IMG/VR virus record: IMGVR_UViG_3300047562_003246
Span: 1 to 64,000 of that record
Source: a virus
DNA: 64,000 nt
Strand: one strand, 5' to 3'
Part shown: piece by piece, positions 1-64,000 of the stretch
Layout: the number at the start of each line of letters is the position of its first letter
How positions within the stretch are numbered: position 1 is the first letter of the stretch
Made by a program: the position numbers and the translations under genes
Notes under the pieces: generated by a model
Seen by the model: the letters and a program-made list of their open reading frames with translations, nothing else
The model's database searches: none
Told to the model about the DNA's origin: nothing

Positions 1-84
1 GAAACAAAATTGCCTGAAAACATTTTCAGATCTTTGACAGCAAGTTACTATAGCATGTTCGACAAGACAAAGAAATCTCCGTAG
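1..84 (+). CDS. C-terminal end of an unknown protein (partial)
   Basis: Frame 1 is open from the first base to a TAG at 82-84, giving 27 residues that end in DKTKKSP. The other two plus frames have stops within the first 36 bases. It is probably the tail of a gene that begins before the window. It is too short to assign a function. Confidence 0.4.
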   Translation, partial: ETKLPENIFRSLTASYYSMFDKTKKSP

Positions 85-136
85 TTTGAAATCGTCATGA
101 AGTTATTTTAGTCCTGCTTTTTTTTTGGAGTTATTT

Positions 137-361
137 ATGTACGTGATTGGTTTTATCGGTAACGACAGTACGCTTGGAAGAACCCTTGGCGCAGAGACCG
201 AGGAAGAAGTTCAAGAAGCTCTCAAGATTCTCTTAGAAGAGCACAGAGATGAAGACAAGTTTGAGAAAATTCTTACCGATCTCGAAAATAACTGCGTAGC
301 GGTCGTAGACAGCGGTACATATTTCTGCGGCATTATTGAAGATATCGCTGAACTTGAGTAG
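137..361 (+). CDS. Small acidic unknown protein (74 aa)
   Basis: Begins MYVIGFIGND and is rich in Glu and Asp. The ATG at 137 was chosen over a TTG at 125 because a GGAG Shine-Dalgarno lies six bases upstream, right after a T9 tract. It has a hydrophobic N-terminal strand, a central acidic helix and a C-terminal hydrophobic stretch. I see no recognised domain. It is followed after 34 bases by the P-loop kinase gene and probably shares its transcript. Confidence 0.65.
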   Translation: MYVIGFIGNDSTLGRTLGAETEEEVQEALKILLEEHRDEDKFEKILTDLENNCVAVVDSGTYFCGIIEDIAELE

Positions 362-395
362 TTAGTTATTCACACATAGAAAGTAGTAATCAACC

Positions 396-782
396 ATGCA
401 AACACTTTATTTAATTCGAGGCTTACCAGGATCCGGCAAGACTACACTGGCCAAGAAACTCTGCCCTACTTACAACTTTTGTAGTGACGAGTTTTTCATG
501 AAAGATGGCAAATATAATTACGACGTTAGTCTTCAGCAGGAGGCTCACGATGACTGTTACATGAGACTAAAGCAAGTGCTTTCTATGCCGAGTTTCATCG
601 AAGACGTGGCTGTACACAACACGTTTAGTCAGCCTTGGGAAGCAAGAAGATATTTTGAGCTTGCTGAAGAATACGGATACACAGTCGTTGTTATTGAGTG
701 TCAGAGCAAGTTCAAAAACGTTCATGGAGTGAGCGAAAGAATTATTAACAACATGCAATCTCGTTGGTTGCCGTTGGTTTGA
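396..782 (+). CDS. P-loop nucleotide kinase-like protein (AAA_33 type)
   Basis: 128 residues starting with a beta strand and a Walker A motif, RGLPGSGKTTLA (residues 8-19), then CSDEFF and a later HNTF. This is the layout of the small ATP-binding kinases related to polynucleotide kinase and the N4BP2 P-loop domain, which phosphorylate nucleic-acid ends or small molecules. The lid region is short and no second domain is fused, so the substrate cannot be inferred. The family assignment is firm; the role, perhaps RNA or DNA end repair, is inference. Confidence 0.8.
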   Translation: MQTLYLIRGLPGSGKTTLAKKLCPTYNFCSDEFFMKDGKYNYDVSLQQEAHDDCYMRLKQVLSMPSFIEDVAVHNTFSQPWEARRYFELAEEYGYTVVVIECQSKFKNVHGVSERIINNMQSRWLPLV

Positions 783-817
783 TTTAACTTACTTGTCTCT
801 ATTAAATAGAGAGTTTC

Positions 818-1519
818 ATGCGTATCTACAAAAACGGTAGTGACCAGGTCGAAATCGGCTACGCTGATGCAGACACAGCGGATCGGTCGACCGCTTTCTT
901 GATTGAAGTCAGTAATTCGCAGTATCGCTACTCATACGTGGTACCGTACGCGGAGAACGAAGATGACGCTGTCGCTAAGTTCATGTTGAACGTGCAGCGA
1001 CTTATCGAATTTCAAGACATGGTTTTGGATGAAAAAGCTAGGCAGGAGGAAGAATTTGAAGTTCCTAGAGATGTGTTGGAAGTGCAACAACACAAACACA
1101 GACTTAGGACGCTTGAAAAGGAGGCTGTACGGGTTTCGAAACATATTGCAAGAGTCAACAAAAAGCTATCTCACGCGATGATGAAAAAAGATGAACAGAT
1201 GACAAAGCAATGTGTCTTTAAAAGATCAAAGCTGATTCGTCGTGAGGAGGAATTATTTGAAGCTATTCGTGAGGCGAGGAAGTCACTACCGCCAAAGACA
1301 ATTAAGCAGTCCGTACGAGATCTTTCTTTGGGTAAGCAATTTGAAATTCAGCAGGCGTATGCAGAAGGCGGAGTTTCGGCAACGCGTCTACCAGCTCACC
1401 GGATGATACCTGTGGCTTATTTCGATGATAGTCGCGGGGAGATTGGACATATTACATCTTGTTATTTATTACCAGTAACAGGAGAATTACCGAGCTGGGC
1501 TAAAGACGTTCCTAGGTAG
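818..1519 (+). CDS. Unknown protein with central coiled coil (233 aa)
   Basis: The N-terminal about 70 residues look globular (MRIYKNGSDQVEIGYADAD). Residues about 72-165 are a long charged helix rich in Glu, Lys and Arg, typical of coiled coil. The C-terminal domain contains ARLPAHRMIPVAYF-type strands. The ATG at 818 follows GAGAGTTTC. I do not recognise the family. Confidence 0.65.
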   Translation: MRIYKNGSDQVEIGYADADTADRSTAFLIEVSNSQYRYSYVVPYAENEDDAVAKFMLNVQRLIEFQDMVLDEKARQEEEFEVPRDVLEVQQHKHRLRTLEKEAVRVSKHIARVNKKLSHAMMKKDEQMTKQCVFKRSKLIRREEELFEAIREARKSLPPKTIKQSVRDLSLGKQFEIQQAYAEGGVSATRLPAHRMIPVAYFDDSRGEIGHITSCYLLPVTGELPSWAKDVPR

Positions 1520-1589
1520 TTAATCAGCTGCGTTTTCCATGTGTTGTTTTGTTATTTGTTTGTTTGTTTGTTAATTATTGAGTTTCAAA

Positions 1590-2084
1590 ATGAAATATCT
1601 TGGAATCAGGTACGCTATCGCAGACACAGATGTCAAAATAATTCCTTGGGTGATTAGTGACAGGGCAAAAGAAGATCTACTGAAACTAGCTGATTACTTG
1701 TACAGTCTTCCAGACGACTACGAACATTTCAGCATGTTTATGTATTTGTTTGACGGTGATTGTCACTACTTTCACGACGCACCAGTAGTTGGGAACCTGT
1801 CTAGCGTAATTACTTCTTGCGGCACAGTGGCTTGTGCTGTTGGTCATGCGCCGCTGGCAGGCGTAGATTGTGAAAGGTTTGAACAGTATCAAGATATCGC
1901 AAATTGGTTGACCAATCACAACATATTTGCTTACGACTGGATGTTTTCGGGTGAATGGGCGGCAGTAGACGATACGCCTAAAGGTGCCGCTGCGCGGATT
2001 TATTTTGCGATAGAGCAGGGTATTCCGTTTAATCCTAGGTCATTTGCTTTAGGCGATAACTACCTACCGTACGTAGTGTTGTAG
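1590..2084 (+). CDS. Conserved phage-type protein with CGTVACAVGH motif
   Basis: About 164 residues. The centre contains CGTVACAVGHAP (about residues 80-91), a Cys/His signature seen in many unnamed phage and bacterial small proteins. The flanks are rich in aromatic residues (FNPRSFALGDNYLPYV). I prefer ATG 1590 to the TTG at 1578. The gene ends just before a terminator that contains the dispersed repeat. Function unknown; the motif could bind a metal, but that is inference. Confidence 0.7.
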   Translation: MKYLGIRYAIADTDVKIIPWVISDRAKEDLLKLADYLYSLPDDYEHFSMFMYLFDGDCHYFHDAPVVGNLSSVITSCGTVACAVGHAPLAGVDCERFEQYQDIANWLTNHNIFAYDWMFSGEWAAVDDTPKGAAARIYFAIEQGIPFNPRSFALGDNYLPYVVL

Positions 2085-2100
2085 TTAGCTAATTATTGTA

Positions 2101-2132
2101 AGCGCAGGGTTTGTAGGATCCTGCGCTTTTTT
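2101..2132 (+). terminator. Intrinsic terminator containing the 14-bp repeat
   Basis: AGCGCAGG (2101-2108) pairs with CCTGCGCT (2120-2127), followed by T6. The 3' arm is part of a reverse-strand copy of the dispersed 14-bp repeat, so the repeat supplies half of the hairpin. Confidence 0.75.
2113..2126 (-). repeat. Dispersed 14-bp repeat, exact copy 1
   Basis: Exact reverse-strand GCGCAGGATCCTAC, intergenic, built into the terminator hairpin after the gene ending at 2084. Confidence 0.95.
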
Positions 2133-2164
2133 GTTTACATGTGTTTTCTCTAGAGGAATATTTC

Positions 2165-2410
2165 ATGACTGTAAAATTTCGCTTCAACGTCACTGGTGTC
2201 TGTGAGCAAGAAATTGAGTTAGTAAAAGATTGTCCGCTGACTGTTGAGCAAATTACTGCTGGCTTAAACGGCGATGGAGACACAGTCGTTACGACCGTAC
2301 AAGAGGGCGGCGACTTGGTGATGTATCAGCCCGATGGAAAAGAAGTGATACTCGGAAAAGTAATCGATAGTACTATGGACGCCGAATACACGGAGTTCGA
2401 ACTGCAATGA
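2165..2410 (+). CDS. Small unknown protein (81 aa)
   Basis: Begins MTVKFRFNVTGVCEQEIELV and is predicted to be largely beta strand and acidic. The ATG at 2165 has GAGGA eight bases upstream, better than the GTG at 2141. Its stop overlaps the next start as ATGA, so the two genes are translationally coupled. No family recognised. Confidence 0.65.
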   Translation: MTVKFRFNVTGVCEQEIELVKDCPLTVEQITAGLNGDGDTVVTTVQEGGDLVMYQPDGKEVILGKVIDSTMDAEYTEFELQ

Positions 2411-2652
2411 GCGCACGAAAGCAATTAGTGAAACAAGCCATTGAAACACTGACCAATTGTTGTCACAGCAATCAGTTAACAAGCAATGAAGTTCCAGAAG
2501 TAGAGTTGCTACTAGAAGAACTTGAAAGACTTCGAGATCAAGTAAGTCTTTTAGAGACCAAGAACTTTTTAAGAAAACCAGTCGTCAACGCAAAGACACT
2601 TAAGCCTGGTTTTTATGAACTAGGCGACGGCATTAAACTGGTGATCAAGTAA
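2407..2652 (+). CDS. Small unknown protein with coiled coil (81 aa)
   Basis: The first 50 residues are helical with leucine heptads (VELLLEELERLRDQVSLLE). A short beta-rich tail follows, ending DGIKLVIK. It overlaps its neighbours by four bases upstream and one base downstream, so it belongs to the 2165-3219 operon. Possibly a small structural or adaptor protein; function unknown. Confidence 0.65.
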   Translation: MSARKQLVKQAIETLTNCCHSNQLTSNEVPEVELLLEELERLRDQVSLLETKNFLRKPVVNAKTLKPGFYELGDGIKLVIK

Positions 2653-2978
2653 TGGCGAAGAAAGGTCAACTAACTACAAAGCAAATGGTTGCCGAGATAA
2701 GTCGTTATCTCGATACTTGTTCTAAAGAACAGTTAATTCGTTTTGTAGTTGACATGATGGAAAACACGGATGTAGAAAAAAGCATCAGGATCGTGTGTAA
2801 GATCATCATAGAGAATTCCGGTATTAAGCTAGCTGAGGTAGTCAAAAATGAAAAGCAAAAAACAAGCCGAGCAAAGAAAGCTGCACCTGCAAAACATCAG
2901 AAAGCACCTAACAAAAATGCAGGAATTAGCAAACGGGTACGAAAACCTGTATCGCATGGCGGAAAGAAGCGAAAATGA
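2652..2978 (+). CDS. Helical protein with highly basic C-terminal tail (108 aa)
   Basis: The first about 65 residues look like a compact helical domain (LTTKQMVAEISRYLD). The last about 40 are Lys/Arg/Ala/Pro rich (KQKTSRAKKAAPAKH), like nucleic-acid-binding tails. The basic tail is encoded by the same DNA as the first 43 codons of the next gene in another frame, a 131-bp overlap. DNA or RNA binding is inference from charge only. Confidence 0.6.
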   Translation: MAKKGQLTTKQMVAEISRYLDTCSKEQLIRFVVDMMENTDVEKSIRIVCKIIIENSGIKLAEVVKNEKQKTSRAKKAAPAKHQKAPNKNAGISKRVRKPVSHGGKKRK

Positions 2979-3219
2979 CTTGTTTGCTCCGCTACTGGAT
3001 ACAGCAGGGTCAATCGTCATAGACGGGTTATCTCGTAGCGGCACGTTACTTGAAGTTCTGACAGAGGGACTCAAAGCAGATTGTGATCATGCGTGGGAAG
3101 TCGTAGATGATTCTTATGATCATGAGTTCGGCACAGAAAATATTGTTTTTGAGCGTTGCATCCACTGCGACGAAGAGCGTGAGCATGAACCTCGTCAGTT
3201 TGACGATAACGTAATCTGA
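2848..3219 (+). CDS. Helical/zinc-finger-like protein (123 aa)
   Basis: The N-terminal about 45 residues are a basic amphipathic helix (HLQNIRKHLTKMQELANGY). Near the C-terminus CDHAWEV is followed by CIHCDEE, a C-x2-H...C-x2-C arrangement typical of a small zinc ribbon. ATG 2848 has a GAGG eight to nine bases upstream. A shorter product from ATG 2956 is possible. It overlaps the previous gene by 131 bp. Confidence 0.6.
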   Translation: MKSKKQAEQRKLHLQNIRKHLTKMQELANGYENLYRMAERSENDLFAPLLDTAGSIVIDGLSRSGTLLEVLTEGLKADCDHAWEVVDDSYDHEFGTENIVFERCIHCDEEREHEPRQFDDNVI

Positions 3220-3243
3220 TTAGTAACCCGCGAGCAAGTAATT

Positions 3244-3786
3244 ATGATCGAGTATAGATGTTATCATTGCAACCAAGTTTTCTATGAAGAAGACGGATCA
3301 GCTTCTGAACATTTTGGTTGCAGTATGGTACAGGAACCTATTTGTACTATTAACGCGAAAAGACTTCGAGAGCTAGAACAAGAAGTTGATAGTCTACGAC
3401 GACAAATTCAGGAAGAGAGTACGCCGCTTGAAAGAGAAATAGCGTCTTTGCGATCAGAGATAGCTACTAAAGAACGTCGAGCTGAAGAAGCGGGATATGC
3501 TCGTGGACTTGAGGATGCAAAAAAGTATCCAGAAACACTGGGACTAATACAGCTTGCTAAATCAAATGTGGCTATGCGAGTCATTGGTAATGACGGCAAG
3601 CTTCTTGGGTATACACGCGGAGGTGAACTACTCTTTGACAGGGATCAATTTAAAGATTGGCCCAGTTTCGTTCAAAGTGTAAGTGACGCTATTTTTGATC
3701 TTGTGCCTATCGATAAAGAATCCGAGCCAGCGAAAGAACTTATTGCTAAAGACAATAAGCGAATAGCAGAGTTAAATAAGAGTTAG
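3244..3786 (+). CDS. Zinc-binding/coiled-coil protein (180 aa)
   Basis: The N-terminus MIEYRCYHCNQVF with later HFGC and PIC resembles a C2HC-type knuckle. Residues about 38-85 form a strong coiled coil. A short beta region follows (GNDGKLLGYTRGGELLFD). Related N-terminal finger plus coiled-coil proteins are common in large phages but have no assigned role. Confidence 0.65.
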   Translation: MIEYRCYHCNQVFYEEDGSASEHFGCSMVQEPICTINAKRLRELEQEVDSLRRQIQEESTPLEREIASLRSEIATKERRAEEAGYARGLEDAKKYPETLGLIQLAKSNVAMRVIGNDGKLLGYTRGGELLFDRDQFKDWPSFVQSVSDAIFDLVPIDKESEPAKELIAKDNKRIAELNKS

Positions 3787-3821
3787 TTTTTGTTTCAGTC
3801 TCACACAGGATCAACAGTATT

Positions 3822-4103
3822 ATGTCTCAAAAAATAAAGAAAACACTAAGCATTAAAGAACACAGCGGATCAAAGTATCTACGAGAAATAATCACATCAG
3901 CAGATGGTCTGGTTGACGTTTACGCAGTTCTTGATGCATTCGAAGTGAAATGTCCTGGCAGTCAGCACGCCATTAAGAAACTTCTTTGCGCCGGTATTCG
4001 AGGCAAAGGCAGCGAGCTACAGGATCTTCGCGAAGCTAGAGATGCAATTGACAGAGCTATTGAGTTACGCGAGTTTAAGGAACAAAAAGTTCGTGACAAA
4101 TAG
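3822..4103 (+). CDS. Conserved small protein of unknown function (93 aa)
   Basis: The block DVYAVLDAFEVKCPG followed by AIKKLLCAGIRGKGS and LREARDAIDRAIEL resembles a small family seen in planctomycete and environmental phage genomes. The C-terminus is a charged helix. The start ATG follows GGATCAACAGTATT and lacks a strong Shine-Dalgarno. No function is known to me. Confidence 0.65.
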   Translation: MSQKIKKTLSIKEHSGSKYLREIITSADGLVDVYAVLDAFEVKCPGSQHAIKKLLCAGIRGKGSELQDLREARDAIDRAIELREFKEQKVRDK

Positions 4104-4347
4104 AAAACAAGAAATCGACCAAAACGAGCTGCATAACTATTTTGCAGGTGTACTTACTACAGTTCCACTGGACTGTAATTCGGGACTACCAAAACATATA
4201 AAACTAGTCGAACTTAAAGCAATGTTCGATCAGCTAGCTGCTTCTGCTCAAGCTAACTGTCGATCTTCGCAGTTAGCTTTAGAGCTTATCATTCGTCATG
4301 CAAAAATTACAGACAGCATTCAGCGACAATACGAAAATTTCATGTAG
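4093..4347 (+). CDS. Small unknown helical protein (84 aa)
   Basis: The proposed start is GTG 4093, overlapping the previous stop, with AAGGA about 11 bases upstream. The in-frame ATG at 4042 would overlap the upstream gene by 62 bases and is less likely. The protein is mainly helical, with KLVELKAMFDQLAASAQ and LALELIIRHAKITDS. No family recognised. Confidence 0.55.
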   Translation: MTNRKQEIDQNELHNYFAGVLTTVPLDCNSGLPKHIKLVELKAMFDQLAASAQANCRSSQLALELIIRHAKITDSIQRQYENFM

Positions 4348-4395
4348 TGTTGTTTGCTGGGTAGCTACGCATATACCAATTTGGATACGTAAGTT

Positions 4396-4785
4396 ATGAG
4401 TTCAGAAAATCCAAACAAAACAATCACAGCTCTATCGCAAAGTCATACAGAGTTATCTCGATCGACACACTCTTTGATTCAGAGTGTTCAAGAAGTTATT
4501 CAAGCTAACGAAGAGCTTATACAAGTAAATGAAAAGTTGCAAGCTGATAAGCAGTATCTAGTCGAGGCTATTGCTGAGTTTTTGAAGGCAACTAGCTGGG
4601 TTAATCACAGGGATTGCGATTCGGTTCGCATTGTTCCAAAAAATTCAGAATCCAGAGAGGTACACTGCGGAACTATTAATTTCAAAGTTCTCGAATCAAA
4701 GGTAGCCAAAGTTTTTCCTGATTGGGAAGAACTAAACAAAGACGACTGGGCCAAGGTTAATAATCGATCTCATGAGTGCACCTAA
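4396..4785 (+). CDS. Coiled-coil protein (129 aa)
   Basis: Residues about 10-68 form a continuous heptad helix (SLIQSVQEVIQANEELIQ). The C-terminal 55 residues look globular with FPDWEELNKDDWAKV. The stop lies 14 bases inside the next gene. Unknown role. Confidence 0.6.
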   Translation: MSSENPNKTITALSQSHTELSRSTHSLIQSVQEVIQANEELIQVNEKLQADKQYLVEAIAEFLKATSWVNHRDCDSVRIVPKNSESREVHCGTINFKVLESKVAKVFPDWEELNKDDWAKVNNRSHECT

Positions 4786-4966
4786 AAAATCTAGTAACCG
4801 TACGAAGTTACACGATGATTCTTTGATGCCGTTTGGTGTTCACAAGAACAAACGTTTAGGCGACGTACCTGACAGTTATTTCAAGTGGTTTTTGCAGCAA
4901 AGCTGGGCAAAAGATTGGCCTGACTTGTATGCCTACGCAAAATTAGTCGAGGACTCTGAAAGTTAA
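4772..4966 (+). CDS. DUF3820-like small protein (64 aa)
   Basis: Contains MPFGVHKNKRLGDVPDSYF followed by a Trp-rich helix, matching the DUF3820 signature (MPFGKHKGK..DVPxxYL). This family of small basic proteins is often found near exonucleases or in phages. Starts inside the end of the coiled-coil gene and is followed directly by ATG 4967, so the three are coupled. Biochemical role unknown. Confidence 0.75.
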   Translation: MSAPKKSSNRTKLHDDSLMPFGVHKNKRLGDVPDSYFKWFLQQSWAKDWPDLYAYAKLVEDSES

Positions 4967-5197
4967 ATGTCCATAACTCGTGATGAGCATCTTAAATGGT
5001 GCAAAGAACGTGCACTTGAGTTTGTAGCTAATAACGATTGCGATCAAGCGTTAGCATCGTTTATCTCCGATCTGAATAAGCACGACGAAACAAGAAATCT
5101 CTTAGAAATAGTCAAGCAGTTGACTCTTCCGCTTAAACGTATGGGTTTGCTTCAAACGCAGCAACAGCTGCGAGAGCACATTGAAGGCTTTATCTAG
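4967..5197 (+). CDS. Small helical unknown protein (76 aa)
   Basis: The ATG directly follows the TAA of the DUF3820-like gene. The protein is helical: HLKWCKERALEFVANNDCD and a later EHIEGFI. The pattern resembles short phage proteins with an MxxxxxHxxWCKxRALE motif, of unknown function. Confidence 0.65.
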   Translation: MSITRDEHLKWCKERALEFVANNDCDQALASFISDLNKHDETRNLLEIVKQLTLPLKRMGLLQTQQQLREHIEGFI

Positions 5198-5218
5198 TTA
5201 TTTACTTAAGGAAAAACA

Positions 5219-5704
5219 ATGGTAACAACCCCTAGTAATCCAGAGGTGAAGATATCACTATACCAATGGCTTTTAACTAATATGCCTGACGAAAGGTATA
5301 GATATGCTGGATCAGCAGTGAGGCAAATCAACTGGGTACAAGGTGAACTGGCACAGATGGTTTGGCATAGTTTGCTTCCAAGCGGTAAGGGAGAATTAAG
5401 CTACGAACAAAGACGCGATACGTTGACAGTAGATGGTACGCACTTTTCTAAATCTGTGCTTCTGCCAGTTTATCGCTTTGATGTGGCTGGCGTGACAACT
5501 AAGATTCGTGGTAATTTTCATGATTGGTGCGTGAGATGCTGGACGCCTTTGAAGAAACCTTTTCCAGAATACATGAATCTTGGTTTTGATCGAGGGTATT
5601 TCGAAGGCATGTCTCACGAAGAATCGCCAGTTGCTTTTTGTGCGAATAACAAAGAACAACTTTACGCAGCGCTTTGGTGGATGTACAACGAAGGTATTAA
5701 GTAA
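5219..5704 (+). CDS. Unknown protein (161 aa)
   Basis: A Trp/Tyr-rich globular protein (WLLTNMPDERYRYAG, HDWCVRCWTPLKKPF). The ATG has TAAGGA nine bases upstream. It is the last gene before a 320-base structured region. No domain recognised. Confidence 0.65.
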   Translation: MVTTPSNPEVKISLYQWLLTNMPDERYRYAGSAVRQINWVQGELAQMVWHSLLPSGKGELSYEQRRDTLTVDGTHFSKSVLLPVYRFDVAGVTTKIRGNFHDWCVRCWTPLKKPFPEYMNLGFDRGYFEGMSHEESPVAFCANNKEQLYAALWWMYNEGIK

Positions 5705-5727
5705 TTTGTGCTTGGTTTGTAAGTTGC

Positions 5728-5846
5728 GGATCGGTGGCTGAAATAATAAAGCAGGCGAGCCTCTACGCTTTCGAGCGCGGCAGCTGTCTTGACGCTGGTG
5801 ATGTTAATCACTCGACCCAAGTGCAGGTGTAAATCTTGCCCGATCC
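5728..5846 (+). ncRNA. tRNA-like fold 1 (119 nt)
   Basis: GGATCGG (5728-5734) pairs with CCGATCC (5840-5846) as a 7-bp acceptor-like stem. Directly inside its 3' strand is a T-arm-like hairpin: GCAGG, loop TGTAAAT, CTTGC. The interior holds CGCT-TTCG-AGCG and GTGAT-GTTA-ATCAC hairpins and a weak CAGC/GCTG arm. It is too long for a normal tRNA and the T-loop departs from TTCRANY. A tRNA-like or degenerate RNA is the best description. Confidence 0.35.
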
Positions 5847-5998
5847 ATTTTGAAGTGAACAGCGGGTGAAAACGTTGTGACTACCAGTGGTGAACCCAAT
5901 AGTTGGGGAACTTCTCGTATTAAGCCGATTATCTCGGCCCAATCGTGATGGGAAACACAAAGCATAATCAACGTGACAGCCGGAGAGACGGCATTTAA

Positions 5999-6023
5999 CG
6001 GTCACTTAACACTTGAGGTTTGG
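5999..6023 (+). repeat. CGGTCAC intergenic linker, copy 1
   Basis: A TAA, then CGGTCACTTAACACTTGAGG and the start of the next gene. It is one of four similar stop-to-start linkers in 6.0-6.9 kb. Confidence 0.6.
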
Positions 6024-6025
6024 AA

Positions 6026-6316
6026 ATGGATATTCATGAGCGTTGGGAAGCTGTCACGAAAGGTGGTGACGAGTTTTTGAAGTTCAACAAGGTCGCAAAC
6101 AAGCGAAGCCAGCGACCAGACTTGCACGCATTTTTGCTGCTGGATGAGTTGTTCCCAGGCACTGGCGATATGGTGGCGGCTGCGAGCCACGACGAGATTT
6201 GGTTGGACGTGGAAGACAATCAGGTCGAGACTTTGACCGATGAACAGATTTTAGAGTTGTCTTGGTGCGGCGTGCGTCACGATAGGGACGTAGGCGGTCT
6301 CTGCATGTTCGTTTAA
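6026..6316 (+). CDS. Small acidic unknown protein (96 aa)
   Basis: ATG 6026 has GAGG about eight bases upstream; the TTG at 6020 is less likely. Features are MDIHERWEAVTKGGDEFL and an acidic C-terminal half (DEIWLDVEDNQVETLTDEQ). First gene of the cassette whose members are joined by CGGTCAC linkers. No family recognised. Confidence 0.6.
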   Translation: MDIHERWEAVTKGGDEFLKFNKVANKRSQRPDLHAFLLLDELFPGTGDMVAAASHDEIWLDVEDNQVETLTDEQILELSWCGVRHDRDVGGLCMFV

Positions 6317-6342
6317 CGGTCACTTGGTATTTGAGAGGAAAT
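6317..6342 (+). repeat. CGGTCAC intergenic linker, copy 2
   Basis: The stop TAA is followed directly by CGGTCACTTGGTATTTGAGA, then GGAA and ATG. The first eight bases and the TTGAG block match copy 1. Confidence 0.6.
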
Positions 6343-6504
6343 ATGAATACTGGATTTTGTGCGGCTATGTGGCGAAGGTGGCGGGGCGAACCCGAAACTG
6401 AGCCACTAAATAGATTCGATGATCCGGTCGTCCGGTTTTATTTGTCACGACCTATGGCTAGCGATAGGGAGTCGCAGCGGCATCACATGTGGATGATGGA
6501 GTGA
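6343..6504 (+). CDS. Small basic/aromatic unknown protein (53 aa)
   Basis: ATG AAT ACT GGA TTT to TGA at 6502-6504, with GAGAGGAA directly upstream. It has a Trp/Arg-rich N-terminus (MWRRWRGEPETEP) and a His/Met-rich end. Linkers on both sides match those of neighbouring genes, which supports it being real. Function unknown. Confidence 0.55.
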   Translation: MNTGFCAAMWRRWRGEPETEPLNRFDDPVVRFYLSRPMASDRESQRHHMWMME

Positions 6505-6530
6505 CGGTCACTGAGATATAGGGGACTAGA
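6505..6530 (+). repeat. CGGTCAC intergenic linker, copy 3
   Basis: TGA followed by CGGTCACTGAGATATAGGGG. With the stop it reads TGACGGTCA, a near-perfect inverted repeat around a central base. Confidence 0.55.
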
Positions 6531-6534
6531 AGTG

Positions 6535-6774
6535 ATGGCACCAGAAGTAAACGTCGAGAGCTTCCGAAACGATCCAGACAACGGGCCGTTTTATGGCGAG
6601 TGGTGTATCCTTTGGTCAGCTGAAGGTTCGTCTCGACTCAGGCTTGCCAGCGGATTTTTAGACGAAACAGAAGCGACGGAGGAAGCCGAGAGAAGGCAGA
6701 AAGACCATCAAGTTATATGGCGAATTTGCGAGTGTGCGGAACTAATCGAGGACGACGAAGATGATAATAATTGA
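6535..6774 (+). CDS. Small acidic unknown protein (79 aa)
   Basis: ATG 6535 (GTG 6532 possible), preceded by AGGGGACTAGAAG. Has WCILWSAEGSSRLRLASGF, a helix rich in Glu/Arg and an Asp/Glu tail. Ends 14 bases inside the following mini membrane-protein gene. Unknown. Confidence 0.6.
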   Translation: MAPEVNVESFRNDPDNGPFYGEWCILWSAEGSSRLRLASGFLDETEATEEAERRQKDHQVIWRICECAELIEDDEDDNN

Positions 6775-6883
6775 CAACGAAATTGGCTGGATCATGGCGT
6801 GCTGCATTACCAATTTCACAGCGTTTGCTTGTGGTTTTGGTTGCGGGCTGGCGGTGAAACATTTCCAAGGCCCGAAACAGTGA
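6761..6883 (+). CDS. Mini membrane protein (40 aa)
   Basis: ATG ATA ATA ATT to TGA 6881-6883. Residues about 8-31 form one hydrophobic, Cys/Gly-rich membrane segment (GWIMACCITNFTAFACGFG). Its ATG overlaps the previous gene and its stop is followed by the CGGTCA linker, as with the neighbouring genes. Role unknown; it may act at the host inner membrane. Confidence 0.5.
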   Translation: MIIIDNEIGWIMACCITNFTAFACGFGCGLAVKHFQGPKQ

Positions 6884-6908
6884 CGGTCAAATTTACAAAG
6901 AGAGTAGT
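6884..6908 (+). repeat. CGGTCA intergenic linker, copy 4
   Basis: TGA then CGGTCAAATTTACAAAGAGAG before ATG 6910. The stop plus motif again reads TGACGGTCA. It is more diverged than copies 1-3 after the first six bases. Confidence 0.5.
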
Positions 6909-6909
6909 G

Positions 6910-7215
6910 ATGAGCGAATCAGACAAGGTCATAATGTTTCGCGCCCGCGACAGCAGTTGGCAAAAGCCATTGGTGCGACTAGAGGTGGAAAGAGTAAGCG
7001 ATAGCAGCGTGTGGCTTCGTGGATCAAGAGTAGCGAGATCCTCTGAGGGTACGCGAATCTGTCACGACTTCCAAACAGCCAAGCAATGGCTCGAAGGCGC
7101 ATTGCGAACGCAAATTGAACAGCACCAGCGAGCGATTGACGCTCTGGAAAAGAGGCTAGAGGCGATTGTCGCGACTACGGAGGATGCTATCCCAGACGAC
7201 GACAGCCGTTATTAG
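6910..7215 (+). CDS. Unknown protein with C-terminal coiled coil (101 aa)
   Basis: ATG 6910 is preferred: upstream in-frame codons to 6799 overlap the mini membrane gene and the linker. The N-terminal half is beta-like (VIMFRARDSSWQKPLVRLE). Residues about 60-90 are helical (QLEGALRTQIEQHQRAIDALE-like heptads). A role is not evident. Confidence 0.6.
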   Translation: MSESDKVIMFRARDSSWQKPLVRLEVERVSDSSVWLRGSRVARSSEGTRICHDFQTAKQWLEGALRTQIEQHQRAIDALEKRLEAIVATTEDAIPDDDSRY

Positions 7216-7242
7216 GTCGTAACACTATTGAAAGGAGTGCAA

Positions 7243-7437
7243 ATGAATACATCAGCTTTTGGTGAGCATCCACAGCCAATGCGTTACATGTGTGAGCGCA
7301 AAGGCTGTGCCCGTCCAGCAGATTTTAACTGCGAGCCTATACCTGGGACGACAGAACCGGGTTGGGAAAAGGAGCCAACTGCACGCTGTGAGGAGCATGC
7401 GAGAGGTCTAATTGTGCTGCATGACCTGCGGCGATAA
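7243..7437 (+). CDS. Small Cys/His protein (64 aa)
   Basis: ATG 7243 has AAAGGAG five to six bases upstream. MCERKGCARPADFNC and ARCEEHARG give a C-x4-C...C...C-x2-H pattern resembling small treble-clef or zinc-ribbon proteins. Binding of zinc is likely; partner unknown. Confidence 0.6.
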   Translation: MNTSAFGEHPQPMRYMCERKGCARPADFNCEPIPGTTEPGWEKEPTARCEEHARGLIVLHDLRR

Positions 7438-7494
7438 GTCGAACACTAATTGAGAGTAGTTGATCGCTCGCAATCAGCGGGCGAGAAGAGAAAA

Positions 7495-8478
7495 ATGATG
7501 AGTTCAAAGAACAGTCGATCGTATGAATACACCAATTATTTAATCAATGAAATCAATATGGAATTAAAAAAGAACAGTGAAACAAGTGTTGACAAGCACG
7601 GATATAAGCTTTGTTCCTGCGGTTGTAATCTGCCGTTAGCAGACTCATCACATCCAAATTGGCCTAAAGGATGGAAAAACAATATAGGACCAGATGGGGT
7701 TCCAGAAGGATTTAGTAATGGTCTTCATGGTCCAGCGGGTCCAGAACAGATAACAGATACGCAAGTTAGCTTAGCCAAAGTTATCGAACTTATCGATACT
7801 GAAGAAGAATTCGACGGCGAGATGCCTGATCATATCTTTGATAAGGCGTCAGTTTCTCCTGAAGCAACAGCGCTTGCGTTGCGTATAGCTTGTCGCTCGA
7901 CTAAACAAAGCATCAAGCGACGGTTGCGTCAATTACAAGTTGCGGTTGACTATAACTTGGACTCAGACGCAGGTGGCGAAGAAGCAAGAGCGTTACACCG
8001 TGTTGTAAGAGCTATGCACGATGGTCATTGTCCTAGCTGTGGATACCTTGCTCCATCGGATCAGTTCTATCAAACGGCAATTACTAACCCTCAACATCCA
8101 AAAGGCGTTAGACCAAAACAGCACTGTTGTCCTAGGTGTAGTTTTACAGTTACTGAAGAAGAAGCAGAGTTGGCATTAGCTAGATTTCGACCATACCTAG
8201 AAAAGTCTGTAAAGCTATTTTTGAAATGGCGAAATGAAATACGACCGGCTAAGCAGTCAAAACAACCACAACAAGTTAATCTTGCAGGCGGTAAAGGTGG
8301 TTGTAATCTTACTATCGTTCGTGAAGAGCATAGTCGGTTGTGTCAAGCGTGCAGTCAAGTTTCGGCCACTCTGTATGCAATCAGTATAGGCCAAGCAAAT
8401 TTTCAGATATGTCCTTTTTGTAAGGCAAACATACGCCAAAGCATTGAGCGAGTAGATGGCCCTGAGGATTGCTATTAA
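7495..8478 (+). CDS. Multi-zinc-ribbon protein (327 aa)
   Basis: Three paired-cysteine sites are visible: LCSCGC near residue 42, HCPSCGY with HCCPRC (about residues 178-206), and LCQAC with CPFC near the C-terminus. Between the first two is a helical region (ATALALRIACRSTKQSIKR). Multiple ribbons suggest nucleic-acid or protein binding, perhaps an RNA polymerase or replication partner, but this is inference. The ATG pair at 7495/7498 follows GAAGAGAAAA. A dispersed repeat lies six bases after the stop. Confidence 0.65.
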   Translation: MMSSKNSRSYEYTNYLINEINMELKKNSETSVDKHGYKLCSCGCNLPLADSSHPNWPKGWKNNIGPDGVPEGFSNGLHGPAGPEQITDTQVSLAKVIELIDTEEEFDGEMPDHIFDKASVSPEATALALRIACRSTKQSIKRRLRQLQVAVDYNLDSDAGGEEARALHRVVRAMHDGHCPSCGYLAPSDQFYQTAITNPQHPKGVRPKQHCCPRCSFTVTEEEAELALARFRPYLEKSVKLFLKWRNEIRPAKQSKQPQQVNLAGGKGGCNLTIVREEHSRLCQACSQVSATLYAISIGQANFQICPFCKANIRQSIERVDGPEDCY

Positions 8479-8483
8479 CAAAA

Positions 8484-8497
8484 GCGCAGGATCCTAC
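8484..8497 (+). repeat. Dispersed 14-bp repeat, exact copy 2
   Basis: Exact GCGCAGGATCCTAC, intergenic, immediately downstream of the zinc-ribbon gene. It is followed by about 245 bases with no intact gene. Confidence 0.95.
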
Positions 8498-8610
8498 AGA
8501 ACTGGATTAGTTGCAAATCGACAGTCCAGGCGAACCTAGATCTGTTCCTTCTTGGTGCGAGGAATATGATAGCAGATTAAACCAAAAGGATCAAAAAGGC
8601 AATTAACTTA

Positions 8611-8711
8611 ATGAGCGACTTTATGAAGTACATGTTAGTTGCGGGTCTTTGCTTTTAGGGTTAATTGGGTTAACATGTTGCTTTCTCGCAGCTAATCATA
8701 TTTCTGACTAG
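8611..8711 (+). pseudogene. Possible broken small membrane-protein gene
   Basis: ATG 8611 encodes MSDFMKYMLVAGLCF before TAG 8656-8658. The -1 frame from the same point reads LLLGLIGLTCCFLAANHISD to TAG 8709-8711, which would complete a membrane segment. One indel or a -1 shift would join them, but no classic slippery heptamer is present. Decay is more likely than recoding. Confidence 0.25.
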
Positions 8712-8742
8712 CCAAAACCACTTGTTTACCAGGAAATAACAC

Positions 8743-9219
8743 ATGATAGAAATCAGGAAGTCACCCACAGCCGATACTCGGACTTGCGACGTGACAAAGG
8801 TAGATAAGCAGCAATTGCTTAATTCGAGTCGACAACACATAGCTGACGTAGCGAAAGCAATGGCATTTTTCAGCACGAAGCTTTTTGAGGCAGCTGCGTG
8901 TCACGACTACGACAAGCTAACAGAGATTGATCACTTCTATTCGGACTTTAAAACAAAGTTCGAGAAGACAGGTTGGTGGGACAATCACAGAAAGATTCAC
9001 AGACATCATTTGCTGCAAGCTGACGGCGTACCAGAGGATGTGAACCTGCTGGATGTGCTCGAATTTATCGCCGACTGCGTGATGGCTGGTATGGCGCGTA
9101 GCGGCAGCGTTTATCCGCTAGACATATCTGATGAGTTGCTAAGAAAAGCGTTCAATAACACGGTTGAATGCCTCAAAGAACAAGTTATGATCTTGGAAGA
9201 ACCAGAGTCGATTACTTAA
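8743..9219 (+). CDS. Conserved phage protein, DUF5662-like (158 aa)
   Basis: Pattern SRQHIADVAKAMAFF, HDYDKLTEID, WWDNHRKIHRHH and DVNLLDVLEFIADCVMAGMA. The spaced H-D...H...HH residues and this block order match a phage-common family related to DUF5662, which looks like an HD-type metal-binding helical fold. Hydrolase activity is plausible but unproven. ATG follows AGGAAATAACAC. Confidence 0.7.
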   Translation: MIEIRKSPTADTRTCDVTKVDKQQLLNSSRQHIADVAKAMAFFSTKLFEAAACHDYDKLTEIDHFYSDFKTKFEKTGWWDNHRKIHRHHLLQADGVPEDVNLLDVLEFIADCVMAGMARSGSVYPLDISDELLRKAFNNTVECLKEQVMILEEPESIT

Positions 9220-9246
9220 ATCTGATTAACTGGTATTTTTTGTCTA

Positions 9247-9284
9247 AAGCTGGCCTGGGTAGTTGAAGCTATTCAGGCCAGCTT
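9247..9284 (+). terminator. Strong inverted repeat, terminator-like
   Basis: AAGCTGGCCTG (9247-9257) pairs with CAGGCCAGCTT (9274-9284), 11 bp. No T tract follows, so termination is less certain than at other sites. Confidence 0.5.
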
Positions 9285-9324
9285 CGTTATGTATTAAGTT
9301 TACTACTGTAAAGCCACAAATAAC

Positions 9325-9600
9325 ATGAACAAGTTCGAACAAAACAATCAAAAATTTTACGACTGCGTCAAAGATCTCGACTCGTCGATTCATTTAGGTG
9401 GTTTCCCTGCTAGAGCAGTCGTCATCGAACGATCAGAAGGCGAATTCGAATTGTATAAAGCTAATCTAGACCCAACCAAAGCGATCAATTTGGTTAAGGC
9501 ACTAGCTAAGAATGAGACTGGAAATTGGATTCGCATTCACAGCGTGAATCAGAAAACAAAAACCAGAGTAGACACTACCCATAACAAAGTGTCACAATGA
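9325..9600 (+). CDS. Small unknown protein (91 aa)
   Basis: Begins MNKFEQNNQKFYDCVKDLD, with mixed alpha/beta content and a basic C-terminus. It opens a run of five closely spaced genes (9325-11216). Coupled to the next gene through ATGA. No family recognised. Confidence 0.6.
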   Translation: MNKFEQNNQKFYDCVKDLDSSIHLGGFPARAVVIERSEGEFELYKANLDPTKAINLVKALAKNETGNWIRIHSVNQKTKTRVDTTHNKVSQ

Positions 9601-9875
9601 CAATAGTCGTATTGATCGGTAATTCCGACAATAAACTTTCGCAGCAAGACTGGGCAAAGTATATCTGCGAAGTCAAAAAACTTGTTTCGATATACAGTCA
9701 AACGATATTTTTCAGCGGCGGATCGAGCTACGATGAACCGCGTCAAAATGCTTGTTTCGTATTTGATTGCGACGAGAGCACTGTCGAGGTTTTAAAAGAG
9801 CAGTTAGCAGTTGTCAGGGTTCAGTTCAACCAAGAAGCTGCGGCTGTTGTTACTGGCGTAACTAAATTTGTTTAA
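9597..9875 (+). CDS. Small unknown alpha/beta protein (92 aa)
   Basis: Starts at the ATGA overlap. MTIVVLIGNSDNKLSQQDW looks like a first strand and loop of a Rossmann-like fold, with ETVEVLKEQLAVVRV-like helix/strand later. This resembles small phage proteins of the style IxIGNSDxKLxQxxW. Function unknown. Confidence 0.6.
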   Translation: MTIVVLIGNSDNKLSQQDWAKYICEVKKLVSIYSQTIFFSGGSSYDEPRQNACFVFDCDESTVEVLKEQLAVVRVQFNQEAAAVVTGVTKFV

Positions 9876-9887
9876 CGGTGTCTTCTC

Positions 9888-10142
9888 ATGACAAAAGAAA
9901 GAGTTTGGCTTAAAGACCATCAACAAAATGGCATCGGAAAGTCTGTGCATATTGTCGGTTGGGGCGATGGGCCGTTTTTTACTGTACGAGAGATAAAAGA
10001 TAATCAAGTTCATTTGTCGCGTAGAGATTCTAAAAAAGTAGTTAGGATCGTCGAGCTGAATAGGTGTTACTTCACTAAAAGACATGCTGCTTTTATTATT
10101 GCTGAGCAGCAATTTCAACAAAAGTCAAGGAAAAGTAAATAA
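9888..10142 (+). CDS. Small basic unknown protein (84 aa)
   Basis: Beta-rich with WGDGPFFTVREIKDNQVHLSR and a Lys-rich end. The pattern resembles a small SH3- or KOW-like barrel, but this is a weak impression. ATG follows GTCTTCTC, with little Shine-Dalgarno. Confidence 0.55.
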   Translation: MTKERVWLKDHQQNGIGKSVHIVGWGDGPFFTVREIKDNQVHLSRRDSKKVVRIVELNRCYFTKRHAAFIIAEQQFQQKSRKSK

Positions 10143-10144
10143 TC

Positions 10145-10711
10145 ATGCCACTGGAGTATATGAATCACTTAGCCAGGATTAAAGCTACCGAAGTAGACAC
10201 GGAGCAAGCAAAACAACTGGCCGAGAAAGCTCTGAGAATTTACAGCAATTATCCTGCCCATGTTGCTGTTAGAGCGCAGTCTCAACTACTGCGTAGCCTC
10301 GCAATACATGTTATCGAGCTTTCGAGTCAAATAAACGAGACTAAGCAGTCATTTACTACAAGCGATAAAGAACTCGAACTATCTGATTGGTTAAACAGTA
10401 TTGCTGCCGATATTATTTCCGGTCACTGTCAGGATAATGTTATTGCGCATTTGCAGAAGCATGTACATGAACCTCTCGGTGAGGGCGAGCCCTGTAAGAA
10501 TCTCAAAGAGTGGATGGCATCGCTAGTTAATTTAGTGGAGATCGCTAAACGGGTTTTTGGAATCTATCCAGACGTAGAAGACCAACTAGAAAGATTACAG
10601 CGTAAGTTTGAGAAGGAAGGTGTTGAAAACGGTTACACGCCAAATCCAAGGAGTGCGATTAAAACTGATGAGCAAGAAAACAAACAAAACCGAAAACAAA
10701 CAGACCACTGA
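10145..10711 (+). CDS. Unknown helical protein (188 aa)
   Basis: Starts two bases after the previous stop. Helical throughout (EQAKQLAEKALRIYSNYP), with a charged C-terminal tail that overlaps the start of the MazG-like gene by 44 bases. No domain recognised. Confidence 0.6.
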   Translation: MPLEYMNHLARIKATEVDTEQAKQLAEKALRIYSNYPAHVAVRAQSQLLRSLAIHVIELSSQINETKQSFTTSDKELELSDWLNSIAADIISGHCQDNVIAHLQKHVHEPLGEGEPCKNLKEWMASLVNLVEIAKRVFGIYPDVEDQLERLQRKFEKEGVENGYTPNPRSAIKTDEQENKQNRKQTDH

Positions 10712-11216
10712 AATAAACCAGCAAGCGTTGCACGCTGCTTGTGAAGCAATGCAGTCTGTGCAGTTAAAGATTGCTGCGTTACAAGACAGAAAAACAATTA
10801 CTTTTGCTCAAGACGTAGATGAGCTAGAAACTATTCGGCATCAAGTTGCGCAAGTAGCCGCTCAGTTTATTATTGCAGCTAAACCACCAGTTGAACCTAA
10901 ACCGCCCCGTAGTATCACTAAAGCTGTAGCCAGACATCATGAAAACCAGTTTGGCCGATTAGGTTGGATGCGGCTTGTAGCTAAACTCACAGAAGAAATT
11001 GGTGAGTTTGCAGGCGCAGTTAATCGAGACATTGAACGTCGAGACGGTAGGTCTTGGCGCGAGGAAGCGTTTCAAGAGCTGCAAGATGTGCTGACTATTC
11101 TGCACGTAGTGGCTAATCGTATGGGCGATGACTTGAATGTTATCTCTTCTCAAGCCGGTGAACGTTTCTTGGAACGGCAGTTTCCAAACGTCACCAAAGC
11201 GGATCACTTATTTTAG
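10668..11216 (+). CDS. MazG-like nucleotide pyrophosphohydrolase (182 aa)
   Basis: A basic, Gln-rich N-terminal extension of about 80 residues precedes the domain. The domain has GRLGWMRLVAKLTEEIGEF with EEIGE, then WREEAFQELQDVLTIL, the EExxE...ExxD metal-binding pattern of all-alpha NTP pyrophosphohydrolases (MazG/dUTPase-like). Such phage enzymes clean nucleotide pools or interfere with alarmone signalling. ATG 10668 was chosen over 10608 because the latter sits deep within the previous gene. Confidence 0.75.
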   Translation: MSKKTNKTENKQTTEINQQALHAACEAMQSVQLKIAALQDRKTITFAQDVDELETIRHQVAQVAAQFIIAAKPPVEPKPPRSITKAVARHHENQFGRLGWMRLVAKLTEEIGEFAGAVNRDIERRDGRSWREEAFQELQDVLTILHVVANRMGDDLNVISSQAGERFLERQFPNVTKADHLF

Positions 11217-11230
11217 GCACAAAATCAGCG

Positions 11231-11437
11231 ATGAAAGACAGCGAAATCAGAGCTAGGCTCATCGAGCAAGGCGTCAAGAACTTGAAGGAATTTGGTTACC
11301 CAAACTGTACTTCAAGCAATATCTTGACTGACGGTATTTACAAAGAGTTCTTTTTGTCGATGCTCAAGGACAACAAGGGACACAACTCGCAGATTGACAA
11401 AGTGATCGATCAGCTTATCGCTGATATCGAGAAATAG
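11231..11437 (+). CDS. Small helical unknown protein (68 aa)
   Basis: Begins MKDSEIRARLIEQGVKNLKEFGYP, resembling short phage proteins with an N-terminal helix plus FGYPxxxxxNI. The final base of its TAG stop is the first base of a dispersed repeat copy. Function unknown. Confidence 0.65.
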   Translation: MKDSEIRARLIEQGVKNLKEFGYPNCTSSNILTDGIYKEFFLSMLKDNKGHNSQIDKVIDQLIADIEK

Positions 11438-11450
11438 CGCAGGATCCTAC
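11437..11450 (+). repeat. Dispersed 14-bp repeat, exact copy 3
   Basis: Exact GCGCAGGATCCTAC, sharing one base with the stop codon of the preceding gene. Followed by GATCG, as in the variant at 25181. Confidence 0.95.
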
Positions 11451-11470
11451 GATCGCTGCTTTGAGGCTAC

Positions 11471-11505
11471 AACCTGTGTCGCGTAAAAGTGACACAGGTT
11501 TTTTA
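11471..11505 (+). terminator. Intrinsic terminator
   Basis: AACCTGTGTC pairs with GACACAGGTT (10 bp), followed by a T6 tract. It separates the small-gene operon from the Sir2/virion-protein operon. Confidence 0.8.
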
Positions 11506-11537
11506 TTTGTAAACTACTAACCAATGGAAAAAATCAA

Positions 11538-12257
11538 ATGAAAACCTTATTCTTACTCGGAGCAGGCATCAGCACGGCTGCAGGTATTCCGGACTATACA
11601 AACGTCGAAGTACGTCTAGATATTCAAGACTTGTTGAGATTACGAGTCAAGCGGGTTTGTAAGTGGGCAGTGCAGCATCAATCGATACTTAACGCGGTTG
11701 GTAACGCAAAGCCTACCGAAGCTCACAAAGCTGTTCATAGTTATGTACGACAACAGAGACATCGCGGTATTCCAGCTATGGTTATTACGCAGAATGTCGA
11801 CGGTTTAGATGCGGAGCTATTTGTTGAAAAGGATCAACATGACGAAAAGATTCCCATGATTGCGCAAGCTCACGGTAGTCTTCTTCGAACGCAGACTGGC
11901 TTTTTTGGTTGTCAAACAGTTCGCAGGAACCAGCTTCGTGCTTTTGGCGATAGTCTTGTACCAGCCTATTTACAGACTTATGGGTTTGGGTATCCGGATG
12001 TTGTACTGCTCGGGATGTCTGTGCGATTGCCTGGACAGATCGAACAGCTTGCAAGCATTTTTGATGAATGTTTGTGCGTGGGTACGACGCTGACTATTCA
12101 GTGGACAAACCAATTGGTTGCTGCTTTTAATCAAGCGCAGAAGCCGGTCTACCTGTTCAGTCGTACAATCGACGATATACGGTACCCCACCGATAAACTA
12201 GAATGGGTCGAAGGTGATATTCAATCTACGATCCCAGACTGGCTAGGTGTCAAGTGA
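11538..12257 (+). CDS. Sir2-family NAD-dependent protein (239 aa)
   Basis: GAGISTAAGIPD (residues about 8-19) is the NAD-binding loop, TQNVDGLD (about 84) the Asn/Asp motif, and QAHGS (about 110) carries the catalytic His. Later PDVVLLGMSV and GTTLTIQ match the remaining Sir2 motifs. The zinc-module cysteines are absent. Sir2 enzymes deacylate lysine or consume NAD+. The stop overlaps the GTG of the next gene, tying it to the virion-protein operon. Whether it modifies host proteins, NAD or phage proteins is unknown. Confidence 0.85.
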   Translation: MKTLFLLGAGISTAAGIPDYTNVEVRLDIQDLLRLRVKRVCKWAVQHQSILNAVGNAKPTEAHKAVHSYVRQQRHRGIPAMVITQNVDGLDAELFVEKDQHDEKIPMIAQAHGSLLRTQTGFFGCQTVRRNQLRAFGDSLVPAYLQTYGFGYPDVVLLGMSVRLPGQIEQLASIFDECLCVGTTLTIQWTNQLVAAFNQAQKPVYLFSRTIDDIRYPTDKLEWVEGDIQSTIPDWLGVK

Positions 12258-14356
12258 TCTTCCTCGAAAAGCAGGCTATTGGTGCCGGTACTCGCTATTT
12301 TGCAAGACTGCTGGAGCAAAACGTTGGTAGGAGGTTAGATCCTCGCGAACTACGAACGCTTCAGCGGTTTTTGGGTAATAGACAACTGGACCAAGGTAAT
12401 GATTTTTTGCGATTGCGTACGTTACGACGCATGATGCAAAATGGCCTGCTTCCAGGTAATCCAGATACACTGCCGTCGAATCTTTTTGAAAGAGTTCTTG
12501 GCGGCAGACAACGATCTCAACCTGTACAGCGATTGCTTGGACGGGAAAGTGATTTTGATGTACTGCGGCAAACTGGTTTGGATCAGCGACAACAAGCGAT
12601 AGATAATTTGCAGCAAAGACTTGCTGCACAGCGAGCAGCGGTTACACCGATTACACCTTCAAGTAGCGTAGATATTCCTGTCGAGCCGCGAGGAAGGAGT
12701 ACGCAAAGAGGTGCTGTCTTAGAACCTCCCAGTATTCAAGGTCAACCGTTGTCTCCAGACGAGACGTTGTTTGGCTCGGAAGCGAAACCAACTGGCCCAT
12801 ACGGTTCCGATCAAGATATTTTAGACAACTATCAACCGCCGCAAGTGAAACCATCGTTGTTTTCACTTAAAGATATACTTGGGTCGATCAAACGTAATCC
12901 AAAATCAACGGCTGCTATTGTGGGTTCCGGCGCTACCGGAGCTGGTATAGGGTTTTTCAACGACGGTAACACTATACCGCCAATTACAGAAGATTCTCCG
13001 TTCAGATCTATTATGGAGAAACTTAGGTCAAGTCCTTTAGCTGACATTGGCACAAATATTCACAACAAGTTTCAGCAGCTTACGCCGAATCAAAGAATGC
13101 TTCTTGGGGCCGTGAGCAGTAGCGTCGGTACTGCTGCTTTGATGTCAATGCTAAATAAAAACTCAGCAAGTGCAGATGATATTACAGTAGATGATGTGCG
13201 AGACGCTGCTTTGACCGGTTCTGGTACCGCACTAGGTTTAGCTTCTGGATTATCTGCGGGTGCGCCGATTTCGGATTTGCGAAAGACCTATCTTGATTAC
13301 AAAGAAGCTAAAAATCTAAAAGGATTTGGCTTTGATGATTACTCTCCCAGAGTCGGTGATATTTTTTTGACAGACGATGTGAGTGTTATTGATGGAATAG
13401 CTGATGCGAAACTGAAGGGCATAAAAAACAGCATGCCGTGGTTGTCTTTTTTACAAGGCTCACCAGGACAAACGCATGCTTCAATGATTGTCGAAGGATT
13501 AGATGGTAAGCCTGCTGAGTTTGTGCCTGGTTTTGCAGCCACAAGCGAATTGAGTTACCGACCAATAAATAGTCGCGTTATTTCTCCAGTAACATTCGCA
13601 GCACTTAAATCCGGATTAGGGCTGGATCAATTCAAAGTAACCAGAAGTTTAATGCAAAGGCGTAACAAAGGTCTAAACTTAGATGTTTTACGTCAGGCTT
13701 TGTCTAATCCCAGAAACAGCATTCAGCTATTACGAGAAGCTATAAATCAAGATATTGAGACTTACGGAAAGGTTAAAGAATTTGTTGATCGTATTGAAGG
13801 TCCAAATCATCGTCCTACGGCGGGCGCTTTACGTCACGGAATAAATAAGGCCCTACAAGGCGATGTAGACTATACGGTCAAACAGCTCAAAAATCCTGCC
13901 TACACGTCGTTTGTGTATAGACCTATTGAAGAATTATCTGATCAAGATCTTGCGCAAATGAGAAAGAACATGTCGAACGCTGTAGGTACTTCTATTAGTA
14001 CGTTACGCATGCCGGTTACGTTCTTGAGAAATATACTTGGGTTGTCGTCGGATAAAAACAATCCAGCAGTTTGTGCAGGTGGTATATGTCGCGTAATGGA
14101 CGGTGTGCGGGATATGCCAGCTTCAGATAATGCATTGCCGAAAGATCTTAGACATCTTCCTGGATACGAGTTAATTGCTCGTTCCGATTTGCCTGCCAAC
14201 TACAGAAAAGCACTGTTACGTAGTGGTCTAACTATGGCCGCAATGCGATCTGCTAAACCGCTAGCGTTAGCTGGCTCTGCTGCTGGTCTTATTGGTCTTG
14301 GTATGAGAAGCGATAAGCCTGACGTTAAAGAAATTGTCAGAAAGCTGCGAGAGTAA
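12254..14356 (+). CDS. Large virion-type protein with permuted NlpC/P60-like hydrolase motifs (700 aa)
   Basis: GTG start overlapping the Sir2 stop; the N-terminus contains EKQAIGAG, a motif shared with the next two large genes. Residues 20-200 are Gln/Arg/Pro-rich and low complexity. Gly/Ala-rich hydrophobic stretches follow near 222 and 283. Then come GDIFLTDD (about 367) and GQTHASMIVEG (about 404), and much later VCAGGICRV (about 606). The D/H then C order is that of circularly permuted papain-like hydrolases (YiiX type). Likely a virion or ejected protein acting on the cell wall or lipoproteins; this is inference. Confidence 0.6.
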   Translation: MIFLEKQAIGAGTRYFARLLEQNVGRRLDPRELRTLQRFLGNRQLDQGNDFLRLRTLRRMMQNGLLPGNPDTLPSNLFERVLGGRQRSQPVQRLLGRESDFDVLRQTGLDQRQQAIDNLQQRLAAQRAAVTPITPSSSVDIPVEPRGRSTQRGAVLEPPSIQGQPLSPDETLFGSEAKPTGPYGSDQDILDNYQPPQVKPSLFSLKDILGSIKRNPKSTAAIVGSGATGAGIGFFNDGNTIPPITEDSPFRSIMEKLRSSPLADIGTNIHNKFQQLTPNQRMLLGAVSSSVGTAALMSMLNKNSASADDITVDDVRDAALTGSGTALGLASGLSAGAPISDLRKTYLDYKEAKNLKGFGFDDYSPRVGDIFLTDDVSVIDGIADAKLKGIKNSMPWLSFLQGSPGQTHASMIVEGLDGKPAEFVPGFAATSELSYRPINSRVISPVTFAALKSGLGLDQFKVTRSLMQRRNKGLNLDVLRQALSNPRNSIQLLREAINQDIETYGKVKEFVDRIEGPNHRPTAGALRHGINKALQGDVDYTVKQLKNPAYTSFVYRPIEELSDQDLAQMRKNMSNAVGTSISTLRMPVTFLRNILGLSSDKNNPAVCAGGICRVMDGVRDMPASDNALPKDLRHLPGYELIARSDLPANYRKALLRSGLTMAAMRSAKPLALAGSAAGLIGLGMRSDKPDVKEIVRKLRE

Positions 14357-14375
14357 TCCTTATTTGTAGCTGCCA

Positions 14376-17087
14376 ATGATGTCTATCGATTACCAATCTA
14401 TCGCACACCGTTTGTCGAAGCAAGCTGGTTCTCTGCTTAGAACCATTCTTGTTAGCGGACATAGTGGTTCAGGTAAGTCAACGCTAGCCGAGCGACTGGC
14501 GACTAGGCTACAGCAGCCGCTTGTTTCGCTTGATAAACACCCTGCTTGGCACGATCTGTTCCGTTCAGACCCAGAAAGCTTGCACCTTATCAAAGGAACT
14601 CCTGAGCGTAAAAACTTCTTAGCTATTCGAAAAATGATAGCTAATGACGCACTAAGTGGACTTAAAGAACCTACGATTGTTGAAGGCACTCAGTTAGTTG
14701 GTTTGCCTTTCAAAGACCTTGCTCGTTTTGCAAGGGTTTATGTTTCTACGCCTTTACGTCAGTTACTTGATCAAAGGATAGCTAGGGTTGAGGCAAAAGC
14801 TTTAGCAAAACAAAAACCATGGGACGAAAGTATCCGTCAGCGTCGTTACGACATGGGAAGACGTATATACAACGACAATTACAGGAGCATGCTTAAGTTC
14901 AAAAACATGCCCGGTACTTTACATTATCGTACTCGCGAAGACTCGCCGGAGGATGTTATTAACTTGCTGCAAAAACAAAGCAGTGAGTATGTGTTTAGTC
15001 GAGTAGATGACCCAGGTGATGGAACTAAGCAGGACTTACGCAAGCGGTTTGACGTTCATCTAGATAACAAGAACGTAGCGTACCTTGTTTATCGCCCAGA
15101 GTCATTCGAGAAAGACGGACCATTCTTATCCGGGCTGTACGTGTCACCAGAACATAGACGGCAAGGATTAGCTAAAAAACTTGTGACTATGCTTGAACGA
15201 GAGCATAAAGGCGAGACTATTAGGTTACTTGCTAATCCGTACAAAGACAAAAATCTGTCGACTCAGGATTTAGTTGCGATGTACAAACATCTTGGTTTTG
15301 ATTCAGACAACAAACGTCAGCCTGCTCGAATGAGTAAAAAAGCTGATGTTGATTTACTGACTGCATTAAAATCAAGAGGTATTGACCTTACTGACCCTGC
15401 GCAGGATCCTACAAAAAAAGGAATCTTTGGACAGCTCAGGCGATCGTTTGCTGAGCGATTCAAGCCTATCTCTAATCCGGCCAACATTTCGACAGTATTA
15501 CCAGAACTTGGAAAACCAGCGAGACATTTTATGAGCAATCCACGTTACAGCACTGACTTGGGCCTACATAACAAGCCGAGCTTGTTTACACAGTTTAAGC
15601 AAGCGAACGATCCGTTTGTTCTTGCCAACAGGAGAGAAATACTACCAACACTGGCAGGCCCCAGATACTCTTTTCCTGTAACTAACGATCCAGCTGAGCA
15701 AGAGTTTATGGGTATAGATACTAACCAACCCGTAGACCGCTATGACTATAGGCAATGGGGTAAAACTAACATACCTACAAGACCTGAGCCGTTTGATTCA
15801 TTTATTGACCCTCTAGGAACCGGCCTGCAACGATCTAAGCGAAATGGACGATATGTCGGTAGGCTCCACGATAATGCAAGATTGTTTTGGGAGAAAGATC
15901 TTAATGAGCTGGCAGCTAATATCAACAATTCTCCAGCATCTGTAAACAGCAATTTAGCCGGAATGCCTGTTTATTCTCCACTATCACCAGCTGACTTATC
16001 TCGTAACAATCAAGCAGCCCAACAAGAATTCGGTTCTGGAGTTAATTACCAGAATCAAACAGGAGTTGACAATTTTGATATTACTGACGCAGATGTGTGG
16101 GCTACCAAGCAGCGTCGTTTTTTCGATCCTGATAACCTATTACGTAGTAATCCTGCTCAAGAAGATCGAAATTATTTTTTTGGTCGCGCATTTTCCCAGG
16201 AAGATATAGACAAGGAAACAAGAAGTCGAATTGTTCACAGCATGCCTAGTGTGTATTCACCGCAAAGACCTACGCAAGCTGCTCCCAGTCGTTCCTTGAC
16301 AGAAAACACCCCAGCAACTACGACACCTGTTAGATCAACGACAACCGCAACCCGGCCAACTGTAACTCGATCGACTGCGTCAACGCAATCGTCATCGCCG
16401 CAAGTAAATACAACTACTACTTCTAGTTCTTTGCCGAAATTTACTCCACCATCCAGAACAAATACACCGGTATCGGCTTCAAGTTCACGTAATTTAGCTG
16501 GACCTGCTGTAGCTACAGCGAACTCAGTATCACCAAAAACAACCAGACAAAACGCCATTATTAATACCGTCAGAAATCCTACGACTTACAACGGCATCAG
16601 AGTTAATAATCAAGCCGCTGCGAGAAACAAATCACTCGGACAAACTGATCGGCAAGAACTAGCCAACGCCGGTTTTGGTGTAACTCCAGGCGGAGTAATT
16701 CAACGTACAAATACAAGACGTAGCGTCGGAGGTGGAACGTTCGGCGTAGGTGCAACACCATCACCAGGACAGTCTGGCGAACAAGCATTAAGAACAACAA
16801 CCGGCATACCAACAAGCTCTGTGATTAATCCGCAGAATGTTGTTGCTGGTCGGTCAAGATATGGTCTTGCCGCAGATGGTACATCAAGAATGCCAGCAGG
16901 TCGTCGTGGAATGATCATGGCTAGGACTGATATAAGCGACGAGCAAAAGCAAATGTATTTAAACAAACTAGACGCTTACGAGGCTAGCAAAGGTAGAAAC
17001 AGGTTTATACAAAAACAGTCAGCCGTAATAACACAATATACTTCTGATTTGCTGTATGCTTGGAAAAAGTTAATTGCGCGTAGATAA
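14376..17087 (+). CDS. P-loop kinase / GNAT acetyltransferase fusion with long disordered tail (903 aa)
   Basis: N-terminal LSKQAG tag, then GHSGSGKSTLAERLA (Walker A, about 28-42) with a kinase-like helical lid to about residue 195. Residues about 205-315 form a GNAT domain: FLSGLYVSPEHRRQGLAKKL (acetyl-CoA loop) and MYKHLGFD. Residues 320-800 are Asn/Pro/Thr/Ser-rich and probably disordered, ending in a short helix with QKQSAV. The domain mix resembles phage polyvalent proteins that are injected with DNA. It contains dispersed repeat copy 4 in frame (PAQDPT). Confidence 0.7.
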   Translation: MMSIDYQSIAHRLSKQAGSLLRTILVSGHSGSGKSTLAERLATRLQQPLVSLDKHPAWHDLFRSDPESLHLIKGTPERKNFLAIRKMIANDALSGLKEPTIVEGTQLVGLPFKDLARFARVYVSTPLRQLLDQRIARVEAKALAKQKPWDESIRQRRYDMGRRIYNDNYRSMLKFKNMPGTLHYRTREDSPEDVINLLQKQSSEYVFSRVDDPGDGTKQDLRKRFDVHLDNKNVAYLVYRPESFEKDGPFLSGLYVSPEHRRQGLAKKLVTMLEREHKGETIRLLANPYKDKNLSTQDLVAMYKHLGFDSDNKRQPARMSKKADVDLLTALKSRGIDLTDPAQDPTKKGIFGQLRRSFAERFKPISNPANISTVLPELGKPARHFMSNPRYSTDLGLHNKPSLFTQFKQANDPFVLANRREILPTLAGPRYSFPVTNDPAEQEFMGIDTNQPVDRYDYRQWGKTNIPTRPEPFDSFIDPLGTGLQRSKRNGRYVGRLHDNARLFWEKDLNELAANINNSPASVNSNLAGMPVYSPLSPADLSRNNQAAQQEFGSGVNYQNQTGVDNFDITDADVWATKQRRFFDPDNLLRSNPAQEDRNYFFGRAFSQEDIDKETRSRIVHSMPSVYSPQRPTQAAPSRSLTENTPATTTPVRSTTTATRPTVTRSTASTQSSSPQVNTTTTSSSLPKFTPPSRTNTPVSASSSRNLAGPAVATANSVSPKTTRQNAIINTVRNPTTYNGIRVNNQAAARNKSLGQTDRQELANAGFGVTPGGVIQRTNTRRSVGGGTFGVGATPSPGQSGEQALRTTTGIPTSSVINPQNVVAGRSRYGLAADGTSRMPAGRRGMIMARTDISDEQKQMYLNKLDAYEASKGRNRFIQKQSAVITQYTSDLLYAWKKLIARR
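15399..15412 (+). repeat. Dispersed 14-bp repeat, exact copy 4
   Basis: Inside the kinase/GNAT gene, read in frame as Ala-Gln-Asp-Pro-Thr, in the linker after the GNAT domain. Confidence 0.95.
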
Positions 17088-17101
17088 ATTACGGTATTTG
17101 T

Positions 17102-18109
17102 ATGTTTGATCATCGACGGTTTTCATTATGGCTGCAAAAACAAGCTATCGGCGCTAGATCTTTACGCGCCGCTAAAAGTTTGGCAAGACTTAATGAGAAC
17201 GTGTCGGGTAACACTGCAGCCGTTAAAGAGTTAGCCAGACGTATAGGCAAAGCTAAGTCAGACACTGGTTATCTTCGACAGATATCTCAAAGACGTTTAC
17301 CACATATTGACGCTATTTTGCCTGAAAGTGGAAAATCCACTTACCTGTCTACTCCATCAAGTACGGCTAGATCCCGATCTTTGACACTGAAATACAGGTA
17401 TCAACAGTACTTGGGTAGTTTAGCTAAAAGAAACCCAGGAATATTTTCGCAGCAAGATTGGGATAAATTCAATATAGAAGATAACTTGCCCAGGGTACAA
17501 ACCCCTGAATTTACACAAAGGATAGCTCGTTATGCAGATAGAAAAGAGAAGCGTATATGGGATCGAGTGAAACAGGATCCTGCGCTTATGGAACTTTATA
17601 GACGAAAAAAGTTAGTTGATACCGCTAAAAAAGACATGTACGTTGGGGCTTACGTAGATAGGTCAAGAAGTAATATCAAACCAGTAGATCTTCCTACTGG
17701 GGATAATATGAGATATAAGGGTTTGTTAGAGTTTCCAGCAACACCGCAAAATGAACCGATCTGGTATTCACCTCGACCTGACGTAGCTGAAGGATATAGT
17801 CGTGGCACAGGTGTTGTTGCTGCGACAGATGAAAACACATTGAGAAAATTTGGACCACTTGGCCCTGTAACATCGCATATTAGTACCGATAATAGACTTT
17901 TGCCCGTTAAAAAGACAGGATTTATGGCTAGATTTTTATCAAGGTTCAAAAAACCAAAACCAACTTCACCTGGATTTGAGCAGGTAGCTACTATGCCTCC
18001 GTTGCAACAATGGGCGGATAATCATACGTTCTTTGCAAAAATGCCAGATAATAAATTTAGACAAATGTCGGGTCGCGGTCTGCTTGGGAAAGAAGTAAGC
18101 GATGGTTAG
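17102..18109 (+). CDS. Virion-type protein with possible ART-like motif (335 aa)
   Basis: Its N-terminus contains LQKQAIGARSLRAAKS, matching the two upstream large proteins. The first 190 residues are basic and helical. Residues about 205-260 have KGLLEFPAT and IWYSPRPDVAEGYSRG, which resembles the Ser/Pro-containing strand of ADP-ribosyltransferase-like domains (..FSTSPEVAxxYA). No clear catalytic Glu can be placed, so the assignment is weak. Ends just before a strong terminator. Confidence 0.55.
   Translation: MFDHRRFSLWLQKQAIGARSLRAAKSLARLNENVSGNTAAVKELARRIGKAKSDTGYLRQISQRRLPHIDAILPESGKSTYLSTPSSTARSRSLTLKYRYQQYLGSLAKRNPGIFSQQDWDKFNIEDNLPRVQTPEFTQRIARYADRKEKRIWDRVKQDPALMELYRRKKLVDTAKKDMYVGAYVDRSRSNIKPVDLPTGDNMRYKGLLEFPATPQNEPIWYSPRPDVAEGYSRGTGVVAATDENTLRKFGPLGPVTSHISTDNRLLPVKKTGFMARFLSRFKKPKPTSPGFEQVATMPPLQQWADNHTFFAKMPDNKFRQMSGRGLLGKEVSDG
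17574..17585 (-). repeat. Partial copy of the dispersed repeat (12 bp)
   Basis: AGGATCCTGCGC, the reverse strand of the first 12 bases, inside the previous gene as Gln-Asp-Pro-Ala. The GT end is replaced by AC. Confidence 0.7.
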
Positions 18110-18139
18110 TAGTTTTGACACATAACTCGAAACACACTA

Positions 18140-18171
18140 AGCTACCTAACTCTAGGTAGCTTTTTTTTTTT
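18140..18171 (+). terminator. Intrinsic terminator with T11 tract
   Basis: AGCTACCTA/TAGGTAGCT (9 bp) with a 4-base loop and T11. It closes the 11.5-18.1 kb operon. The next Shine-Dalgarno begins five bases after the T tract. Confidence 0.85.
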
Positions 18172-18190
18172 GAATCAGGAGAATGGAAAG

Positions 18191-18613
18191 ATGGAGACGA
18201 TATCAAGTTTCGAAGCAGTCCTGCTAGGCATCTGCGGAACGTTAGCAGCTAAATGGGTTTGTGAGCGTTTGTTTTGTGGTCACTCGTTTGTTTACTTGCT
18301 AATAAATATCGGTACCAAGAAACGTCGAATGCAGTATTCGTTACTGCGGTTGTGGGAAAAAATTATTTGGGACAGCCAAATGATGGATACCACAATGACG
18401 TTTAACTGCGATAACGATAAAAAAGGTTTCATCAAGTTAAAGGTCAGCTACTGGACAAAGTATGGTGACCAAGCTCAGGTTGAGCATCAATTCACTATTC
18501 ATGAATGGATTTACGATATTGACTCTTGTGTACAACAACTACAGCGTTCAATCGATTCGATCGCGGATAAAGACAGCAGTAACTGTCGTAGATCAAAAAG
18601 TTCAGCTCGCTAA
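18191..18613 (+). CDS. Membrane-anchored unknown protein (140 aa)
   Basis: ATG 18191 has AGGAG about nine bases upstream. One N-terminal membrane segment (AVLLGICGTLAAKWVC) precedes a soluble domain with beta-like LKVSYWTKYGDQAQVEHQF. Its position next to a similar gene at 18644 suggests a duplicated pair. No family recognised. Confidence 0.6.
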   Translation: METISSFEAVLLGICGTLAAKWVCERLFCGHSFVYLLINIGTKKRRMQYSLLRLWEKIIWDSQMMDTTMTFNCDNDKKGFIKLKVSYWTKYGDQAQVEHQFTIHEWIYDIDSCVQQLQRSIDSIADKDSSNCRRSKSSAR

Positions 18614-18643
18614 TCCCTATTTGTTATTTAGAGAGAACACGAC

Positions 18644-19000
18644 ATGTTTAGCTCAGTCAGTTTGATTTTGTTGATAGTTGTTTCTTTGTCGGTGGTGCTT
18701 GATCTGATTAAGGCGATAAAGTTAACAAGACTCATGACTAATAAGAGGTTTGCACATACGATACTTGGTGAATTCGATAATAGCTTTGACGAACTTGATA
18801 TTACGTATTCGTATTGCGGCGCTTCTAGACAAATCAAGCTCAGCATAACTACAGCAGGCGTCAAGAAATCCGACAGTTTCTTGAAAGCGGAAAAAACAGA
18901 GAGTCATGTAGTTATCGGCTCTTTTGCTGCTTTCGCTGATGAGAAGTATCACTTGAATAAGTTTAAAAACTGTTCGAGCAACTTGGAAAAAATAAAATAG
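18644..19000 (+). CDS. Membrane-anchored unknown protein (118 aa)
   Basis: N-terminal membrane segment SVSLILLIVVSLSVVLDLI (residues about 4-22), then a soluble domain with ITYSYCGASRQIKLSITT. Same plan as the preceding gene, though sequence identity looks low. Function unknown. Confidence 0.6.
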   Translation: MFSSVSLILLIVVSLSVVLDLIKAIKLTRLMTNKRFAHTILGEFDNSFDELDITYSYCGASRQIKLSITTAGVKKSDSFLKAEKTESHVVIGSFAAFADEKYHLNKFKNCSSNLEKIK

Positions 19001-19029
19001 TCGTTGCTTACTGGCAAGGAGTGCACAGA

Positions 19030-19221
19030 TTGAACCCGTACGAACCGCCTAAAGAGATAACAGATAATCAAAGTTCTTTAGAACATGACAAGATCGGCGA
19101 TACAGTGATTGAAGTTCTTGTTTTGTTGATTATCGTAGCAGCAGCTATTGTTATGCTGTCTCAAATTATGTTTTTCTTGGTCAATACGCTATTTCAGCTA
19201 GTAGTTAGTAAAACACTCTAG
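19030..19221 (+). CDS. Small membrane protein with TTG start (63 aa)
   Basis: AAGGAG (19016-19021) is eight bases from TTG 19030, giving MNPYEPPKEITDN. A GTG at 19021 would overlap the Shine-Dalgarno. Residues about 26-58 are hydrophobic (VLVLLIIVAAAIVMLSQ), one long or two short membrane spans. Third membrane gene in this operon. Confidence 0.6.
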   Translation: MNPYEPPKEITDNQSSLEHDKIGDTVIEVLVLLIIVAAAIVMLSQIMFFLVNTLFQLVVSKTL

Positions 19222-19257
19222 CGGATATAGTAACTTATTTTCGAAAAGGCTTGAGTT

Positions 19258-19626
19258 ATGCAAATGCGAGTAACCGTGGTTGTCGATCTTGATACAACAG
19301 ATATCGATATCGAAGATGTTCGCGACGAAATTTTATCGGAAGCATGCAAGATACTCATCGCAAATGCTGACGGTATACAGATAGAGCCGGTGGATCCAAA
19401 CGAGACTGCAATCGACTATAAGTCGTTGTTAATTGAGTTGTACAAAGAAACAGACATCCTTGTAACTAATCTGATCGACGCAGGGGAGTTTGGACCTCAA
19501 GAAGATCCAGCGGATGACGACAACAGATATGTTGTAGATGAGGAAGGCGATTATTGGTATACCGACGTTTATAGCGTCAGAGAAAAGTTGCTTGATATTG
19601 AAGCTTTACATATTATTCCAGAGTGA
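19258..19626 (+). CDS. Acidic unknown protein (122 aa)
   Basis: Begins MQMRVTVVVDLDTTDIDIED; strongly acidic, with GEFGPQEDPADDDNRYVVD. The start resembles the phage small proteins of the form MKVxVxVxxDVED. It is three bases upstream of the cysteine-rich gene. No function known. Confidence 0.65.
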   Translation: MQMRVTVVVDLDTTDIDIEDVRDEILSEACKILIANADGIQIEPVDPNETAIDYKSLLIELYKETDILVTNLIDAGEFGPQEDPADDDNRYVVDEEGDYWYTDVYSVREKLLDIEALHIIPE

Positions 19627-19629
19627 AAG

Positions 19630-20043
19630 ATGCAGCTTAAGCATACAAAACCTTGCAACCAGTGCCCATGGCGTAAGGATAGTCCACAGGGTTGGCTTGG
19701 TGGTTATCCTCCAGAGATGTACGCAGATGCGGTAGACAATAACGAAGTACCTGCTTGTCACTTACAAGATAAAGGTCCTGACGATCCGAGAACCGCAATG
19801 TGTGCTGGTGCGCTAGCTACGATGTATATGCAGTGTAAAAGCGCATATAACACGCCTGGAGGTGATGACGCAAGAAAAGCAGTCGGACTGAACATCGATT
19901 GCTTTGCTAATGTTCACGAATTCTATAAGTATCACGCTGGCAAAGACTACAAACCAGCGATATTCAGATTACTTTCTGATATGAACAAGCAACAAAGTAA
20001 GCGATCAACTAGGCGACGAAAGAACTTTAAAAAACAAGGCTGA
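19630..20043 (+). CDS. Cysteine-motif protein, DUF6283-like (137 aa), paralogue A
   Basis: PCNQCPWRKDSPQG, then PACHLQDK and MCAGALATM. This C-x2-CPW...CH...CAG order matches the small family annotated as DUF6283, which probably binds a metal. The C-terminal 20 residues are Lys/Arg-rich. Two relatives lie at 31670 and 33328 in this window. Biochemical role unknown. Confidence 0.7.
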   Translation: MQLKHTKPCNQCPWRKDSPQGWLGGYPPEMYADAVDNNEVPACHLQDKGPDDPRTAMCAGALATMYMQCKSAYNTPGGDDARKAVGLNIDCFANVHEFYKYHAGKDYKPAIFRLLSDMNKQQSKRSTRRRKNFKKQG

Positions 20044-20046
20044 GTT

Positions 20047-20523
20047 ATGCCGGTTAATCTAGTCTCTTATAAACGAGAAATCGGTGGATTGTTGTTTGGA
20101 AATTATTTCTCTAGAGCTGTTTGGCAGAAAGAGGTTAGTGTGATTACCAAAGCAAATTTTCATTTCAGGGTAGTTATCCCTAAAGAAGAAACTGGCCTTG
20201 ATTCGCTGTGTTTTGTGTTCTATCCAGGGTTAGAGTTGGTCAATCACAAAAAGGCTGTACTTAAAGAAGAGTGGATGTACAGCGAGCTTAGCGAAATAGA
20301 CTTCAGGACAGAATTAGATTTACCGGCTGCAGCCTCTTGGCAGATCGTAGGCACTGCGGAAATAGAGGCTGAGTACGACAAAGAAGAACAAACTTTTGAT
20401 AGCGTCATCAAGTTTTTGGACTATGAAATCAGCCAGATTAATGATCTGACGCTCAATCGATATTTACCAGATAGTAATCGTGAAATAAGCGTTAACAATG
20501 ATGAGCGACCAGAAAAAGCTTGA
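20047..20523 (+). CDS. Unknown protein (158 aa)
   Basis: Beta-rich N-terminal half (FHFRVVIPKEETGLDSLCF) and helical acidic end. Overlaps the next gene. No domain recognised. Confidence 0.6.
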   Translation: MPVNLVSYKREIGGLLFGNYFSRAVWQKEVSVITKANFHFRVVIPKEETGLDSLCFVFYPGLELVNHKKAVLKEEWMYSELSEIDFRTELDLPAAASWQIVGTAEIEAEYDKEEQTFDSVIKFLDYEISQINDLTLNRYLPDSNREISVNNDERPEKA

Positions 20524-20869
20524 AGACTTGTACAACGAAATGTACGAGTTAACAAAACCAGAATGCGCAAGTTGCAGAGTGCCATATTCTTGCTGTCACA
20601 ATGCGTACTGCGACATGGCTGAGCAAATAGCTGAGCTGAAAAATATCGACGTGACGCAGTACAAAACAGATCATCCGACGTTACCGTTTATGAGTGACTC
20701 AGGGTGTACGCTTCCTCCTTATTTAAGGCCGTTGTGTACACTGCATACATGTGAAGTCAACGCGTTTGGGTGCAAAAGGGCTGATACAAAATGGACTGAG
20801 AAATATTTTGATCTTCGAGAACAAATCGAAATAACTGAGTTCGAAATAGCAGAGAATAGCGAAAGATAA
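20498..20869 (+). CDS. Cysteine-rich protein (123 aa)
   Basis: ATGATG at 20498/20501. It contains CASCRVPYSCCHNAYC and, later, DSGCTLPPYLRPLCTLHTC then GCK, at least nine cysteines. This arrangement resembles the YkgJ/CxxCxxxCC-type putative zinc- or iron-sulfur-binding clusters. Helical ends. Binding of metal is likely; role unknown. Confidence 0.65.
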   Translation: MMSDQKKLEDLYNEMYELTKPECASCRVPYSCCHNAYCDMAEQIAELKNIDVTQYKTDHPTLPFMSDSGCTLPPYLRPLCTLHTCEVNAFGCKRADTKWTEKYFDLREQIEITEFEIAENSER

Positions 20870-20899
20870 ATTTAGCAGTCGGTTAGACGGGGTAAAGCT

Positions 20900-21151
20900 A
20901 TGAAATGGTACAACAATTTTGTGATCAATGCGTTTGTAGGCTGTTTATTGTTAGCCGCCAGTCCGTTCATTGTGGTATTTACTTACGCGATCTGGGGGCC
21001 GTTATTTGGTGATCCTTATGATGATCAATCTTTAGCGGCAATACCTTGGTTTGTGTTGTTCACGGTACCTGCAGCTGTTGTACTGTTTTTAGTGTTAGTA
21101 GTCATAAGAGTGTCTGTGTGGATGTACAACGGCAAAGATAAATTGCTGTAA
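20900..21151 (+). CDS. Two-span membrane protein (83 aa), paralogue A
   Basis: Membrane spans at about residues 12-32 and 49-71. WFVLFTVPAAVVLFLVLVV matches FFTVPFGVVLFLVSLLG in the protein at 46234, so they are paralogues. Between the spans is a short acidic loop (GDPYDDQSL). Function unknown; small two-span proteins in phages can be holin-like or exclusion proteins. Confidence 0.65.
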   Translation: MKWYNNFVINAFVGCLLLAASPFIVVFTYAIWGPLFGDPYDDQSLAAIPWFVLFTVPAAVVLFLVLVVIRVSVWMYNGKDKLL

Positions 21152-21181
21152 GCATTTAGCATTTAAGTATTAATCACTGAG

Positions 21182-21214
21182 CGTCGAGCTAGGTTGGCTT
21201 GACGTTTTTTTTTT
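21182..21214 (+). terminator. Intrinsic terminator with T10 tract
   Basis: CGTCGAGC/GCTTGACG (8 bp, one wobble) followed by T10, then GAAAGGA and the next ATG. Confidence 0.8.
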
Positions 21215-21225
21215 GAAAGGACATC

Positions 21226-21507
21226 ATGAACGAAAACGTTTTGTTTGCTTTGGCGACGTATGCAAAAATCAATATCGTAGAAGCTTACACTGGTAAGCAG
21301 TTAGGTATGGCTGCTTTGAGTGTCAATGGCTCGCTGGATACGCCTACAGCCGGTTTAATTAAACTTCGTGCCGACAGGATTGAAGAAGTTCGATTCCGGA
21401 TGGATGAGATGCCGGAGGTGTTTTATCGAACGGATGCATCGATCGCTTTTATGAAGCGGAAGAGAGAATCAACAGCTAGACAACTTTCGTTGGTTAGTAC
21501 AAACTAA
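21226..21507 (+). CDS. Small unknown protein (93 aa)
   Basis: Has a strong AAAGGA Shine-Dalgarno. MNENVLFALATYAKINIVE, then DRIEEVRFRMDEMPEVFYR. Mixed alpha/beta; no family recognised. It is a short transcription unit bounded by terminators at 21182 and 21759. Confidence 0.6.
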   Translation: MNENVLFALATYAKINIVEAYTGKQLGMAALSVNGSLDTPTAGLIKLRADRIEEVRFRMDEMPEVFYRTDASIAFMKRKRESTARQLSLVSTN

Positions 21508-21541
21508 CAAACACTGCTCGTTCATTAACAAGGACAGGAAA

Positions 21542-21685
21542 ATGAAGCAATCGAGTCTTGAGTCACGTACGCAGATATGGGTTCTGCTTTGGACGGCGAT
21601 AGTAGTCAGTATGTTGCTTTTCAAGCCTGGGCTTTGGTTGGAAGATGCCAGCTTGTTTCAATGGCTTTGTAGCATCTATCGTTAA
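21542..21685 (+). CDS. Mini membrane protein (47 aa)
   Basis: AAGGACAGGAAA precedes ATG 21542; stop TAA 21683-21685. A single hydrophobic span follows a short polar N-terminus (IWVLLWTAIVVSMLLF). Role unknown. Confidence 0.5.
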   Translation: MKQSSLESRTQIWVLLWTAIVVSMLLFKPGLWLEDASLFQWLCSIYR

Positions 21686-21758
21686 CCCATATTGACACAG
21701 ATTTATTGTTTGCCTAGTTTATTGGTCAGTCCTACGAGTGATCGTAGCGATTTCCTGG

Positions 21759-21796
21759 GAGCTGTCGTGATCAAACCACGACGGCTCTTTTTTTTT
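21759..21796 (+). terminator. Intrinsic terminator with T9 tract
   Basis: GAGCTGTCGTG pairs with CACGACGGCTC, followed by T9. A smaller hairpin CTACGA/TCGTAG lies just upstream. The T tract abuts a dispersed repeat. Confidence 0.85.
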
Positions 21797-21810
21797 GTAG
21801 GATCCTGCGC
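21797..21810 (-). repeat. Dispersed 14-bp repeat, exact copy 5
   Basis: Reverse-strand copy filling the space between the terminator T tract and the Shine-Dalgarno (AAGAGGAG) of the next gene. Confidence 0.95.
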
Positions 21811-21824
21811 TTAAGAGGAGCATT

Positions 21825-22121
21825 ATGTATAAGAACTTTTTAGTGACGGATATTGAGTGGGATACGGAAGCAGAGCCGCAGGAAGATTGCGGATTGCCTA
21901 GTCAAGTACTCGTCGTAAACATCCCACAGGAAGTTTGGTCAAATGAAGACGAGTTGGACAACCAACTGTCAGAACTAACTTCGGATTGTTTTGGGTTTTG
22001 TCATCGTGGTTTTGATTCTTGTGATTTCAATACATTGGAATTAAAACCAAACGGTACGTTGCACGACATGAAGTCATGTATAGCCATAGTTAATTTCACC
22101 ATATACGCCGGATTGTCATGA
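21825..22121 (+). CDS. Small acidic unknown protein (98 aa)
   Basis: Start backed by AGAGGAG. YKNFLVTDIEWDTEAEPQED and CGLPSQVLVVNIPQEV. Resembles short phage proteins of the style 'VTDIxWDTDGE...LP', often of unknown function. Coupled to the next gene by ATGA. Repeat copy 5 lies in its leader. Confidence 0.65.
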   Translation: MYKNFLVTDIEWDTEAEPQEDCGLPSQVLVVNIPQEVWSNEDELDNQLSELTSDCFGFCHRGFDSCDFNTLELKPNGTLHDMKSCIAIVNFTIYAGLS

Positions 22122-22720
22122 CAAAAAGTAACAAGAAGAAGAATCACAAAAGTTCTGCTGTAAAAAAAGAATCACAAGCAATTTGGACTAAGTTTCAGCT
22201 TGTACCATCGATGACGTTTCAAGAAGCTGTCACGCACGTTAAAGAAGCCAATATTCTTGAGACTTACAGAAAGCAGACGGGTAGAGAAATAGACGAGACA
22301 GACGAAGAGATTATTCGACAGTTGGCTAAGAACTTGGTACAGGCAAAGACTTACGTCAACAATCTTTATCAAGTCGCAAGAAGAGATCCGTTGCCAGAAG
22401 AAACATATGATCAAGTTGGGTTTATCCACTTGAGTATTAAGCGGCACGATAAGAAACCGATCGTTAACTGGAATCATCTACAGAGGATCAAAAACGAATT
22501 AGTTGGTCCTGAGTATGAAGCCGTTGAGTTGTTTCCGGCGGAATCGCGTTTGGTTAATATGGCTAACCAGTATCATCTATGGGTGATCAACGATTCGAGG
22601 CAGAGATTTCCTTTCGGTTTTGATTCTGGTAGGCACGCAGGTCCTGGTGTAGAAAATAGCGTTACGACGCAACATTACGAAGACAACGTTCAAGAGCAAA
22701 CAGAGACGGCAAATGAGTAA
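22118..22720 (+). CDS. Unknown protein with DUF7694-like segment (200 aa)
   Basis: The N-terminal tail is basic (KSNKKKNHKSSAVKKE). The centre has VGFIHLSIKRHDKKPIVNWNHLQRIKNELVGPEYEAVELFP with LVNMANQYHLWV. This W-rHlQrIKNEl-G-E.EAvELfPae block is widespread in phage proteins of unknown role. The end is acidic and Gln-rich. The family name is my best recollection. Confidence 0.65.
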   Translation: MTKSNKKKNHKSSAVKKESQAIWTKFQLVPSMTFQEAVTHVKEANILETYRKQTGREIDETDEEIIRQLAKNLVQAKTYVNNLYQVARRDPLPEETYDQVGFIHLSIKRHDKKPIVNWNHLQRIKNELVGPEYEAVELFPAESRLVNMANQYHLWVINDSRQRFPFGFDSGRHAGPGVENSVTTQHYEDNVQEQTETANE

Positions 22721-22973
22721 TACAGTTCCGCACAAAACATTAAGAATGCTTTGTGGCATGTTGGAAACCGGCTGGACACTGCACGTACCCAGCGATACAA
22801 AATTGCGTCCATTTGTTCGTGTAACAGTGAGAGTAGGCGACACAGAAGAACAAAAGGTTATCGAGATCGACTCAGACGATGTGATCGATCTGTTTACGTA
22901 TCGAAAGTTAATCAAAAAAGGATCGTACGCGACCGAAGATAAGGTTACAGTAGTAGCTTACGCACTGGGGTAG
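22713..22973 (+). CDS. Small unknown protein (86 aa)
   Basis: Starts within the previous stop region (ATGAGTAAT). MLCGMLETGWTLHVPSDTK and VTVRVGDTEEQKVIEIDSD look beta-rich. No family recognised. Confidence 0.6.
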   Translation: MSNTVPHKTLRMLCGMLETGWTLHVPSDTKLRPFVRVTVRVGDTEEQKVIEIDSDDVIDLFTYRKLIKKGSYATEDKVTVVAYALG

Positions 22974-23008
22974 CTTTTGCTATTTACGTAAGCCGCAAAG
23001 GACTAGGC

Positions 23009-23227
23009 ATGAAAAAGTTGAAAGACGTTGAATTCAACGCTTTACAAGGATTTTGTTTAGGTATAGGTCTTGGCTCGGTAATAGCTCTAATTACCATCGA
23101 CGTATGTAAGTGCTACGACTTGGTGTTTCCATCAGAACACTTACTGAAGATTGTTTGCTGCATTGGTGTTTACTTTGGAATATTTACAGCCTCAGAGGTC
23201 TTTTTTGATGACGAAGATGTCTACTAG
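23009..23227 (+). CDS. Two-span membrane protein (72 aa)
   Basis: AAAGGACTAGGC precedes the ATG. Membrane spans at about residues 12-31 and 45-62, ending in an acidic tail (FFDDEDVY). The tail overlaps the next gene. Unknown role. Confidence 0.6.
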   Translation: MKKLKDVEFNALQGFCLGIGLGSVIALITIDVCKCYDLVFPSEHLLKIVCCIGVYFGIFTASEVFFDDEDVY

Positions 23228-23450
23228 ATCGATAGTGCAGCAGAACTTACTCACTAGACCACATTATGCACCTTATTGCGGCAACAGTAATTGTTTTACT
23301 TTGTCTCGCGTGTTATGGTGCCGAAATAAAAAACAGTTTGTTTGCCCTCGCTGTGAGTGGGTGTCGTGTTTTCCTCAGAGTTTTATTGATGAATACGAAA
23401 GATATCGAGAAACCTGGGATAACCGGGTGAGACTAGTTTGGGAATGTTGA
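23208..23450 (+). CDS. Small zinc-ribbon protein (80 aa)
   Basis: ATG 23208 (or 23217) lies inside the end of the membrane gene. CGNSNCF and then VCPRCEW give two Cys pairs; FPQSFIDEYERYRETWD follows. Likely a single zinc ribbon. Partner unknown. Confidence 0.55.
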   Translation: MTKMSTRSIVQQNLLTRPHYAPYCGNSNCFTLSRVLWCRNKKQFVCPRCEWVSCFPQSFIDEYERYRETWDNRVRLVWEC

Positions 23451-23476
23451 AATCTTTTACCGAACCGTTTTCATTG

Positions 23477-23509
23477 AAGCGATAAGCCCAGCTTATCGCT
23501 TTTTTTTTT
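23477..23509 (+). terminator. Intrinsic terminator with T10 tract
   Basis: AAGCGATAAG/CTTATCGCTT (10 bp) followed by T10, then GGAG and ATG 23520. Confidence 0.85.
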
Positions 23510-23519
23510 GGAGTAAATC

Positions 23520-24140
23520 ATGGCAAAGAAAGCAACTTTACGTACGACTAAAGCAGCAACCGTTAAGGCATCACAACCAACAAAGCTGCAAGAAATTTTG
23601 AAGCTCATGGGCATTACGGAGAACGAAGCCAAGAACTTGATTATTAAGCAAGCTACGTCGGAGTTACTGTCTGGTCTACTTTCACAGTCGACCGACGGCG
23701 GTAGCTCAACAGTTACACAGAAGTTCGATTTCACGACCGAAGTATCGGAGGAAGTCAACAGGCAGGTTTCTAACAAAGTGACAGAGCTTATTCAAGGGCA
23801 TATCGCTAGTGCACTTGTTGAAGTATGCGTTCGAGAGACCAACAAGTTTGGCGAGCCTAATGATCCTAGTAAGCCGCCGATGACGTTAGCTGAGCTTATT
23901 GAATCGCGCACCGACAAGTACATGAGAAGAAAAGTTAACAAGACAACCGGCAAACCATCTGGTGCTGTTGGTATTTCTCGCGTTGAGTATCTGGTTAACG
24001 CTGTCATGAATCAAGTAGTGTCTGACTATGCTGAGAATATCGTATCTACTATTGAGCAGAAGCTTACTAACAAGTTGTCGAAAGATGTTGTTAATCACGT
24101 CCGTGGCGTGATTGAACAAAGCATGCTTAGCGACAAGTAA
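23520..24140 (+). CDS. Unknown helical protein (206 aa)
   Basis: Basic disordered N-terminus (MAKKATLRTTKAATVKAS), then helices rich in Val/Ile with EEVNRQVSNKVTELIQGHI. SGAVGISRVEYLVNAVMNQ forms the conserved-looking core. Possibly an oligomeric structural or scaffold-like protein; no family recognised. Its own terminator and Shine-Dalgarno suggest strong expression. Confidence 0.6.
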   Translation: MAKKATLRTTKAATVKASQPTKLQEILKLMGITENEAKNLIIKQATSELLSGLLSQSTDGGSSTVTQKFDFTTEVSEEVNRQVSNKVTELIQGHIASALVEVCVRETNKFGEPNDPSKPPMTLAELIESRTDKYMRRKVNKTTGKPSGAVGISRVEYLVNAVMNQVVSDYAENIVSTIEQKLTNKLSKDVVNHVRGVIEQSMLSDK

Positions 24141-24158
24141 CCGCTAGGGTTTGTTTCT

Positions 24159-24509
24159 ATGCGACTAAGTGACTTGATCGACTATTACGTCGTAACTCCG
24201 CATGGCACAGTTATAGAGCTGGGCGTTATAGATCGAAAAATTGATTCGCAGCAGGTGATGTGTATTCACACAAAGTTATTGAGCGAAGCGTCTGACGAAG
24301 ACAAGCGTTTCTTCGAGCAAAATTGTGCTGTTGTCCAGGTGGCAAGGATTAAGTCACTAAATATGTTCAAAGAAAAAGCAGATGCTTATGCTCTGCTTTT
24401 AAAAAGACTAAATGACGATATGTTTCGTATGAAAGACGAAATGAGTTGTTTGAGTCAAAAGATCAAGCAGGTTAATCGGATACTTCGAGAAGAGAGTATG
24501 GGAGGTTGA
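24159..24509 (+). CDS. Unknown protein with C-terminal coiled coil (116 aa)
   Basis: LIDYYVVTPHGTVIELGVID at the N-terminus, then a helical heptad region (LLLKRLNDDMFRMKDEMSC). No family recognised. Lies between the 23520 and 24571 genes with the same spacing. Confidence 0.6.
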   Translation: MRLSDLIDYYVVTPHGTVIELGVIDRKIDSQQVMCIHTKLLSEASDEDKRFFEQNCAVVQVARIKSLNMFKEKADAYALLLKRLNDDMFRMKDEMSCLSQKIKQVNRILREESMGG

Positions 24510-24570
24510 TTCGGAAGTATCTATCGTGTAGGTTTGTTCCGTTTCGTTTATTTCCATCAGAGGATTTGAA

Positions 24571-25101
24571 GTGGCAAAAAAGAAAGTGAAGCAAAAGACT
24601 GACAAGAAGGTCGAAAAGAAAGTCGTAAAAGGGAAGAAAGAGAAGAAGGTCAAAGAAAAGAAACCAGTACTCTACCGATGGGGTAAAGTTCCTCCTGGAC
24701 CTTGGGTTTGGAAGCGATACAAGGTCGAAAGCAACCTGACTCCCGCAGAAGAACAACCATGGCTGTGTGGATTGTTTGCAGCTACTGACGAGAAAAATCC
24801 AGCGGCGGACACAATGATTCTGTATTTACGTGAGGATCTAGCTGCGTTTCCGTATGCTGGAAAGCTACCTGCACATTCACTAATACGTACAGCACCAGAG
24901 TTAGCTGTTGGTTGTGAGGAGTCAGTGAAGCTTTTCAAGAAGATTGCAAAGCAAACTAAAGACAAAAAGCTGCAAGCCGCGATCAATAAGTTGGTCAGTA
25001 AGCTAGATGGGTTTCTCAAGAAAGCGGCTACATTTGACGACACCGTCGAGACTCTAGAAAGAGTAAAGGAAGAATTGCAAGTCCAACAAACCGGGCAATA
25101 A
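24571..25101 (+). CDS. Lys-rich protein with GTG start (176 aa)
   Basis: GTG 24571 has AGAGGA upstream. The first 30 residues are almost all Lys/Glu/Val (KKVKQKTDKKVEKKVV). Then come a Pro/Trp segment (KVPPGPWVWKRYKVE) and a helical domain. Basic tails of this type bind nucleic acid; that is inference. Unknown family. Confidence 0.6.
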   Translation: MAKKKVKQKTDKKVEKKVVKGKKEKKVKEKKPVLYRWGKVPPGPWVWKRYKVESNLTPAEEQPWLCGLFAATDEKNPAADTMILYLREDLAAFPYAGKLPAHSLIRTAPELAVGCEESVKLFKKIAKQTKDKKLQAAINKLVSKLDGFLKKAATFDDTVETLERVKEELQVQQTGQ

Positions 25102-25140
25102 ACTAGTCTAGTTTTTTGTTTTGTGCTATAAATAATCACC

Positions 25141-25180
25141 AGATGTGGGCGACAACACGTTGCCCACATCTGTCTGTTTT
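25141..25180 (+). terminator. Intrinsic terminator
   Basis: AGATGTGGGC pairs with GCCCACATCT (10 bp), followed by GTCTGTTTT. It argues against the GTG at 25145 as the start of the next gene. Confidence 0.7.
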
Positions 25181-25192
25181 GTAGGATCCTAC
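25181..25192 (+). repeat. Palindromic variant of the dispersed repeat
   Basis: GTAGGATCCTAC, a perfect palindrome built from the 3' half of the repeat, followed by GATCG as in copy 3. Confidence 0.75.
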
Positions 25193-25204
25193 GATCGAGC
25201 GCTT

Positions 25205-25681
25205 ATGTTGAAGATAGCATGCGAGGTTATTGGTGATGATCCCGAATTTGTAGGGAAAAAATTCACTGCGGTATTACGAATGGTTCCTAAGAAGCCTGGA
25301 CAAGCTGAGCTGTACGAAAGGCTTGAAGAGTCAGCGACTTTATCTGGCGAGCCTATTTTCGTGCGAAGTGATAAAGTCAAGTACGATTTTAATAAGGTAG
25401 AGCTGCCAGTAGCTTCTGAAAATTTGCAAGGTTTTTACAACGAGTACGACGTTAAGCGAAAAGACGGTAAGCATGAGATGGACGCTACCTATGTCGTTCT
25501 TCGTATTGATAGTAACATGGAAAACAAGCAAAGATTAATCGCTAATCGATTTGCAATCAGTGAAGCGGCTAGATACATGTTTACTGTCTGTGCCGTATGT
25601 CCTGATGATATTACTTACGCGTCAGATATGTTCAACTTGGTTCAGCTACTACATTGGGTCGATATAGCTGGTGACACTTAA
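25205..25681 (+). CDS. Unknown protein (158 aa)
   Basis: ATG 25205 gives MLKIACEVIGDDPEFVGKK. An alternative GTG at 25145 lies within the terminator hairpin. The product is a mixed alpha/beta protein with KVKYDFNKVELPVASENL and a helical C-terminus. The start lacks a clear Shine-Dalgarno and sits behind the repeat variant. No family recognised. Confidence 0.55.
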   Translation: MLKIACEVIGDDPEFVGKKFTAVLRMVPKKPGQAELYERLEESATLSGEPIFVRSDKVKYDFNKVELPVASENLQGFYNEYDVKRKDGKHEMDATYVVLRIDSNMENKQRLIANRFAISEAARYMFTVCAVCPDDITYASDMFNLVQLLHWVDIAGDT

Positions 25682-25739
25682 AAAGTATCGATAAGTCGTT
25701 GATATTTGTTGTTTCGTGGTTTTTCTTGAGGATTTAAAG

Positions 25740-26012
25740 ATGACAGATAGTTTAGATAACTTGGCACACATGTCCGATGATTATTTTGCTGAAGTTGAAT
25801 GCATACCTATGTGCCCAGGTTCTGCCAGTGACGATACATGGATGGAGGACATAGATGATGTTGACGACGACTTCGACGATGACGACGATGATGACGACTA
25901 CGATGATTGGGAGGACGACGATCTCGACGATGCTGATGAGGAGGACGAGGAGTGGGATGACGATGACGACGATGATGACGATGACGATTGGGATGACGAA
26001 TTTGAGGATTAA
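25740..26012 (+). CDS. Extremely acidic Asp-rich protein (90 aa)
   Basis: ATG 25740 has GAGGA seven to eight bases upstream. The first 35 residues are normal (DSLDNLAHMSDDYFAEVEC). The remaining 55 are nearly all Asp/Glu with Trp/Tyr interruptions, encoded by GAY repeats. Such tails mimic nucleic acid or bind basic proteins and metal ions; a DNA-mimic anti-host role is possible but speculative. Confidence 0.65.
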   Translation: MTDSLDNLAHMSDDYFAEVECIPMCPGSASDDTWMEDIDDVDDDFDDDDDDDDYDDWEDDDLDDADEEDEEWDDDDDDDDDDDWDDEFED

Positions 26013-26020
26013 CAACAAAT

Positions 26021-26467
26021 ATGGCTATTAGATCAAAAATAGTCACTAACACAGATTTTGATTTACAATTCGCCGAGTACTTAGAAGTACTAAGAGGAGA
26101 GTCCAGTAATGGACGAGTCGGTACAAGCAAGCTGAACAGCTTCTACGTGCTGGCTGAACGTGTGTATAAGTTGACTACGGTCAACCCAGGAAAATTCGAA
26201 GCCAGATATTCTGCACACGCTAGACATACGTTGTCGGGGCCTTTTAGTACTAAGGCAAAAGCGGAGATGGCAGCACTGGCGTCACTGAAGAGTCAAACTT
26301 GCTTAGACATTCGAGTGATTAAGACAGCTGATTTCAGAACATATTTGCGATCATGTGCTTCACCTAGCGACACTGAGCACATTAGAACTTTGTTCCACGG
26401 CGCAATAGCGATGGAACTTGCTGAGATCAAGCAGTCGTCGCAAGAGATAGAAGAATTCGAAGATTAA
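26021..26467 (+). CDS. Unknown protein (148 aa)
   Basis: Eight bases after the acidic gene. Basic N-terminus; VYKLTTVNPGKFEARYSAHA and FSTKAKAEMAALASLKSQT; acidic end. The middle resembles a dsRBD-like beta-beta-alpha layout only vaguely. No assignment. Confidence 0.55.
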   Translation: MAIRSKIVTNTDFDLQFAEYLEVLRGESSNGRVGTSKLNSFYVLAERVYKLTTVNPGKFEARYSAHARHTLSGPFSTKAKAEMAALASLKSQTCLDIRVIKTADFRTYLRSCASPSDTEHIRTLFHGAIAMELAEIKQSSQEIEEFED

Positions 26468-26468
26468 A

Positions 26469-26951
26469 ATGCGATCGAAGCGTAAAAAGAAAAATTGGAT
26501 TCCCCGGTTAAAGCTTTCTCCAGATAAGCGGCATTTGTTTTTAGAAGACACGCCGCTGTGTTGGAAAGATGATCTTCTAAACCTTGGCGGTTCTTGGTTG
26601 GCGTCGAGATATACCTGGAAGTTCGAGCTAGACGCGAGGAACAAAGTTGAATCTTTCTTGGCCCTGAAGCGAACAGCTAAAAACCCAACTACGCAGGTCA
26701 ATACAGATCTAGAGTTAATGCCGTGTTTGGGTGTAGTTGTCTATAAGGATAGGGCTTATTACTGTATTCAGGTAAAAAAGGACCGAAATTTGCTGGCAAG
26801 TTTAGTCAGCAAGTTCTACTTTTTTGCAAACGCAGATGAATGTCGCTGGGTTGATAGGTTTGAGCGAACTAAACGCGTTTACTCAAATCACATGGCGTAT
26901 TTGACGCTGCATGAGATTCGTCAAAATAACTTCTTACACGAGGATGCATAA
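26469..26951 (+). CDS. Unknown basic protein (160 aa)
   Basis: Starts one base after the previous stop. Lys/Arg-rich N-terminus (MRSKRKKKNWIPRLK), then LLNLGGSWLASRYTWKFEL. The latter resembles phage proteins with a Gly-Trp motif, but no family is recognised. Confidence 0.55.
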   Translation: MRSKRKKKNWIPRLKLSPDKRHLFLEDTPLCWKDDLLNLGGSWLASRYTWKFELDARNKVESFLALKRTAKNPTTQVNTDLELMPCLGVVVYKDRAYYCIQVKKDRNLLASLVSKFYFFANADECRWVDRFERTKRVYSNHMAYLTLHEIRQNNFLHEDA

Positions 26952-26952
26952 A

Positions 26953-27168
26953 ATGACAGAAGAAAACAAGCCTGTAGATCTTGCTAGAGAAGAACTAGAA
27001 AAGATGGTTGGGAAAGTTTGGAACACACAAGAGCTACAAGAAGAATTTACAGTTCACAGTTTCTCGGCTCCTTTTGTAACCGTCACCAGAAAGGCTGACG
27101 GTGTCAAAGGTATTTTAGAGTTTCGACATAGTCCGAGGTTTTATTACTCGTTTGTGCCGTCTAATTAA
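26953..27168 (+). CDS. Conserved phage protein (71 aa)
   Basis: KVWNTQELQEEFTVHSFSAP, then FVTVTRKADGVKG and FRHSPRFYYSF. This VWdTxELqxdFxVxgFxAPfVxVxRKaDGv..LeFxHsPR-Y pattern is found in many unrelated tailed phages. No function is known. ATG 26953 is one base after the previous stop. Confidence 0.75.
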   Translation: MTEENKPVDLAREELEKMVGKVWNTQELQEEFTVHSFSAPFVTVTRKADGVKGILEFRHSPRFYYSFVPSN

Positions 27169-27213
27169 CTAGCACAAACTGAATAGGTTTCAGGGAAAGG
27201 ATTAATTTAGGAA

Positions 27214-27708
27214 ATGGTCTCGTCGGATGAATTGGTCAGATATCTTCGAAGAATCGATTACAAGATATTCGTTGATAAGTTTTCAGGTCAAATAAGATCT
27301 CTAGCAGACAAGACGGGCCATATTCAGTATCATCCTCCGAAAAACGATCACCGGTTCTACTACCGTAAAGGTAGATGGATGCGAGGTGACCAGTTACTCA
27401 CTCCCTCGGGAACTCTGGTAGGTACAGCGTTGAGCAACAGTTTTCCAGAATGGAAGGTGTTGCTCGACGTGCTAGATAAAGAGTATCCGATAGAATTCAA
27501 AGAACTTTGCTCTCAGGTGTTACCGATAGACGTACCTGATGTAAAAGAGTCTAGAAGAGAATTTAGAAGGTTCCTGGAATGGGGTAGCGCTATAGAGTTG
27601 TATTCAATGGAGTACACTTTTAAAAGAGCAGTCAGAGAAGCTGACAAATACGTTGATGAGCTGCGACGAGAACAGAAAAAACTAAGGAAGCGGAAGCGTG
27701 AAAAGTAG
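27214..27708 (+). CDS. Unknown basic protein (164 aa)
   Basis: SSDELVRYLRRIDYKIFVD and a Lys/Arg-rich C-terminal helix (LRREQKKLRKRKREK). The preceding sequence GGGAAAGGATTAATTTAGGAA gives a weak Shine-Dalgarno. The stop overlaps the next gene. No family recognised. Confidence 0.6.
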   Translation: MVSSDELVRYLRRIDYKIFVDKFSGQIRSLADKTGHIQYHPPKNDHRFYYRKGRWMRGDQLLTPSGTLVGTALSNSFPEWKVLLDVLDKEYPIEFKELCSQVLPIDVPDVKESRREFRRFLEWGSAIELYSMEYTFKRAVREADKYVDELRREQKKLRKRKREK

Positions 27709-28069
27709 TCGGCTAGATAGGCTGATATTGGCAATCAAGCTACTAATAAAAAAATGCTTACCGTCTGCGGTCGAGGATCGCTTTGACTGGTTCTATATGC
27801 AGTACGGGCTCTCTGATGCTCAGATACTTGAGCTAAAAAGTAAGTTTGGCGAGGAAATGATCCCCGAGGAAAAGCTAGGGAGATATCTCGCCATCAAGAC
27901 TGACAAGCAAGTCGTTATGCGATTTATTAAGCCCACCTCTTCGCTGGTTGTGAGCGTCGGCGACAACGTCAGAGTAGGTAGTTCGACGTACTTAAACGTA
28001 GCTAATCAGTCGTTTACTTGGTTGTTTCGTAGGACCGAATGCGGTTTAGTGCTGCTCGAAGTTGCCTGA
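27698..28069 (+). CDS. Unknown protein with GTG start (123 aa)
   Basis: GTG 27698 overlaps the previous gene, with AAGGAAGCGGAAGC upstream. N-terminal basic helix; WFYMQYGLSDAQILELKSK; beta-rich second half. No family recognised. Confidence 0.55.
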   Translation: MKSSRLDRLILAIKLLIKKCLPSAVEDRFDWFYMQYGLSDAQILELKSKFGEEMIPEEKLGRYLAIKTDKQVVMRFIKPTSSLVVSVGDNVRVGSSTYLNVANQSFTWLFRRTECGLVLLEVA

Positions 28070-28084
28070 ATAAACACACTAATC

Positions 28085-28098
28085 GCGCAGGATCCTAC
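28085..28098 (+). repeat. Dispersed 14-bp repeat, exact copy 6
   Basis: Intergenic, 15 bases after the previous stop and seven bases before an inverted repeat. Confidence 0.95.
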
Positions 28099-28105
28099 AC
28101 TTTTT

Positions 28106-28132
28106 GACGAACTTTTCTGCAAAAAGTTTGTC
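28106..28132 (+). promoter_or_regulatory. Inverted repeat, operator- or hairpin-like
   Basis: GACGAACTTTT and AAAAGTTTGTC (one G-T pair) around a 5-base centre. It lies about 100 bases upstream of the 28230 gene. There is no T tract after it, so it may be an operator rather than a terminator. Confidence 0.35.
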
Positions 28133-28229
28133 TATCGATAAGTTTTCAGTTGCTTTGCAGGCGATTTGGCTTAATAATTGCCAACAACTCGCAACCGGTC
28201 TGTTTATTTCGAGTTAAAGGAGCTAATCC

Positions 28230-28553
28230 ATGAGTGCACGGACATATAAGCTGATTGAACAATATCGCAATGCTTTGGACATTTTGTGTCTCTACACAGA
28301 ACACGGCTCACTTGAGTCGTCTGAATTGACATTGAGCAGCGCGGAAGCTGAGATGACAGAGGCGGCGAGTGAACTGGTCGATTCAAAATCAGAGGTGCTA
28401 GCCTGTGTCGCCTACGGTGATCTCAAGGGCATGCAGGTTTACGGGCATGTCCATGAGTTCCGCGACGACCTAGTGATTCTGTCCGTTCAAGGCGAGCTGA
28501 TCGAGTGTACAGTCGCATCGCTAACGTCAGTAGATTTGCTTGTGGCTTGCTAG
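28230..28553 (+). CDS. Unknown protein (107 aa)
   Basis: AAAGGAG is eight bases before ATG. Helical N-terminal half with YKLIEQYRNALDILCLYTE; acidic; beta-like C-terminal half (VYGHVHEFRDDLVILSVQG). A single-gene unit ended by the terminator at 28584. Confidence 0.6.
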   Translation: MSARTYKLIEQYRNALDILCLYTEHGSLESSELTLSSAEAEMTEAASELVDSKSEVLACVAYGDLKGMQVYGHVHEFRDDLVILSVQGELIECTVASLTSVDLLVAC

Positions 28554-28583
28554 TGCGAAGTCGCACACACTGTCCTCTAAGAA

Positions 28584-28615
28584 AAGCGAAGGGTAACACC
28601 TTCGCTTTTTTTTTT
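28584..28615 (+). terminator. Intrinsic terminator with T10 tract
   Basis: AAGCGAAGG/CCTTCGCTT (9 bp), loop GTAACA, T10. Confidence 0.9.
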
Positions 28616-28696
28616 GATATCACTTGTATCTTGACTTTGTGACAAAATGGTAATCTAGCTGAGTTACGGCTAAACTCTTACCTTCAAGGTCTTATT

Positions 28697-29023
28697 ATGG
28701 CGGATGCACTTCCGAGCAGTTTTGTGTTTGCAAAAAATCAAGTCAAGGAAGACGAGAAAAATAAGCAGCAATCAAGTTGCAGTGTTATTTCAACCGCTAG
28801 ACAGGAGCTTCGTAACGAAGTCAATCGCATATCTACAGAGATTGAACACGTTCAGGATCAGATTACCCACTGTAATCAAGTGATAGATACGATAGACGAA
28901 CAGGTTCACATGACAATGCACAGGAGGAACAAGACTTTTAGTCGTAGATTATCTCGTTTTTTCGTTGATCTAGGTTTTTTATTAGGTTTGAGTAACTCGA
29001 AATATGGCCAAGAAGAAAAATAA
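28697..29023 (+). CDS. Coiled-coil protein (108 aa)
   Basis: ALPSSFVFAKNQVKEDEKN then a long helix (ISTEIEHVQDQITHCNQ). The C-terminus is weakly hydrophobic and basic (RRLSRFFVDLGFLLGLS). May associate with membranes; unknown. Overlaps the next gene by 20 bases. Confidence 0.55.
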   Translation: MADALPSSFVFAKNQVKEDEKNKQQSSCSVISTARQELRNEVNRISTEIEHVQDQITHCNQVIDTIDEQVHMTMHRRNKTFSRRLSRFFVDLGFLLGLSNSKYGQEEK

Positions 29024-29363
29024 GTTTGGAGCGACCGAAGAAGTGGTCACTACTAAAAAAACAAGAAGTAAGAGCGGTGACAAAAAACTAGCGTTAAAAG
29101 AGGATTGGAAAACAGTTATCAATGAAGCGCTCGGGATGAACTTCAAAGGTTCTTCAAGATGTTGCCGTAGTGTATTCTTTGTAAGAGAAGACTCTACGAA
29201 GAAAATAAAAACAGCGGTCAGCGAGATGGTTAAGGTTGGTTTACTCGTCGAGTCGCACGTTAATGAAGAGATGCAATACTCGCAGTATAGAATTACCGTT
29301 AAAGCCTGCGATGCGATAGGCTTACCTACGAATCTAAGAGTAAGGGCTGGTGTTTGTCGCTAA
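29004..29363 (+). CDS. Winged-helix-like small protein (119 aa)
   Basis: Basic N-terminus (MAKKKNKFGATEEVV), then a helix-helix-beta pattern, DWKTVINEALGMNF...KIKTAVSEMVKVGLLVESHVN followed by YSQYRITVKA. This resembles winged-helix DNA-binding proteins. Coupled to the Sir2-like gene through a 10-base overlap. Confidence 0.55.
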   Translation: MAKKKNKFGATEEVVTTKKTRSKSGDKKLALKEDWKTVINEALGMNFKGSSRCCRSVFFVREDSTKKIKTAVSEMVKVGLLVESHVNEEMQYSQYRITVKACDAIGLPTNLRVRAGVCR

Positions 29364-30049
29364 CACACAGACAAAAACGTCAGATTATCTTCGATAGCAA
29401 ATTGTTAGTTGTTGTCGGAGACTTGCTGACGGACGAATATTTCCATACATACAACAATGATTCGTTTTTCAGGAACTTCTTTCCTAACAGTAAAAAGCTG
29501 TTTAAGTATTTATCTCACAGACGAAACAACTGGGTTACCAAGGCTGTAAACAAGTTACCTACACTGCGAACAAATAAGACAACGATTTGGTCGCAGAATG
29601 TCGACGGGATGTACGCTCCGGACGGCGATGCTATCTTTAGCGAAGTTTATGGTAATTTCCGCAGGTACAAGTTTTGGTTATCTTCTAGACTTAATTATCT
29701 GGGTTCAAACCAGTTTAAAAAAGGTTGTCTCAGCATTTCTAGGGCTACGAATATATCGCAGCTCTTTTACCGACTGGGTACTATGTATCGCTGGAGGCTT
29801 CCAGATATAGCACTACCGTCGCAGTCTATTAAACTCGACCAGTTTGATCTGACTTTTGCTTGTCAAGAATACGACGCTGTGATGCTGGTTGGCGCTAACG
29901 TAAACGAGAAATGGCTCGATGAACTGCTGTGGAGCTTCACCATCGCACGCAAGCCAATATTGATGTTTATGGACTATGCGTTTGATCTGGACGATGTTAT
30001 ATACTGGAAAAGTAGTGTTTCGACACTTTCTAGATTCATAACAGCTTAG
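29354..30049 (+). CDS. Degenerate Sir2-like protein (231 aa)
   Basis: TTG start overlapping the previous gene. Motif order matches the intact Sir2 at 11538. LLVVVGDLLTDE stands in place of GAGIS..GIPD; TIWSQNVDGMY keeps QNVDG. SEVYGNF has Tyr where the catalytic His should be. RLPDIALPSQSIK and YDAVMLVGANVNEKW match the last motifs. The NAD loop and the catalytic His are altered, so deacylase activity is unlikely. It may be a regulatory or decoy form, or bind NAD without turnover. Confidence 0.6.
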   Translation: MSLTHRQKRQIIFDSKLLVVVGDLLTDEYFHTYNNDSFFRNFFPNSKKLFKYLSHRRNNWVTKAVNKLPTLRTNKTTIWSQNVDGMYAPDGDAIFSEVYGNFRRYKFWLSSRLNYLGSNQFKKGCLSISRATNISQLFYRLGTMYRWRLPDIALPSQSIKLDQFDLTFACQEYDAVMLVGANVNEKWLDELLWSFTIARKPILMFMDYAFDLDDVIYWKSSVSTLSRFITA

Positions 30050-30059
30050 CGGTTCTACG

Positions 30060-30494
30060 ATGAAAAAAGGTACATGTGTCCATTTTTGCGGCAATAAGTC
30101 TACGCAGTGCAAGATCGGAATTAGTTACGAGAAAGCAAAACAGAAATCAGACGGAAAGTTGCCGTGTATTCGCAAAAAGCTTCGGATTATCCATACGGGC
30201 GATAACTCGATTGAGAGATGGGTTACGGTCGATCACGGTAGCTGTGAACATTACCAAGAGCCAGCGGTTGAGCAAATAGATAACCAAGCTCGAACCGACA
30301 AACTTAAAATAGAAATGACAAAACGCTTACAGGCGTTCATGCGGGAACTTCGAAAAGAAGTTGTTGAAGGAGGATGCCACCGGATACAACCGTGTGATGT
30401 CTGTAAGAATAAAATAGACGTGATCATGGATAGATTTACCGGGAAAATTCAGGCTAAGTGCCGAACGAAGAATTGCGTATTAACCGTGCTTTAG
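30060..30494 (+). CDS. Cysteine-rich phage protein (144 aa)
   Basis: TCVHFCGNKSTQCKIGISY then LPC, and a C-terminal zinc ribbon (PCDVCKNKIDVIMDRF...CRTKNC). The CxHFxG...CxxGxxY opening is common in uncharacterised phage proteins. Central coiled helix. Probably binds one or two zinc ions. Confidence 0.65.
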   Translation: MKKGTCVHFCGNKSTQCKIGISYEKAKQKSDGKLPCIRKKLRIIHTGDNSIERWVTVDHGSCEHYQEPAVEQIDNQARTDKLKIEMTKRLQAFMRELRKEVVEGGCHRIQPCDVCKNKIDVIMDRFTGKIQAKCRTKNCVLTVL

Positions 30495-30503
30495 GGTTTT
30501 GTT

Positions 30504-30824
30504 ATGTCTACCGATACAGACAAACCATATTGTGATTGTAAATACACTGCGAATGTGTCTTCTAGATTTGTGCAGCGAATACTGACAGCTGTCTACGCTG
30601 TCCTTACTTGGTTAGCGATAAGACCATGCCAGGTAGGCTTGGCTAGGTGGCGAAAAGTTTCCGTTGTACATGAGCACGTAAAACCAACAATCGTTGATAA
30701 TTCTTTGCAGCGATTCAATGAATCGAACAAAGAAACAGAAGTGACTTTTGAGCAGATATTTTGCAGCCGCTGCGGTATTGTCGAATGTCGCAACATGCAG
30801 ATTGGTCAAAAAACACCAACTTGA
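30504..30824 (+). CDS. Membrane/zinc small protein (106 aa)
   Basis: Residues about 22-40 form a possible membrane helix (VQRILTAVYAVLTWLAI). Paired cysteines occur at the N-terminus (CDCKY) and near the end (FCSRCGIVEC). Unknown function; no close neighbour with the same plan. Confidence 0.55.
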   Translation: MSTDTDKPYCDCKYTANVSSRFVQRILTAVYAVLTWLAIRPCQVGLARWRKVSVVHEHVKPTIVDNSLQRFNESNKETEVTFEQIFCSRCGIVECRNMQIGQKTPT

Positions 30825-30856
30825 CGTGTGCTACTTTGTCGCTAGCATATGGTTTG

Positions 30857-30886
30857 AACCTGACTTTTTAGTCAGGTTTTTTTTTA
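30857..30886 (+). terminator. Intrinsic terminator with T9 tract
   Basis: AACCTGAC/GTCAGGTT (8 bp), loop TTTTTA, then T9. Confidence 0.85.
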
Positions 30887-30909
30887 CTAGTTACTTGAGA
30901 TGAATTGAG

Positions 30910-31665
30910 ATGAATCAACCTATCGAACCTACCGCAAAACAAACACTCAATGTTGAGCAAAAGCATTTTGAGCTATTTGAGCGATCTATTGCGAAAGTAA
31001 TTCAGGGAGCTGAGTCTTTCGACAAGTACGTCAGCTCGAAAAAAGGCGGCTCCAGCTTTCCAATGGGCGACGACGACGATGAAGAAGGCTACGAGCAAGG
31101 TTACGAAAGCTGGGAGGCAGTCAAGCAAGATGGGAACTTCAACAAGCTTGCGTTCTGCTTACATAACAGCATGCGATTGTTTATCGCGACCAGAGAACTT
31201 GTGCGGCAGGAAGGGTTAGCTGACTTTTCTATCAATCAGCCACAGGTACAAGAAGGGCCTCGCATGATGCCTATGCTTGTTGGGTCGATGCGAGTACCTG
31301 GACAACCTGCAGAAGGACCCGAGCAAGCCGCTGAGCAGTGTAACTGCCCGGTATGCGTAGTTAATCGCCATCGCGCAGCACAACACGGAATGACTCCGTT
31401 TGAAGCGATACCCGAAGCATCTGCGTTTATGGACGATAAAGACCAACCGCCTCAAGTGCACGCAGCTACAAATATGCTGTTTTCTACGGCGAGTTACGCT
31501 TTATCTTTGGTTTCGCAGGAACAACTCGACAAGATTTGGGGTAGGGTTAAAGAGCTGATTTTTGAGCATTCACAGTTGCAGCGAGCACAACTGGAGCCAG
31601 TCGAGCAAACTGCGCAGGATCCTACGCAGATAAAAGCTACGAAGATTTTCACAAAGCTTGCTTAA
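30910..31665 (+). CDS. Acidic multi-segment protein with Cys pair (251 aa)
   Basis: N-terminal helix; an acidic patch near residue 55 (MGDDDDEEGYEQGYESWE); a Pro/Met-rich linker; QCNCPVCVVNRHRA; and a helical end. Dispersed repeat copy 7 encodes AQDPT near the C-terminus. No family recognised. Confidence 0.6.
   Translation: MNQPIEPTAKQTLNVEQKHFELFERSIAKVIQGAESFDKYVSSKKGGSSFPMGDDDDEEGYEQGYESWEAVKQDGNFNKLAFCLHNSMRLFIATRELVRQEGLADFSINQPQVQEGPRMMPMLVGSMRVPGQPAEGPEQAAEQCNCPVCVVNRHRAAQHGMTPFEAIPEASAFMDDKDQPPQVHAATNMLFSTASYALSLVSQEQLDKIWGRVKELIFEHSQLQRAQLEPVEQTAQDPTQIKATKIFTKLA
31612..31625 (+). repeat. Dispersed 14-bp repeat, exact copy 7
   Basis: In frame as Ala-Gln-Asp-Pro-Thr, about 13 codons before the stop of the host gene. 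Confidence 0.95.
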
Positions 31666-31669
31666 TACG

Positions 31670-32056
31670 ATGACATCTAAAAAAATTCGTGTGAGGTATT
31701 CGCCTTGCAGTAGTTGTCCTTTTGTAAAGGACAGGCCGACTGCCGTTAGGTATCTGTCTGCAGATCGCACAGAAGAGATATCTGAAACTTTGCTTAGCGG
31801 CAATGGTTTTACTTGTCATAAAGACAACGATATTGATCTTGGTCGACGTGCTCAGTGTGCTGGAGCGATGCTTATTTTGCGCAAGTTACAGAGACCAAAT
31901 ATCGCGATGCTGCTGCTCAGATTTTTAGGGTTACTAGATTTCGATAAACTAAGAGGTGCCGAATCTGTTTTCGATAATTTCGAACAATGGAAGGAAGCAC
32001 AACAGAAATCTATTGAGAGCTTAAAGCATGATACTAGTGGGCCTGAACGGATTTGA
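31670..32056 (+). CDS. Cysteine-motif protein, DUF6283-like (128 aa), paralogue B
   Basis: PCSSCPFVKDRPTA, FTCHKDND and AQCAGAMLIL keep the C-x2-CP[WF]...CH...CAG order of the genes at 19630 and 33328. The C-terminal half is helical. Start ATG 31670. Overlaps the hydrolase gene by 29 bases. Confidence 0.65.
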   Translation: MTSKKIRVRYSPCSSCPFVKDRPTAVRYLSADRTEEISETLLSGNGFTCHKDNDIDLGRRAQCAGAMLILRKLQRPNIAMLLLRFLGLLDFDKLRGAESVFDNFEQWKEAQQKSIESLKHDTSGPERI

Positions 32057-32573
32057 TTGGTTCCCGTTTTTAATTTCCGGCGATATCAGTCGGTATTTTT
32101 CTAAAGAGAATACTGCGTTTCCATATCGCCGGAACTGGAAAAGAAAACACATTGGCTGGGTAATATCTCGGATACCGGCCAAGGAGACTTATTTGCTCGC
32201 TGGGTTTTCAGATGGAGGCACTTTAGCTCATGAAGTTGCCAGCATCGATCTTCGCTGCAAAGGTCTGATAGTGCACAGTGGTATGTTCCGCGAGCAGACA
32301 ATGCAGTGGCCGAGGAACATACCTATCTTGCTTTTGACAACGAAGGGCGACAAAACACCAACAGTGAGAGAAACGAAAAAGGCACACGATTGGTATGCTA
32401 AGCGGGTACAGGATAGCCTGTATTTTCCTGACGGGCCACTAGAATTGCCCGTTAAGGAAAATAACTTTTTGAAACACGAATTCGGTAATGGCTTAGAGGT
32501 CATGACTAAGTTCGCCAAAGATACCCTGAATTTTGATTTGCCGATAAAACAACATGCCGAACGAACGAGATAA
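32028..32573 (+). CDS. Alpha/beta hydrolase-like protein (181 aa)
   Basis: MILVGLNGFDWFPF, then LLAGFSDGGTLAHEVA (nucleophile elbow G-x-S-x-G, Ser near residue 61). ILLLTTKGDKTP supplies a strand and Asp, and FLKHEFGNG a late His. This matches the catalytic triad order of a compact esterase/dienelactone-hydrolase fold. Substrate unknown; it could act on host envelope or a small metabolite. Confidence 0.65.
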   Translation: MILVGLNGFDWFPFLISGDISRYFSKENTAFPYRRNWKRKHIGWVISRIPAKETYLLAGFSDGGTLAHEVASIDLRCKGLIVHSGMFREQTMQWPRNIPILLLTTKGDKTPTVRETKKAHDWYAKRVQDSLYFPDGPLELPVKENNFLKHEFGNGLEVMTKFAKDTLNFDLPIKQHAERTR

Positions 32574-32751
32574 TCAGGACGCCTTACTCGATAGGCTTTG
32601 CGAGATTTCAGTCGATAGTACTGCCCATATGTCCGACGATGAACGATGGGATTTCTACAAGAAGATGCTTAATCGACTCGACGAAGACGGTTCATCTGTT
32701 GATGGCGATTACTATCAAGCTGCTGTAGAGTTGATTCGAGAAATCGGTTAG
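32554..32751 (+). CDS. Small helical acidic protein (65 aa)
   Basis: DALLDRLCEISVDSTAHMSDD and YQAAVELIREIG. Overlaps the hydrolase gene by 20 bases. Unknown. Confidence 0.6.
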   Translation: MPNERDNQDALLDRLCEISVDSTAHMSDDERWDFYKKMLNRLDEDGSSVDGDYYQAAVELIREIG

Positions 32752-32781
32752 TTTTGGCTATCTTAAAAAGAAGTCAGTAAA

Positions 32782-32810
32782 CCGCAAATAATATTTGCGG
32801 CGTTTTCTTC
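32782..32810 (+). terminator. Intrinsic terminator
   Basis: CCGCAAAT/ATTTGCGG (8 bp) followed by CGTTTTCTTCTT. The next Shine-Dalgarno (GGGAG) lies 12 bases further on. Confidence 0.65.
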
Positions 32811-32855
32811 TTATTACCATCGGGAGAATAAGCCGATGAGTGAGTGTGACGAGCG

Positions 32856-33242
32856 ATGGCTAGAAAATCTTCCAGAGGGAAGCTTAGTCATAACGTTTCC
32901 GGCCCGTCTACCTACGTTGAACTCGATCTTACACATGAGCAGATCGAGATACTCAAAGGTAAAAAGATTAACAACAAGGTTAATGTTGTTATCGTTAGTT
33001 ACCGACACGAACGAGCCGACGCAGACGGACCTTGCGCAAAAGCATTACTCGATAGTCTCGTACGTCTCGGAGTACTGCCAGATGATAGCCAGGATTGGAT
33101 CGAAGAAATCATCCACGTATCCAAAGAAGTCGAAAAGAAAAAGCCGGAAAAAACGATACTAGTTTTTTTACCTGCAGATTCGTTTAGTGTCAAAAGGCAA
33201 CTAGGTATTTCGCCTTCAGAAGAAAACGAGCCGCTTGATTAA
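32856..33242 (+). CDS. RusA-like Holliday-junction resolvase (128 aa), N-terminus possibly in another frame
   Basis: YRHERADADGPCAKALLDSL and LGVLPDDSQDW match the catalytic part of RusA (D-x-D...K and DD), which cleaves four-way DNA junctions. ATG 32856 has no Shine-Dalgarno. An overlapping frame from ATG 32836, with a good GGGAG site, encodes LVITFPARLPTLNSILHMS, which resembles a RusA N-terminus. So the real product may need a -1 shift, or the gene may be damaged. Confidence 0.6.
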   Translation: MARKSSRGKLSHNVSGPSTYVELDLTHEQIEILKGKKINNKVNVVIVSYRHERADADGPCAKALLDSLVRLGVLPDDSQDWIEEIIHVSKEVEKKKPEKTILVFLPADSFSVKRQLGISPSEENEPLD

Positions 33243-33276
33243 ACCAAGCTAGTTTGTTACAAGTGAATTTAATGAC

Positions 33277-33310
33277 AAGAAGCTGGGACGCTCCTGGCTT
33301 CTTTTTTTTT
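33277..33310 (+). terminator. Intrinsic terminator with T9 tract
   Basis: AAGAAGC/GCTTCTT with an inner GGGA/TCC pair, followed by T9. Confidence 0.75.
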
Positions 33311-33327
33311 ACCCAAGATGATGAGTT

Positions 33328-33789
33328 ATGGCAGAAAAACAACACAAGAAACCGTGTCACGATTGTCCATTTACGACTAAAGCTGCACCAGGAGAGACCG
33401 GAGGATCTCATCCAGCTGTATACGTGATGCAAACAATTTTGCCTTACAGAATTCCGTGTCACTGTCGTATTGATTATTCGGATCCAAATTGGAAAAAGAA
33501 CGACAGTACGCCAGAATGCGTCGGGCACGCAATTATGCGAGTAAAGCAGGGCGTAGCCGATAAGATGCCAGAGGCGCTATTACGTATTGAGCCTTACGAA
33601 GGCGATCAAGTGTTTAATAACTTGATTGAAATGTTTTGTTATCACACAGGGAGTACTGAAGACGAGGCTAAGGCTTATCTAGAATTAGCCTTACCTCAAA
33701 TGATTATCGAGCAAACATCATCCGAGTCGTTTCGGATCATTGACCAGAACCTTTTAAATAAACTAGACGAAACAAATGACGAACTCTAA
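33328..33789 (+). CDS. Cysteine-motif protein, DUF6283-like (153 aa), paralogue C
   Basis: PCHDCPFTTKAAPGETG, IPCHCRIDY and PECVGHAIM. The same C-x2-CPF...CH...C-x-G order as paralogues A and B, with an extended helical C-terminus. Coupled to the next gene by ATGA. Confidence 0.65.
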   Translation: MAEKQHKKPCHDCPFTTKAAPGETGGSHPAVYVMQTILPYRIPCHCRIDYSDPNWKKNDSTPECVGHAIMRVKQGVADKMPEALLRIEPYEGDQVFNNLIEMFCYHTGSTEDEAKAYLELALPQMIIEQTSSESFRIIDQNLLNKLDETNDEL

Positions 33790-34051
33790 TTCAAACAATG
33801 ATATTAAAAATATCACCATCGGCATCCTGATAGTCTGTGCTGTACTACTTGGCTTCAAAGTGTTTGAGCTTAGTACAGCTAGAGACGGTATGCATCATGT
33901 GATTGATCGGCAGCAGCAGGATCTGGAACGAGCCAACATGATGCTTGACATGGACGAGAACGAGAGATTGATTTTCGATCCAAGAGCTGACAATTGGTCG
34001 AACTTGCCAGTCAATCCTGAACTTGATCCAAGGTACATCAATAATAGATAA
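33776..34051 (+). CDS. Single-span membrane protein with coiled coil (91 aa)
   Basis: Membrane segment at residues about 12-28 (TIGILIVCAVLLGFKVF), then a helix DRQQQDLERANMMLD and a Pro/Asn-rich end. The plan is like an i-spanin, but no lysis genes are adjacent. Confidence 0.6.
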   Translation: MTNSNSNNDIKNITIGILIVCAVLLGFKVFELSTARDGMHHVIDRQQQDLERANMMLDMDENERLIFDPRADNWSNLPVNPELDPRYINNR

Positions 34052-34077
34052 GTGAAAGCTTATTTGACTTGAAATTT

Positions 34078-34115
34078 AAAGCTTCCTGAATGATTTCAGG
34101 AAGCTTTTTTTTTTA
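34078..34115 (+). terminator. Intrinsic terminator, 13-bp stem, T10
   Basis: AAAGCTTCCTGAA pairs with TTCAGGAAGCTTT around a 4-base loop, followed by T10. Confidence 0.9.
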
Positions 34116-34134
34116 GCTATCAGTACCTAAATTT

Positions 34135-34163
34135 TTGCGTTTTTTGTGCCATATAAGTATAGA
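34135..34163 (+). promoter_or_regulatory. Candidate sigma70-like promoter
   Basis: TTGCGT, 17-base spacer, TATAGA. It lies 20 bases after a terminator and before the structured RNA region, a sensible place for a promoter. Single-site evidence only. Confidence 0.35.
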
Positions 34164-34255
34164 TTGCAGTTAGCTATCTTTATTTAAGCGAAAATTAGTA
34201 ACTTTTTTTAAGGAGATGTTATGAAGAAGTAACAAACGATTCGCGCAGAGGACTT

Positions 34256-34316
34256 GAACCAGGAGTGTCGTAATTCACTTGTATGTTTGGCCACGTACAA
34301 ACGACACTCCTGGTTC
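34256..34316 (+). ncRNA. Long hairpin, possible small RNA or terminator
   Basis: GAACCAGGAGTGTCG (34256-34270) pairs perfectly with CGACACTCCTGGTTC (34302-34316). An inner TTGTATGT/ACGTACAA stem extends it. TTTTATT follows. It is not preceded by a real gene: only the three-codon stub lies upstream. Confidence 0.45.
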
Positions 34317-34330
34317 TTTTATTAACTTTC

Positions 34331-34371
34331 AGCATGACTAAATCACTGTGATTTGGTGTGCTTTTTTTTTT
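34331..34371 (+). terminator. Intrinsic terminator with T10 tract
   Basis: AGCA/TGCT and ACTAAATCA/TGATTTGGT (9 bp, one wobble) around CTG, followed by T10. Confidence 0.8.
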
Positions 34372-34397
34372 ACTAATTGAAGAAAAGAGAGTTGAAA

Positions 34398-34748
34398 ATG
34401 CAAAAGTTTAGATTACCGATTTTGCTGAGTATTTACTCAGTGCTATTGGTGTTGACAACCCAGCATAGCTGGGTTCATTACCTGTTAATCCTCGACATCG
34501 GCAGCATGTGGCTGCTGGTCAATGTTGTGCGAAAGTCAGTCGTATATCGTCCTGGGAATTTATTTCCCGTTGCACTGGCGTTAGGGACTAACGCGACAGT
34601 GTGCATGTTACCGGATACATGGATGTCGCTGATTTCGGTGGTACTAATTATCCACAGAATAATAACTCAAGTGTCATTGTGGTTATTATTATCTAACAAA
34701 CAGATATTAGAATTTACTGAGTTCGTAGTATCTCAGGAAGATAAGTAG
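34398..34748 (+). CDS. Multi-span membrane protein (116 aa)
   Basis: ATG 34398 chosen; GAGAG lies six bases upstream. Three to four hydrophobic spans are seen: ILLSIYSVLLVLTT, YLLILDIGSMWLLV, LFPVALALGTNATVC and LISVVLIIHRIIT. A T10 tract follows the stop closely. Possibly holin-like by size, but no lysis partner is adjacent. Confidence 0.6.
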   Translation: MQKFRLPILLSIYSVLLVLTTQHSWVHYLLILDIGSMWLLVNVVRKSVVYRPGNLFPVALALGTNATVCMLPDTWMSLISVVLIIHRIITQVSLWLLLSNKQILEFTEFVVSQEDK

Positions 34749-34781
34749 GTTTTTTTTTTACCTCGAAAAAGGAGGGTGTTT

Positions 34782-35309
34782 ATGTTTAAAGTTGACGACA
34801 TCCTCGCTGAGTACGAGGACAGCTACACAGTCGCCGGAGCGTATGGCGACTACGAAAAGCCTGGGTTCGATATGCAATCGGACCTAGAGCTTGTACAGCT
34901 AGCCAAAGAATGGCTAGCTATGGATGGTTATGCTGACGGACTTGTTGGCATTGATAACACAGCCAAATTAGTTTGGTTGTGTGAAGCGGTGAACTGGGCG
35001 GCAAAAGTCATACGCCCAGAATACTATCTATTGAAACCGCGAATTATCGACGCGGTTGCTAAGTTGCCTGGAGTGCAGTGTGGTTGGGGATATGACGCCT
35101 ATGACAATGGCGTCTTTTACTTGTACCACGTCGAAGCAGGCGTGGCAAGTTTCCATGATCCCGATCGCCAGCTATTTAGCAGTGGCGAATGGCCATACGA
35201 ATGGAGCGGTGTTCTTAGACAAGAACACGCTCTTGATGTCTGGGTAGGAAATGTAGATCTGGCTAAAGATCTGGCAAGAAGATCTCAACCAGGAATGATG
35301 GAATATTAG
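34782..35309 (+). CDS. Unknown protein (175 aa)
   Basis: AAAGGAGGGTGTTT gives a near-consensus Shine-Dalgarno before ATG 34782. Trp/Tyr-rich and acidic; LVQLAKEWLAMDGYADGLV and VQCGWGYDAYDNGVFYLY. Strong initiation suggests high expression. No family recognised. Confidence 0.6.
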   Translation: MFKVDDILAEYEDSYTVAGAYGDYEKPGFDMQSDLELVQLAKEWLAMDGYADGLVGIDNTAKLVWLCEAVNWAAKVIRPEYYLLKPRIIDAVAKLPGVQCGWGYDAYDNGVFYLYHVEAGVASFHDPDRQLFSSGEWPYEWSGVLRQEHALDVWVGNVDLAKDLARRSQPGMMEY

Positions 35310-35358
35310 ATTTTTTTTTACTCTGCTGTCACACGTAGACGCGGGGTGTTTTTTTTTA

Positions 35359-35479
35359 GACACCGCTCGCCTGTTGGTTGGCGTGTGGTTTGTTGAGTCT
35401 ATGCAGCCCGACTATTAAAGGGTTCTGTGTATAGGCTTGCAGCAAACCTATCCACGTAGGTTCGATTCCTACCGGTGTC
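35359..35479 (+). ncRNA. tRNA-like fold 2 (121 nt)
   Basis: GACACCG (35359-35365) pairs with CGGTGTC (35473-35479). CGCC-TGTTGGTT-GGCG is a good D-arm. GTAGG-TTCGATT-CCTAC is a canonical T-arm abutting the acceptor strand. In place of a 17-nt anticodon arm there is a long irregular hairpin (GGTTTGTTG/CAGCAAACC, AGTCTAT/ATAGGCT). No CCA is encoded; T6 follows. It could be a tRNA with an insertion in the anticodon arm or a tRNA mimic. No anticodon can be assigned. Confidence 0.5.
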
Positions 35480-35492
35480 TTTTTTAGGTTGC

Positions 35493-35554
35493 GTGACAGA
35501 CTTAATTTTCAAATTAAAACCGCGTACTTCAGGTTTCATAGTCCTGGGTGTCAC
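35493..35554 (+). ncRNA. Possible small cloverleaf-like fold
   Basis: GTGACA/TGTCAC outer stem, TTAATTT/AAATTAA hairpin, and CAGG/CCTG hairpin with a TTCATAG-containing loop. It directly follows tRNA-like fold 2. The elements are short and AT-rich, so chance pairing is possible. Confidence 0.2.
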
Positions 35555-35586
35555 TACGCATTCTTCGAGTTGGAGAACAAACTACT

Positions 35587-36429
35587 ATGAGTACACAAGT
35601 ACAAGTTTTGTTGGCTATTAACGTCGATTTGGCTAGCACTGTAAACGCTCAAATCACAATCGAAGCGGAGTATGGGTCGACCACGATTAATGGCAGTCGA
35701 TACACTGCCGCCCACCATGGGGCTAACTGTGAAAATCCAGCTCCATGTTTAGATGCAGGGCTGGATGATATTGCTGAAGACGGTGACACCGTTTTGGTAA
35801 GTCATCTCGACTTAGACACGATCGGAGGGATTGCCCGAGCAATTGGTCATCCAATCGCGGATCATCAAGGTTTTTGGAAATTGTCAGCCTATGTGGATGT
35901 GAATGGTCCGCATAAGTTGGGTCAGTCCGGTGCTGAACAGGAGGATGTTGATCGATTGTATGCTTACTGGGCTTGGGCTCAGAGCAATCGTGGACCACGT
36001 CGTGAAAATGACCAGATCCACGATGTAACTTCGGAGGTGGCGACCCACCTCAATGTTATCCATGAAATTCTGCGTGGGGACGCAGGATTACTCAAGGCAG
36101 GTCAAGAGTTCAAGGAGGCGGGAGAGCGACTCAACGAAGAGTCGTTCGTAGAGGTGCACGCTGGAACGATTGTGCGGGTAGGACCCGCATTCGTGAATCA
36201 TATCTACACGACGCCTCAGGGTGAAGTGTGTAAAGCAGTCGTCAGCTTCAACACGAAAACAGGGAGTATTACCCTGTCTTTTGCGGACAAGGAAGATGGC
36301 AGAAACGCTGCGAAAATTATGCAAGAAGCATTCGGACCAGATGCCGGTGGGCACGCTGGAATCGCTGGTAGCCCTAGAGGTACCAGGATGAAATTGGCAG
36401 ATCTAGCAACGTTGCTAGCTTTGCTGTAA
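35587..36429 (+). CDS. DHH/DHHA1-family phosphoesterase (280 aa)
   Basis: ATG 35587 gives MSTQVQVLLAIN. VLVSHLDLDTIGGIARAIG (about residues 68-87) is a DHH-like motif variant with metal-binding Asp/His. The C-terminal GPDAGGHAGIAGSPRG matches the DHHA1 GGGHxxAxG signature. Family members hydrolyse nanoRNA, pAp or cyclic dinucleotides. The classic DHH triad is altered (LDLDT), so the substrate is uncertain. Degradation of signalling nucleotides from host defence is an attractive but unproven role. Confidence 0.65.
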   Translation: MSTQVQVLLAINVDLASTVNAQITIEAEYGSTTINGSRYTAAHHGANCENPAPCLDAGLDDIAEDGDTVLVSHLDLDTIGGIARAIGHPIADHQGFWKLSAYVDVNGPHKLGQSGAEQEDVDRLYAYWAWAQSNRGPRRENDQIHDVTSEVATHLNVIHEILRGDAGLLKAGQEFKEAGERLNEESFVEVHAGTIVRVGPAFVNHIYTTPQGEVCKAVVSFNTKTGSITLSFADKEDGRNAAKIMQEAFGPDAGGHAGIAGSPRGTRMKLADLATLLALL

Positions 36430-36441
36430 TTTTTTTTTTGT

Positions 36442-36490
36442 CGGTTACTTGACTTTCAGGTCACATCGAGTTCGCGACTCGAAGTAACCG
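36442..36490 (+). ncRNA. tRNA-like fold 3 (49 nt, no anticodon arm)
   Basis: CGGTTACT (36442-36449) pairs with AGTAACCG (36483-36490). TCGAG-TTCGCGA-CTCGA is a 5-bp, 7-loop T-arm-like hairpin stacked on the 3' strand. GAC-TTTCAG-GTC gives a short second arm. It follows a T10 tract after the DHH gene. Confidence 0.35.
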
Positions 36491-36532
36491 TTTGTGTAAA
36501 GGTTAACTTAATTTCTTTTTGTTGAGGTTGAG

Positions 36533-36805
36533 ATGTTAGATAGAAATACTTGCGTGTTGAACAGAGGAATCTTGGCGATCAAATAATGGGATGACGCCGT
36601 ATTTAACGTAACACTTAGTTACGTTAGCAACTATATGGTTGTTATTCGGTACGAAGATAACGATGAGATTCGCGTAGTCCTATAAAAATGGGTGAGAGAT
36701 AGCCTTATTGGTATTACGAAAGATACCGAAGACTGTCTCATTGTAGGCAGTAACGGCATCACTGTTGCGATGCCGTGTACTCTGCGAACATACTTAGTTA
36801 AATAA
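36533..36805 (+). pseudogene. ORF interrupted by two in-frame TAA codons (91 codons)
   Basis: One frame from ATG 36533 reads through TAA at 36584 and 36683 to TAA 36803. The pieces look like real protein: MLDRNTCVLNRGILAIK, WDDAVFNVTLSYVSNYMVV and CLIVGSNGITVAMPCTL. A GAGG lies upstream and a terminator follows at 36828. It is either a gene with two nonsense mutations or one read by stop suppression. The other genes here use TAA as a normal stop. Confidence 0.5.
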
Positions 36806-36827
36806 ATTAACAAGTACGTTAATTCAT

Positions 36828-36861
36828 ATCGCACTTCAAATTTGAGGTGCGATTTTTTTTT
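36828..36861 (+). terminator. Intrinsic terminator with T9 tract
   Basis: ATCGCACTTCAAA/TTTGAGGTGCGAT near-palindrome followed by T9. Confidence 0.85.
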
Positions 36862-36890
36862 AACTATTACTTTTTTTTTTGAGTCGAAAA

Positions 36891-37379
36891 ATGATTTGCA
36901 GAAACACTTTAAATGATGTTGTCGGAAAATGGGCGGCTAAGAGCGTCGTATTAGCAGTATTAGCTGAGAGTGGAAAGTACGATCACACTATTAGTCTGAT
37001 CGTAAGAAGGTTCGTTCAAAAATTCGATTTGGACGGATACCAAATAACTAGTCTATCTGATGCAATCGATAAGTTATTTGAAAGACTTCAAGTTTGCTCA
37101 GATGAGCTATTAGACATCGATGTCGGACTGCGTCATCGTGTCAGACAAGACTTGCTCGAACAAGAGACTATCAACTTGTTGTTGGACGAGCCAAAATTTT
37201 TGTTGTCAGAAAATTTTGATGAATTCACGTTAAAAATCTACCAGCGATATGAATTTATACGTTGGAAGATTTACTGTTACCATCAAAGAAGGAACCCCGA
37301 TTCCAGTGAAGGGATCAAAGAACTTGTTGTAAAACTACGTCGCATAAATGAAAATATTACTCAAGTCTACGGCGGCTAA
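36891..37379 (+). CDS. Unknown helical protein (162 aa)
   Basis: ATG 36891 (TTG 36879 lies directly on the T10 tract). Helical; SLIVRRFVQKFDLDGYQIT; LLDEPKFLLSENFDEFTLK. Overlaps the next gene by 32 bases. No family recognised. Confidence 0.6.
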   Translation: MICRNTLNDVVGKWAAKSVVLAVLAESGKYDHTISLIVRRFVQKFDLDGYQITSLSDAIDKLFERLQVCSDELLDIDVGLRHRVRQDLLEQETINLLLDEPKFLLSENFDEFTLKIYQRYEFIRWKIYCYHQRRNPDSSEGIKELVVKLRRINENITQVYGG

Positions 37380-37656
37380 TTTCGAGCCGTTGTACGAAGG
37401 TCAGCTTATACCTGTGCCAGACAGTTATAAGCATTGCGTGGAAGAGTCAGAGCATGGATTCTTTATGCGGATCCAGCATGACCACTTTCTTGATAGTTCT
37501 ACGCATGGAAAGCTGCTAGTTAGGGACTTACGATATCGCGGCGCGATGTCGGCGAAAGTTAATAACTACGATAAAAACAACCCTCCAAAATTTTTGAGGG
37601 TGTTGAGGCTATCTAGATCAGGCAAGTCTGTGATTACGGAAGCTGTTACGGAGTAG
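37348..37656 (+). CDS. Small unknown protein (102 aa)
   Basis: LLKSTAANFEPLYEGQLIP and FLDSSTHGKLLVRDLRYRG; beta-rich. The terminator hairpin AGCTGTTAC/GTAGTAGCT uses the last codons and stop, followed by T9. Unknown. Confidence 0.6.
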   Translation: MKILLKSTAANFEPLYEGQLIPVPDSYKHCVEESEHGFFMRIQHDHFLDSSTHGKLLVRDLRYRGAMSAKVNNYDKNNPPKFLRVLRLSRSGKSVITEAVTE

Positions 37657-37671
37657 TAGCTTTTTTTTTAG
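37641..37671 (+). terminator. Intrinsic terminator overlapping a gene end
   Basis: AGCTGTTAC GGA GTAGTAGCT (9 pairs, two wobbles), then T9. The stop codon lies within the 3' arm. Confidence 0.6.
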
Positions 37672-37703
37672 TATTTAATCTAGTTTGTTGAGTGAAAAAA
37701 AAA

Positions 37704-38702
37704 ATGACGTACGAAAATATCATTGAAAAGTTTTTTTACGCTGAAGCTCCAAATAGAAATGTTTCGAAAAGTGTGCAGTTTGAAGCAATTTCTGACGCTA
37801 TCATTGGAACGAAACAATTACGGTACGGACCTAGGCCGTCACCTGAAGATCAGGTCGAGATTCGTAAAGTTATCCAACATGCATTGGATAAAGAGGTACC
37901 ACTGGTAATCTTTTTACCGTGGGCCTGCAGGAAACAGGACTCTAGCGACTTAGATGTGTTGGAGTTTATGGCAATTAAACAATTGCGTAATCTGCAGGAA
38001 ACGCTAAGTAGCTTCGACCTGCAAGTCACGTATCAGTTTAGGGTCGAAGATGCTAGCGATAGTGTTTTGTTTGATGACTATGATCATGAACGATCCATGA
38101 TTAGTTCGCAGACTGCAAGGTATCGCGAGACGTTCAGGCAACTAGTAAGTTGTTTGCTTCGAGCAAGCATCGTACGAACAGAGCTTCAGAAAACGACACT
38201 GAAGACTTTCGTAGAAGCAGTAGAGGATAACAAACCACTAGTCAGAGATATGCTAAGTGGTGTCTCTACTCGACAAGACTTGATTGCTTTTGCTCCAGAG
38301 CAGAAGCAATATTTCGATGATCTCTACGAAAAACTGTATCCGTCTGAGTCTTCTTCTGAGAGGCGAGAAAGGTTAGTTACTTATTTTTCTTGCGTCTTTG
38401 CAAGGAGACAACTCAACGCGGTCTGTAGGCCAGACTATCCTCACCTCTTTGCGACTTTCAGTCACCCAGTACCGGGTGACCCTGTCAGAGATAGTCGGCT
38501 TTATTACAGAACCATGCCCGAGCGAGTCACAAACACGCATCGAGCACCGTGGTTGAGTCGCGGCTATTTCTTGATCGATGATCGAGAGAATACGGCAACG
38601 CCAAGATTTAGAGATGAACTGCAGCATGATACAGAATTGCACAGAGGTGCAATTACTTATCAGAACATCGAGTTTTGTGCTGACTATTTGATCAAAGATT
38701 AG
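37704..38702 (+). CDS. Unknown protein, weakly isonitrile-synthase-like (332 aa)
   Basis: ATG 37704 preferred (GTG 37692 possible). LRYGPRPSPEDQVEIRKVI, VPLVIFLPWACRKQDSSDL, DVLEFMAIKQLRNLQE and VTYQFRVEDASDSVLFDDY. The order of a 'PI-F-WG-K' strand, an acidic helix and a 'Y.....-D' strand resembles a phage family distantly like the Dit1/PvcA enzymes. The match is weak, so I give no function. Confidence 0.6.
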   Translation: MTYENIIEKFFYAEAPNRNVSKSVQFEAISDAIIGTKQLRYGPRPSPEDQVEIRKVIQHALDKEVPLVIFLPWACRKQDSSDLDVLEFMAIKQLRNLQETLSSFDLQVTYQFRVEDASDSVLFDDYDHERSMISSQTARYRETFRQLVSCLLRASIVRTELQKTTLKTFVEAVEDNKPLVRDMLSGVSTRQDLIAFAPEQKQYFDDLYEKLYPSESSSERRERLVTYFSCVFARRQLNAVCRPDYPHLFATFSHPVPGDPVRDSRLYYRTMPERVTNTHRAPWLSRGYFLIDDRENTATPRFRDELQHDTELHRGAITYQNIEFCADYLIKD

Positions 38703-38730
38703 TTATTAGTAACTAGTCTTTGCTTTTCCT

Positions 38731-38764
38731 AAAAGCTGCGTAGATTTCTACCCAGCTTTTTTTT
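38731..38764 (+). terminator. Intrinsic terminator with T8 tract
   Basis: AAAAGCTG/CAGCTTTT with inner GTAG/CTAC, followed by a T tract. Confidence 0.8.
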
Positions 38765-38784
38765 AAGTATTCAAGGAGAACATT

Positions 38785-39162
38785 ATGGGTTTCACGACAT
38801 GTAACGGTTATTCTCGCAGAGACTTAATCATACACTTGATGTCTGATAGTCCGCAGGATAAGTACATCGCTATCAACAAGTACACAAGTGGTAACGACTT
38901 ATGGGTCGTCATGCAAAGGCGTGATGCGCAGGATCCTACAAACGCCGATAGATACATCAGGCTGTATAGATTACAGCGAACTAAGGATGGCTGGGGCTAC
39001 AGCGACTATGCAGAAGCAGATTGTCCTTACGTATTTAGCTGTCCGTTGATTTTTCTGGACATTACTTTTCACCAAAACACCGATTGGCGAAAAGGGGTAA
39101 GAGAGTATTGGAAAGCCCGTAAGGAAGCGATGACTACTCGTAGAAAAAGTTCGCCTAGTTGA
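38785..39162 (+). CDS. Conserved phage-type protein (125 aa)
   Basis: AAGGAGAACATT precedes ATG. MGFTTCNGYSRRDLIIHLM, then LWVVMQRRD and CPLIFLDITFHQ. The MG[FW]T...LWxVxQ layout resembles a small phage family of unknown role (DUF6927-like, tentative). Carries repeat copy 8 in frame (AQDPT) in a loop, which suggests the insertion is tolerated. Confidence 0.6.
   Translation: MGFTTCNGYSRRDLIIHLMSDSPQDKYIAINKYTSGNDLWVVMQRRDAQDPTNADRYIRLYRLQRTKDGWGYSDYAEADCPYVFSCPLIFLDITFHQNTDWRKGVREYWKARKEAMTTRRKSSPS
38926..38939 (+). repeat. Dispersed 14-bp repeat, exact copy 8
   Basis: In frame as Ala-Gln-Asp-Pro-Thr within the 38785 gene. Confidence 0.95.
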
Positions 39163-39228
39163 CTGGCTGAGCTTGTCGTGCTTTGATGGTAGCTGTGTGT
39201 TGTTTCTTCTTGGCTTTTGGAGTTTGAA

Positions 39229-39432
39229 ATGATTGCAGTACCAGTTAGCATTTCCGAAATTGTTGGTTTGACATTTGAGCAGGCTAAACAGTGGGCGACT
39301 GAGCACAGTTACAGGGTAGTTCCGTCAAGCATTGACGGAGAAGCGACTGTTCTTACGCAGGAATTCGATCCGACGCGGATACAGGTTGCTTTGGTCGATG
39401 GTAAAATCAAGGAAGTAACCAATATCGGTTAG
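39229..39432 (+). CDS. Potato-inhibitor-I-like protease inhibitor (67 aa)
   Basis: VGLTFEQAKQWATEHSYRV, then ATVLTQEFDPTRIQVALVDG and a final VTNIG. This follows the CI-2/eglin fold: helix, reactive loop (TIVTMEYRxDRVRLFVD in CI-2) and a C-terminal V.xIG. By this alignment the P1 residue would be Gln where CI-2 has Met. Such inhibitors block subtilisin-like serine proteases. Phage inhibitors of this type could protect virion proteins or block host proteases. Start ATG 39229 with TTGGAG upstream. Confidence 0.6.
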   Translation: MIAVPVSISEIVGLTFEQAKQWATEHSYRVVPSSIDGEATVLTQEFDPTRIQVALVDGKIKEVTNIG

Positions 39433-39475
39433 TGCCTATAAAAGTTAGGCATTCCTACGGCGCTGGTGGGCCGAA

Positions 39476-39515
39476 AGAAGGACGAGTTAAGAAATACTTG
39501 TCCTTCTTTTTTTTT
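39476..39515 (+). terminator. Intrinsic terminator with T9 tract
   Basis: AGAAGGACGAGT/ACTTGTCCTTCT (12 bp with one wobble) and T9. It separates the accessory region from the structural module. Confidence 0.85.
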
Positions 39516-39586
39516 AGCTATTAGAGCTTTTGCGTGATTTTGGTAAATTGAGTTAGGGTTTGCTTACAACACAGAAGGACTGAACA

Positions 39587-40036
39587 ATGCCAGATCCAAT
39601 CGCCATATCTGCTGACGGTACCACCGCTTCGCTTTCGCTTGATCTAATTACGCCTTACAAATTGAGCCTTCGAGGCACAACACTGGACGCAGGTATCGAA
39701 GTTGTCTTTGAATACGCAGACATTGGACAGACGAACTGGAGACCGCTTTTTGTTGGTCCTGAGGCAGATGATCCGAGAGTTAAGTTAAACAGCAAATTTC
39801 AGGATATCTTGATCAGCGGTGATTGCCTGCTCAGGGCAGTGATTACTGGTTACGGAACAAGTAACACGGTAACGTTGACTGCCAAAGCACTGCAAGAAGT
39901 TACCAATGAGCGAATTGAAACAGCGGTGCAGGAAGTGCTTGACATGCTTGGTGTACTTCGAGAGGGTGTTGAGTATGAATGGACGAACTCAGACAACAAC
40001 GCGTCGGACTTGGTGACTATTACGCGTCCTATTTAG
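39587..40036 (+). CDS. Probable beta-sandwich virion protein (149 aa)
   Basis: Beta-rich (AISADGTTASLSLDLITPY) with Ig-like strand spacing and a C-terminal helix (ETAVQEVLDMLGVLREGV). First gene of the tail/adhesin module. A decoration or tail accessory protein is likely by context only. Confidence 0.55.
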   Translation: MPDPIAISADGTTASLSLDLITPYKLSLRGTTLDAGIEVVFEYADIGQTNWRPLFVGPEADDPRVKLNSKFQDILISGDCLLRAVITGYGTSNTVTLTAKALQEVTNERIETAVQEVLDMLGVLREGVEYEWTNSDNNASDLVTITRPI

Positions 40037-40044
40037 GATGATTT

Positions 40045-40500
40045 ATGTCGGCAGTATTTTTGTTAGCGTTCCCTGAGCAGGATAACGTCGGAGTCTTCTC
40101 CGATGCGTTTCCTGTCTCTGCGCCGCCTCCTGTGTTATTGGCTGCTGCGCTGAATATTCTGCGAGATAGGCTTGTACTGAGTTTCAGCGAAGTAGTTACA
40201 GGAAACACAGTTCCAGTGCTGACATTCTCAGGCGGCGCAGTTACGGCGACATTTGCAAACATTGTCGGAGATACGGTCAGGTTTACCTTAAGTCGCACGA
40301 TTGCCGAAAACGAAACAGGTAGTTTGACGCTCAGCGCAGGATCCTACACTTCGGCTTCTTCAGGGGAGACTAACTCGGCAGCTGCGCTTAGCATCGCAGT
40401 ACCTACGGCGAGAATGAATGCAGACAGGGGTCTGGTGAATTCTCTGTTTCGTAGCCGCATTGTTGAGAGTATTACGGGCGATATTGTAGAGCTAAACTGA
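40045..40500 (+). CDS. Ig-like/SwmB-type repeat protein (151 aa)
   Basis: LVLSFSEVVTGNTVPVLTF and TVRFTLSRTIAENETGSLTL resemble one bacterial Ig-like repeat of the type found many times in the 53286 adhesin. A helical C-terminus follows (RGLVNSLFRSRIVESIT). Repeat copy 9 encodes SAGSY here. Confidence 0.6.
   Translation: MSAVFLLAFPEQDNVGVFSDAFPVSAPPPVLLAAALNILRDRLVLSFSEVVTGNTVPVLTFSGGAVTATFANIVGDTVRFTLSRTIAENETGSLTLSAGSYTSASSGETNSAAALSIAVPTARMNADRGLVNSLFRSRIVESITGDIVELN
40334..40347 (+). repeat. Dispersed 14-bp repeat, exact copy 9
   Basis: In the 40045 gene, but in a different frame from other coding copies (Ser-Ala-Gly-Ser-Tyr). Confidence 0.95.
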
Positions 40501-40529
40501 AGCTACAGGCTATATTAAATGCTCTTCGA

Positions 40530-40558
40530 GGCGGCTGGTAACCTAGCCGCCTTTTTTG
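40530..40558 (+). terminator. Intrinsic terminator with T6 tract
   Basis: GGCGGCT/AGCCGCC with inner GG/CC, then T6. Confidence 0.85.
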
Positions 40559-40637
40559 TTTGTATTCGAGTCTATCTTACGGCTTGTAGAATAGCTATAG
40601 AAGTTTGCGAACGTTAAGCCCTGAATAACAAGCATTT

Positions 40638-41267
40638 ATGAACTATACCGAGATAGCCGTAGCTTTAATAGCGATCGTAGGCAACATTATCGTTGGTTTC
40701 TTTGTTTGGATGACCCGAAGCGGCGCATCAAGAGATAGACAACTTACGAATTTTTACAATCAGCTATTGGTTGAGTGCCAGTCACTAAGAACCTGCAACA
40801 TGGAGCTGCAGAACAAGCTTGCTTCCGTATCTGTTCGCATGAATGATCTGCAAGCTCAGTTGCAATTTTACGAAGACAATACGTTACTTACAGAGTCCAG
40901 GGATATGCTTGCGAACATCTTCGAGAAGTTCGTTGACGCAGCAGCTTGGATTCATGACGTGTCGTCAAACAAGTGGTATCTCAATGAAAAATACTGCGTA
41001 ACGTTTCATGTCAAACGGGTGTCATTTTGGACTCCTGTGAACATTCTCGGTCAGTATGATGCAGCCGACGTAATCGACTACATGAAGAACGATCTGGCAG
41101 TCATCGAAACCGGCACCATGATGGAGTGTGTCGAACGAGTGCGTGTACGTATCATGGATCCGCACTGCGACGACTATATGCACTACAAGATTCGTAAGAC
41201 GCCGTTTTTCATCAACAATCGACCTTACATTGTCGGTTCAGTAGTTGCTCAGGTTCATTCACCTTAA
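40638..41267 (+). CDS. Membrane-anchored PAS-like protein (209 aa)
   Basis: N-terminal membrane helix (residues about 5-24, IAVALIAIVGNIIVGFFVW), coiled coil (about 48-80), then a PAS-like domain (about 90-205). The domain has AAAWIHDVSSNKWYLNEKY, ILGQYDAADVIDYM and IRKTPFFINNRPYIVGSVV. PAS domains bind small ligands or mediate contacts. There is no kinase or cyclase output, so it may sense or plug the host membrane during lysis or entry. Unusual in a tail module. Confidence 0.6.
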   Translation: MNYTEIAVALIAIVGNIIVGFFVWMTRSGASRDRQLTNFYNQLLVECQSLRTCNMELQNKLASVSVRMNDLQAQLQFYEDNTLLTESRDMLANIFEKFVDAAAWIHDVSSNKWYLNEKYCVTFHVKRVSFWTPVNILGQYDAADVIDYMKNDLAVIETGTMMECVERVRVRIMDPHCDDYMHYKIRKTPFFINNRPYIVGSVVAQVHSP

Positions 41268-41282
41268 TTGTAAATACGAAAA

Positions 41283-43787
41283 ATGCTTACTGGTACTAAA
41301 CACTGTTCGTTGTGTACGACGATTAATTACGCGAGTTTGAAGCGTAAAATGGGAGTTGTCGTTCCTTCTAACCTTAAGCAACTCCTCTTCCACGACAACA
41401 ACGTAGCCCAACCCGCCTACTACACTCCCCAGGAACTAACAGGCAGCGGACTACCTCACGATGCGTTCCTGAAAGACTACAGCCTTGGTAAAGGCTCTCT
41501 ACGTCCTAAGCGTCAAGGGTACTGCTACAACTTCGATGGGGTGAATGACTATGTAAATCTTGGAGATGTGACTTTTCTAGACGGTTTGGCCAAGTTTTCA
41601 ATTTCTGCTTGGTTTTACTACGATGGGCAAAGCAACCAGAAAGCTATACTTTCAAAAGGTAGTTACTTTATACTAAATCAATGGTTTTTTGGTTTCACGC
41701 ATTCAGGGCAAAATAGATTTGGATATTCGGTAGGTCAAAGATACAAATATCAAAACATTACCGGTATGTCGCATGGCTGGAAACACGTTGTACTTACCTA
41801 TGACTCAGTAAATAGCTTAGATGGAATTTACATTAACAATGCAATATTATCGGGTGAAGGTATAATACAAGGAGGTAACTATCTACCAACCGTAAATAAT
41901 GGTGAAATACTATGTATCGGATCAGTAACTCAGTCCAACGGTGCTACTGTAACATCTTATTTCGACGGCAAACTCTCTGACGTTCGCATCTACAACGACG
42001 CCCTCACCCCCGACGAAGTGACTTACCTATACACTGGCGGACAATCGGGGATTAATCCTGGTAGAGCCAACCTCGTAGCTCACTATCCACTTCAAGAAGA
42101 ATCCGGCCCCAGAGCCTACGATACCAGCGGCAACGGACACCACGGCACCATCATGAACGCTACCACTTCAGGTGTTGGTAGTATCCATGTTGTCGATGAG
42201 GGTGTACCCAAGAGTTATCTGAATGATGAAGGGTACAGTGTAGCATTTACCAAAGACGATACGTTTATTACTAATGTATCTGGGATAGATAACACAATTA
42301 GTTTTAATATAAAAATCGCTGATACAGACACTGTTGGTATAGCTTTAACTAATTCAAGTATTAACGCTTTTCTATTTTGTTGGCAGCAAAATGGTACAGG
42401 GGTTGTTAATGTATCTTCAGGCTCGCCAACGGTCTTAGTTGATGGTGTTAATTTCACAGGAAATCGAGGAGATTTATTCAACATACTTGCAGATCAAGAG
42501 TTTCATGTCGTAGAAATAATGGGTGCGGATTTTACAGCAAATTGGGTTTCTGGATTGTACTTTGGAGGTTATCCATCATCGCCGTATGAGTTACTTGCTG
42601 GAACCGTAATGACCAACCTCTTAATCAACGGAGTTGCTTATTCAGGTCCAACTATCATCCCCGCAGCTTCTACTACCCAGGACGCTCTCGGTGGCACGCT
42701 CACCTACACCGGAGAAGCACCACTACCAGGACTTGCTAAAGGTTACGCTTGGCAGGGTGACGGGACTAGTATCGAGGTGGACTTGGGATCACCGATTATT
42801 CCGACAACTGCTGATTTTGAACTTGAGTTTTGGTATCAACACAAAGATACAGGAACGACAAAAAAAGGAGTTTTTCAACAGTTAAATAACCCTGACAATT
42901 GTGCAGTAATAGCTAACAACGGAATCGCTAATGCACTACAATTATATATTGACTTTGCAGATGCTACTTCTGCTGTCAATATAACCACTGCTGCCGCTGG
43001 AGCATTAGTAGAGAATGTTTGGTATCGTATAAATATTCAAAGGGAAGGTTCCGCGTTTGTACTTAGTGTGTACGAAGTTAGTGGTAGTTTGTGGTTTACC
43101 GGAACTCAAACAAGATCCATAAGTTCTGCTATATCTATTGTTTCTAACACTCGATTATTGCGGTATTTATCTGATTATGGGCCGTTTGCAGTCGGTCCAG
43201 TCTCCATAACCACCGGCGGAGTCACCACAACCTATAGTCCAGTACCAGGAACTCGCAACGTAGCAGTCACCAAGTCCGATGGAACCTACTCGGTAATCAA
43301 TAATGCAGTCGTCAACGGTACTCTAGCCAATCTCTACACACTCGGTAACGGATCATGGAGACTACCAGAGATTGAGAATGGTGCTCATTGGGATGGAACG
43401 GCTTTGTATCCTGCCTCCCCAGGAGCCGAGGTAGCGGCAAACGGTGAAGCAATCAACGTACCAGCTAACAAGCATCCTCGAAGCGTACTGGTAGATCGTA
43501 CTGGTGCTGTCATCATTCCACTTGATACAGCAATGGGTACGGATGAACTCACAGCGGAAGCGTTTGACACTAACTCACTTGTAATTACAGATATGCAAGC
43601 ATCTAAACGGTTTGCTGGGGACTATTACTCGGATCGTTACGGTGCTGCATTAGTAACAATTGATGATTTAGAATTTTTTGGTGAAAACCCAATACTTCAA
43701 TTCGCACTCGTCGATAGAGACGGAGCCTACATTTTAGACCGCGATGGTGCCTATATCATTGCCGACCCAACACCAAGGACTAGCTAA
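41283..43787 (+). CDS. LamG-domain adhesin (834 aa)
   Basis: Residues about 78-250 form a LamG/concanavalin-like domain: GYCYNFDGVNDYVNLGD, FSISAWFYYDGQ, WKHVVLTYDS and KLSDVRIYNDALTPDEVTYL. NLVAHYPLQEESGPRAYD links to a second similar domain (about 490-650). The C-terminus has DRDGAYILDRDGAYI-like repeats. The start is followed within 11 bases of the previous gene. Receptor (glycan) binding at the virion surface is likely. Confidence 0.8.
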   Translation: MLTGTKHCSLCTTINYASLKRKMGVVVPSNLKQLLFHDNNVAQPAYYTPQELTGSGLPHDAFLKDYSLGKGSLRPKRQGYCYNFDGVNDYVNLGDVTFLDGLAKFSISAWFYYDGQSNQKAILSKGSYFILNQWFFGFTHSGQNRFGYSVGQRYKYQNITGMSHGWKHVVLTYDSVNSLDGIYINNAILSGEGIIQGGNYLPTVNNGEILCIGSVTQSNGATVTSYFDGKLSDVRIYNDALTPDEVTYLYTGGQSGINPGRANLVAHYPLQEESGPRAYDTSGNGHHGTIMNATTSGVGSIHVVDEGVPKSYLNDEGYSVAFTKDDTFITNVSGIDNTISFNIKIADTDTVGIALTNSSINAFLFCWQQNGTGVVNVSSGSPTVLVDGVNFTGNRGDLFNILADQEFHVVEIMGADFTANWVSGLYFGGYPSSPYELLAGTVMTNLLINGVAYSGPTIIPAASTTQDALGGTLTYTGEAPLPGLAKGYAWQGDGTSIEVDLGSPIIPTTADFELEFWYQHKDTGTTKKGVFQQLNNPDNCAVIANNGIANALQLYIDFADATSAVNITTAAAGALVENVWYRINIQREGSAFVLSVYEVSGSLWFTGTQTRSISSAISIVSNTRLLRYLSDYGPFAVGPVSITTGGVTTTYSPVPGTRNVAVTKSDGTYSVINNAVVNGTLANLYTLGNGSWRLPEIENGAHWDGTALYPASPGAEVAANGEAINVPANKHPRSVLVDRTGAVIIPLDTAMGTDELTAEAFDTNSLVITDMQASKRFAGDYYSDRYGAALVTIDDLEFFGENPILQFALVDRDGAYILDRDGAYIIADPTPRTS

Positions 43788-44945
43788 ATGACGACTCGAA
43801 ATATCTACGAATTGGCTCAGACGTGGAACAACGGTGCTGTTGATTTCACGGCTATCAAGATGAACGTGACCGACACGGCAAGTGCGGCAACAAGCAAGTT
43901 GTTGGATTTGCAGGTTGGTGGGAGTAGCAAGGAGTCCACGGATAAAAACGGAAACAAGACACTGGCTGGTGCTATCATATTGAAATCTGGTGCTTCAATT
44001 CCTATCACTGGTGCCAATGTTTCAATTACCGCTACTGATGCTAGAGAGTTGACATTTGGTAGGGACAGTAGTACAGCTAGAATGCTTTTTGATCTCGATG
44101 GCACAGGGGGGATCAAAATTGGGAACACGAGCTCTTATGCTTGGTCTAGCACCACGCTTTCTACTAGTGTATCCGATTTGTTTCTTGTGCGAGACGCCGC
44201 TAATATTCTTGCTCTTCGCAACTCCACAAACCCCCAAGCCTTCAACATCTACAACACGTTCACCGACGCATCGAATTATGAGCGTGGGTGCATTAAGTGG
44301 TCTAGTAATCGGTTTGAAATCAAGAGTGAAGTGTTAGGGACGGGAACAGCTCGCCCGCATAGATTTTATTTGCATTCAAATCAGGAATCTTGGATAGAGG
44401 ACACAAATGCAAGCGGTGGTGGCTACAGAATTGCTATTCGTAATAGGTATGGGCATTCATTTAATTTTGGACCTATTCTATCTTCGCCTGTACCGATTTC
44501 ACTAGGTGATGTTGCGTATGTACCTCTTATTCATTTTGGGATACGTGGTTCAAGACCAACAGGAGCATTGAACGCGAATGTTGTTGCTGGCGACCTTCAT
44601 TTGTGTGGTAAATATGGTGGAAATTATGCTATCTCTACAAGCTATCATAGAGGTACAGGTATAACAGCTTGGTGTGGATACGGAGCAACACCTACAGATA
44701 CGGATGGCGATGGAGGCGATGCTGGGAACTTTGATATTTGGTTGAATGCCGGTGGTGCAGGTAATGGTAGCGGAGACGCAGGTGCAGATGGTCGATTTCG
44801 TATCATTAACGATGATACTGACTCAGAAGTATTTGCTATAGATAAATCTGGCAACGTATATGCCGCTAATTTACCCACATCTGACCCAGCGGTGGTCGGC
44901 CAAATATGGAATGATTTAGGGACTCTCAAAATTTCAGCAGGTTAA
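43788..44945 (+). CDS. Tail fibre protein (385 aa)
   Basis: Ser/Thr/Gly-rich beta repeats with SDLFLVRDAANILALRNST and FTDASNYERGCIKWSSN, a pattern very common in environmental phage fibres. Ends NLPTSDPAVVGQIWNDLGT LKISAG-type tail shared with the 46479 fibre. ATG directly follows the previous TAA. Receptor-binding fibre by family and context. Confidence 0.8.
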   Translation: MTTRNIYELAQTWNNGAVDFTAIKMNVTDTASAATSKLLDLQVGGSSKESTDKNGNKTLAGAIILKSGASIPITGANVSITATDARELTFGRDSSTARMLFDLDGTGGIKIGNTSSYAWSSTTLSTSVSDLFLVRDAANILALRNSTNPQAFNIYNTFTDASNYERGCIKWSSNRFEIKSEVLGTGTARPHRFYLHSNQESWIEDTNASGGGYRIAIRNRYGHSFNFGPILSSPVPISLGDVAYVPLIHFGIRGSRPTGALNANVVAGDLHLCGKYGGNYAISTSYHRGTGITAWCGYGATPTDTDGDGGDAGNFDIWLNAGGAGNGSGDAGADGRFRIINDDTDSEVFAIDKSGNVYAANLPTSDPAVVGQIWNDLGTLKISAG

Positions 44946-44948
44946 CAA

Positions 44949-45326
44949 ATGAGCATTTTCAACATCCAAGACAACGGACCCACAGCACAACAACTTGCTG
45001 ATGGGTTTCTCAAAGAAGCCGATCTCAAAGCTGACCAAAACGTCCAAGAGATATACGACGGAATCCAACGGTTCTGGTACAGAAACAAGGACGCCGACGG
45101 CAATGGAGTGCTGGAAGGTGACGAGCCAACAGGCATCGAAACCTTGCAAGCAATGGGCACTCGGGCAGAGGCATTCCTAACAGTTGCTTATGCCAGAGTG
45201 CAGATGATCGTGACTATTCAAACCGCTTTGGGTGTGGAGCTTATCGACTTGTCGAAAGCCTCGGCACCTTACGATTTCACATTTAATCCAGACGGAAGTT
45301 TGAACACATGGACTCTCAAGAACTAA
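44949..45326 (+). CDS. Fibre-associated protein with EF-hand-like loop (125 aa)
   Basis: Contains DADGNGVLEGDE, a perfect 12-residue EF-hand loop. The remainder is helical with ALGVELIDLSK and ends FNPDGSLNTWTLKN. The plan resembles the protein at 48981, each following a tail fibre. May bind calcium and stabilise fibres; inference. Confidence 0.65.
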   Translation: MSIFNIQDNGPTAQQLADGFLKEADLKADQNVQEIYDGIQRFWYRNKDADGNGVLEGDEPTGIETLQAMGTRAEAFLTVAYARVQMIVTIQTALGVELIDLSKASAPYDFTFNPDGSLNTWTLKN

Positions 45327-45484
45327 CACTCAAGCTGACCAAAGAAGAAGGTCAGCAGCTTTACGAATTGATCGACTTGGCTGTAAAAGCTGGAGGTGTG
45401 CAAGTCTCTCGGGCTGCTTTGCCCATCGTCGATAAGTTAATGGCTGAAGCACAAAAGCTGAGTGAACCTAAGGAAACTCAATAA
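45308..45484 (+). CDS. Small helical fibre-module protein (58 aa)
   Basis: ATG 45308 to TAA 45482-45484, overlapping the previous gene by 19 bases. LKLTKEEGQQLYELIDLAV and GGVQVSRAALPIVDKL resemble short proteins that commonly follow environmental phage fibre genes. Function unknown. Confidence 0.6.
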   Translation: MDSQELTLKLTKEEGQQLYELIDLAVKAGGVQVSRAALPIVDKLMAEAQKLSEPKETQ

Positions 45485-45485
45485 C

Positions 45486-46199
45486 ATGACACGCATATAC
45501 ACGATACCAACAGCTTTCACATCAGAACGAATATATCGAACCATTGATGCTAGTAGTCTCACACTACTCAATCAGTTGTTCGGTGCTGCTCTAGCAATGG
45601 AGCAAGCACAAGAGGCAACGCCACTCACGCAATGGACTGGAGACTACTGGGGCAACCCACGAATGACTCCAGCCGAAGCAATGGAGAAATGGGGAGTTAC
45701 TAACGAGGTCCCAGTAGCCAACATTGCTCCTGGTGACATTAACCCGTTCTTTCGATTTATTGACGACATTACAAAGACCGGCAACACAATTAGTCGTGGC
45801 CCCACCATCACCACAATGGAAATGGTCAACGATGATGATATGTTCTGGATCGGTTCAGGCGTTGGTCGAATCTTACTGCTTTGTGCTGTAGGAGGTGAAC
45901 TAGAAGGTTGGCAAGTCTTCTTCAAAGTAGCCGAAGCTGACTACGAAGACGAAGTACCAGTTGGGTTTCCTTTTGGCACAACCACGGACCTAACTGATCC
46001 CGAAAACCCTGTCGAAGTTCAACGTAAATGGAGCGAGTGGAAAGACGAGTTCCACGAACACCAGCTAGTTGATGGGTATTACTACATCGCTTCCAACAGC
46101 TTTGATCGGATGTTAAAAGCCAGCGAGTGGTTTATGTTTGCACTTGCTGGATTAGCTGTAGTCACAGAATTACCTGTACCGGATATTACTCCCGAATAA
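45486..46199 (+). CDS. Unknown structural-module protein (237 aa)
   Basis: ATG 45486 is one base after the previous stop. Acidic, Trp-rich globular protein: WTGDYWGNPRMTPAEAMEK, GVGRILLLCAVGGELEGW. Position between two fibre genes suggests a virion accessory or chaperone. No family recognised. Confidence 0.6.
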   Translation: MTRIYTIPTAFTSERIYRTIDASSLTLLNQLFGAALAMEQAQEATPLTQWTGDYWGNPRMTPAEAMEKWGVTNEVPVANIAPGDINPFFRFIDDITKTGNTISRGPTITTMEMVNDDDMFWIGSGVGRILLLCAVGGELEGWQVFFKVAEADYEDEVPVGFPFGTTTDLTDPENPVEVQRKWSEWKDEFHEHQLVDGYYYIASNSFDRMLKASEWFMFALAGLAVVTELPVPDITPE

Positions 46200-46233
46200 T
46201 CAGGTAAATATTCATTTAAAGGGCTAAGTAGTT

Positions 46234-46440
46234 ATGTTCTTGCTATATTCTTTTCTGATCTGCTTAGCTATCGCTATTTGTCCGTTCCTGTTTCTGATTC
46301 CAGGATTCGATCGGTTGATCGGACATGAGTCCTCCGGTGCAGAATGGGCTTTATTGTTTTTCACGGTACCTTTTGGTGTCGTGTTGTTCTTGGTGAGTCT
46401 CCTTGGCAGAGTTGTTTATCTTCTGCTGACTAGAAACTAA
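46234..46440 (+). CDS. Two-span membrane protein (68 aa), paralogue B
   Basis: Spans at about residues 3-23 and 42-66. FFTVPFGVVLFLVSLLG matches the protein at 20900. One copy sits in the accessory region and one in the fibre module, which points to duplication and relocation. Confidence 0.65.
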   Translation: MFLLYSFLICLAIAICPFLFLIPGFDRLIGHESSGAEWALLFFTVPFGVVLFLVSLLGRVVYLLLTRN

Positions 46441-46478
46441 TTCACTTTCGCTTTGAAGTCCGCCCGAGTGAAATTTCT

Positions 46479-48905
46479 ATGAGTGCGACAACGTTCGTCC
46501 CCCAATCCATCTACGCAACGCAAGCGGGCCTGGTCGGTGCCAATGCTGCTGGGCTTTGTCGTTTGTTGACGGCGGAAGAAGTGAAAGCCCTAGCCGGTTT
46601 GTCCGCCGCCGATTCGCCGACGTTTGCGGGCATGACCCTAAGTGGAAATTTGCAAGCAAACGGAGAAGTACGTTCACTCAATGGTGTTTACTCTAATCGC
46701 CTGTATATGGCAGGCGGCGTAGCCTTACTGGGTAATCACTCTGGACATTCTTTACAGCATAGCCCACAAGGATTGTATCTGTATGGGTCAGAGCTAGTTT
46801 TTGCTGTCCAAACGCCTGATACCACTTTAGCACGCAACGCTGTTGGTCAACTTGATATAAGAGGCAACAGCGGACTTCGCGTACGTAATTTTGCTAACAC
46901 CGCGAACGCTCCCATCGTCGCAAGTCAGTTTAACTCAAACAATCTTACAGCCAGTAATTACAACCTGGGTCTAGGGCAAAACGTTTCTAATGTCGCCTTT
47001 ACGGCAACGGCATTGGGTTGGTCGGCAGCAGCACCTCATACCAATTCTATTGCTATCGGAACCAGCGCAGCAACAAGTCAAGCTGGTCAACTATCTATAG
47101 GCAGCGCGCAAAATGTCACGCAAATGCGGTTTGGAGATGGGACTGCGAATGTTTCAATCGTAAACCCGATTACGGCAAGCGGAACGCTGCAAGCGGACGG
47201 ACAAATTCTGTTTGGTCCAAGCGACACGTCTTTCATCGACTCTACCGGAACAAACCTACGATTAGGAGTTAATAACTCCGCGCGTCTAACTGTCGACACG
47301 TCAGCAATTACAATAAACGATGCTGGGTTGTTACTAAGATGGGGTACAACCTCTGCATTCCCGGCTCTCAAACGCAACGGAACGGCAATAAATTTTCGTC
47401 TGGCAGATGATAGTGCCGACGCTCCTATCACCGCGTCACAAATTCAACTTTCCGGGTTTGGCGTCGTTCCCGGCAATTCTACGCAAGGACTGCGATTCGG
47501 TGATGGTTTTGCTGCTGATATAGTGAGAATGTTATCACGCTTCACTGGAATTGCGGGTGGAATACGACAACTACGGATCGCAGAAAACGCACACTTAGCA
47601 TGGGCTGCTAATCAAGGTACATCGTCAACCGATGTCACTTTGTCCCGTGACGCGACTGGTCCTAGTCTTCTTGCTCGTGTTAATGGCGGGCTACTGGTTA
47701 GAAATTTTGCAAATGACGCGGACGCTCCGATATCATGCGGAGCGATTACGGCAAGTGGAAGCGTAACAGTGAATGGTATTCCGTTGATCGGTGGAAATAC
47801 CGGAGCGACTGCTAACGCGGTGCTGCGGGCGGATGGAGTGGGAGGTACAACACTAAAAAACAGTGGCGTGACTATAGATGATACCGGAAATGTAGAGCTT
47901 AATGCCTCATCATGTCTACGCTTACGGAGTTCGACAGGGTTCCACGGAGGAGGCTCCAGACGAGTACTTGAAGTGTTGCTGAGTGCTCCAAATGAGACTG
48001 TGGTGACCGCATCTCTAGGTGAAAATGGACATTTAGATGCGAGGACCATCCTAAGTCAGAACACTGTCACTTGTGGAACACACGCAGGATTCAAAATTGG
48101 GGGAGGTTGGGGAGAATTCAATTCAGCTAGTACTTATGGACAGCGTACATTCGTTTCTAGCGTCTACAATACCGAAATACAGCACGGTCCTTCCTATGTT
48201 GCAAGAATTCGTAATCAGAACGGATCGTTAGGAAATCTTGAATTAGGGCAGATTACAAACGTTGCACAATCGGCTTCAACCGTTGCAACTATCATTCGAG
48301 GAGCCGCTTCCCAAACCGCCAATCTTACAGAATGGCAAGACAGTGTTGGTACGGTTGTCGCAAGCATGAGTTTAGAATTCCTCACGATGCCTGACAACAT
48401 AAACAGAGGAATACGATTTGGAACATCCGTTCACGCTCCACGAATAGGAGGCCTAGGAAGTGGGCGTACAATCCGATACGCAGTAGGAAACAACGCTTCT
48501 AGCATTTATTACTTCGATCCGAACGGTCTTAAAAATGACAGTGTAAACGATGGAGGCGAAGCATGGCTTCTGTCGGGCGGTGCTAATCGTAACCAGATAA
48601 TGACCATCAGTGGAACACTGCCTACAGGTGATTTCGCATCGCATTCGATTCGCGTGAGAGCAGGTAGTGCTTTTGCAAACGCTACGACCAACATCACTGG
48701 TGGAGATATTGAAATCCTTGCTGGCGATGGATCTGCAAACTCGGCAGGCAACGCAGACGGTGGTGACATCACACTGACAGCAGGCACCGGACACGGTACT
48801 GGGCGAGACGGCTTGATACTTCTCCAGAATCTTCCAACGGCAGATCCAGTGGTCACAGGAGCGCTCTGGAACGACGGTGGAACATTAAAGATTTCAGCCG
48901 GATAG
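46479..48905 (+). CDS. Large tail fibre protein (808 aa)
   Basis: Repeated fibre-type segments: AGMTLSGNLQANGEVRSLN, LRVRNFANTANAPIVASQF, LLVRNFANDADAPISCGAI, and ANAVLRADGVGGTTLKNSG. The C-terminus NLPTADPVVTGALWNDGG plus KISAG matches the 43788 fibre. RNFAN-type units recur at least twice, typical of trimeric beta fibres. Host-receptor recognition is likely. Confidence 0.8.
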   Translation: MSATTFVPQSIYATQAGLVGANAAGLCRLLTAEEVKALAGLSAADSPTFAGMTLSGNLQANGEVRSLNGVYSNRLYMAGGVALLGNHSGHSLQHSPQGLYLYGSELVFAVQTPDTTLARNAVGQLDIRGNSGLRVRNFANTANAPIVASQFNSNNLTASNYNLGLGQNVSNVAFTATALGWSAAAPHTNSIAIGTSAATSQAGQLSIGSAQNVTQMRFGDGTANVSIVNPITASGTLQADGQILFGPSDTSFIDSTGTNLRLGVNNSARLTVDTSAITINDAGLLLRWGTTSAFPALKRNGTAINFRLADDSADAPITASQIQLSGFGVVPGNSTQGLRFGDGFAADIVRMLSRFTGIAGGIRQLRIAENAHLAWAANQGTSSTDVTLSRDATGPSLLARVNGGLLVRNFANDADAPISCGAITASGSVTVNGIPLIGGNTGATANAVLRADGVGGTTLKNSGVTIDDTGNVELNASSCLRLRSSTGFHGGGSRRVLEVLLSAPNETVVTASLGENGHLDARTILSQNTVTCGTHAGFKIGGGWGEFNSASTYGQRTFVSSVYNTEIQHGPSYVARIRNQNGSLGNLELGQITNVAQSASTVATIIRGAASQTANLTEWQDSVGTVVASMSLEFLTMPDNINRGIRFGTSVHAPRIGGLGSGRTIRYAVGNNASSIYYFDPNGLKNDSVNDGGEAWLLSGGANRNQIMTISGTLPTGDFASHSIRVRAGSAFANATTNITGGDIEILAGDGSANSAGNADGGDITLTAGTGHGTGRDGLILLQNLPTADPVVTGALWNDGGTLKISAG

Positions 48906-48980
48906 CGTATAGTTTTGATTCCTTTTAGCCGCAGCCCGTAGCTACGGCTTAATTTCCTCTTAGTTTTGAAAGGTACAGAA

Positions 48981-49346
48981 ATGTCAGATTTTCTAAATGC
49001 AGAAATCGCCAAGCTCGCAAACCCACAACAGAACCAGCCAACCCGTGGACAACGCGCCAAGGAGTCAGCTGACGCGATCAAGCAGATTGCGGTTCAGAGT
49101 GTTGTGCAGTTCGTCAACAACATTAACCAGGGCTTCCAGTTGATTTGGCAGAACCAGATGGGCCTGTCGCCTCAAGAGGTCTGTGATGCCTTGGGAACTG
49201 ACGCACGCGGTGTGTTTGAACGACACGCAGCAACCGCCCAGTTCTTAGTTACGCAGGCCCCTGCCATCGCGGCTTTGTTGGCAACTGTTCCCGATGGATA
49301 TACGATTTCCTACAACGAAGACGGTACGGTCGTCATCAGCGAGTAA
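48981..49346 (+). CDS. Fibre-associated small protein (121 aa)
   Basis: SDFLNAEIAKLANPQQNQP and ALGTDARGVFERHAATAQF, ending YNEDGTVVISE. Similar overall plan to the 44949 protein, without the EF loop. ATG 48981 follows GAAAGGTACAGAA. Each accompanies one fibre. Confidence 0.6.
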   Translation: MSDFLNAEIAKLANPQQNQPTRGQRAKESADAIKQIAVQSVVQFVNNINQGFQLIWQNQMGLSPQEVCDALGTDARGVFERHAATAQFLVTQAPAIAALLATVPDGYTISYNEDGTVVISE

Positions 49347-49365
49347 CAGTTTCCAAAAGTGACCT

Positions 49366-50223
49366 ATGACCACGCAAACCCTCGAATTCAACGCTCCTAG
49401 TGGGCTCACTTTAAGCTGCAAATTGTTCGCGATTGGCAGCGATACAGTGATCGCTACACAGACGGCATCTGAAAAGACAAACGATAAAAATCGTTACGCA
49501 GTTGAGTTTGAAGATATTCCTGCCGGAGTCTATCGACTAAACGCCTTTGTCGAGACGGTTGGAGGGTTTGCGAATGAACTGTATGATCTTGAACCGGTTA
49601 CAAAGACATTTTTGCCTCGCGGAGAATACAGTCCTGAACCTGTCGGGATCTATCAAATCACCGTGAATGTTACCAGCGGCGGTGTCGGAGTGGCTGGCTG
49701 TGGCATCTCCATCGCAGGTTTAGGTACGATCCCTCGTACAAATCTTCAGGGCCAAGCGATAATTAGCGTTGACTCTGGTACGTATCAGTTGCGGGTGCTT
49801 CCGCCAACAGGGTTTCTTGGTGTCCCAAATATAAATGCAGTAGTATCTGATGAAGATATTACTGTTCCGGTAGTATTAACGAGCACAATGATGCCAGAGA
49901 ATTTACCTCCAGGAATCTGTCGATTGTTTACTTACGTAATTGACGGTGAAGGTAAACCTGTCGAAGGTGTCGTGCTTAAAGCTACGCTCATGGATCTTAA
50001 TGTCACAACGACTTCTGTGGCTGTCGCTATTGCGCCGGTACAGGCTGTCAGTGACGAGAATGGTTACGTAGGTGTGGACGTTATCCAGGGCGGACAAATC
50101 ATCACTGGAAACAAAAAGTACCGAATTGAACTGTTCGATACGAACAACAAGGTGAGGCTGCGAATCAATGCAGTTATTCCTGACCAAGACTCTTATAACA
50201 TTAAAGATTTAGTCGGCGTGTAA
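49366..50223 (+). CDS. CnaB/carboxypeptidase-regulatory-like beta protein (285 aa)
   Basis: At least two domains of the Cna-B/CarboxypepD_reg type: ITVNVTSGGVGVAGCGISIA with TNLQGQAIISVDSGTYQL, and FTYVIDGEGKPVEGVVLKA. The N-terminal 90 residues are another beta sandwich. Usual role: stalk or adhesion modules on phage tails. Confidence 0.7.
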   Translation: MTTQTLEFNAPSGLTLSCKLFAIGSDTVIATQTASEKTNDKNRYAVEFEDIPAGVYRLNAFVETVGGFANELYDLEPVTKTFLPRGEYSPEPVGIYQITVNVTSGGVGVAGCGISIAGLGTIPRTNLQGQAIISVDSGTYQLRVLPPTGFLGVPNINAVVSDEDITVPVVLTSTMMPENLPPGICRLFTYVIDGEGKPVEGVVLKATLMDLNVTTTSVAVAIAPVQAVSDENGYVGVDVIQGGQIITGNKKYRIELFDTNNKVRLRINAVIPDQDSYNIKDLVGV

Positions 50224-50252
50224 GCAGTTAGTTTGCTGTAAATTACCAAAGC

Positions 50253-50307
50253 TGGGTAAGTTGATCTTTTTAAACAACCTAGAGACTTTCAACTTATCCA
50301 CTTTTTG
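50253..50307 (+). terminator. Hairpin with T5, probable terminator
   Basis: TGGGTAAGTTGA pairs with TCAACTTATCCA (one wobble) over a 24-base loop, followed by CTTTTTG. Confidence 0.55.
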
Positions 50308-50379
50308 TACTTATCTATCGCATAAAGATTCTTGTTCTGTTTACTTAGCCGTTTGTTTTTGCTAAACACAGAACATCTG

Positions 50380-50427
50380 GCACTACTGGTTTTGGAAAGT
50401 GCTTTCCAGTGTAGTGCTGAATTTTTA
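50380..50427 (+). terminator. Compound hairpin with T5, terminator-like
   Basis: GCACTACTGG/CCAGTGTAGTGC with inner GGAAAG/CTTTCC, then GAATTTTT. It stands just before the possible lysis cassette and may also be an attenuator. Confidence 0.5.
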
Positions 50428-50447
50428 CATGACTCAAAGGTGGCGTC

Positions 50448-50948
50448 ATGATGCGGTTAGTTTTGACAGGAGTGCTGTTTGTTTGTTGCTCAAATGTTTT
50501 TGCTCAGCAAATTATCTTTAGCACAAAGAATGGGCTGATCGGTAGAATCGCCCAAAGGATCACTGGAGACTTCTATACTCACACGGCAATTGTGTTGCCC
50601 GATGCACAAGGTAGACAGTGGGTGTATGAACAGGACTGGCCGAGAGCCAAAAAAGTACCGCTCAGTCAGTATGGCAAGCGAAGAACGATCAACGACGTTT
50701 ACGCTCTACCACTATCTGGTTCACAGATAGCCGCAATGCGAAATCACGCTGAATCGCGACTTGGCGAACCTTACAGACTCCGTGCTTACTTTAGGCCGGG
50801 AGCCAGATCAAATGGGACTTGGTGTTCCAATTATGTAGGTCAGGTTCTTAATGCTGGCGGCTACAATATCAGCAGACAAGGAATGCATGAGCCGGAAAAT
50901 TTGCGACAACAAATTAGCCCTCAATTCCAGTACAGCTATTACAGATAG
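50448..50948 (+). CDS. Secreted YiiX-like permuted cysteine hydrolase (166 aa)
   Basis: Signal peptide (LVLTGVLFVCCSNVFA, cleavage near residue 20). GLIGRIAQRITGDFYTHTAI places the His near residue 44; TWCSNYVGQVL places the Cys near 124. His-before-Cys is the order of permuted NlpC/P60-like enzymes (YiiX/YaeF type), which cleave peptide or acyl bonds in cell walls or lipoproteins. With a signal peptide and two small membrane genes downstream, it is a candidate lysis or envelope enzyme. Confidence 0.65.
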   Translation: MMRLVLTGVLFVCCSNVFAQQIIFSTKNGLIGRIAQRITGDFYTHTAIVLPDAQGRQWVYEQDWPRAKKVPLSQYGKRRTINDVYALPLSGSQIAAMRNHAESRLGEPYRLRAYFRPGARSNGTWCSNYVGQVLNAGGYNISRQGMHEPENLRQQISPQFQYSYYR

Positions 50949-50964
50949 TCGTCAGGAAAGTTAA

Positions 50965-51216
50965 ATGCCCGCTTCCAAGATTCGTGAACGTATCGGTTAT
51001 ATCAACGAATGGATCAGCCAGGGCATTAATGTTTTCACAGGCGGGTATCCTGACGAAATGTTTTCAGCCAGAGCGTTCAGAACAAAAAACTGGACGCTCT
51101 TTTTTATTGATGCAGTCTTTGGACGTGGCCACTGCGAAGAAATGTATAAGTACGAGTGGTCAAGAAAGTCACAGCATCCGCACTATAACCAGCAGAACAG
51201 ACCTAGCGATATCTAA
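50965..51216 (+). CDS. Conserved phage protein (83 aa)
   Basis: KIRERIGYINEWISQGINVF, GGYPDEMFSARAFRTKNW, and GRGHCEEMYKYEW. The NVF-F-G--DE--SARA-R...D--FGRGHC----E pattern is widespread in phages near lysis genes, with no known function. Confidence 0.7.
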   Translation: MPASKIRERIGYINEWISQGINVFTGGYPDEMFSARAFRTKNWTLFFIDAVFGRGHCEEMYKYEWSRKSQHPHYNQQNRPSDI

Positions 51217-51232
51217 ATTTTTCGCTTATTTG

Positions 51233-51250
51233 CACCATATATACATGGTG
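51233..51250 (+). promoter_or_regulatory. Inverted repeat, operator-like
   Basis: CACCAT/ATGGTG around ATATAC. The upstream AAATTTTT, then pyrimidine-rich sequence resembles that upstream of the candidate promoter at 34135. Could be an operator or promoter for the mini membrane gene. Confidence 0.3.
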
Positions 51251-51284
51251 TACACTTTAGTCATGAAGACTCAAGGAGGTCAGG

Positions 51285-51392
51285 ATGGATCCTATATCTG
51301 TAGCCTTGTTCGCAGGGCTGTCTGTTCCAGTGGCAGTGTTAATCTCGATTCTCGTTGATCAAATACTTGATCGTATCGAGCCGCGAGAATAA
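51285..51392 (+). CDS. Mini membrane protein (35 aa)
   Basis: Near-consensus AAGGAGGT four bases before ATG 51285. DPISVALFAGLSVPVAVLIS forms one span, then LVDQILDRIEPRE. Strong initiation and position suggest a small holin- or antiholin-like protein, unproven. Confidence 0.55.
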   Translation: MDPISVALFAGLSVPVAVLISILVDQILDRIEPRE

Positions 51393-51419
51393 CGCAGCCA
51401 AACTTGCTTAGAGGATAAT

Positions 51420-51788
51420 ATGCAAGTAGCAAAAGTTTTGGACGTATTTCTAGATGAAAACGTCCACTGCTGCTCACCGCAGCAATTGGCTCATACTGAT
51501 GAGCCTATTCTTTTCATCCCAGGAGCGTATGCCTGGGAGAACGATGGGCGAATTCTTGTGGCTGTTGTCAAGCCAAGCGGACCAGTAAGCCTCGAAGGCT
51601 TTGGGCTGTTGCTTGAAGACAGCCGACAAGAAGTAACAAAGCTAGATGGAATTAAGCTAATTCCACTAGCTGAAGGTCTTTTGAAGAAAGACCTGTCACG
51701 GCTTGATCAGCATTTTATGAAGCTGATCGAGATTTTCAAAGAAGTCGCTGGAATGTTTCCGGCGACAGAACTCAACGCCGAGGATTGA
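51420..51788 (+). CDS. Unknown protein (122 aa)
   Basis: VLDVFLDENVHCCSPQQLA and ILVAVVKPSGPVSLEGFGL (beta), then a helical C-terminus (LSRLDQHFMKLIEIFKEV). No family recognised. Lies between two membrane genes in the candidate lysis cassette. Confidence 0.6.
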   Translation: MQVAKVLDVFLDENVHCCSPQQLAHTDEPILFIPGAYAWENDGRILVAVVKPSGPVSLEGFGLLLEDSRQEVTKLDGIKLIPLAEGLLKKDLSRLDQHFMKLIEIFKEVAGMFPATELNAED

Positions 51789-51790
51789 TA

Positions 51791-51967
51791 ATGTACCTGT
51801 GCGTAATTTTGGGAGGCATCGCTGTGATTACAGCGATAGCCTCTCTGTTTCCACAGAAAGATGTGGAACTGGAAAAACGGTTAACTGACCAGCTAGTCAC
51901 AGCTGATCAGAGAACAAAATTCGAAGAGGTGCTTGATTTCAATCACCCCTCGAAATTCAAGTGGTAA
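51791..51967 (+). CDS. Single-span membrane protein (58 aa)
   Basis: ATG 51791 has GAGG seven bases upstream. Membrane span at residues 2-19 (LCVILGGIAVITAIASLF), then a charged helix. Like small i-spanin or holin partners in size, but no partner Cys or lipobox is visible. Confidence 0.55.
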   Translation: MYLCVILGGIAVITAIASLFPQKDVELEKRLTDQLVTADQRTKFEEVLDFNHPSKFKW

Positions 51968-51998
51968 TTAGCAGGTAAGCCTGCAAGTTACTACAATG

Positions 51999-52038
51999 GA
52001 GTCAACACGATATTTTTCTTGTTGGCTCTTTTTTTTTT
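51999..52038 (+). terminator. Intrinsic terminator with T10 tract
   Basis: GAGTCAAC/GTTGGCTC (8 bp, one wobble), then T10. A second hairpin GCAGG/CCTGC lies just upstream. Confidence 0.75.
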
Positions 52039-52064
52039 AGCTATCACAACTATTCGGCAAAAAC

Positions 52065-53261
52065 ATGGAACAAGGATTCACATCACTGTCTGCGGGTATC
52101 GCCGAAATCGATCAGGCGGTTACCGATAAAACAACAGCCGATTTGGTGACAAATACAGGTCTCGGTGCTGTTCTGCGTAGGATCCTGCGCACGGTTTACG
52201 AGATAAATCCCGATGTTTCTGGTACCTGTCAGAACTGTTTTTTCTACGGGCAAGGAGCACCTGCTGCTGAGTTAGGCAAAGAAGATGACTGGTATTTGCA
52301 GATCGACACCGGAGACATATGGGCGCATTCCGGTGCAAGTGCACAAAATACGCCTGCTCCCATACCAGTTGATATTGAAGTCATTACCGAAGAAGACTTG
52401 GAAAACTTTTTTGGTAGCTGGGCGAAAACTGGTATCACGCTTAAGGGTCCAACGGGTCCAACTGGATTAACCGGACCCGCAGGAACCAACGGTACTAACG
52501 GAGCTTCAGTCGATGTTCGTATGTCTGGAACAGAACTACAAACAAAATTGACTAATCAGCTGGATACAAGTTACGTAACTAGATTTGATTTTGCAGATAT
52601 TACGCCAGTTGTAACGGTTAGCCCTGATTTAGATCTAAATTACCGTTTAGCTGGCGATGCTCCAGAAGAAGCTGCAACGATATTTGATCTAGCGTCCTTG
52701 ACGCCAAGAATGCGTGTCGATTCTAACAAGCTCCAGTGGAAGCTCACAGTTCAGCCTGACACCGATTATGTAGACGTTCTAAATCTCAATACGATTACGC
52801 CAGTATTTCGTATTGTCAATCGTGATGTGCAGTACAAATATGCTAGCCAAGCCGACAGTAGCTACACGTCTATCGGGGAATTAGATAGCGCTTCACAGTT
52901 AGACGGTGATATTATCCCGGTCAGCGTTGCGCTCAGTAATATTACTCCGGACACAACCCCTGAACAAGTAACAGCAGCAGACCAGCTCGGTGCGATCATA
53001 AAAGGCATCGATAATGCACTGACGCAGGCCCCTTTAAAAATGCGGGCTGTGCAAGTTGACGCGGCTATGGTTACCGCTAGATCGGTGAATTTTTCTGTCG
53101 AGCTTCGTGACCCGGCGAATGCTGTGGTAGTATTAGATGGATCCTTCCGACCAGCTGGACAGGTCTCAGTCAACGCTAACGGCGTAATGACTTGGGCAGC
53201 TGGAGGTGCCTTTGCCAGTGCTATAACTAGCTCAAGCTATGTAATACTGTTCTCTAACTGA
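52065..53261 (+). CDS. Collagen-like tail fibre/accessory protein (398 aa)
   Basis: N-terminal helix; CQNCFFYGQGAPAAELGKED; a short collagen-like Gly-x-y run near residue 127 (GPTGPTGLTGPAGTNG). Beta repeats follow (DFADITPVVTVSPDLDLNY and related units). Fibre protein by composition. Carries reverse-strand repeat copy 10. Confidence 0.7.
   Translation: MEQGFTSLSAGIAEIDQAVTDKTTADLVTNTGLGAVLRRILRTVYEINPDVSGTCQNCFFYGQGAPAAELGKEDDWYLQIDTGDIWAHSGASAQNTPAPIPVDIEVITEEDLENFFGSWAKTGITLKGPTGPTGLTGPAGTNGTNGASVDVRMSGTELQTKLTNQLDTSYVTRFDFADITPVVTVSPDLDLNYRLAGDAPEEAATIFDLASLTPRMRVDSNKLQWKLTVQPDTDYVDVLNLNTITPVFRIVNRDVQYKYASQADSSYTSIGELDSASQLDGDIIPVSVALSNITPDTTPEQVTAADQLGAIIKGIDNALTQAPLKMRAVQVDAAMVTARSVNFSVELRDPANAVVVLDGSFRPAGQVSVNANGVMTWAAGGAFASAITSSSYVILFSN
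52177..52190 (-). repeat. Dispersed 14-bp repeat, exact copy 10
   Basis: Reverse strand within the 52065 gene, read as Arg-Arg-Ile-Leu-Arg, avoiding the frame that would give TAG. Confidence 0.95.
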
Positions 53262-53285
53262 GAACTCTATTACACAGGCTTGCAA

Positions 53286-56200
53286 ATGCGTCCAGAACAG
53301 AAGCTTCATTTAGCCCAAGAAACGCCAAATTTAAATCAAAGACTATCTCGTTTAGGTGCTCAGTATTCAGGCACCTGCGTGATCTTTGATTCGACATTCG
53401 GACAGGAATTGGACTTATCGCTATCTTTTGTCGGCGAAGATCCGAATTATCTGTGGGTTAGGGCGGTTTTTAGCAAACCACCAGCAAACTTATCGACAGC
53501 GTCTTTTACAATCACTGGACCGATTACAGCACATAGTCTGTCGGGACAAGATCGCAGTTTTGTATTTGTGCTGCAAAAAACAGGGTTTGGACAAGCTTCG
53601 ATCAGCATTGCTACCAATACCGTTGCTGACGAAGCTGGTGAGTTTTTCCCTGCAACTGGACCTATCATCAGGGATATTAACGCAAGGCCGATACCTGTCA
53701 TCACCGGGCCAACTCAGGTATCTGTAGGCACAACCCAGTTGACGATCACCTTCAATGAAGATGTTACTGGTTTATCGATTGCAGACTTTGTTGTCACTGG
53801 AGGCTCGGTTAATTCGCTAGTAGGTTCCGGAGATAGTTACACGTTTAATTTGGAAGTCGCAAGTATCCAGACCGAAGTACAAGTCGTGTTGCCAGCCGGT
53901 GTGTGTCAAGCGGCTAACCTCAGTACGAATGTTGATTCCAATATTTATGCGCCCGTTACCAGTAAAGGGCCGCTAACGGCAACTGTTAAACCGACTAAAG
54001 CTATTTTCTCGACTTTCTTAACTACGTTTTTAATTGAGTGGAACGCGGACGTAGATGATTCGTTTTCGCAGCAAGATCTGAGTGTTAATACAGGAACTAT
54101 CACAGGATTTACAAAAATCACTCCAAGTAAATTCCTAGTCAATGTCACAGTGACAGAAGACACAACAGTGACTCTGACAGTTGTAGCCGAGACTGTTACT
54201 TTGCTTGGATACGATCCAAACCTCGCAGCCTCTGGTTCTTGTCAAGTATCTACGACTGCCCTTACTTTTACGTTAGTGCCTCCGACTGGTTGGCTTAATG
54301 GAGAAGCAGTTATCGAAGTCATAGCCAACGGACCTCACTCTGGTTTATTAGCAAGTGATTTTGTGGTGCAAAACGGTGTCGTACTTGACTGGTCTCCTGT
54401 TGGTAATGGAGGCAGCCTCACGGTGGCACCGACAAGCTACGGTCGAGAAGTTGTGCTTGCTGTCAGTATACCTGCAGGTGTAGCAGTTAATCCGGCAGGT
54501 TTAGAGAATAACGCTGCTGGTCCTGTTCAAGTTTTTCATGATTCGCTGCCTCCAGCAATTACGTTTGTAAGTTTCACTAGGATAGGCGACGAATATGAAT
54601 TTGCATTTCGTACCAGCGAGATTGTTGTCAGGGTATTAGATTACTCACATCCAGAGTCCAGTAGCACTGTATTTACAGGCGAAGGACTTAACTGGGTTGT
54701 CCGAGTAAATCCTATTGCCGATAAGGGTAATTTGCAGATTAACTTTCCTGCAGGATTGTTTGCAGACAAAGCTTATAACGTCTCAGCTGCTGTCAGCTCC
54801 CCGGTTTATCCGTTTGACACAGTTGGTCCGGTAGGTGACTGGCAACTTGTAGCCGATGGTCACGCAATTACTCGGGTAACAAATAAGAAAAATCGAGCGT
54901 TCATACTCACGTTCGATTCGCAACTATCTGCAGAGCTAACAATAGACAAACTAACAACAAGTACTGGACTGGTTGTTTCTGGGTTAGAAGTGATACAACC
55001 GAGAAGAGTTTATCGCGTATCGACCGTCAATTCTGGTTTAACTGGTATTGCACAGTTATCTCTACCCGTTGGGTCTGTTCGCGATATGTTTGACAACATT
55101 AATACGACTGCAAGTACGGTTAATTGGGATTTCGATTTTGTAAAGCCTGTTGTCAGTGATTGGTCGGCTACGGTAGACGAACGCAACGTATTGTTTGTTA
55201 TTGAATTTAACGAAAATGTTTCTCGAAATGTCGGTAACTTTCAGGTACTAACACAAAACCTGACAGTACTGGATGTGACTTTTAGTTCTAGGATTATTAC
55301 CGTCAGTACTACGGTCAATAGTTCAACACCATCTAACAATCTGCAGGTAGGAATTGCCCTGCCTCAAAATTTTGTACTAGACATAGCAGACAACGGTAAC
55401 GATCAGACGATTTACTTTACAACGATTGTCGATACTGCTGGACCTACTGTAACAATTACCAGTCCACAGCATCCACAAACAAGTTCGCAGTTAGTTACGT
55501 TCGGTATCGAATCTAGTGATCCACTATCTAGTGACTTAGTTCGTAGTCAGCTGCAGTTGGTCAACGCTACGCTAGATCCGTTAAGCGATCTTGATACAAG
55601 TTTTGTCATCAATACGCCCGGTAGAGTTTATACCGCAACAGTAAGAGCTGTTCAGGACGGCGAAGTCAGATTAACAGTACCCGCTAATATTCTTTTGGAC
55701 CTAGACGGGAATCCAAACTCGCAAGGAAGTTTGACGGTTCTTGTAGGTAGCAGGTTTAATCTTACACTAGCATTTTCTGCAGGATCAAAACCAGATACTA
55801 GGGTTCTTACAGTTAGCTCTTCGATTGCGATTGATCAAAGTTCGTTGACAGTCAGCGACATCAATCCATCTGAAGGTGCTCTAAGTGTAGAGGCAGGTGA
55901 TTCGTTTAATAGATTTGTTATTCAGCTCAACCCAGCACTGACAACAGCAAGAGCTACGATACCGTCAGGGGAAGTTTTATCAACAACGGGTCGAGTTAAT
56001 AATCAGGCGACTCAGCAGACTAGCTACGCTGCGATGCTTGCTTCAGCGATTATGACTTCGACGACTCAGCAAGTTAGACGCAACGTAGATATTCCAGTTG
56101 ATATCACTTGGAACATTAGAGTTCAGCGGTTTACCGTTGCTGATCTAAAGATCGGTATTAGAAACGTAGACTTGCAGATAATTACTGGCACAGGCTTTGT

Positions 56201-59200
56201 AGGGAATATCGTAGGACTCACTACTATCGAGCCTGGGTACAAGTTTAGAGCTATTTGCAGAGTCTCCGAGTTTCCAAGTAATCTTCAAGAAAGATTACAC
56301 ATATGGCATGATGCGACTGTCAACGGTACAGCCGACATGGCGAATCGTCGTGTCACAGATCAAGCTTTTATTTCCCTTCCATTTGTTGATCCGCTTGTCA
56401 GTACGTTCTCTTCTCCAGACTCACCGTCGACGACAAAAAGATTGATTACTTTTGTTGTGACTTTCAATAGTGATTTGGCTCAGAACTTAACGCAGCAAGA
56501 TTTTACAATCATCAATGGTGCCATAGGAGCTGCGTATCCAGGTAGTTCTTTTACTGTTTCGCCAAACGGTAGGCAGTACACTTTGGTTGTTTACGCTTTA
56601 GCTGTAGATGACGTGACGGTTATTCTCGCTAACGACGTAGCTCAAGGTGCTCAAGGTCAATTCGTTCAAGGCGGCGAACTTACCGTTGTCTGGTTAGGAC
56701 TAGAAAACTTCTTCATCGAGTGGGTTACGGCTGCGGGAGAATACAGAGATTCTTTTGACTTTCATTTAGTCGTCGAAGAAGGTATTGACCTTGATTATGA
56801 TCAAGTCACTGTAGATAGTTTGGTCTTCAATTCTAATTTGATGAAGATCACTAAACTGCCAGGACAAAACGCTGCCTTTACTGCTATCAGAATACCGAGC
56901 TTGACAGTTGCAGTTTTTGAAGCACCAGCCGGTGTTTATGAATCGGCAGATGGTAGACGTAATAACAAAGCTACTGGCGTCAGGTCGTTACTTGCGTTTC
57001 TTGGCGGCTTAACTATTACTACCGAGACTTCGTTTGTTGTTTACGATAGAGACCTTGTTTTTACTATCACCTCGAATACAAAGATCAACGGCACGATTGA
57101 TCCTAACGATTTGGAGTTTGGTCTTCGTGACAGTCTTTACAATCCTGTTCCAGGATTTAACCAAGACGGTGAGCTTGTAGAGTTTGTTGAAGTTGTTCCA
57201 GGTTACAGATGGACAGGTAGATATCGATTAGACGGACAAATAACTACCACGGCGTACCCGTTCTATATTTGGTATACCAATAATGGCAACGACACTGTTA
57301 ACTACTTCAATCAACCGATACCATCTGGTGCAAGAGCCCGTTTACAAGTTCTAGGAGTATTCGCTGCTGAAATTTGGAATTCAACTCCAGCGGCTTGGTA
57401 CCCGTATCCAGCTATCTTGACGTTCGATATCAGGTTTAATCAGGATTTAGCTGTAGAGCTGACAACTGCTGATTTTGATATCGTCAACGGTAATGTTCAC
57501 ACTAGTTCGCCGTCAAACGGATTTGTAACTGTTACTTCGAAGCGACATTACAAAGTTTATGTTCGACCGATTACTACTGGTAACGTAACAGTAAGCATTG
57601 CAGCGGGCGAAGTAGCTAGCGTCACTGGCGCAAGAAATACAGCAGCTGAAGCTACTGCTTCTTGGACATGGTATTTCCAGTTAACAGGTCAAATTACTCC
57701 GACAGCTAAAGCTGACCAGTTCATGGTAACGTTGAATGTACCGGAGGGCACAATATTACCTGACGCGATGGCTCAGCAAAATGCGTTATCAACAAACAGC
57801 TGGGTCGCGGAGAAGATCTATGTACCCAATACGTTCCAGTGGATTCTAAGGGTACATCCAGCAACAGGTCCCACGTTCAACACATCTGAACCTAGACAGA
57901 TTCAGATTTCGATTAATCGCAATGTTTTCGTGACTGACAATGGTTCTCGTAATGAGCCATATGTTTTTCCTGCGTACAGTTTTACGGTAGTTCCAAACAT
58001 TAATTTGACTGTTGAAACAGACCCACTTAGTACAGGCGAAAACTTTGTTGTAAGAGTTAAGTCAAATACTTACTTTGTTTTTGATCCTGATAGTAATCCG
58101 TCACAAAATATACTGGGCCTTGGCATTATTTGTTATTGCGGGTTTGTTGATGTGTCGGGATTTGATCCTGCTAACTACCTCGCGAGCATCCCTGGATTAA
58201 CGCTTTCCGGCGACAGAGGATATCTGCAATCGACCGAGGTTGACGAGAACTACGAATACACTTGGGCTTTTCAGTTGACAGCAATTAGCCCGCCTAAGCG
58301 AATTCAATATTCTAATCTGATTACTTATGGACATCGTGATCAAGTTAACGTACAGGTTCAAGTCGGCTTTGACGACAATAATCAACCGATTTATCGATTC
58401 AGTCAGGAAGCTTACTTGGCGATTGTTAATAGCGTTATCGGTGATTTTGGTGCACGTCCACTCACTGGCGGCTTATTGCTATCAAACGGTGCTATTTATT
58501 TGGTGCAAGGAGACAAGCTCCATAAGCCTGTCGTACTTGATATTACAAAGCATCTTGTCGAGTTTGATTGGCTTGGTGATGTTTACGCTACATTTAGGCA
58601 CGCATTTCACAACACGTTATTAAATGTGTTTCCTAGATATAAAACTAGATCGATTATTGTTCGTGTTCGTGTACGAGAAATGCCAGCGGGCACAGCTCAA
58701 GTTATTACAGTTGATTGGGGCGACGGTGAAATAGAAAACATCACAGCTTCGCAGGCTGTCAATACTGGAGTTACTGTTCCGAATGAACTTGAGTTTTGGC
58801 TCAGTCACGTTTATCCAGACGCTTCGCTCTATACAGCAAGCATCGAAGCTGTATCCAGCTACACGACGATTACAACATTATGCGAGGCAAGAGTACGAGC
58901 TAACGGCACGTTAACGCGAGTCAGACCCACAGAGATATCGCTTAATCAAATCGTTGCAATCCGAGAAAACCCAAATCGAGACAAACTTAAAGGTCTGGAA
59001 GAAGTCTGTGTTAGTCAAAACTTGACAGGCATGTTGTCGGTCGTAAGCACAGCCGAAGACAAAGTCGTGAAAAGTTTGAAGGCATACACAGGTTATTTAA
59101 AACTACCTGAAGATTATGGGATTTTCAATTTCGATACTAATCCCAATAATCCTTTTCAAGAACGTCTTACCGTGGGCGGTGTGACTTTTGCACCAGTTGA

Positions 59201-60008
59201 GTATCTAGATATCGCTACTACTCATAAGTTGCACGAAGCTTTAGGGTTATCTACTGCATCTTTAGGAGCAAATACAGACGGTGATCGTATTGTTAATTTG
59301 CACGACAGTAAATTCTTCAGTAATACGGATTCAGGTCACATAGGGACATTTAGATATACGACAAACACCCCTTCAGGTTCGCCGTTGTCGCACAGAAATG
59401 TACGATTTCAAAAAGCTGATTTGATCGAATTAAACGGACCTGTTTATTGGCGTATCGAGTTGCAGATACCGCCGCCCGCAGGTACAACACACTGGTTAAA
59501 GTCTGCTAAAGAAATCATAATTCAAAATTCGCCTAGCTTTATTCTCGACGAGCTATCGTTCGATCCTAGGTCTATAGGTACAAGGATTTACAGAATTACT
59601 AACACGCAAAACGTGTCTCTTCGTATCGATTGGCGCAAAAATTTAGCTCAAGCAAATACTTTGTTTTTCCCGAACGCTAACTGGCCTTCCAATACAGAAC
59701 TGGGCGTCCGACTAGTCCATATCATTAATCATCAGATGTCTTATCAAGAAGAACTAGCGTTTTTCACTAGGCTAGAGGGGATGTTGAACACACTAGTTAA
59801 CACATCCGGAGCTTATTCTCGTAGTGCAGGTTTTATACTCCCAGCGGCAACGATTTGCGAGATTTACCTGAAACGAGTTGGTGGGATTAACCCGCAAACT
59901 CCGGACGATATAATGCACAACAACGCGATTTTGCAGTCTATTACGAATATTGCTATATATTCGCAGCAAGCAAACGCACCGAATGTTTTCAGAATTACTA
60001 GAGAGTAA
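53286..60008 (+). CDS. Giant bacterial-Ig-like/PKD adhesin (2240 aa)
   Basis: At least eight Ig-like repeats carry the F-N-D-(5-8)-DF.V-nG pattern, for example ITFNEDVTGLSIADFVVTGG, FVIEFNENVSRN, FVVTFNSDLAQNLTQQDF and FDIRFNQDLAVELTTADF. Near residue 1805-1850 is a PKD-like module (VDWGDGEIENITA). The last about 400 residues form a separate globular end. ATG 53286 (TTG 53280 possible). Its length suggests a long tail or surface-binding fibre, or a tail-tip protein. Confidence 0.75.
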   Translation: MRPEQKLHLAQETPNLNQRLSRLGAQYSGTCVIFDSTFGQELDLSLSFVGEDPNYLWVRAVFSKPPANLSTASFTITGPITAHSLSGQDRSFVFVLQKTGFGQASISIATNTVADEAGEFFPATGPIIRDINARPIPVITGPTQVSVGTTQLTITFNEDVTGLSIADFVVTGGSVNSLVGSGDSYTFNLEVASIQTEVQVVLPAGVCQAANLSTNVDSNIYAPVTSKGPLTATVKPTKAIFSTFLTTFLIEWNADVDDSFSQQDLSVNTGTITGFTKITPSKFLVNVTVTEDTTVTLTVVAETVTLLGYDPNLAASGSCQVSTTALTFTLVPPTGWLNGEAVIEVIANGPHSGLLASDFVVQNGVVLDWSPVGNGGSLTVAPTSYGREVVLAVSIPAGVAVNPAGLENNAAGPVQVFHDSLPPAITFVSFTRIGDEYEFAFRTSEIVVRVLDYSHPESSSTVFTGEGLNWVVRVNPIADKGNLQINFPAGLFADKAYNVSAAVSSPVYPFDTVGPVGDWQLVADGHAITRVTNKKNRAFILTFDSQLSAELTIDKLTTSTGLVVSGLEVIQPRRVYRVSTVNSGLTGIAQLSLPVGSVRDMFDNINTTASTVNWDFDFVKPVVSDWSATVDERNVLFVIEFNENVSRNVGNFQVLTQNLTVLDVTFSSRIITVSTTVNSSTPSNNLQVGIALPQNFVLDIADNGNDQTIYFTTIVDTAGPTVTITSPQHPQTSSQLVTFGIESSDPLSSDLVRSQLQLVNATLDPLSDLDTSFVINTPGRVYTATVRAVQDGEVRLTVPANILLDLDGNPNSQGSLTVLVGSRFNLTLAFSAGSKPDTRVLTVSSSIAIDQSSLTVSDINPSEGALSVEAGDSFNRFVIQLNPALTTARATIPSGEVLSTTGRVNNQATQQTSYAAMLASAIMTSTTQQVRRNVDIPVDITWNIRVQRFTVADLKIGIRNVDLQIITGTGFVGNIVGLTTIEPGYKFRAICRVSEFPSNLQERLHIWHDATVNGTADMANRRVTDQAFISLPFVDPLVSTFSSPDSPSTTKRLITFVVTFNSDLAQNLTQQDFTIINGAIGAAYPGSSFTVSPNGRQYTLVVYALAVDDVTVILANDVAQGAQGQFVQGGELTVVWLGLENFFIEWVTAAGEYRDSFDFHLVVEEGIDLDYDQVTVDSLVFNSNLMKITKLPGQNAAFTAIRIPSLTVAVFEAPAGVYESADGRRNNKATGVRSLLAFLGGLTITTETSFVVYDRDLVFTITSNTKINGTIDPNDLEFGLRDSLYNPVPGFNQDGELVEFVEVVPGYRWTGRYRLDGQITTTAYPFYIWYTNNGNDTVNYFNQPIPSGARARLQVLGVFAAEIWNSTPAAWYPYPAILTFDIRFNQDLAVELTTADFDIVNGNVHTSSPSNGFVTVTSKRHYKVYVRPITTGNVTVSIAAGEVASVTGARNTAAEATASWTWYFQLTGQITPTAKADQFMVTLNVPEGTILPDAMAQQNALSTNSWVAEKIYVPNTFQWILRVHPATGPTFNTSEPRQIQISINRNVFVTDNGSRNEPYVFPAYSFTVVPNINLTVETDPLSTGENFVVRVKSNTYFVFDPDSNPSQNILGLGIICYCGFVDVSGFDPANYLASIPGLTLSGDRGYLQSTEVDENYEYTWAFQLTAISPPKRIQYSNLITYGHRDQVNVQVQVGFDDNNQPIYRFSQEAYLAIVNSVIGDFGARPLTGGLLLSNGAIYLVQGDKLHKPVVLDITKHLVEFDWLGDVYATFRHAFHNTLLNVFPRYKTRSIIVRVRVREMPAGTAQVITVDWGDGEIENITASQAVNTGVTVPNELEFWLSHVYPDASLYTASIEAVSSYTTITTLCEARVRANGTLTRVRPTEISLNQIVAIRENPNRDKLKGLEEVCVSQNLTGMLSVVSTAEDKVVKSLKAYTGYLKLPEDYGIFNFDTNPNNPFQERLTVGGVTFAPVEYLDIATTHKLHEALGLSTASLGANTDGDRIVNLHDSKFFSNTDSGHIGTFRYTTNTPSGSPLSHRNVRFQKADLIELNGPVYWRIELQIPPPAGTTHWLKSAKEIIIQNSPSFILDELSFDPRSIGTRIYRITNTQNVSLRIDWRKNLAQANTLFFPNANWPSNTELGVRLVHIINHQMSYQEELAFFTRLEGMLNTLVNTSGAYSRSAGFILPAATICEIYLKRVGGINPQTPDDIMHNNAILQSITNIAIYSQQANAPNVFRITRE

Positions 60009-60010
60009 CA

Positions 60011-60604
60011 ATGAGCGAACTAGATAAAACGATTGGAACACTTGACGGTTTGAACAGTATTTTGCTTGGTCAAATCGAGAACGGACAGCTGCCCAAGTTT
60101 GCGCAGGATCCTACAACTGCCGGTGCCTACGGTGAACCGATACCGGCGGAAATGGTTCAGCAAGGTGCAACGCAAATGGCACCAGAACCTGGAGCAGCAA
60201 GCGGTATGCCGCCAGAGCAACAAGATCCAATGATGCAGATTGCCGACATGGTCGCTCAGATCGGCCAGCTACTAGAGCAAGGCATGATGCAGATTCTCGA
60301 AGTCTTGACTCGTATGGACGAAACCAATCAGCGGGTCGAGAAACAGTTAGTGCTGATGTCCGGCGCAACACTAGGACAGCAAGCCACGATGGCGGCAAAT
60401 CCGATTGTTCCTCCACCGCCACAAGCAGCAGGACCTGGACCAGCTCAGCCGCAAAAGATGGCAAGCGATGAGATCGAACTTCCTGCTGCACAGCGAGACG
60501 GGCAAATGGCCAAACTCGACAGCGTTGACAGTCTGGGAGAGACGCTTAGAAAAACAAGTAATGTTTTCGAAGCGATCCGAGCGATCAGGGCAAGTGGTGA
60601 GTAA
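60011..60604 (+). CDS. Gln/Met/Pro-rich virion-type protein (197 aa)
   Basis: Gln/Pro-rich segments flank a helix DMVAQIGQLLEQGMMQIL. Near the C-terminus are LPAAQRDGQMAKLDSVDSL and a helix. Repeat copy 11 encodes AQDPT at residues about 31-35. Starts two bases after the adhesin. First gene of the operon leading to RNA polymerase. Confidence 0.6.
   Translation: MSELDKTIGTLDGLNSILLGQIENGQLPKFAQDPTTAGAYGEPIPAEMVQQGATQMAPEPGAASGMPPEQQDPMMQIADMVAQIGQLLEQGMMQILEVLTRMDETNQRVEKQLVLMSGATLGQQATMAANPIVPPPPQAAGPGPAQPQKMASDEIELPAAQRDGQMAKLDSVDSLGETLRKTSNVFEAIRAIRASGE
60101..60114 (+). repeat. Dispersed 14-bp repeat, exact copy 11
   Basis: In frame as Ala-Gln-Asp-Pro-Thr within the 60011 gene. Confidence 0.95.
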
Positions 60605-60609
60605 TCAGC

Positions 60610-60819
60610 ATGCAGGTGCTAGTTAAAAAAGTCCGCGAACCTGTTGAGCTTGTCGCGGACGAAGCTAACGTCGTGATCTTAAGTAACGACGGACAACATG
60701 CTCATGTCATCATTGAGTCTGAGCTAAGAGTTGTACGTGTGTATGTGGCCGGTGAACCTGAGTTCGCAGAGAAAGCCAAAAGCTACGGCTTTGATTCGCC
60801 TAAAATAACCAAATTATGA
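60610..60819 (+). CDS. Small unknown beta protein (69 aa)
   Basis: QVLVKKVREPVELVADEANV and HVIIESELRVVRVYVAG; beta-rich. Coupled to the next gene by ATGA. Part of the RNA polymerase operon; could be a polymerase partner, unproven. Confidence 0.6.
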   Translation: MQVLVKKVREPVELVADEANVVILSNDGQHAHVIIESELRVVRVYVAGEPEFAEKAKSYGFDSPKITKL

Positions 60820-61028
60820 CAAGCCTTCGAATCGTTAAGCCAGTTCCGAAAAATTCAGCAAGAGAGAGTATTGGTCCGGCCAATACTCTTTCGGTTATTA
60901 CTGTCGATGGTAGTCCTGTTGCGTGTGTTGTAGAAAAACGAGCCGTCGCTTCTGTGCTGACTAAAATTAGTAACACATATAAGCTTGATCCGTCGCGAAT
61001 CAAAGTTACTGAGACTCCGATCATATGA
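60816..61028 (+). CDS. Small unknown protein (70 aa)
   Basis: TSLRIVKPVPKNSARESIG and VACVVEKRAVASVLTKI. Overlaps both neighbours by four bases, directly upstream of the beta-prime-like gene. Unknown. Confidence 0.6.
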   Translation: MTSLRIVKPVPKNSARESIGPANTLSVITVDGSPVACVVEKRAVASVLTKISNTYKLDPSRIKVTETPII

Positions 61029-62950
61029 ACGATCCAACACTTGCGCAGCTACGTTTAGCGAGGATACTCCCAAAGGATTTATATCAACCGGGAGACCCGC
61101 TCAATAAAAAAGAGCAACAAAAGATTCTGACGCAAATTGCCAAGAATAATCCAGACAAGTACAAGCAGGTCGTTGAAGCTTTAAACGAAGTAGGTCTTGA
61201 GGTAGCAAGACTCGACGGTACTTCGTCTATTGGTATCGAAGATATCGCGATGCCAGCAAGAGCTAAAGTTCGTCGCACAAAGATGCGAGAACAAATTGAA
61301 AAGATGCTCGATAGTAGTCGAGACAAGCAACTGCCTAGGGCAGATATTCATCGCAAGATCATGGAAGTACTTGCAAAGAATGTAGCTGACGATGTAGAAG
61401 AGATCTATCAAGACTCTAAAGCAGAGAAAAATCCGCTGGCTATCCAAGTAGATAACGCCGGTCGCGGTAATAAGTCTTCGATTGCTGCAATTCGAGGTGG
61501 AGAGCTTGTTGCTAAAGATTCTTACGGAAAGCTTATTCCTATTTTGCTTGACAGGTCTTATTCGCAGGGCTTAACGCCTATGCAGTATATGGCCGGGCAA
61601 GAGGCTGCACGTATCGGCGTGGTCGATACAAAGCTATCTGTTGCCTCGTCTGGTTATGTTAACAAAACAATGTCACAAGCTGTTCACAGACTTGTTGTCA
61701 GCGCTCTTGATGATGAGTCTGCTGTTGGGCGAGGACTTGCTGTACCTACGGATGATCGTGATAACGACGGAGCGGCATTATCTTTCGATTACGGACCCTA
61801 TAAGCGTAATACGATTATCACACCTAAGATTCGTAAAAATCTTATTGAAATGGGTCATGACGAAATTGTCGTTAGAAGTCCCATCGCATCAGGAGCAAAA
61901 GACGGTGGTGTACTTGCCTGGGATTTAGGCGAAAGAAATTACGGGAGACTTCCTGAACTTGGCGAGTACGCAAATTTAGCTGCGTCAAACTCTATCGGTG
62001 AAGCCGTCACGCAGGCTACGCTAAATTCCAAGCACAATTCGAATGTTTCGATGCGAGATATCGAAGCCCTTGATGATGAAAATAGATTTACTCTAAAAGG
62101 CTTTGAGCTTATCGACAGAGTCATCAATCCGTCTGGTGAGCAAAGAGGTTTTGCAGTTCATGCTGAGTCCGATGGACGGGTTGGTTTAATTAGACCTGCT
62201 CCTCAGGGCGGGCATTATGTCATGATCGGGCTTAAACAGCATTACGTGTTACCAGGGTTTAAGATCAACGTAAAGCCTGGAGAAGAAGTTGAAGCCGGTC
62301 AGCAATTAACTGAAGGAATACCTAATCACGCTGCCGTCACAAAACTTCGAGGTATCGGTGAAGGTCGCCGCGCAGTTGTTGAAGCTATGACTAGGGCTCT
62401 TAAGGAAAACGGACAAAAAGGTTACCGCAGAAATCTGGAGATTCTCGCCAGAGGGTTAGTCGATCGTGTGCGTATGACCGACGAGTATGGCGATTTTATT
62501 CCAGATGATGTTGTTCCGTACCATAGACTTGAAGCGACCTGGAAACCGCGAGAAGACAGTTACGAGCTACAAACAGATCGTGCGATCGGAAAGTTCCTCG
62601 AAAAGCCTGTGCTACACTATAGCATCGGAACACCTATCAAACCTTCGATGGTGAAAACTTTACAAAAGCACGGGATTAAAAGCCTAGTAGTTAACGAAGC
62701 AGCTCCTCCGTTTGAACCCACCGTCGTTAGGGCTGTGGATTTAATGCAAACCGACCCCGACTGGATGACAAGGCAGTTGGGCGGTCACGGACGTAGAAGC
62801 TTCGAAGAAGCTGTCATGCGAGGTCGAGATAGCGATACTTCTGGGACTAGTTACGTTGGTTCTCGTGCAGAATTAGTTTCATTCAATCGTGGCAACTCGA
62901 CAGTAAAACTCGATGAACCAGCCCCAGGCACACCAATATTACCGAGATAG
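61025..62950 (+). CDS. RNA polymerase beta-prime subunit, C-terminal half (641 aa)
   Basis: Landmarks match bacterial RpoC in order. GTSSIGIEDIAMP (about residue 66; RpoC SGVSIGIDDM) is the F-loop. DNAGRGNKSSIAAIRGG (about 142) is the bridge-helix region. GLTPMQYMAGQEAARIGVVD with SSGYVNK (about 180-212) is the trigger loop. LGEYANLAASNSIGEAVTQA (about 312; RpoC GEAVGIIAAQSIGEPGTQ) and a C-terminal domain with PGEEVEAGQQLTEG follow. The NADFDGD catalytic half and the zinc cysteines are absent, so beta-prime is split and the N-terminal half must lie elsewhere. Its place in the virion module raises the chance of a packaged polymerase. Confidence 0.85.
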   Translation: MNDPTLAQLRLARILPKDLYQPGDPLNKKEQQKILTQIAKNNPDKYKQVVEALNEVGLEVARLDGTSSIGIEDIAMPARAKVRRTKMREQIEKMLDSSRDKQLPRADIHRKIMEVLAKNVADDVEEIYQDSKAEKNPLAIQVDNAGRGNKSSIAAIRGGELVAKDSYGKLIPILLDRSYSQGLTPMQYMAGQEAARIGVVDTKLSVASSGYVNKTMSQAVHRLVVSALDDESAVGRGLAVPTDDRDNDGAALSFDYGPYKRNTIITPKIRKNLIEMGHDEIVVRSPIASGAKDGGVLAWDLGERNYGRLPELGEYANLAASNSIGEAVTQATLNSKHNSNVSMRDIEALDDENRFTLKGFELIDRVINPSGEQRGFAVHAESDGRVGLIRPAPQGGHYVMIGLKQHYVLPGFKINVKPGEEVEAGQQLTEGIPNHAAVTKLRGIGEGRRAVVEAMTRALKENGQKGYRRNLEILARGLVDRVRMTDEYGDFIPDDVVPYHRLEATWKPREDSYELQTDRAIGKFLEKPVLHYSIGTPIKPSMVKTLQKHGIKSLVVNEAAPPFEPTVVRAVDLMQTDPDWMTRQLGGHGRRSFEEAVMRGRDSDTSGTSYVGSRAELVSFNRGNSTVKLDEPAPGTPILPR

Positions 62951-64000
62951 CACTTCGTTGCCTCCAAGTCGATCGGTAGCGCTTGCCAGATTTAATACTG
63001 ACAAGCATTACTTTACCGACCAGCAAATTCGCCGACAGCAAGCTATTGCTTTACAGCCTGCGATGCAGCAAGCAGCAATGCAGGCTCAGCAAAATTTAGC
63101 TGACCCTACGTCGCAGCAGCAAGGTAAATCTCAAAAGCCAAAACAGCAAACGGCTGAATCTCAATTCAAAAATGTTCCAAAGGTGCCGCAAGCTTTGAAG
63201 CCGCCCACGGTCCCAGGTCAAGGTTCTGTTCCTGGAGGCTCTTTAGGTTTACTACCTAAAAACGCTACTGGTAGTTTTTTAGGAGATTACGGGCACTACA
63301 TCAATAAGTTCTACAATCCATGGAGTGAGGCATGGAAAGAAGAGTCTAATGATGGAATTGAGACAGGGCTTAAATATACGGGCCGGGGTGCTATGGCAGT
63401 GGGTACAACTGCTGCGGCACTTGCTGGCGGTTTAGGTCTCGCAGGTATCGGAACAACAACTGCCATCGGTGGCACTGGTGGAGCAGCCGGAACAGGTACA
63501 GGTTTACTCGGAGGAACACTTGGTATGGGTCGCGGATTTTCAACTCTTGGCAATTTATTTAGTCGCGGCTCTAATTTCATAAGAGGATTTGGTGGCAACG
63601 CTACTAAAGCAGCCAAACCTCCAGGGGCTACCGGAGGTGCTTGGGATACAGCTGGTAAAGTTTGGAATTGGGCAGACCGAGCCATGACGGCTGACTATCT
63701 AGGCTCACTTGTTACTGGCAGTAGTCCGATCGAAAGCGGGCTTAGCATGTTTGGTTTTGGCTCGGGTTCTAATCAAGCAGGCGGTGTAGGTCCTTCCGGT
63801 CCTGCTGATCCTTACAGTCAGTACGATAACACTCCGAATCCTTCGAGTATGTGGAATCAAAGTGGTTACGGTCCACCACCTGCGTACGGAAGGTATAATC
63901 CCGATAACTGGTCAAACTTACCTTCTAACCGTTTTTCGTCTGCGTTACCAACAAAAACTGCGAGCGTTGTTATGCAAAATATTCCTGTAATTCTTCCTGT
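62913..64000 (+). CDS. Gln-rich then Gly/Ala-rich virion-type protein (partial)
   Basis: ATG 62913 overlaps the polymerase gene by 38 bases and the frame is open to the end of the window (362 codons). Residues 1-110 are Gln/Pro-rich. Residues about 150-200 are Gly/Ala/Thr-rich and hydrophobic (LAGGLGLAGIGTTTAIGG), then Gly/Asn/Tyr-rich. Such proteins are often internal or ejected virion proteins that insert in membranes. Confidence 0.65.
   Translation, partial: MNQPQAHQYYRDSTSLPPSRSVALARFNTDKHYFTDQQIRRQQAIALQPAMQQAAMQAQQNLADPTSQQQGKSQKPKQQTAESQFKNVPKVPQALKPPTVPGQGSVPGGSLGLLPKNATGSFLGDYGHYINKFYNPWSEAWKEESNDGIETGLKYTGRGAMAVGTTAAALAGGLGLAGIGTTTAIGGTGGAAGTGTGLLGGTLGMGRGFSTLGNLFSRGSNFIRGFGGNATKAAKPPGATGGAWDTAGKVWNWADRAMTADYLGSLVTGSSPIESGLSMFGFGSGSNQAGGVGPSGPADPYSQYDNTPNPSSMWNQSGYGPPPAYGRYNPDNWSNLPSNRFSSALPTKTASVVMQNIPVILP

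Follow-up and report, generated by a model that had tools for sequence, protein, structure and literature searches.

A 14-bp sequence dispersed through a large phage genome as the putative recognition site of a phage-encoded DNA-binding protein

Results

The phage and its dispersed 14-mer

The window analysed here, a stretch of 64,000 bp, is the first part (1-64000) of a virus record of 185,237 bp. The phage encodes a multisubunit RNA polymerase (61025-62950 and 170093-174508), a gpA-type terminase, a Rad50-like protein, DnaB, a primase, PolI and a D12 adenine methyltransferase; terminal repeats were not found in the record. Within the window, GCGCAGGATCCTAC is present in 11 exact copies (Table 1), with none expected and none observed in 100 dinucleotide shuffles, and all 11 positions and strands given by an earlier sequence-only reading were correct. 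Over the entire record we counted 30 exact copies, 20 on the plus and 10 on the minus strand; the reversed pattern, used as a control, had no match in the 185,237 bp.

Table 1. Copies of the 14-mer and related sites in the window
Feature	Position	Strand	Context
14-mer copy	2113..2126	-	intergenic, inside inverted repeat GCGCAGG...CCCTGCGC, terminator-like
14-mer copy	8484..8497	+	intergenic, stop codon 5 bp before
14-mer copy	11437..11450	+	first G is last base of stop codon, gene 11231-11437
14-mer copy	15399..15412	+	gene 14376-17087, frame 0, AQDPT
near-copy, two mismatches, not exact	17572..17585	-	plus strand reads ACAGGATCCTGCGC
14-mer copy	21797..21810	-	intergenic, gene 21825-22121 starts 14 bp on
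symmetric variant GTAGGATCCTAC, perfect palindrome	25181..25192	.	
14-mer copy	28085..28098	+	intergenic
14-mer copy	31612..31625	+	gene 30910-31665, frame 0, AQDPT
14-mer copy	38926..38939	+	gene 38785-39162, frame 0, AQDPT
14-mer copy	40334..40347	+	gene 40045-40500, frame 1, AGSY
14-mer copy	52177..52190	-	plus-strand gene 52065-53261, frame 1, RILR
14-mer copy	60101..60114	+	gene 60011-60604, frame 0, AQDPT

The mismatch spectrum of the record comprised the 30 exact copies, two sites with one mismatch and nine with two, five of these nine being exact copies read on the reverse strand. The edge of the motif is sharp; 14 bases are invariant, and the next base is a purine in 29 of the 30 copies. 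In the window, GGATCC was counted 20 times against 6.0 expected. One point of the sequence-only reading needs correction: the core, GCAGGATCCTAC, is an imperfect palindrome, and the 14-mer is no true palindrome either but an imperfect one centred on AGGATCCT. The perfectly symmetric form GTAGGATCCTAC was found twice in the record, at 25181 and at 127274, where it reads TTTTGTAGGATCCTACAAAA.

Distribution of the copies and selection on DNA

Copies in the record are on average 6.2 kb apart and more evenly spaced than random positions (CV 0.487 vs 0.952, P ~5e-5), and the widest gap is 11.9 kb (P 7.5e-4). About 20 of the 30 lie inside genes; the remaining 10 are intergenic or at gene boundaries, an enrichment over the 7.7% of non-coding sequence (P 5e-5). 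The copies are split 20/10 between the strands in a genome with 199 of its 203 genes on the plus strand, and the bias is opposite in genes (17+/3-) and at boundaries (3+/7-; Fisher P 0.005), so that it seems to follow merely from what coding sequence tolerates. At the boundaries, three copies run with transcription and seven against it.

This distribution bears on the main rival explanation, that the copies are genome-wide transcription-control sites of the stoperator or KorB operator type, at which a phage repressor would block initiation or elongation. Stoperators likewise are an asymmetric repeat of ~13 bp with more than 20 copies per phage genome (PMC9283540), but they are intergenic and follow the direction of transcription, while roughly two thirds of the copies here are in genes and most boundary copies oppose transcription; nor would operators be expected to be evenly spaced. 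We consider this explanation unlikely, if still the strongest of the alternatives.

Signals for DNA processing, such as starts of replication or recombination, packaging sites or T5-type programmed nicks, would agree with the spread of copies across the whole record and with the position of the candidate gene described below, which adjoins the replication genes PolI, primase and DnaB. T5-type nicks and polar recombination signals are strand-restricted. The 14-mer uses both strands, unlike polarity signals of the Chi or KOPS type, with which a parallel had been drawn from the sequence; furthermore, no nicking enzyme was identified, and the palindromes of the relatives (see below) are symmetric. 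A processing signal is quite improbable.

Sixteen plus-strand copies lie within genes of that strand, and 12 of them share the frame GCG CAG GAT CCT ACN, which encodes AQDPT. That the copies lie in different frames, as had been stated, is true yet understates this preference. AQDPT is predicted 12 times in the phage, always from the motif with identical codons and never otherwise. A protein-level motif was ruled out, since all 12 peptides use one codon set with an expected frequency of ~0.016 each. In addition, three minus-strand copies (125226, 145800 and 181555) supply the TAG stop codon of a gene. The identical codons, the stop-codon copies and the retention of the 14-mer on either strand and in more than one frame argue that selection acts on DNA and not on protein, as originally proposed.

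An orthologue comparison was possible at the RNA polymerase site alone, the other genes being too diverged. At this copy (173299) the relatives align without a gap (EEPVRRLLGL vs EEPLRRILQL in the window phage), which indicates that it arose by substitution and not by insertion. The result counts against a mini mobile element inserted at 30 places, one of the roles suggested by the sequence-only reading. All-or-none conservation (30 exact copies vs two with one mismatch) and sharp edges would suit such an element, but the copies occupy all three frames or form stop codons, share no larger common flank and are evenly spaced, and we regard this origin as very improbable.

The same low standing is given to a word acquired from the host, be it HIP1-like, an uptake sequence or a host nucleoid site. 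Boundary enrichment and a preferred reading frame do resemble uptake sequences. Against this, the 16-base form gave 29 single hits in 84,980 species genomes, at most one per contig and with no genome enriched, so that the parallel with HIP1 and uptake sequences was not borne out in these genomes; the relatives, moreover, use unrelated words.

Dispersed palindromes in related phages

Neither a nucleotide-similarity search nor the phage's own RNAP beta as sole query returned relatives; these were found via an alignment of its RNAP beta with those of Salmonella phage Arash and Vibrio phage D181. The closest isolates are Arash and the Vibrio phages D69, D148 and D181 (~28% identity in the polymerase), and the closest contig, G001, is 38% identical in RNA polymerase. 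The 14-mer itself is not shared with relatives: 44 of them had only near-matches at chance level, and the 48 viral contigs in which it was found carry one copy each, again the chance level.

Relatives carry dispersed words of the same kind that are specific to each phage and unlike that of the window phage. G002 contains TTTTGACTCCGGAGTCAAAA 31 times, almost always between genes; CTATTGGCGCCAATAG is present five times in the 85 kb of G001, TATTTCNNNGAAATA 24 times in G016 and CTTTACNNNGTAAAG 14 times in G006. Further cases came from a PolI-based set. L388/G066, related to G002, has 33 exact copies of TTGATTCCGGAATCAA (38 with variants), a word that differs from that of G002 by one base per half-site; L364/G059 has 16 copies of AATATCCGGATATT, and G048, G050 and G063 each have 14-20 sites similar to AAAATCYRGATTTT, compared to 1-3 control hits. 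The word of G016 is similar to the Noc binding consensus TATTTCCCGGGAAATA (PMC7383237). In 15 other genomes no comparably strong dispersed palindrome was detected by a scan that covers near-exact palindromes and could miss degenerate or asymmetric words, and none was seen in Arash or D181. Two candidates were discarded: TGGTATAAGTAA of Arash looks like a promoter, and the repeat AACACCGGTTGATAT of L099 belongs to a protein-repeat gene and is not dispersed. As the closest relative is only 38% identical in RNA polymerase, the link between the 14-mer and these words is one of analogous arrangement.

The intergenic position of nearly all G002 copies and the palindromes at operon starts speak for transcription control, as does the ParB-type protein KorB, which both partitions and represses (PMC11790492).

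A DUF1016_N/ParB-like gene beside the DNA polymerase

As the shapes of the palindromes resembled sites of the ParB family, ParB and related domains were searched. Matches to ParB/DUF1016 helix-turn-helix (HTH) domains were obtained in all four motif-bearing RNAP relatives, whereas of the 13 in which no motif was detected only 4 gave one (Fisher P 0.03; motif and protein family descend together along the tree, so that the relatives are not independent data points). The proteins of G006 and G016 are ParB-type, those of G001 and G002 DUF1016_N with HTH_ParB; several ParB-bearing relatives have no detectable dispersed palindrome. The relatives' proteins match PF17762/PF17761, with 10 of 13 sampled family members matching PF17761 (DUF1016_N), and PF02195, the ParB CTP-binding domain, had no match in G000, G001 or G002.

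The gene has a fixed neighbourhood. It lies directly downstream of the PolI cluster in G001 and G002, and a DUF1016_N/ParB-HTH-like gene follows the phage DNA polymerase by ~5 kb in 71 of 79 PolI loci, those without it being mostly incomplete. In L324-327 and L377 the palindrome is placed between the preceding gene and the Shine-Dalgarno/ATG of the DUF1016 gene, and in L388, L364 and G002 directly upstream of its operon partner, the gene preceding it.

For the G001 protein, the confidence of the AlphaFold model is low overall (mean pLDDT 50), with residues 100-170 reaching 62-82. Its best PDB matches are the DNA-binding domains of Noc/ParB (7ng0, 6s6h, 6sdk and 6y93; Foldseek probability 0.99-1.00, E 0.03-0.2), several of them in complex with NBS or parS.

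The candidate binder of the window phage

By gene order, the counterpart of the DUF1016_N gene in the window phage is 146874-148151 (record coordinates, beyond the end of the window), with a product of 425 aa. The 14-mer copy at 145800 lies directly upstream of the operon partner preceding it. The protein aligns collinearly with positions 31-317 of the 343 of the family profile at 12.8 bits, a score reached by none of 500 block shuffles; in the searched set the match has an E of ~0.1-0.6 and a high composition bias. No Pfam match was obtained for the protein. Its predicted architecture comprises a basic N-tail rich in Lys, Ala and Thr (27 K/R vs 6 D/E in 90 residues), a helical middle domain, a coiled coil and an acidic C-tail. 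The model is of low confidence, with pLDDT 60-81 over residues ~147-229 of the middle domain, and a fold search against the PDB returned long-helix matches only. Two other ORFs were set aside: 126021-127274 has a slightly higher profile score, but over 40 residues only, which we judged to be chance, and 92717-93628, which phmmer matched to the G001 protein with E 0.066, lacks a DUF1016 domain and differs in architecture. ParA/ParB partition in the strict sense was likewise rejected, as no PF02195 ParB CTPase domain was found in the window phage. Gene order and the profile match suggest, through a weak homology, that 146874-148151 may encode a strongly diverged syntenic homologue of the relatives' DUF1016_N proteins. 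Its product is the likely candidate for binding the 14-mer.

Discussion

With moderate confidence, we propose that a sequence-specific DNA-binding protein encoded by the phage recognises the 14-mer and acts as a genome organiser in the manner of Noc/NBS, SlmA/SBS or MatP/matS. Among the roles offered by the sequence-only reading, a site for a phage DNA-binding protein best fits the comparative evidence, with the binding itself putative. The protein would load at dispersed sites about every 6 kb across the phage genome and, once bound, would organise, condense, tether, mark or segregate the replicated genome; it would probably also regulate its own operon.

We infer both the binding and the function of the dispersed sites, and genome organisation in place of transcription regulation is the least certain step. 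The regular spacing of the copies and their disregard for gene boundaries point to a role at genome scale more than to local transcription control, and the copy in front of the candidate's own operon partner suggests that both roles are possible. A point against the proposed recognition site is its asymmetry, compared to the symmetric palindromes of the relatives.

More tentatively, and with some doubt prevailing, this clade of large tailed phages, whose RNA polymerases are multisubunit, might own a chromosome-organising system, in which a DUF1016_N/Noc-like protein, with its gene next to that of the DNA polymerase, would fold, mark or separate genomes through 15-40 dispersed sites, re-invented in each lineage and used without a ParB CTP clamp; the site of the window phage would have evolved to be asymmetric. 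Our literature search found no phage-clade system that combines lineage-specific words with a DUF1016_N/Noc-like protein.

How replicating genomes of large phages are organised and separated is poorly known. A phage counterpart of Noc/NBS or matS, if real, would make genome organisation in large phages testable, the pairs of site and protein that differ between lineages would be a natural set for studying the evolution of DNA-binding specificity, and the DUF1016_N domain would gain a concrete function in sequence-specific DNA binding.

Comparison with known systems

Dispersed palindromes under chromosome-organising proteins are already known in bacteria, and dispersed repressor sites in phages. 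Noc of Bacillus subtilis has ~70 NBS of 14-16 bp (PMC4726725). The phage sites resemble these as dozens of short sites over one genome, imperfectly palindromic in the window phage; the relatives' protein has a predicted DNA-binding fold that matches those of Noc/ParB, and the G016 word is NBS-like. They differ in that the genome is that of a phage, the word changes from phage to phage, the window phage's own site is asymmetric, the protein is of DUF1016_N type without a detected ParB_N CTPase domain, and no link of the phage system to cell division is known. As to DUF1016_N (PF17761), the relatives match the family, the window phage's own protein falls below the model, and the family has no matching known function.

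SlmA/SBS (24-52 sites) and MatP/matS (23 sites) of E. coli are genome-organising systems with palindromes of 12-13 bp (PMC3116907, PMC4726725). The likeness consists in short palindromes, 23 to ~50 copies and the organising role; SlmA (TetR-type) and MatP are unrelated to the phage candidate, and SBS and matS are restricted to parts of a 4.6-Mb chromosome, whereas the phage copies are even over 185 kb.

Two systems of mobile genomes are also close. The stoperator of mycobacteriophage L5 is an asymmetric 13-bp site with more than 20 copies (PMC9283540), compared to 30 copies of 14 bp here; it is intergenic and oriented with transcription, while the copies of the window phage are mostly genic and in both orientations. 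The KorB operators of plasmid RK2 are dispersed palindromes bound by a ParB-family protein (PMC11790492). KorB differs in its CTP clamping, and its site is shaped like those of G006 and G016 only.

Methylation and restriction sites

One copy of the 14-mer lies close to the end of the adenine methyltransferase gene. As GATC, the middle of the 14-mer, is present 943 times, methylation alone does not explain the motif. Across the whole record, a single GAGCTC site was found against about 24 expected, and AGGCCT and CACGAG were likewise near-missing; the scarcity of these three words suggests that the phage avoids host restriction sites.

Repeated words in other genomes

A relative, G002 (loci L152-L158), carries a 20-bp perfect palindrome in 31 copies, which mostly occupy short intergenic gaps, some of them barely longer than the palindrome itself. 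In Salmonella phage Arash (loci L064-L067), GGTATAAGTA is dispersed in 16 copies and is probably a late promoter. At L099:20825-24900, ACACCGGTTGAT was located inside the ~147-bp repeats of one gene, and these repeats are a protein-repeat array.

Other genes of the phage

Coordinates of selected genes
Feature	Window	Record	Locus
D12-class (Dam-like) adenine methyltransferase gene		179880-180899	L014:15880-16899
Split multisubunit RNA polymerase	61025-62950	170093-174508	
903-aa protein; N-terminal AAA/P-loop, plus a GNAT acetyltransferase domain	14376-17087		
Very large gene, 2242-aa product	53280-60008		

The neighbours of the very large gene are structural-looking genes. In the RNA polymerase, beta is joined to part of beta', and the remaining beta' is encoded elsewhere; Arash-like phages show the same split arrangement.

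Follow-up and report, generated by a model that had tools for sequence, protein, structure and literature searches.

P0001, a 67-residue protein encoded in a virus record of 185,237 bases, is probably a serine protease inhibitor, small and cytosolic, that adopts the CI-2 fold and acts by the standard mechanism, a function that we infer from the known family. Bases 1-64000 of that record form the window, the whole 64,000-nucleotide stretch of DNA analysed here. The plant inhibitor CI-2 and the leech inhibitor eglin c are textbook cases. The most fitting name for P0001 is CI-2-fold, I13/I78-like phage inhibitor; it is not a formal member of Pfam family PF00280 (potato inhibitor I), because its score lies under the Pfam cut-off and it lacks the P8' arginine. 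The gene and its surroundings are as follows.

39229..39432, + strand, gene for the CI-2/potato-inhibitor-I-like protein P0001, 67 aa (open reading frame, Pfam, homolog profile, AlphaFold, Foldseek and VIA-align)
39219..39222, + strand, GGAG, ribosome-binding-site-like, six bases 5' of the ATG (from the sequence)
38785..39162, + strand, upstream gene of 125 aa, in the same direction as P0001, with no family match
39473..39510, + strand, intrinsic-terminator-like hairpin ending the unit (-21 kcal/mol, fold z-score -5.2)

The open reading frame that the first-pass annotation reported at 39229-39432 is present, running from an ATG at 39229 to a stop codon at 39430-39432 and translating to MIAVPVSISEIVGLTFEQAKQWATEHSYRVVPSSIDGEATVLTQEFDPTRIQVALVDGKIKEVTNIG, and both the loop quoted there (TVLTQEFDPTRIQV) and the final V-x-x-I-G are found in the protein. 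Translation from an alternative TTG at 39217 would yield 71 aa, but GGAG sits six bases before the ATG. The upstream gene and the P0001 gene possibly belong to one transcription unit. P0001 is cysteine-free and has no apparent signal peptide, and the third-position GC of its gene (0.448) is typical of the record (mean 0.431, sd 0.060).

PF00280 is the only Pfam family matched by P0001 at E-values up to 10 (E 0.0048 across the full library, with residues 10-67 aligned to positions 6-64 of the 64-position profile), with a score of 17.9 bits that falls below the curated gathering score of 24.5; the phage relative L027 scores 25.0 bits against the same family. When eleven natural homologs (ten from phages and one bacterial, with P0001 left out) were made into a profile, it matched P0001 with 34.9 bits and E 1e-8, CI-2 coming second with 17.6 bits; the highest score among 20,000 shuffled versions of P0001 was 10.1 bits. 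Profile-profile comparison of the phage family with the plant/leech family gives a probability of 91.8%. A plant/leech-only profile of eight inhibitors, with the sequences of CI-2 and eglin c confirmed against PDB entries, was weak, placing P0001 12th among 20,000 shuffles, and was set aside as too narrow to decide. PF11720 (I78) gave no match to P0001 by hmmscan, nor at the P0001 site in a genome search, and phmmer of P0001 against PDB sequences returned none. Direct tblastn of P0001 against phages yielded chance-level matches only; the C-termini of Klebsiella and Moraxella phage helicases (E 0.1-5) were rejected as chance, since they align to part of the helicase.

With 22 aligned sequences, AlphaFold gave a model (pLDDT 86.5, pTM 0.69) with helices at residues 8-11 and 16-25, strands at 29-35, 50-56 and 59-66, and a loop at 36-49, which is the CI-2 layout. 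Modelled without homologs, the protein is given a different, weaker fold (pLDDT 76.7, pTM 0.58) with a tight hairpin at the expected loop site, and the CI-2 fold call therefore leans on the homologs. The comparison with CI-2 that the first-pass annotation had proposed turned out in its favour when homologs were included, in a model that has the helix-sheet fold and the exposed loop, with the caution that the single-sequence model folds differently. A CI-2 fold, with a helix on a sheet and a long exposed loop, is accordingly predicted in the alignment-based model only. In a Foldseek search of the PDB with that model, the best 50 matches listed are all eglin c, CI-2 or plant relatives (E 0.0015 and up, TM-scores of ~0.6, probability 1.00 nearly throughout). 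The first 46 VIA-align entries likewise belong to the potato-inhibitor-I family (Z 7.5 to 5.1), CI-2 itself aligning at Z 7.5-6.9 with an rmsd of 2.6-2.9 over ~61 residues and the fungal I78 inhibitor AFUEI (3w0d) at Z 3.9. For a protein so small a Z below 8 is middling, and the strength of this structural match lies in a single family filling the list.

The predicted loop and its key residues map to the following positions.

39334..39375, + strand, predicted exposed reactive loop, residues 36-49 (DGEATVLTQEFDPT), from the alignment-based model and the homolog loop columns
39358..39360, + strand, codon of the predicted P1 residue, Gln44, by the CI-2/eglin register from P2 Thr and P6' Arg
39376..39378, + strand, codon of Arg50, the P6' loop-supporting arginine, invariant in alignments A5 and A6

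Spacing from P2 to P6' equals that of CI-2 (T43-Q44-E45-F46-D47-P48-T49-R50 versus T-M-E-Y-R-I-D-R). The P2 threonine is found in 22/22 rows of A5 and 16/17 rows of A6, the P6' arginine in every row of both, and an acidic P1' in all rows but one, while P1 varies between phages (Q, K, M, R, A, C). Such a pattern would fit an inhibitor loop whose shape is maintained as the residue that sets its specificity changes. The CI-2/eglin layout and family resemblance first proposed for this protein are borne out.

Fold and loop make it likely that P0001 inhibits a serine protease. Like a substrate, loop 36-49 would insert into the cleft at the active site of a protease of the subtilisin or chymotrypsin type, with Gln44 occupying the S1 pocket; Arg50, Glu45 and Thr43 would keep the loop rigid, so that the inhibitor stays bound, as in the standard mechanism. 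P0001 resembles barley CI-2 and leech eglin c (MEROPS I13, PF00280) in predicted fold, size, absence of cysteines, P2-P6' loop length, P2 Thr, P1' acid and P6' Arg. It differs from them in overall sequence (~20-27% identity in structural alignments), at P1 (Gln versus Met/Leu) and at P8' (Gln versus a supporting Arg), and, unlike them, it has no WPELVG motif, is phage-encoded and has no signal peptide. With I78 proteins (PF11720; AFUEI and proteobacterial lipoproteins) it shares a T-x-[DE]-[YF]-x-P-x-R-[IV] loop and a non-Arg P8', whereas the I78 proteins of alignment A5 carry a cysteine pair (an N-terminal Cys and a C-terminal CG) and an export signal, and P0001 has neither. I13 inhibitors have been reviewed as plant proteins with subtilisins among their targets (PMC4189545), and a bacterial I78 candidate has been listed (PMC12620975).

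Relatives in phages were searched for with a consensus-like probe modelled on I78/CI-2-type proteins, which serves as a lead and not as evidence. It matched 16 phage records at E-values up to 1 (best 1e-8), including Mycobacterium phage WXIN, seven Brevundimonas jumbo phages, Stenotrophomonas phage ANB28 and several uncultured phages of 484-735 kb; one more Stenotrophomonas phage relative was found at E 0.07. With the probes used, about 17 phage records out of 50,697 contain relatives, in keeping with the rarity in phages claimed for this protein at the outset, and where they are annotated at all they are called merely hypothetical proteins. Scans of IMG/VR with the single protein and with alignments A1 and A8 found no relatives, and a scan with alignment A9 found L027 again and nothing else. 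A scan of 84,980 species genomes returned 41 loci, which encode either secreted proteins of actinobacteria that carry the domain C-terminally or I78 lipoproteins of proteobacteria; the search pattern allowed only K, M or R at P1, and P1 frequencies in this set are biased by it. Several of the actinobacterial C-terminal versions (L028-L037) lie in secreted proteins, with SRP/FtsY and ATP synthase genes among their neighbours, and those gene neighbours provided no lead.

Our leading guess for the target, held tentatively, is the phage's own cytosolic subtilase, an S8 enzyme of 360 aa encoded outside the window at 68656-69738 of the record (L004 4656-5738), 29 kb from the P0001 gene. It matches the Pfam S8 family at E 6e-43, its S8 motifs are complete (D-T-G, H-G-T-H and G-T-S-M-A-T-P), and it has no apparent signal peptide, a proline-rich tail and a short C-terminal segment. 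The closest PDB sequences, mature subtilisins, align from residue ~29, which leaves no room for an I9 prodomain; lacking that inhibitory prodomain, the enzyme would need another brake. By alignment, the equivalents of subtilisin residues 156 and 166 in its S1 pocket appear to be Asn and Ser, which might, as a weak indication, favour an uncharged polar residue such as Gln at P1. A second inhibitor-bearing phage, LR756508.1 (484 kb), offers a parallel: in it an S8 gene (L013 2406-3485) and an inhibitor gene (5977-6183) lie 2.5 kb apart in the same direction; among the first 25 of 54 neighbour families of phage inhibitor genes, no protease recurs apart from this case. If the two genes were independent, ~0.03 records with both would be expected (16 x 83 / 50,697) and one was observed, an excess that is only suggestive because large genomes contain more of everything. 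The S8 gene is absent from 10 of 11 other inhibitor-bearing phage records, and the inhibitor from all ten S8-bearing phages examined. A broader reading, possible but rather doubtful, is that some large phages carry a matched pair in which a prodomain-less intracellular subtilisin is silenced until a set point of infection by a separately encoded CI-2-type inhibitor, replacing the prodomain in cis. Between the S8 and inhibitor genes of LR756508.1, at L013 3514-4596, lies an open reading frame with a metallopeptidase-like HEAAH motif.

Equally tentative is the reading that P0001 is a genuine CI-2-fold inhibitor directed at a host protease, whether housekeeping, stress-related or an effector of anti-phage defence. 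Most inhibitor-bearing phages have no S8 protease, P1 differs between phages as expected if targets differ between hosts, and a Pfam scan of 90 proteins encoded elsewhere in the record, outside the window, showed S8 as the sole peptidase family; no defence protease is linked to P0001, however, and the phage itself encodes an S8 enzyme of the intracellular type, a class commonly inhibited by the CI-2 fold. Less probably, P0001 has kept the fold, lost inhibition and acts as a binding domain, as might be argued from a P1 Gln, which is unusual as a primary residue, and from departures from the family at P3' (Asp, mostly Arg in homologs) and P8' (Gln52, Asn in most relatives, Arg in CI-2, so that the second supporting Arg is missing). 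Against this reading, the spacing of the loop is kept, as are P2 Thr, the acid at P1' and P6' Arg, while the remaining sequence has diverged to ~12-34% identity. An action after lysis, in which inhibitor set free from the cell protects virions or lysis products against extracellular proteases made by the host or by competitors, would fit the secreted or lipoprotein nature of the bacterial relatives and the largely extracellular known roles of the family, but is improbable given that the phage protein lacks a signal peptide and would be greatly diluted after lysis. That P0001 is not CI-2-like at all and has a PASTA or BLIP/BamE-type fold is very improbable: two phage relatives have weak partial PASTA matches over their first half and the single-sequence model has BLIP and BamE as structural neighbours, but P0001 itself has no Pfam match to PASTA (PF03793), a PASTA-containing PBP2x chain aligns at Z 3.5 over 43 residues versus 7.5 over 61 for CI-2, and the alignment-based CI-2-like model is the more confident. 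Once the alignment-based model was available, the matches that the single-sequence model had given to BLIP/BamE and to HigB-like structures were set aside.

As a serine protease inhibitor, P0001 would have counterparts in T4 Pin, which acts on Lon, and lambda CIII, both phage proteins that restrain a protease, as P0001 is predicted to do. To our knowledge, neither is related to P0001 in sequence or fold. Lambda CIII acts on FtsH (PMC1838920). In the literature searched, no paper joins I78 peptidase inhibitors with phage, and none joins jumbo phage, subtilisin-like protease and protease inhibitor. A cysteine-free, cytosolic, phage-borne branch would extend the CI-2 fold into phage biology and raises the question of which protease a phage needs to restrain. 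A phage subtilisin as target would mean a new way of timing a phage protease, and a host or defence protease would mean a new kind of counter-measure.

Several other genes of the window were noted. An RNA polymerase beta'-like protein is encoded at 61025-62950 (PF04998, E 5e-15); Vibrio phage D69 and Salmonella phage Arash have related proteins that are 23-26% identical. These two phages, the nearest by RNA polymerase, have neither an inhibitor nor an S8 gene, the inhibitor search in them having been run without a positive control, and no relative of the record turned up in IMG/VR when it was scanned with the RNA polymerase and with the subtilase. A Sir2-family protein (PF02146, E 3.5e-10) and a second open reading frame with a Sir2-like WSQNVDG motif are encoded at 11538-12257 and 29354-30049. 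Three small proteins, at 19630-20043, 31658-32056 and 33328-33789, look like paralogs by eye, having in common a C-x-x-C-P motif towards the N-terminus and, further on, CH and C-x-G motifs.
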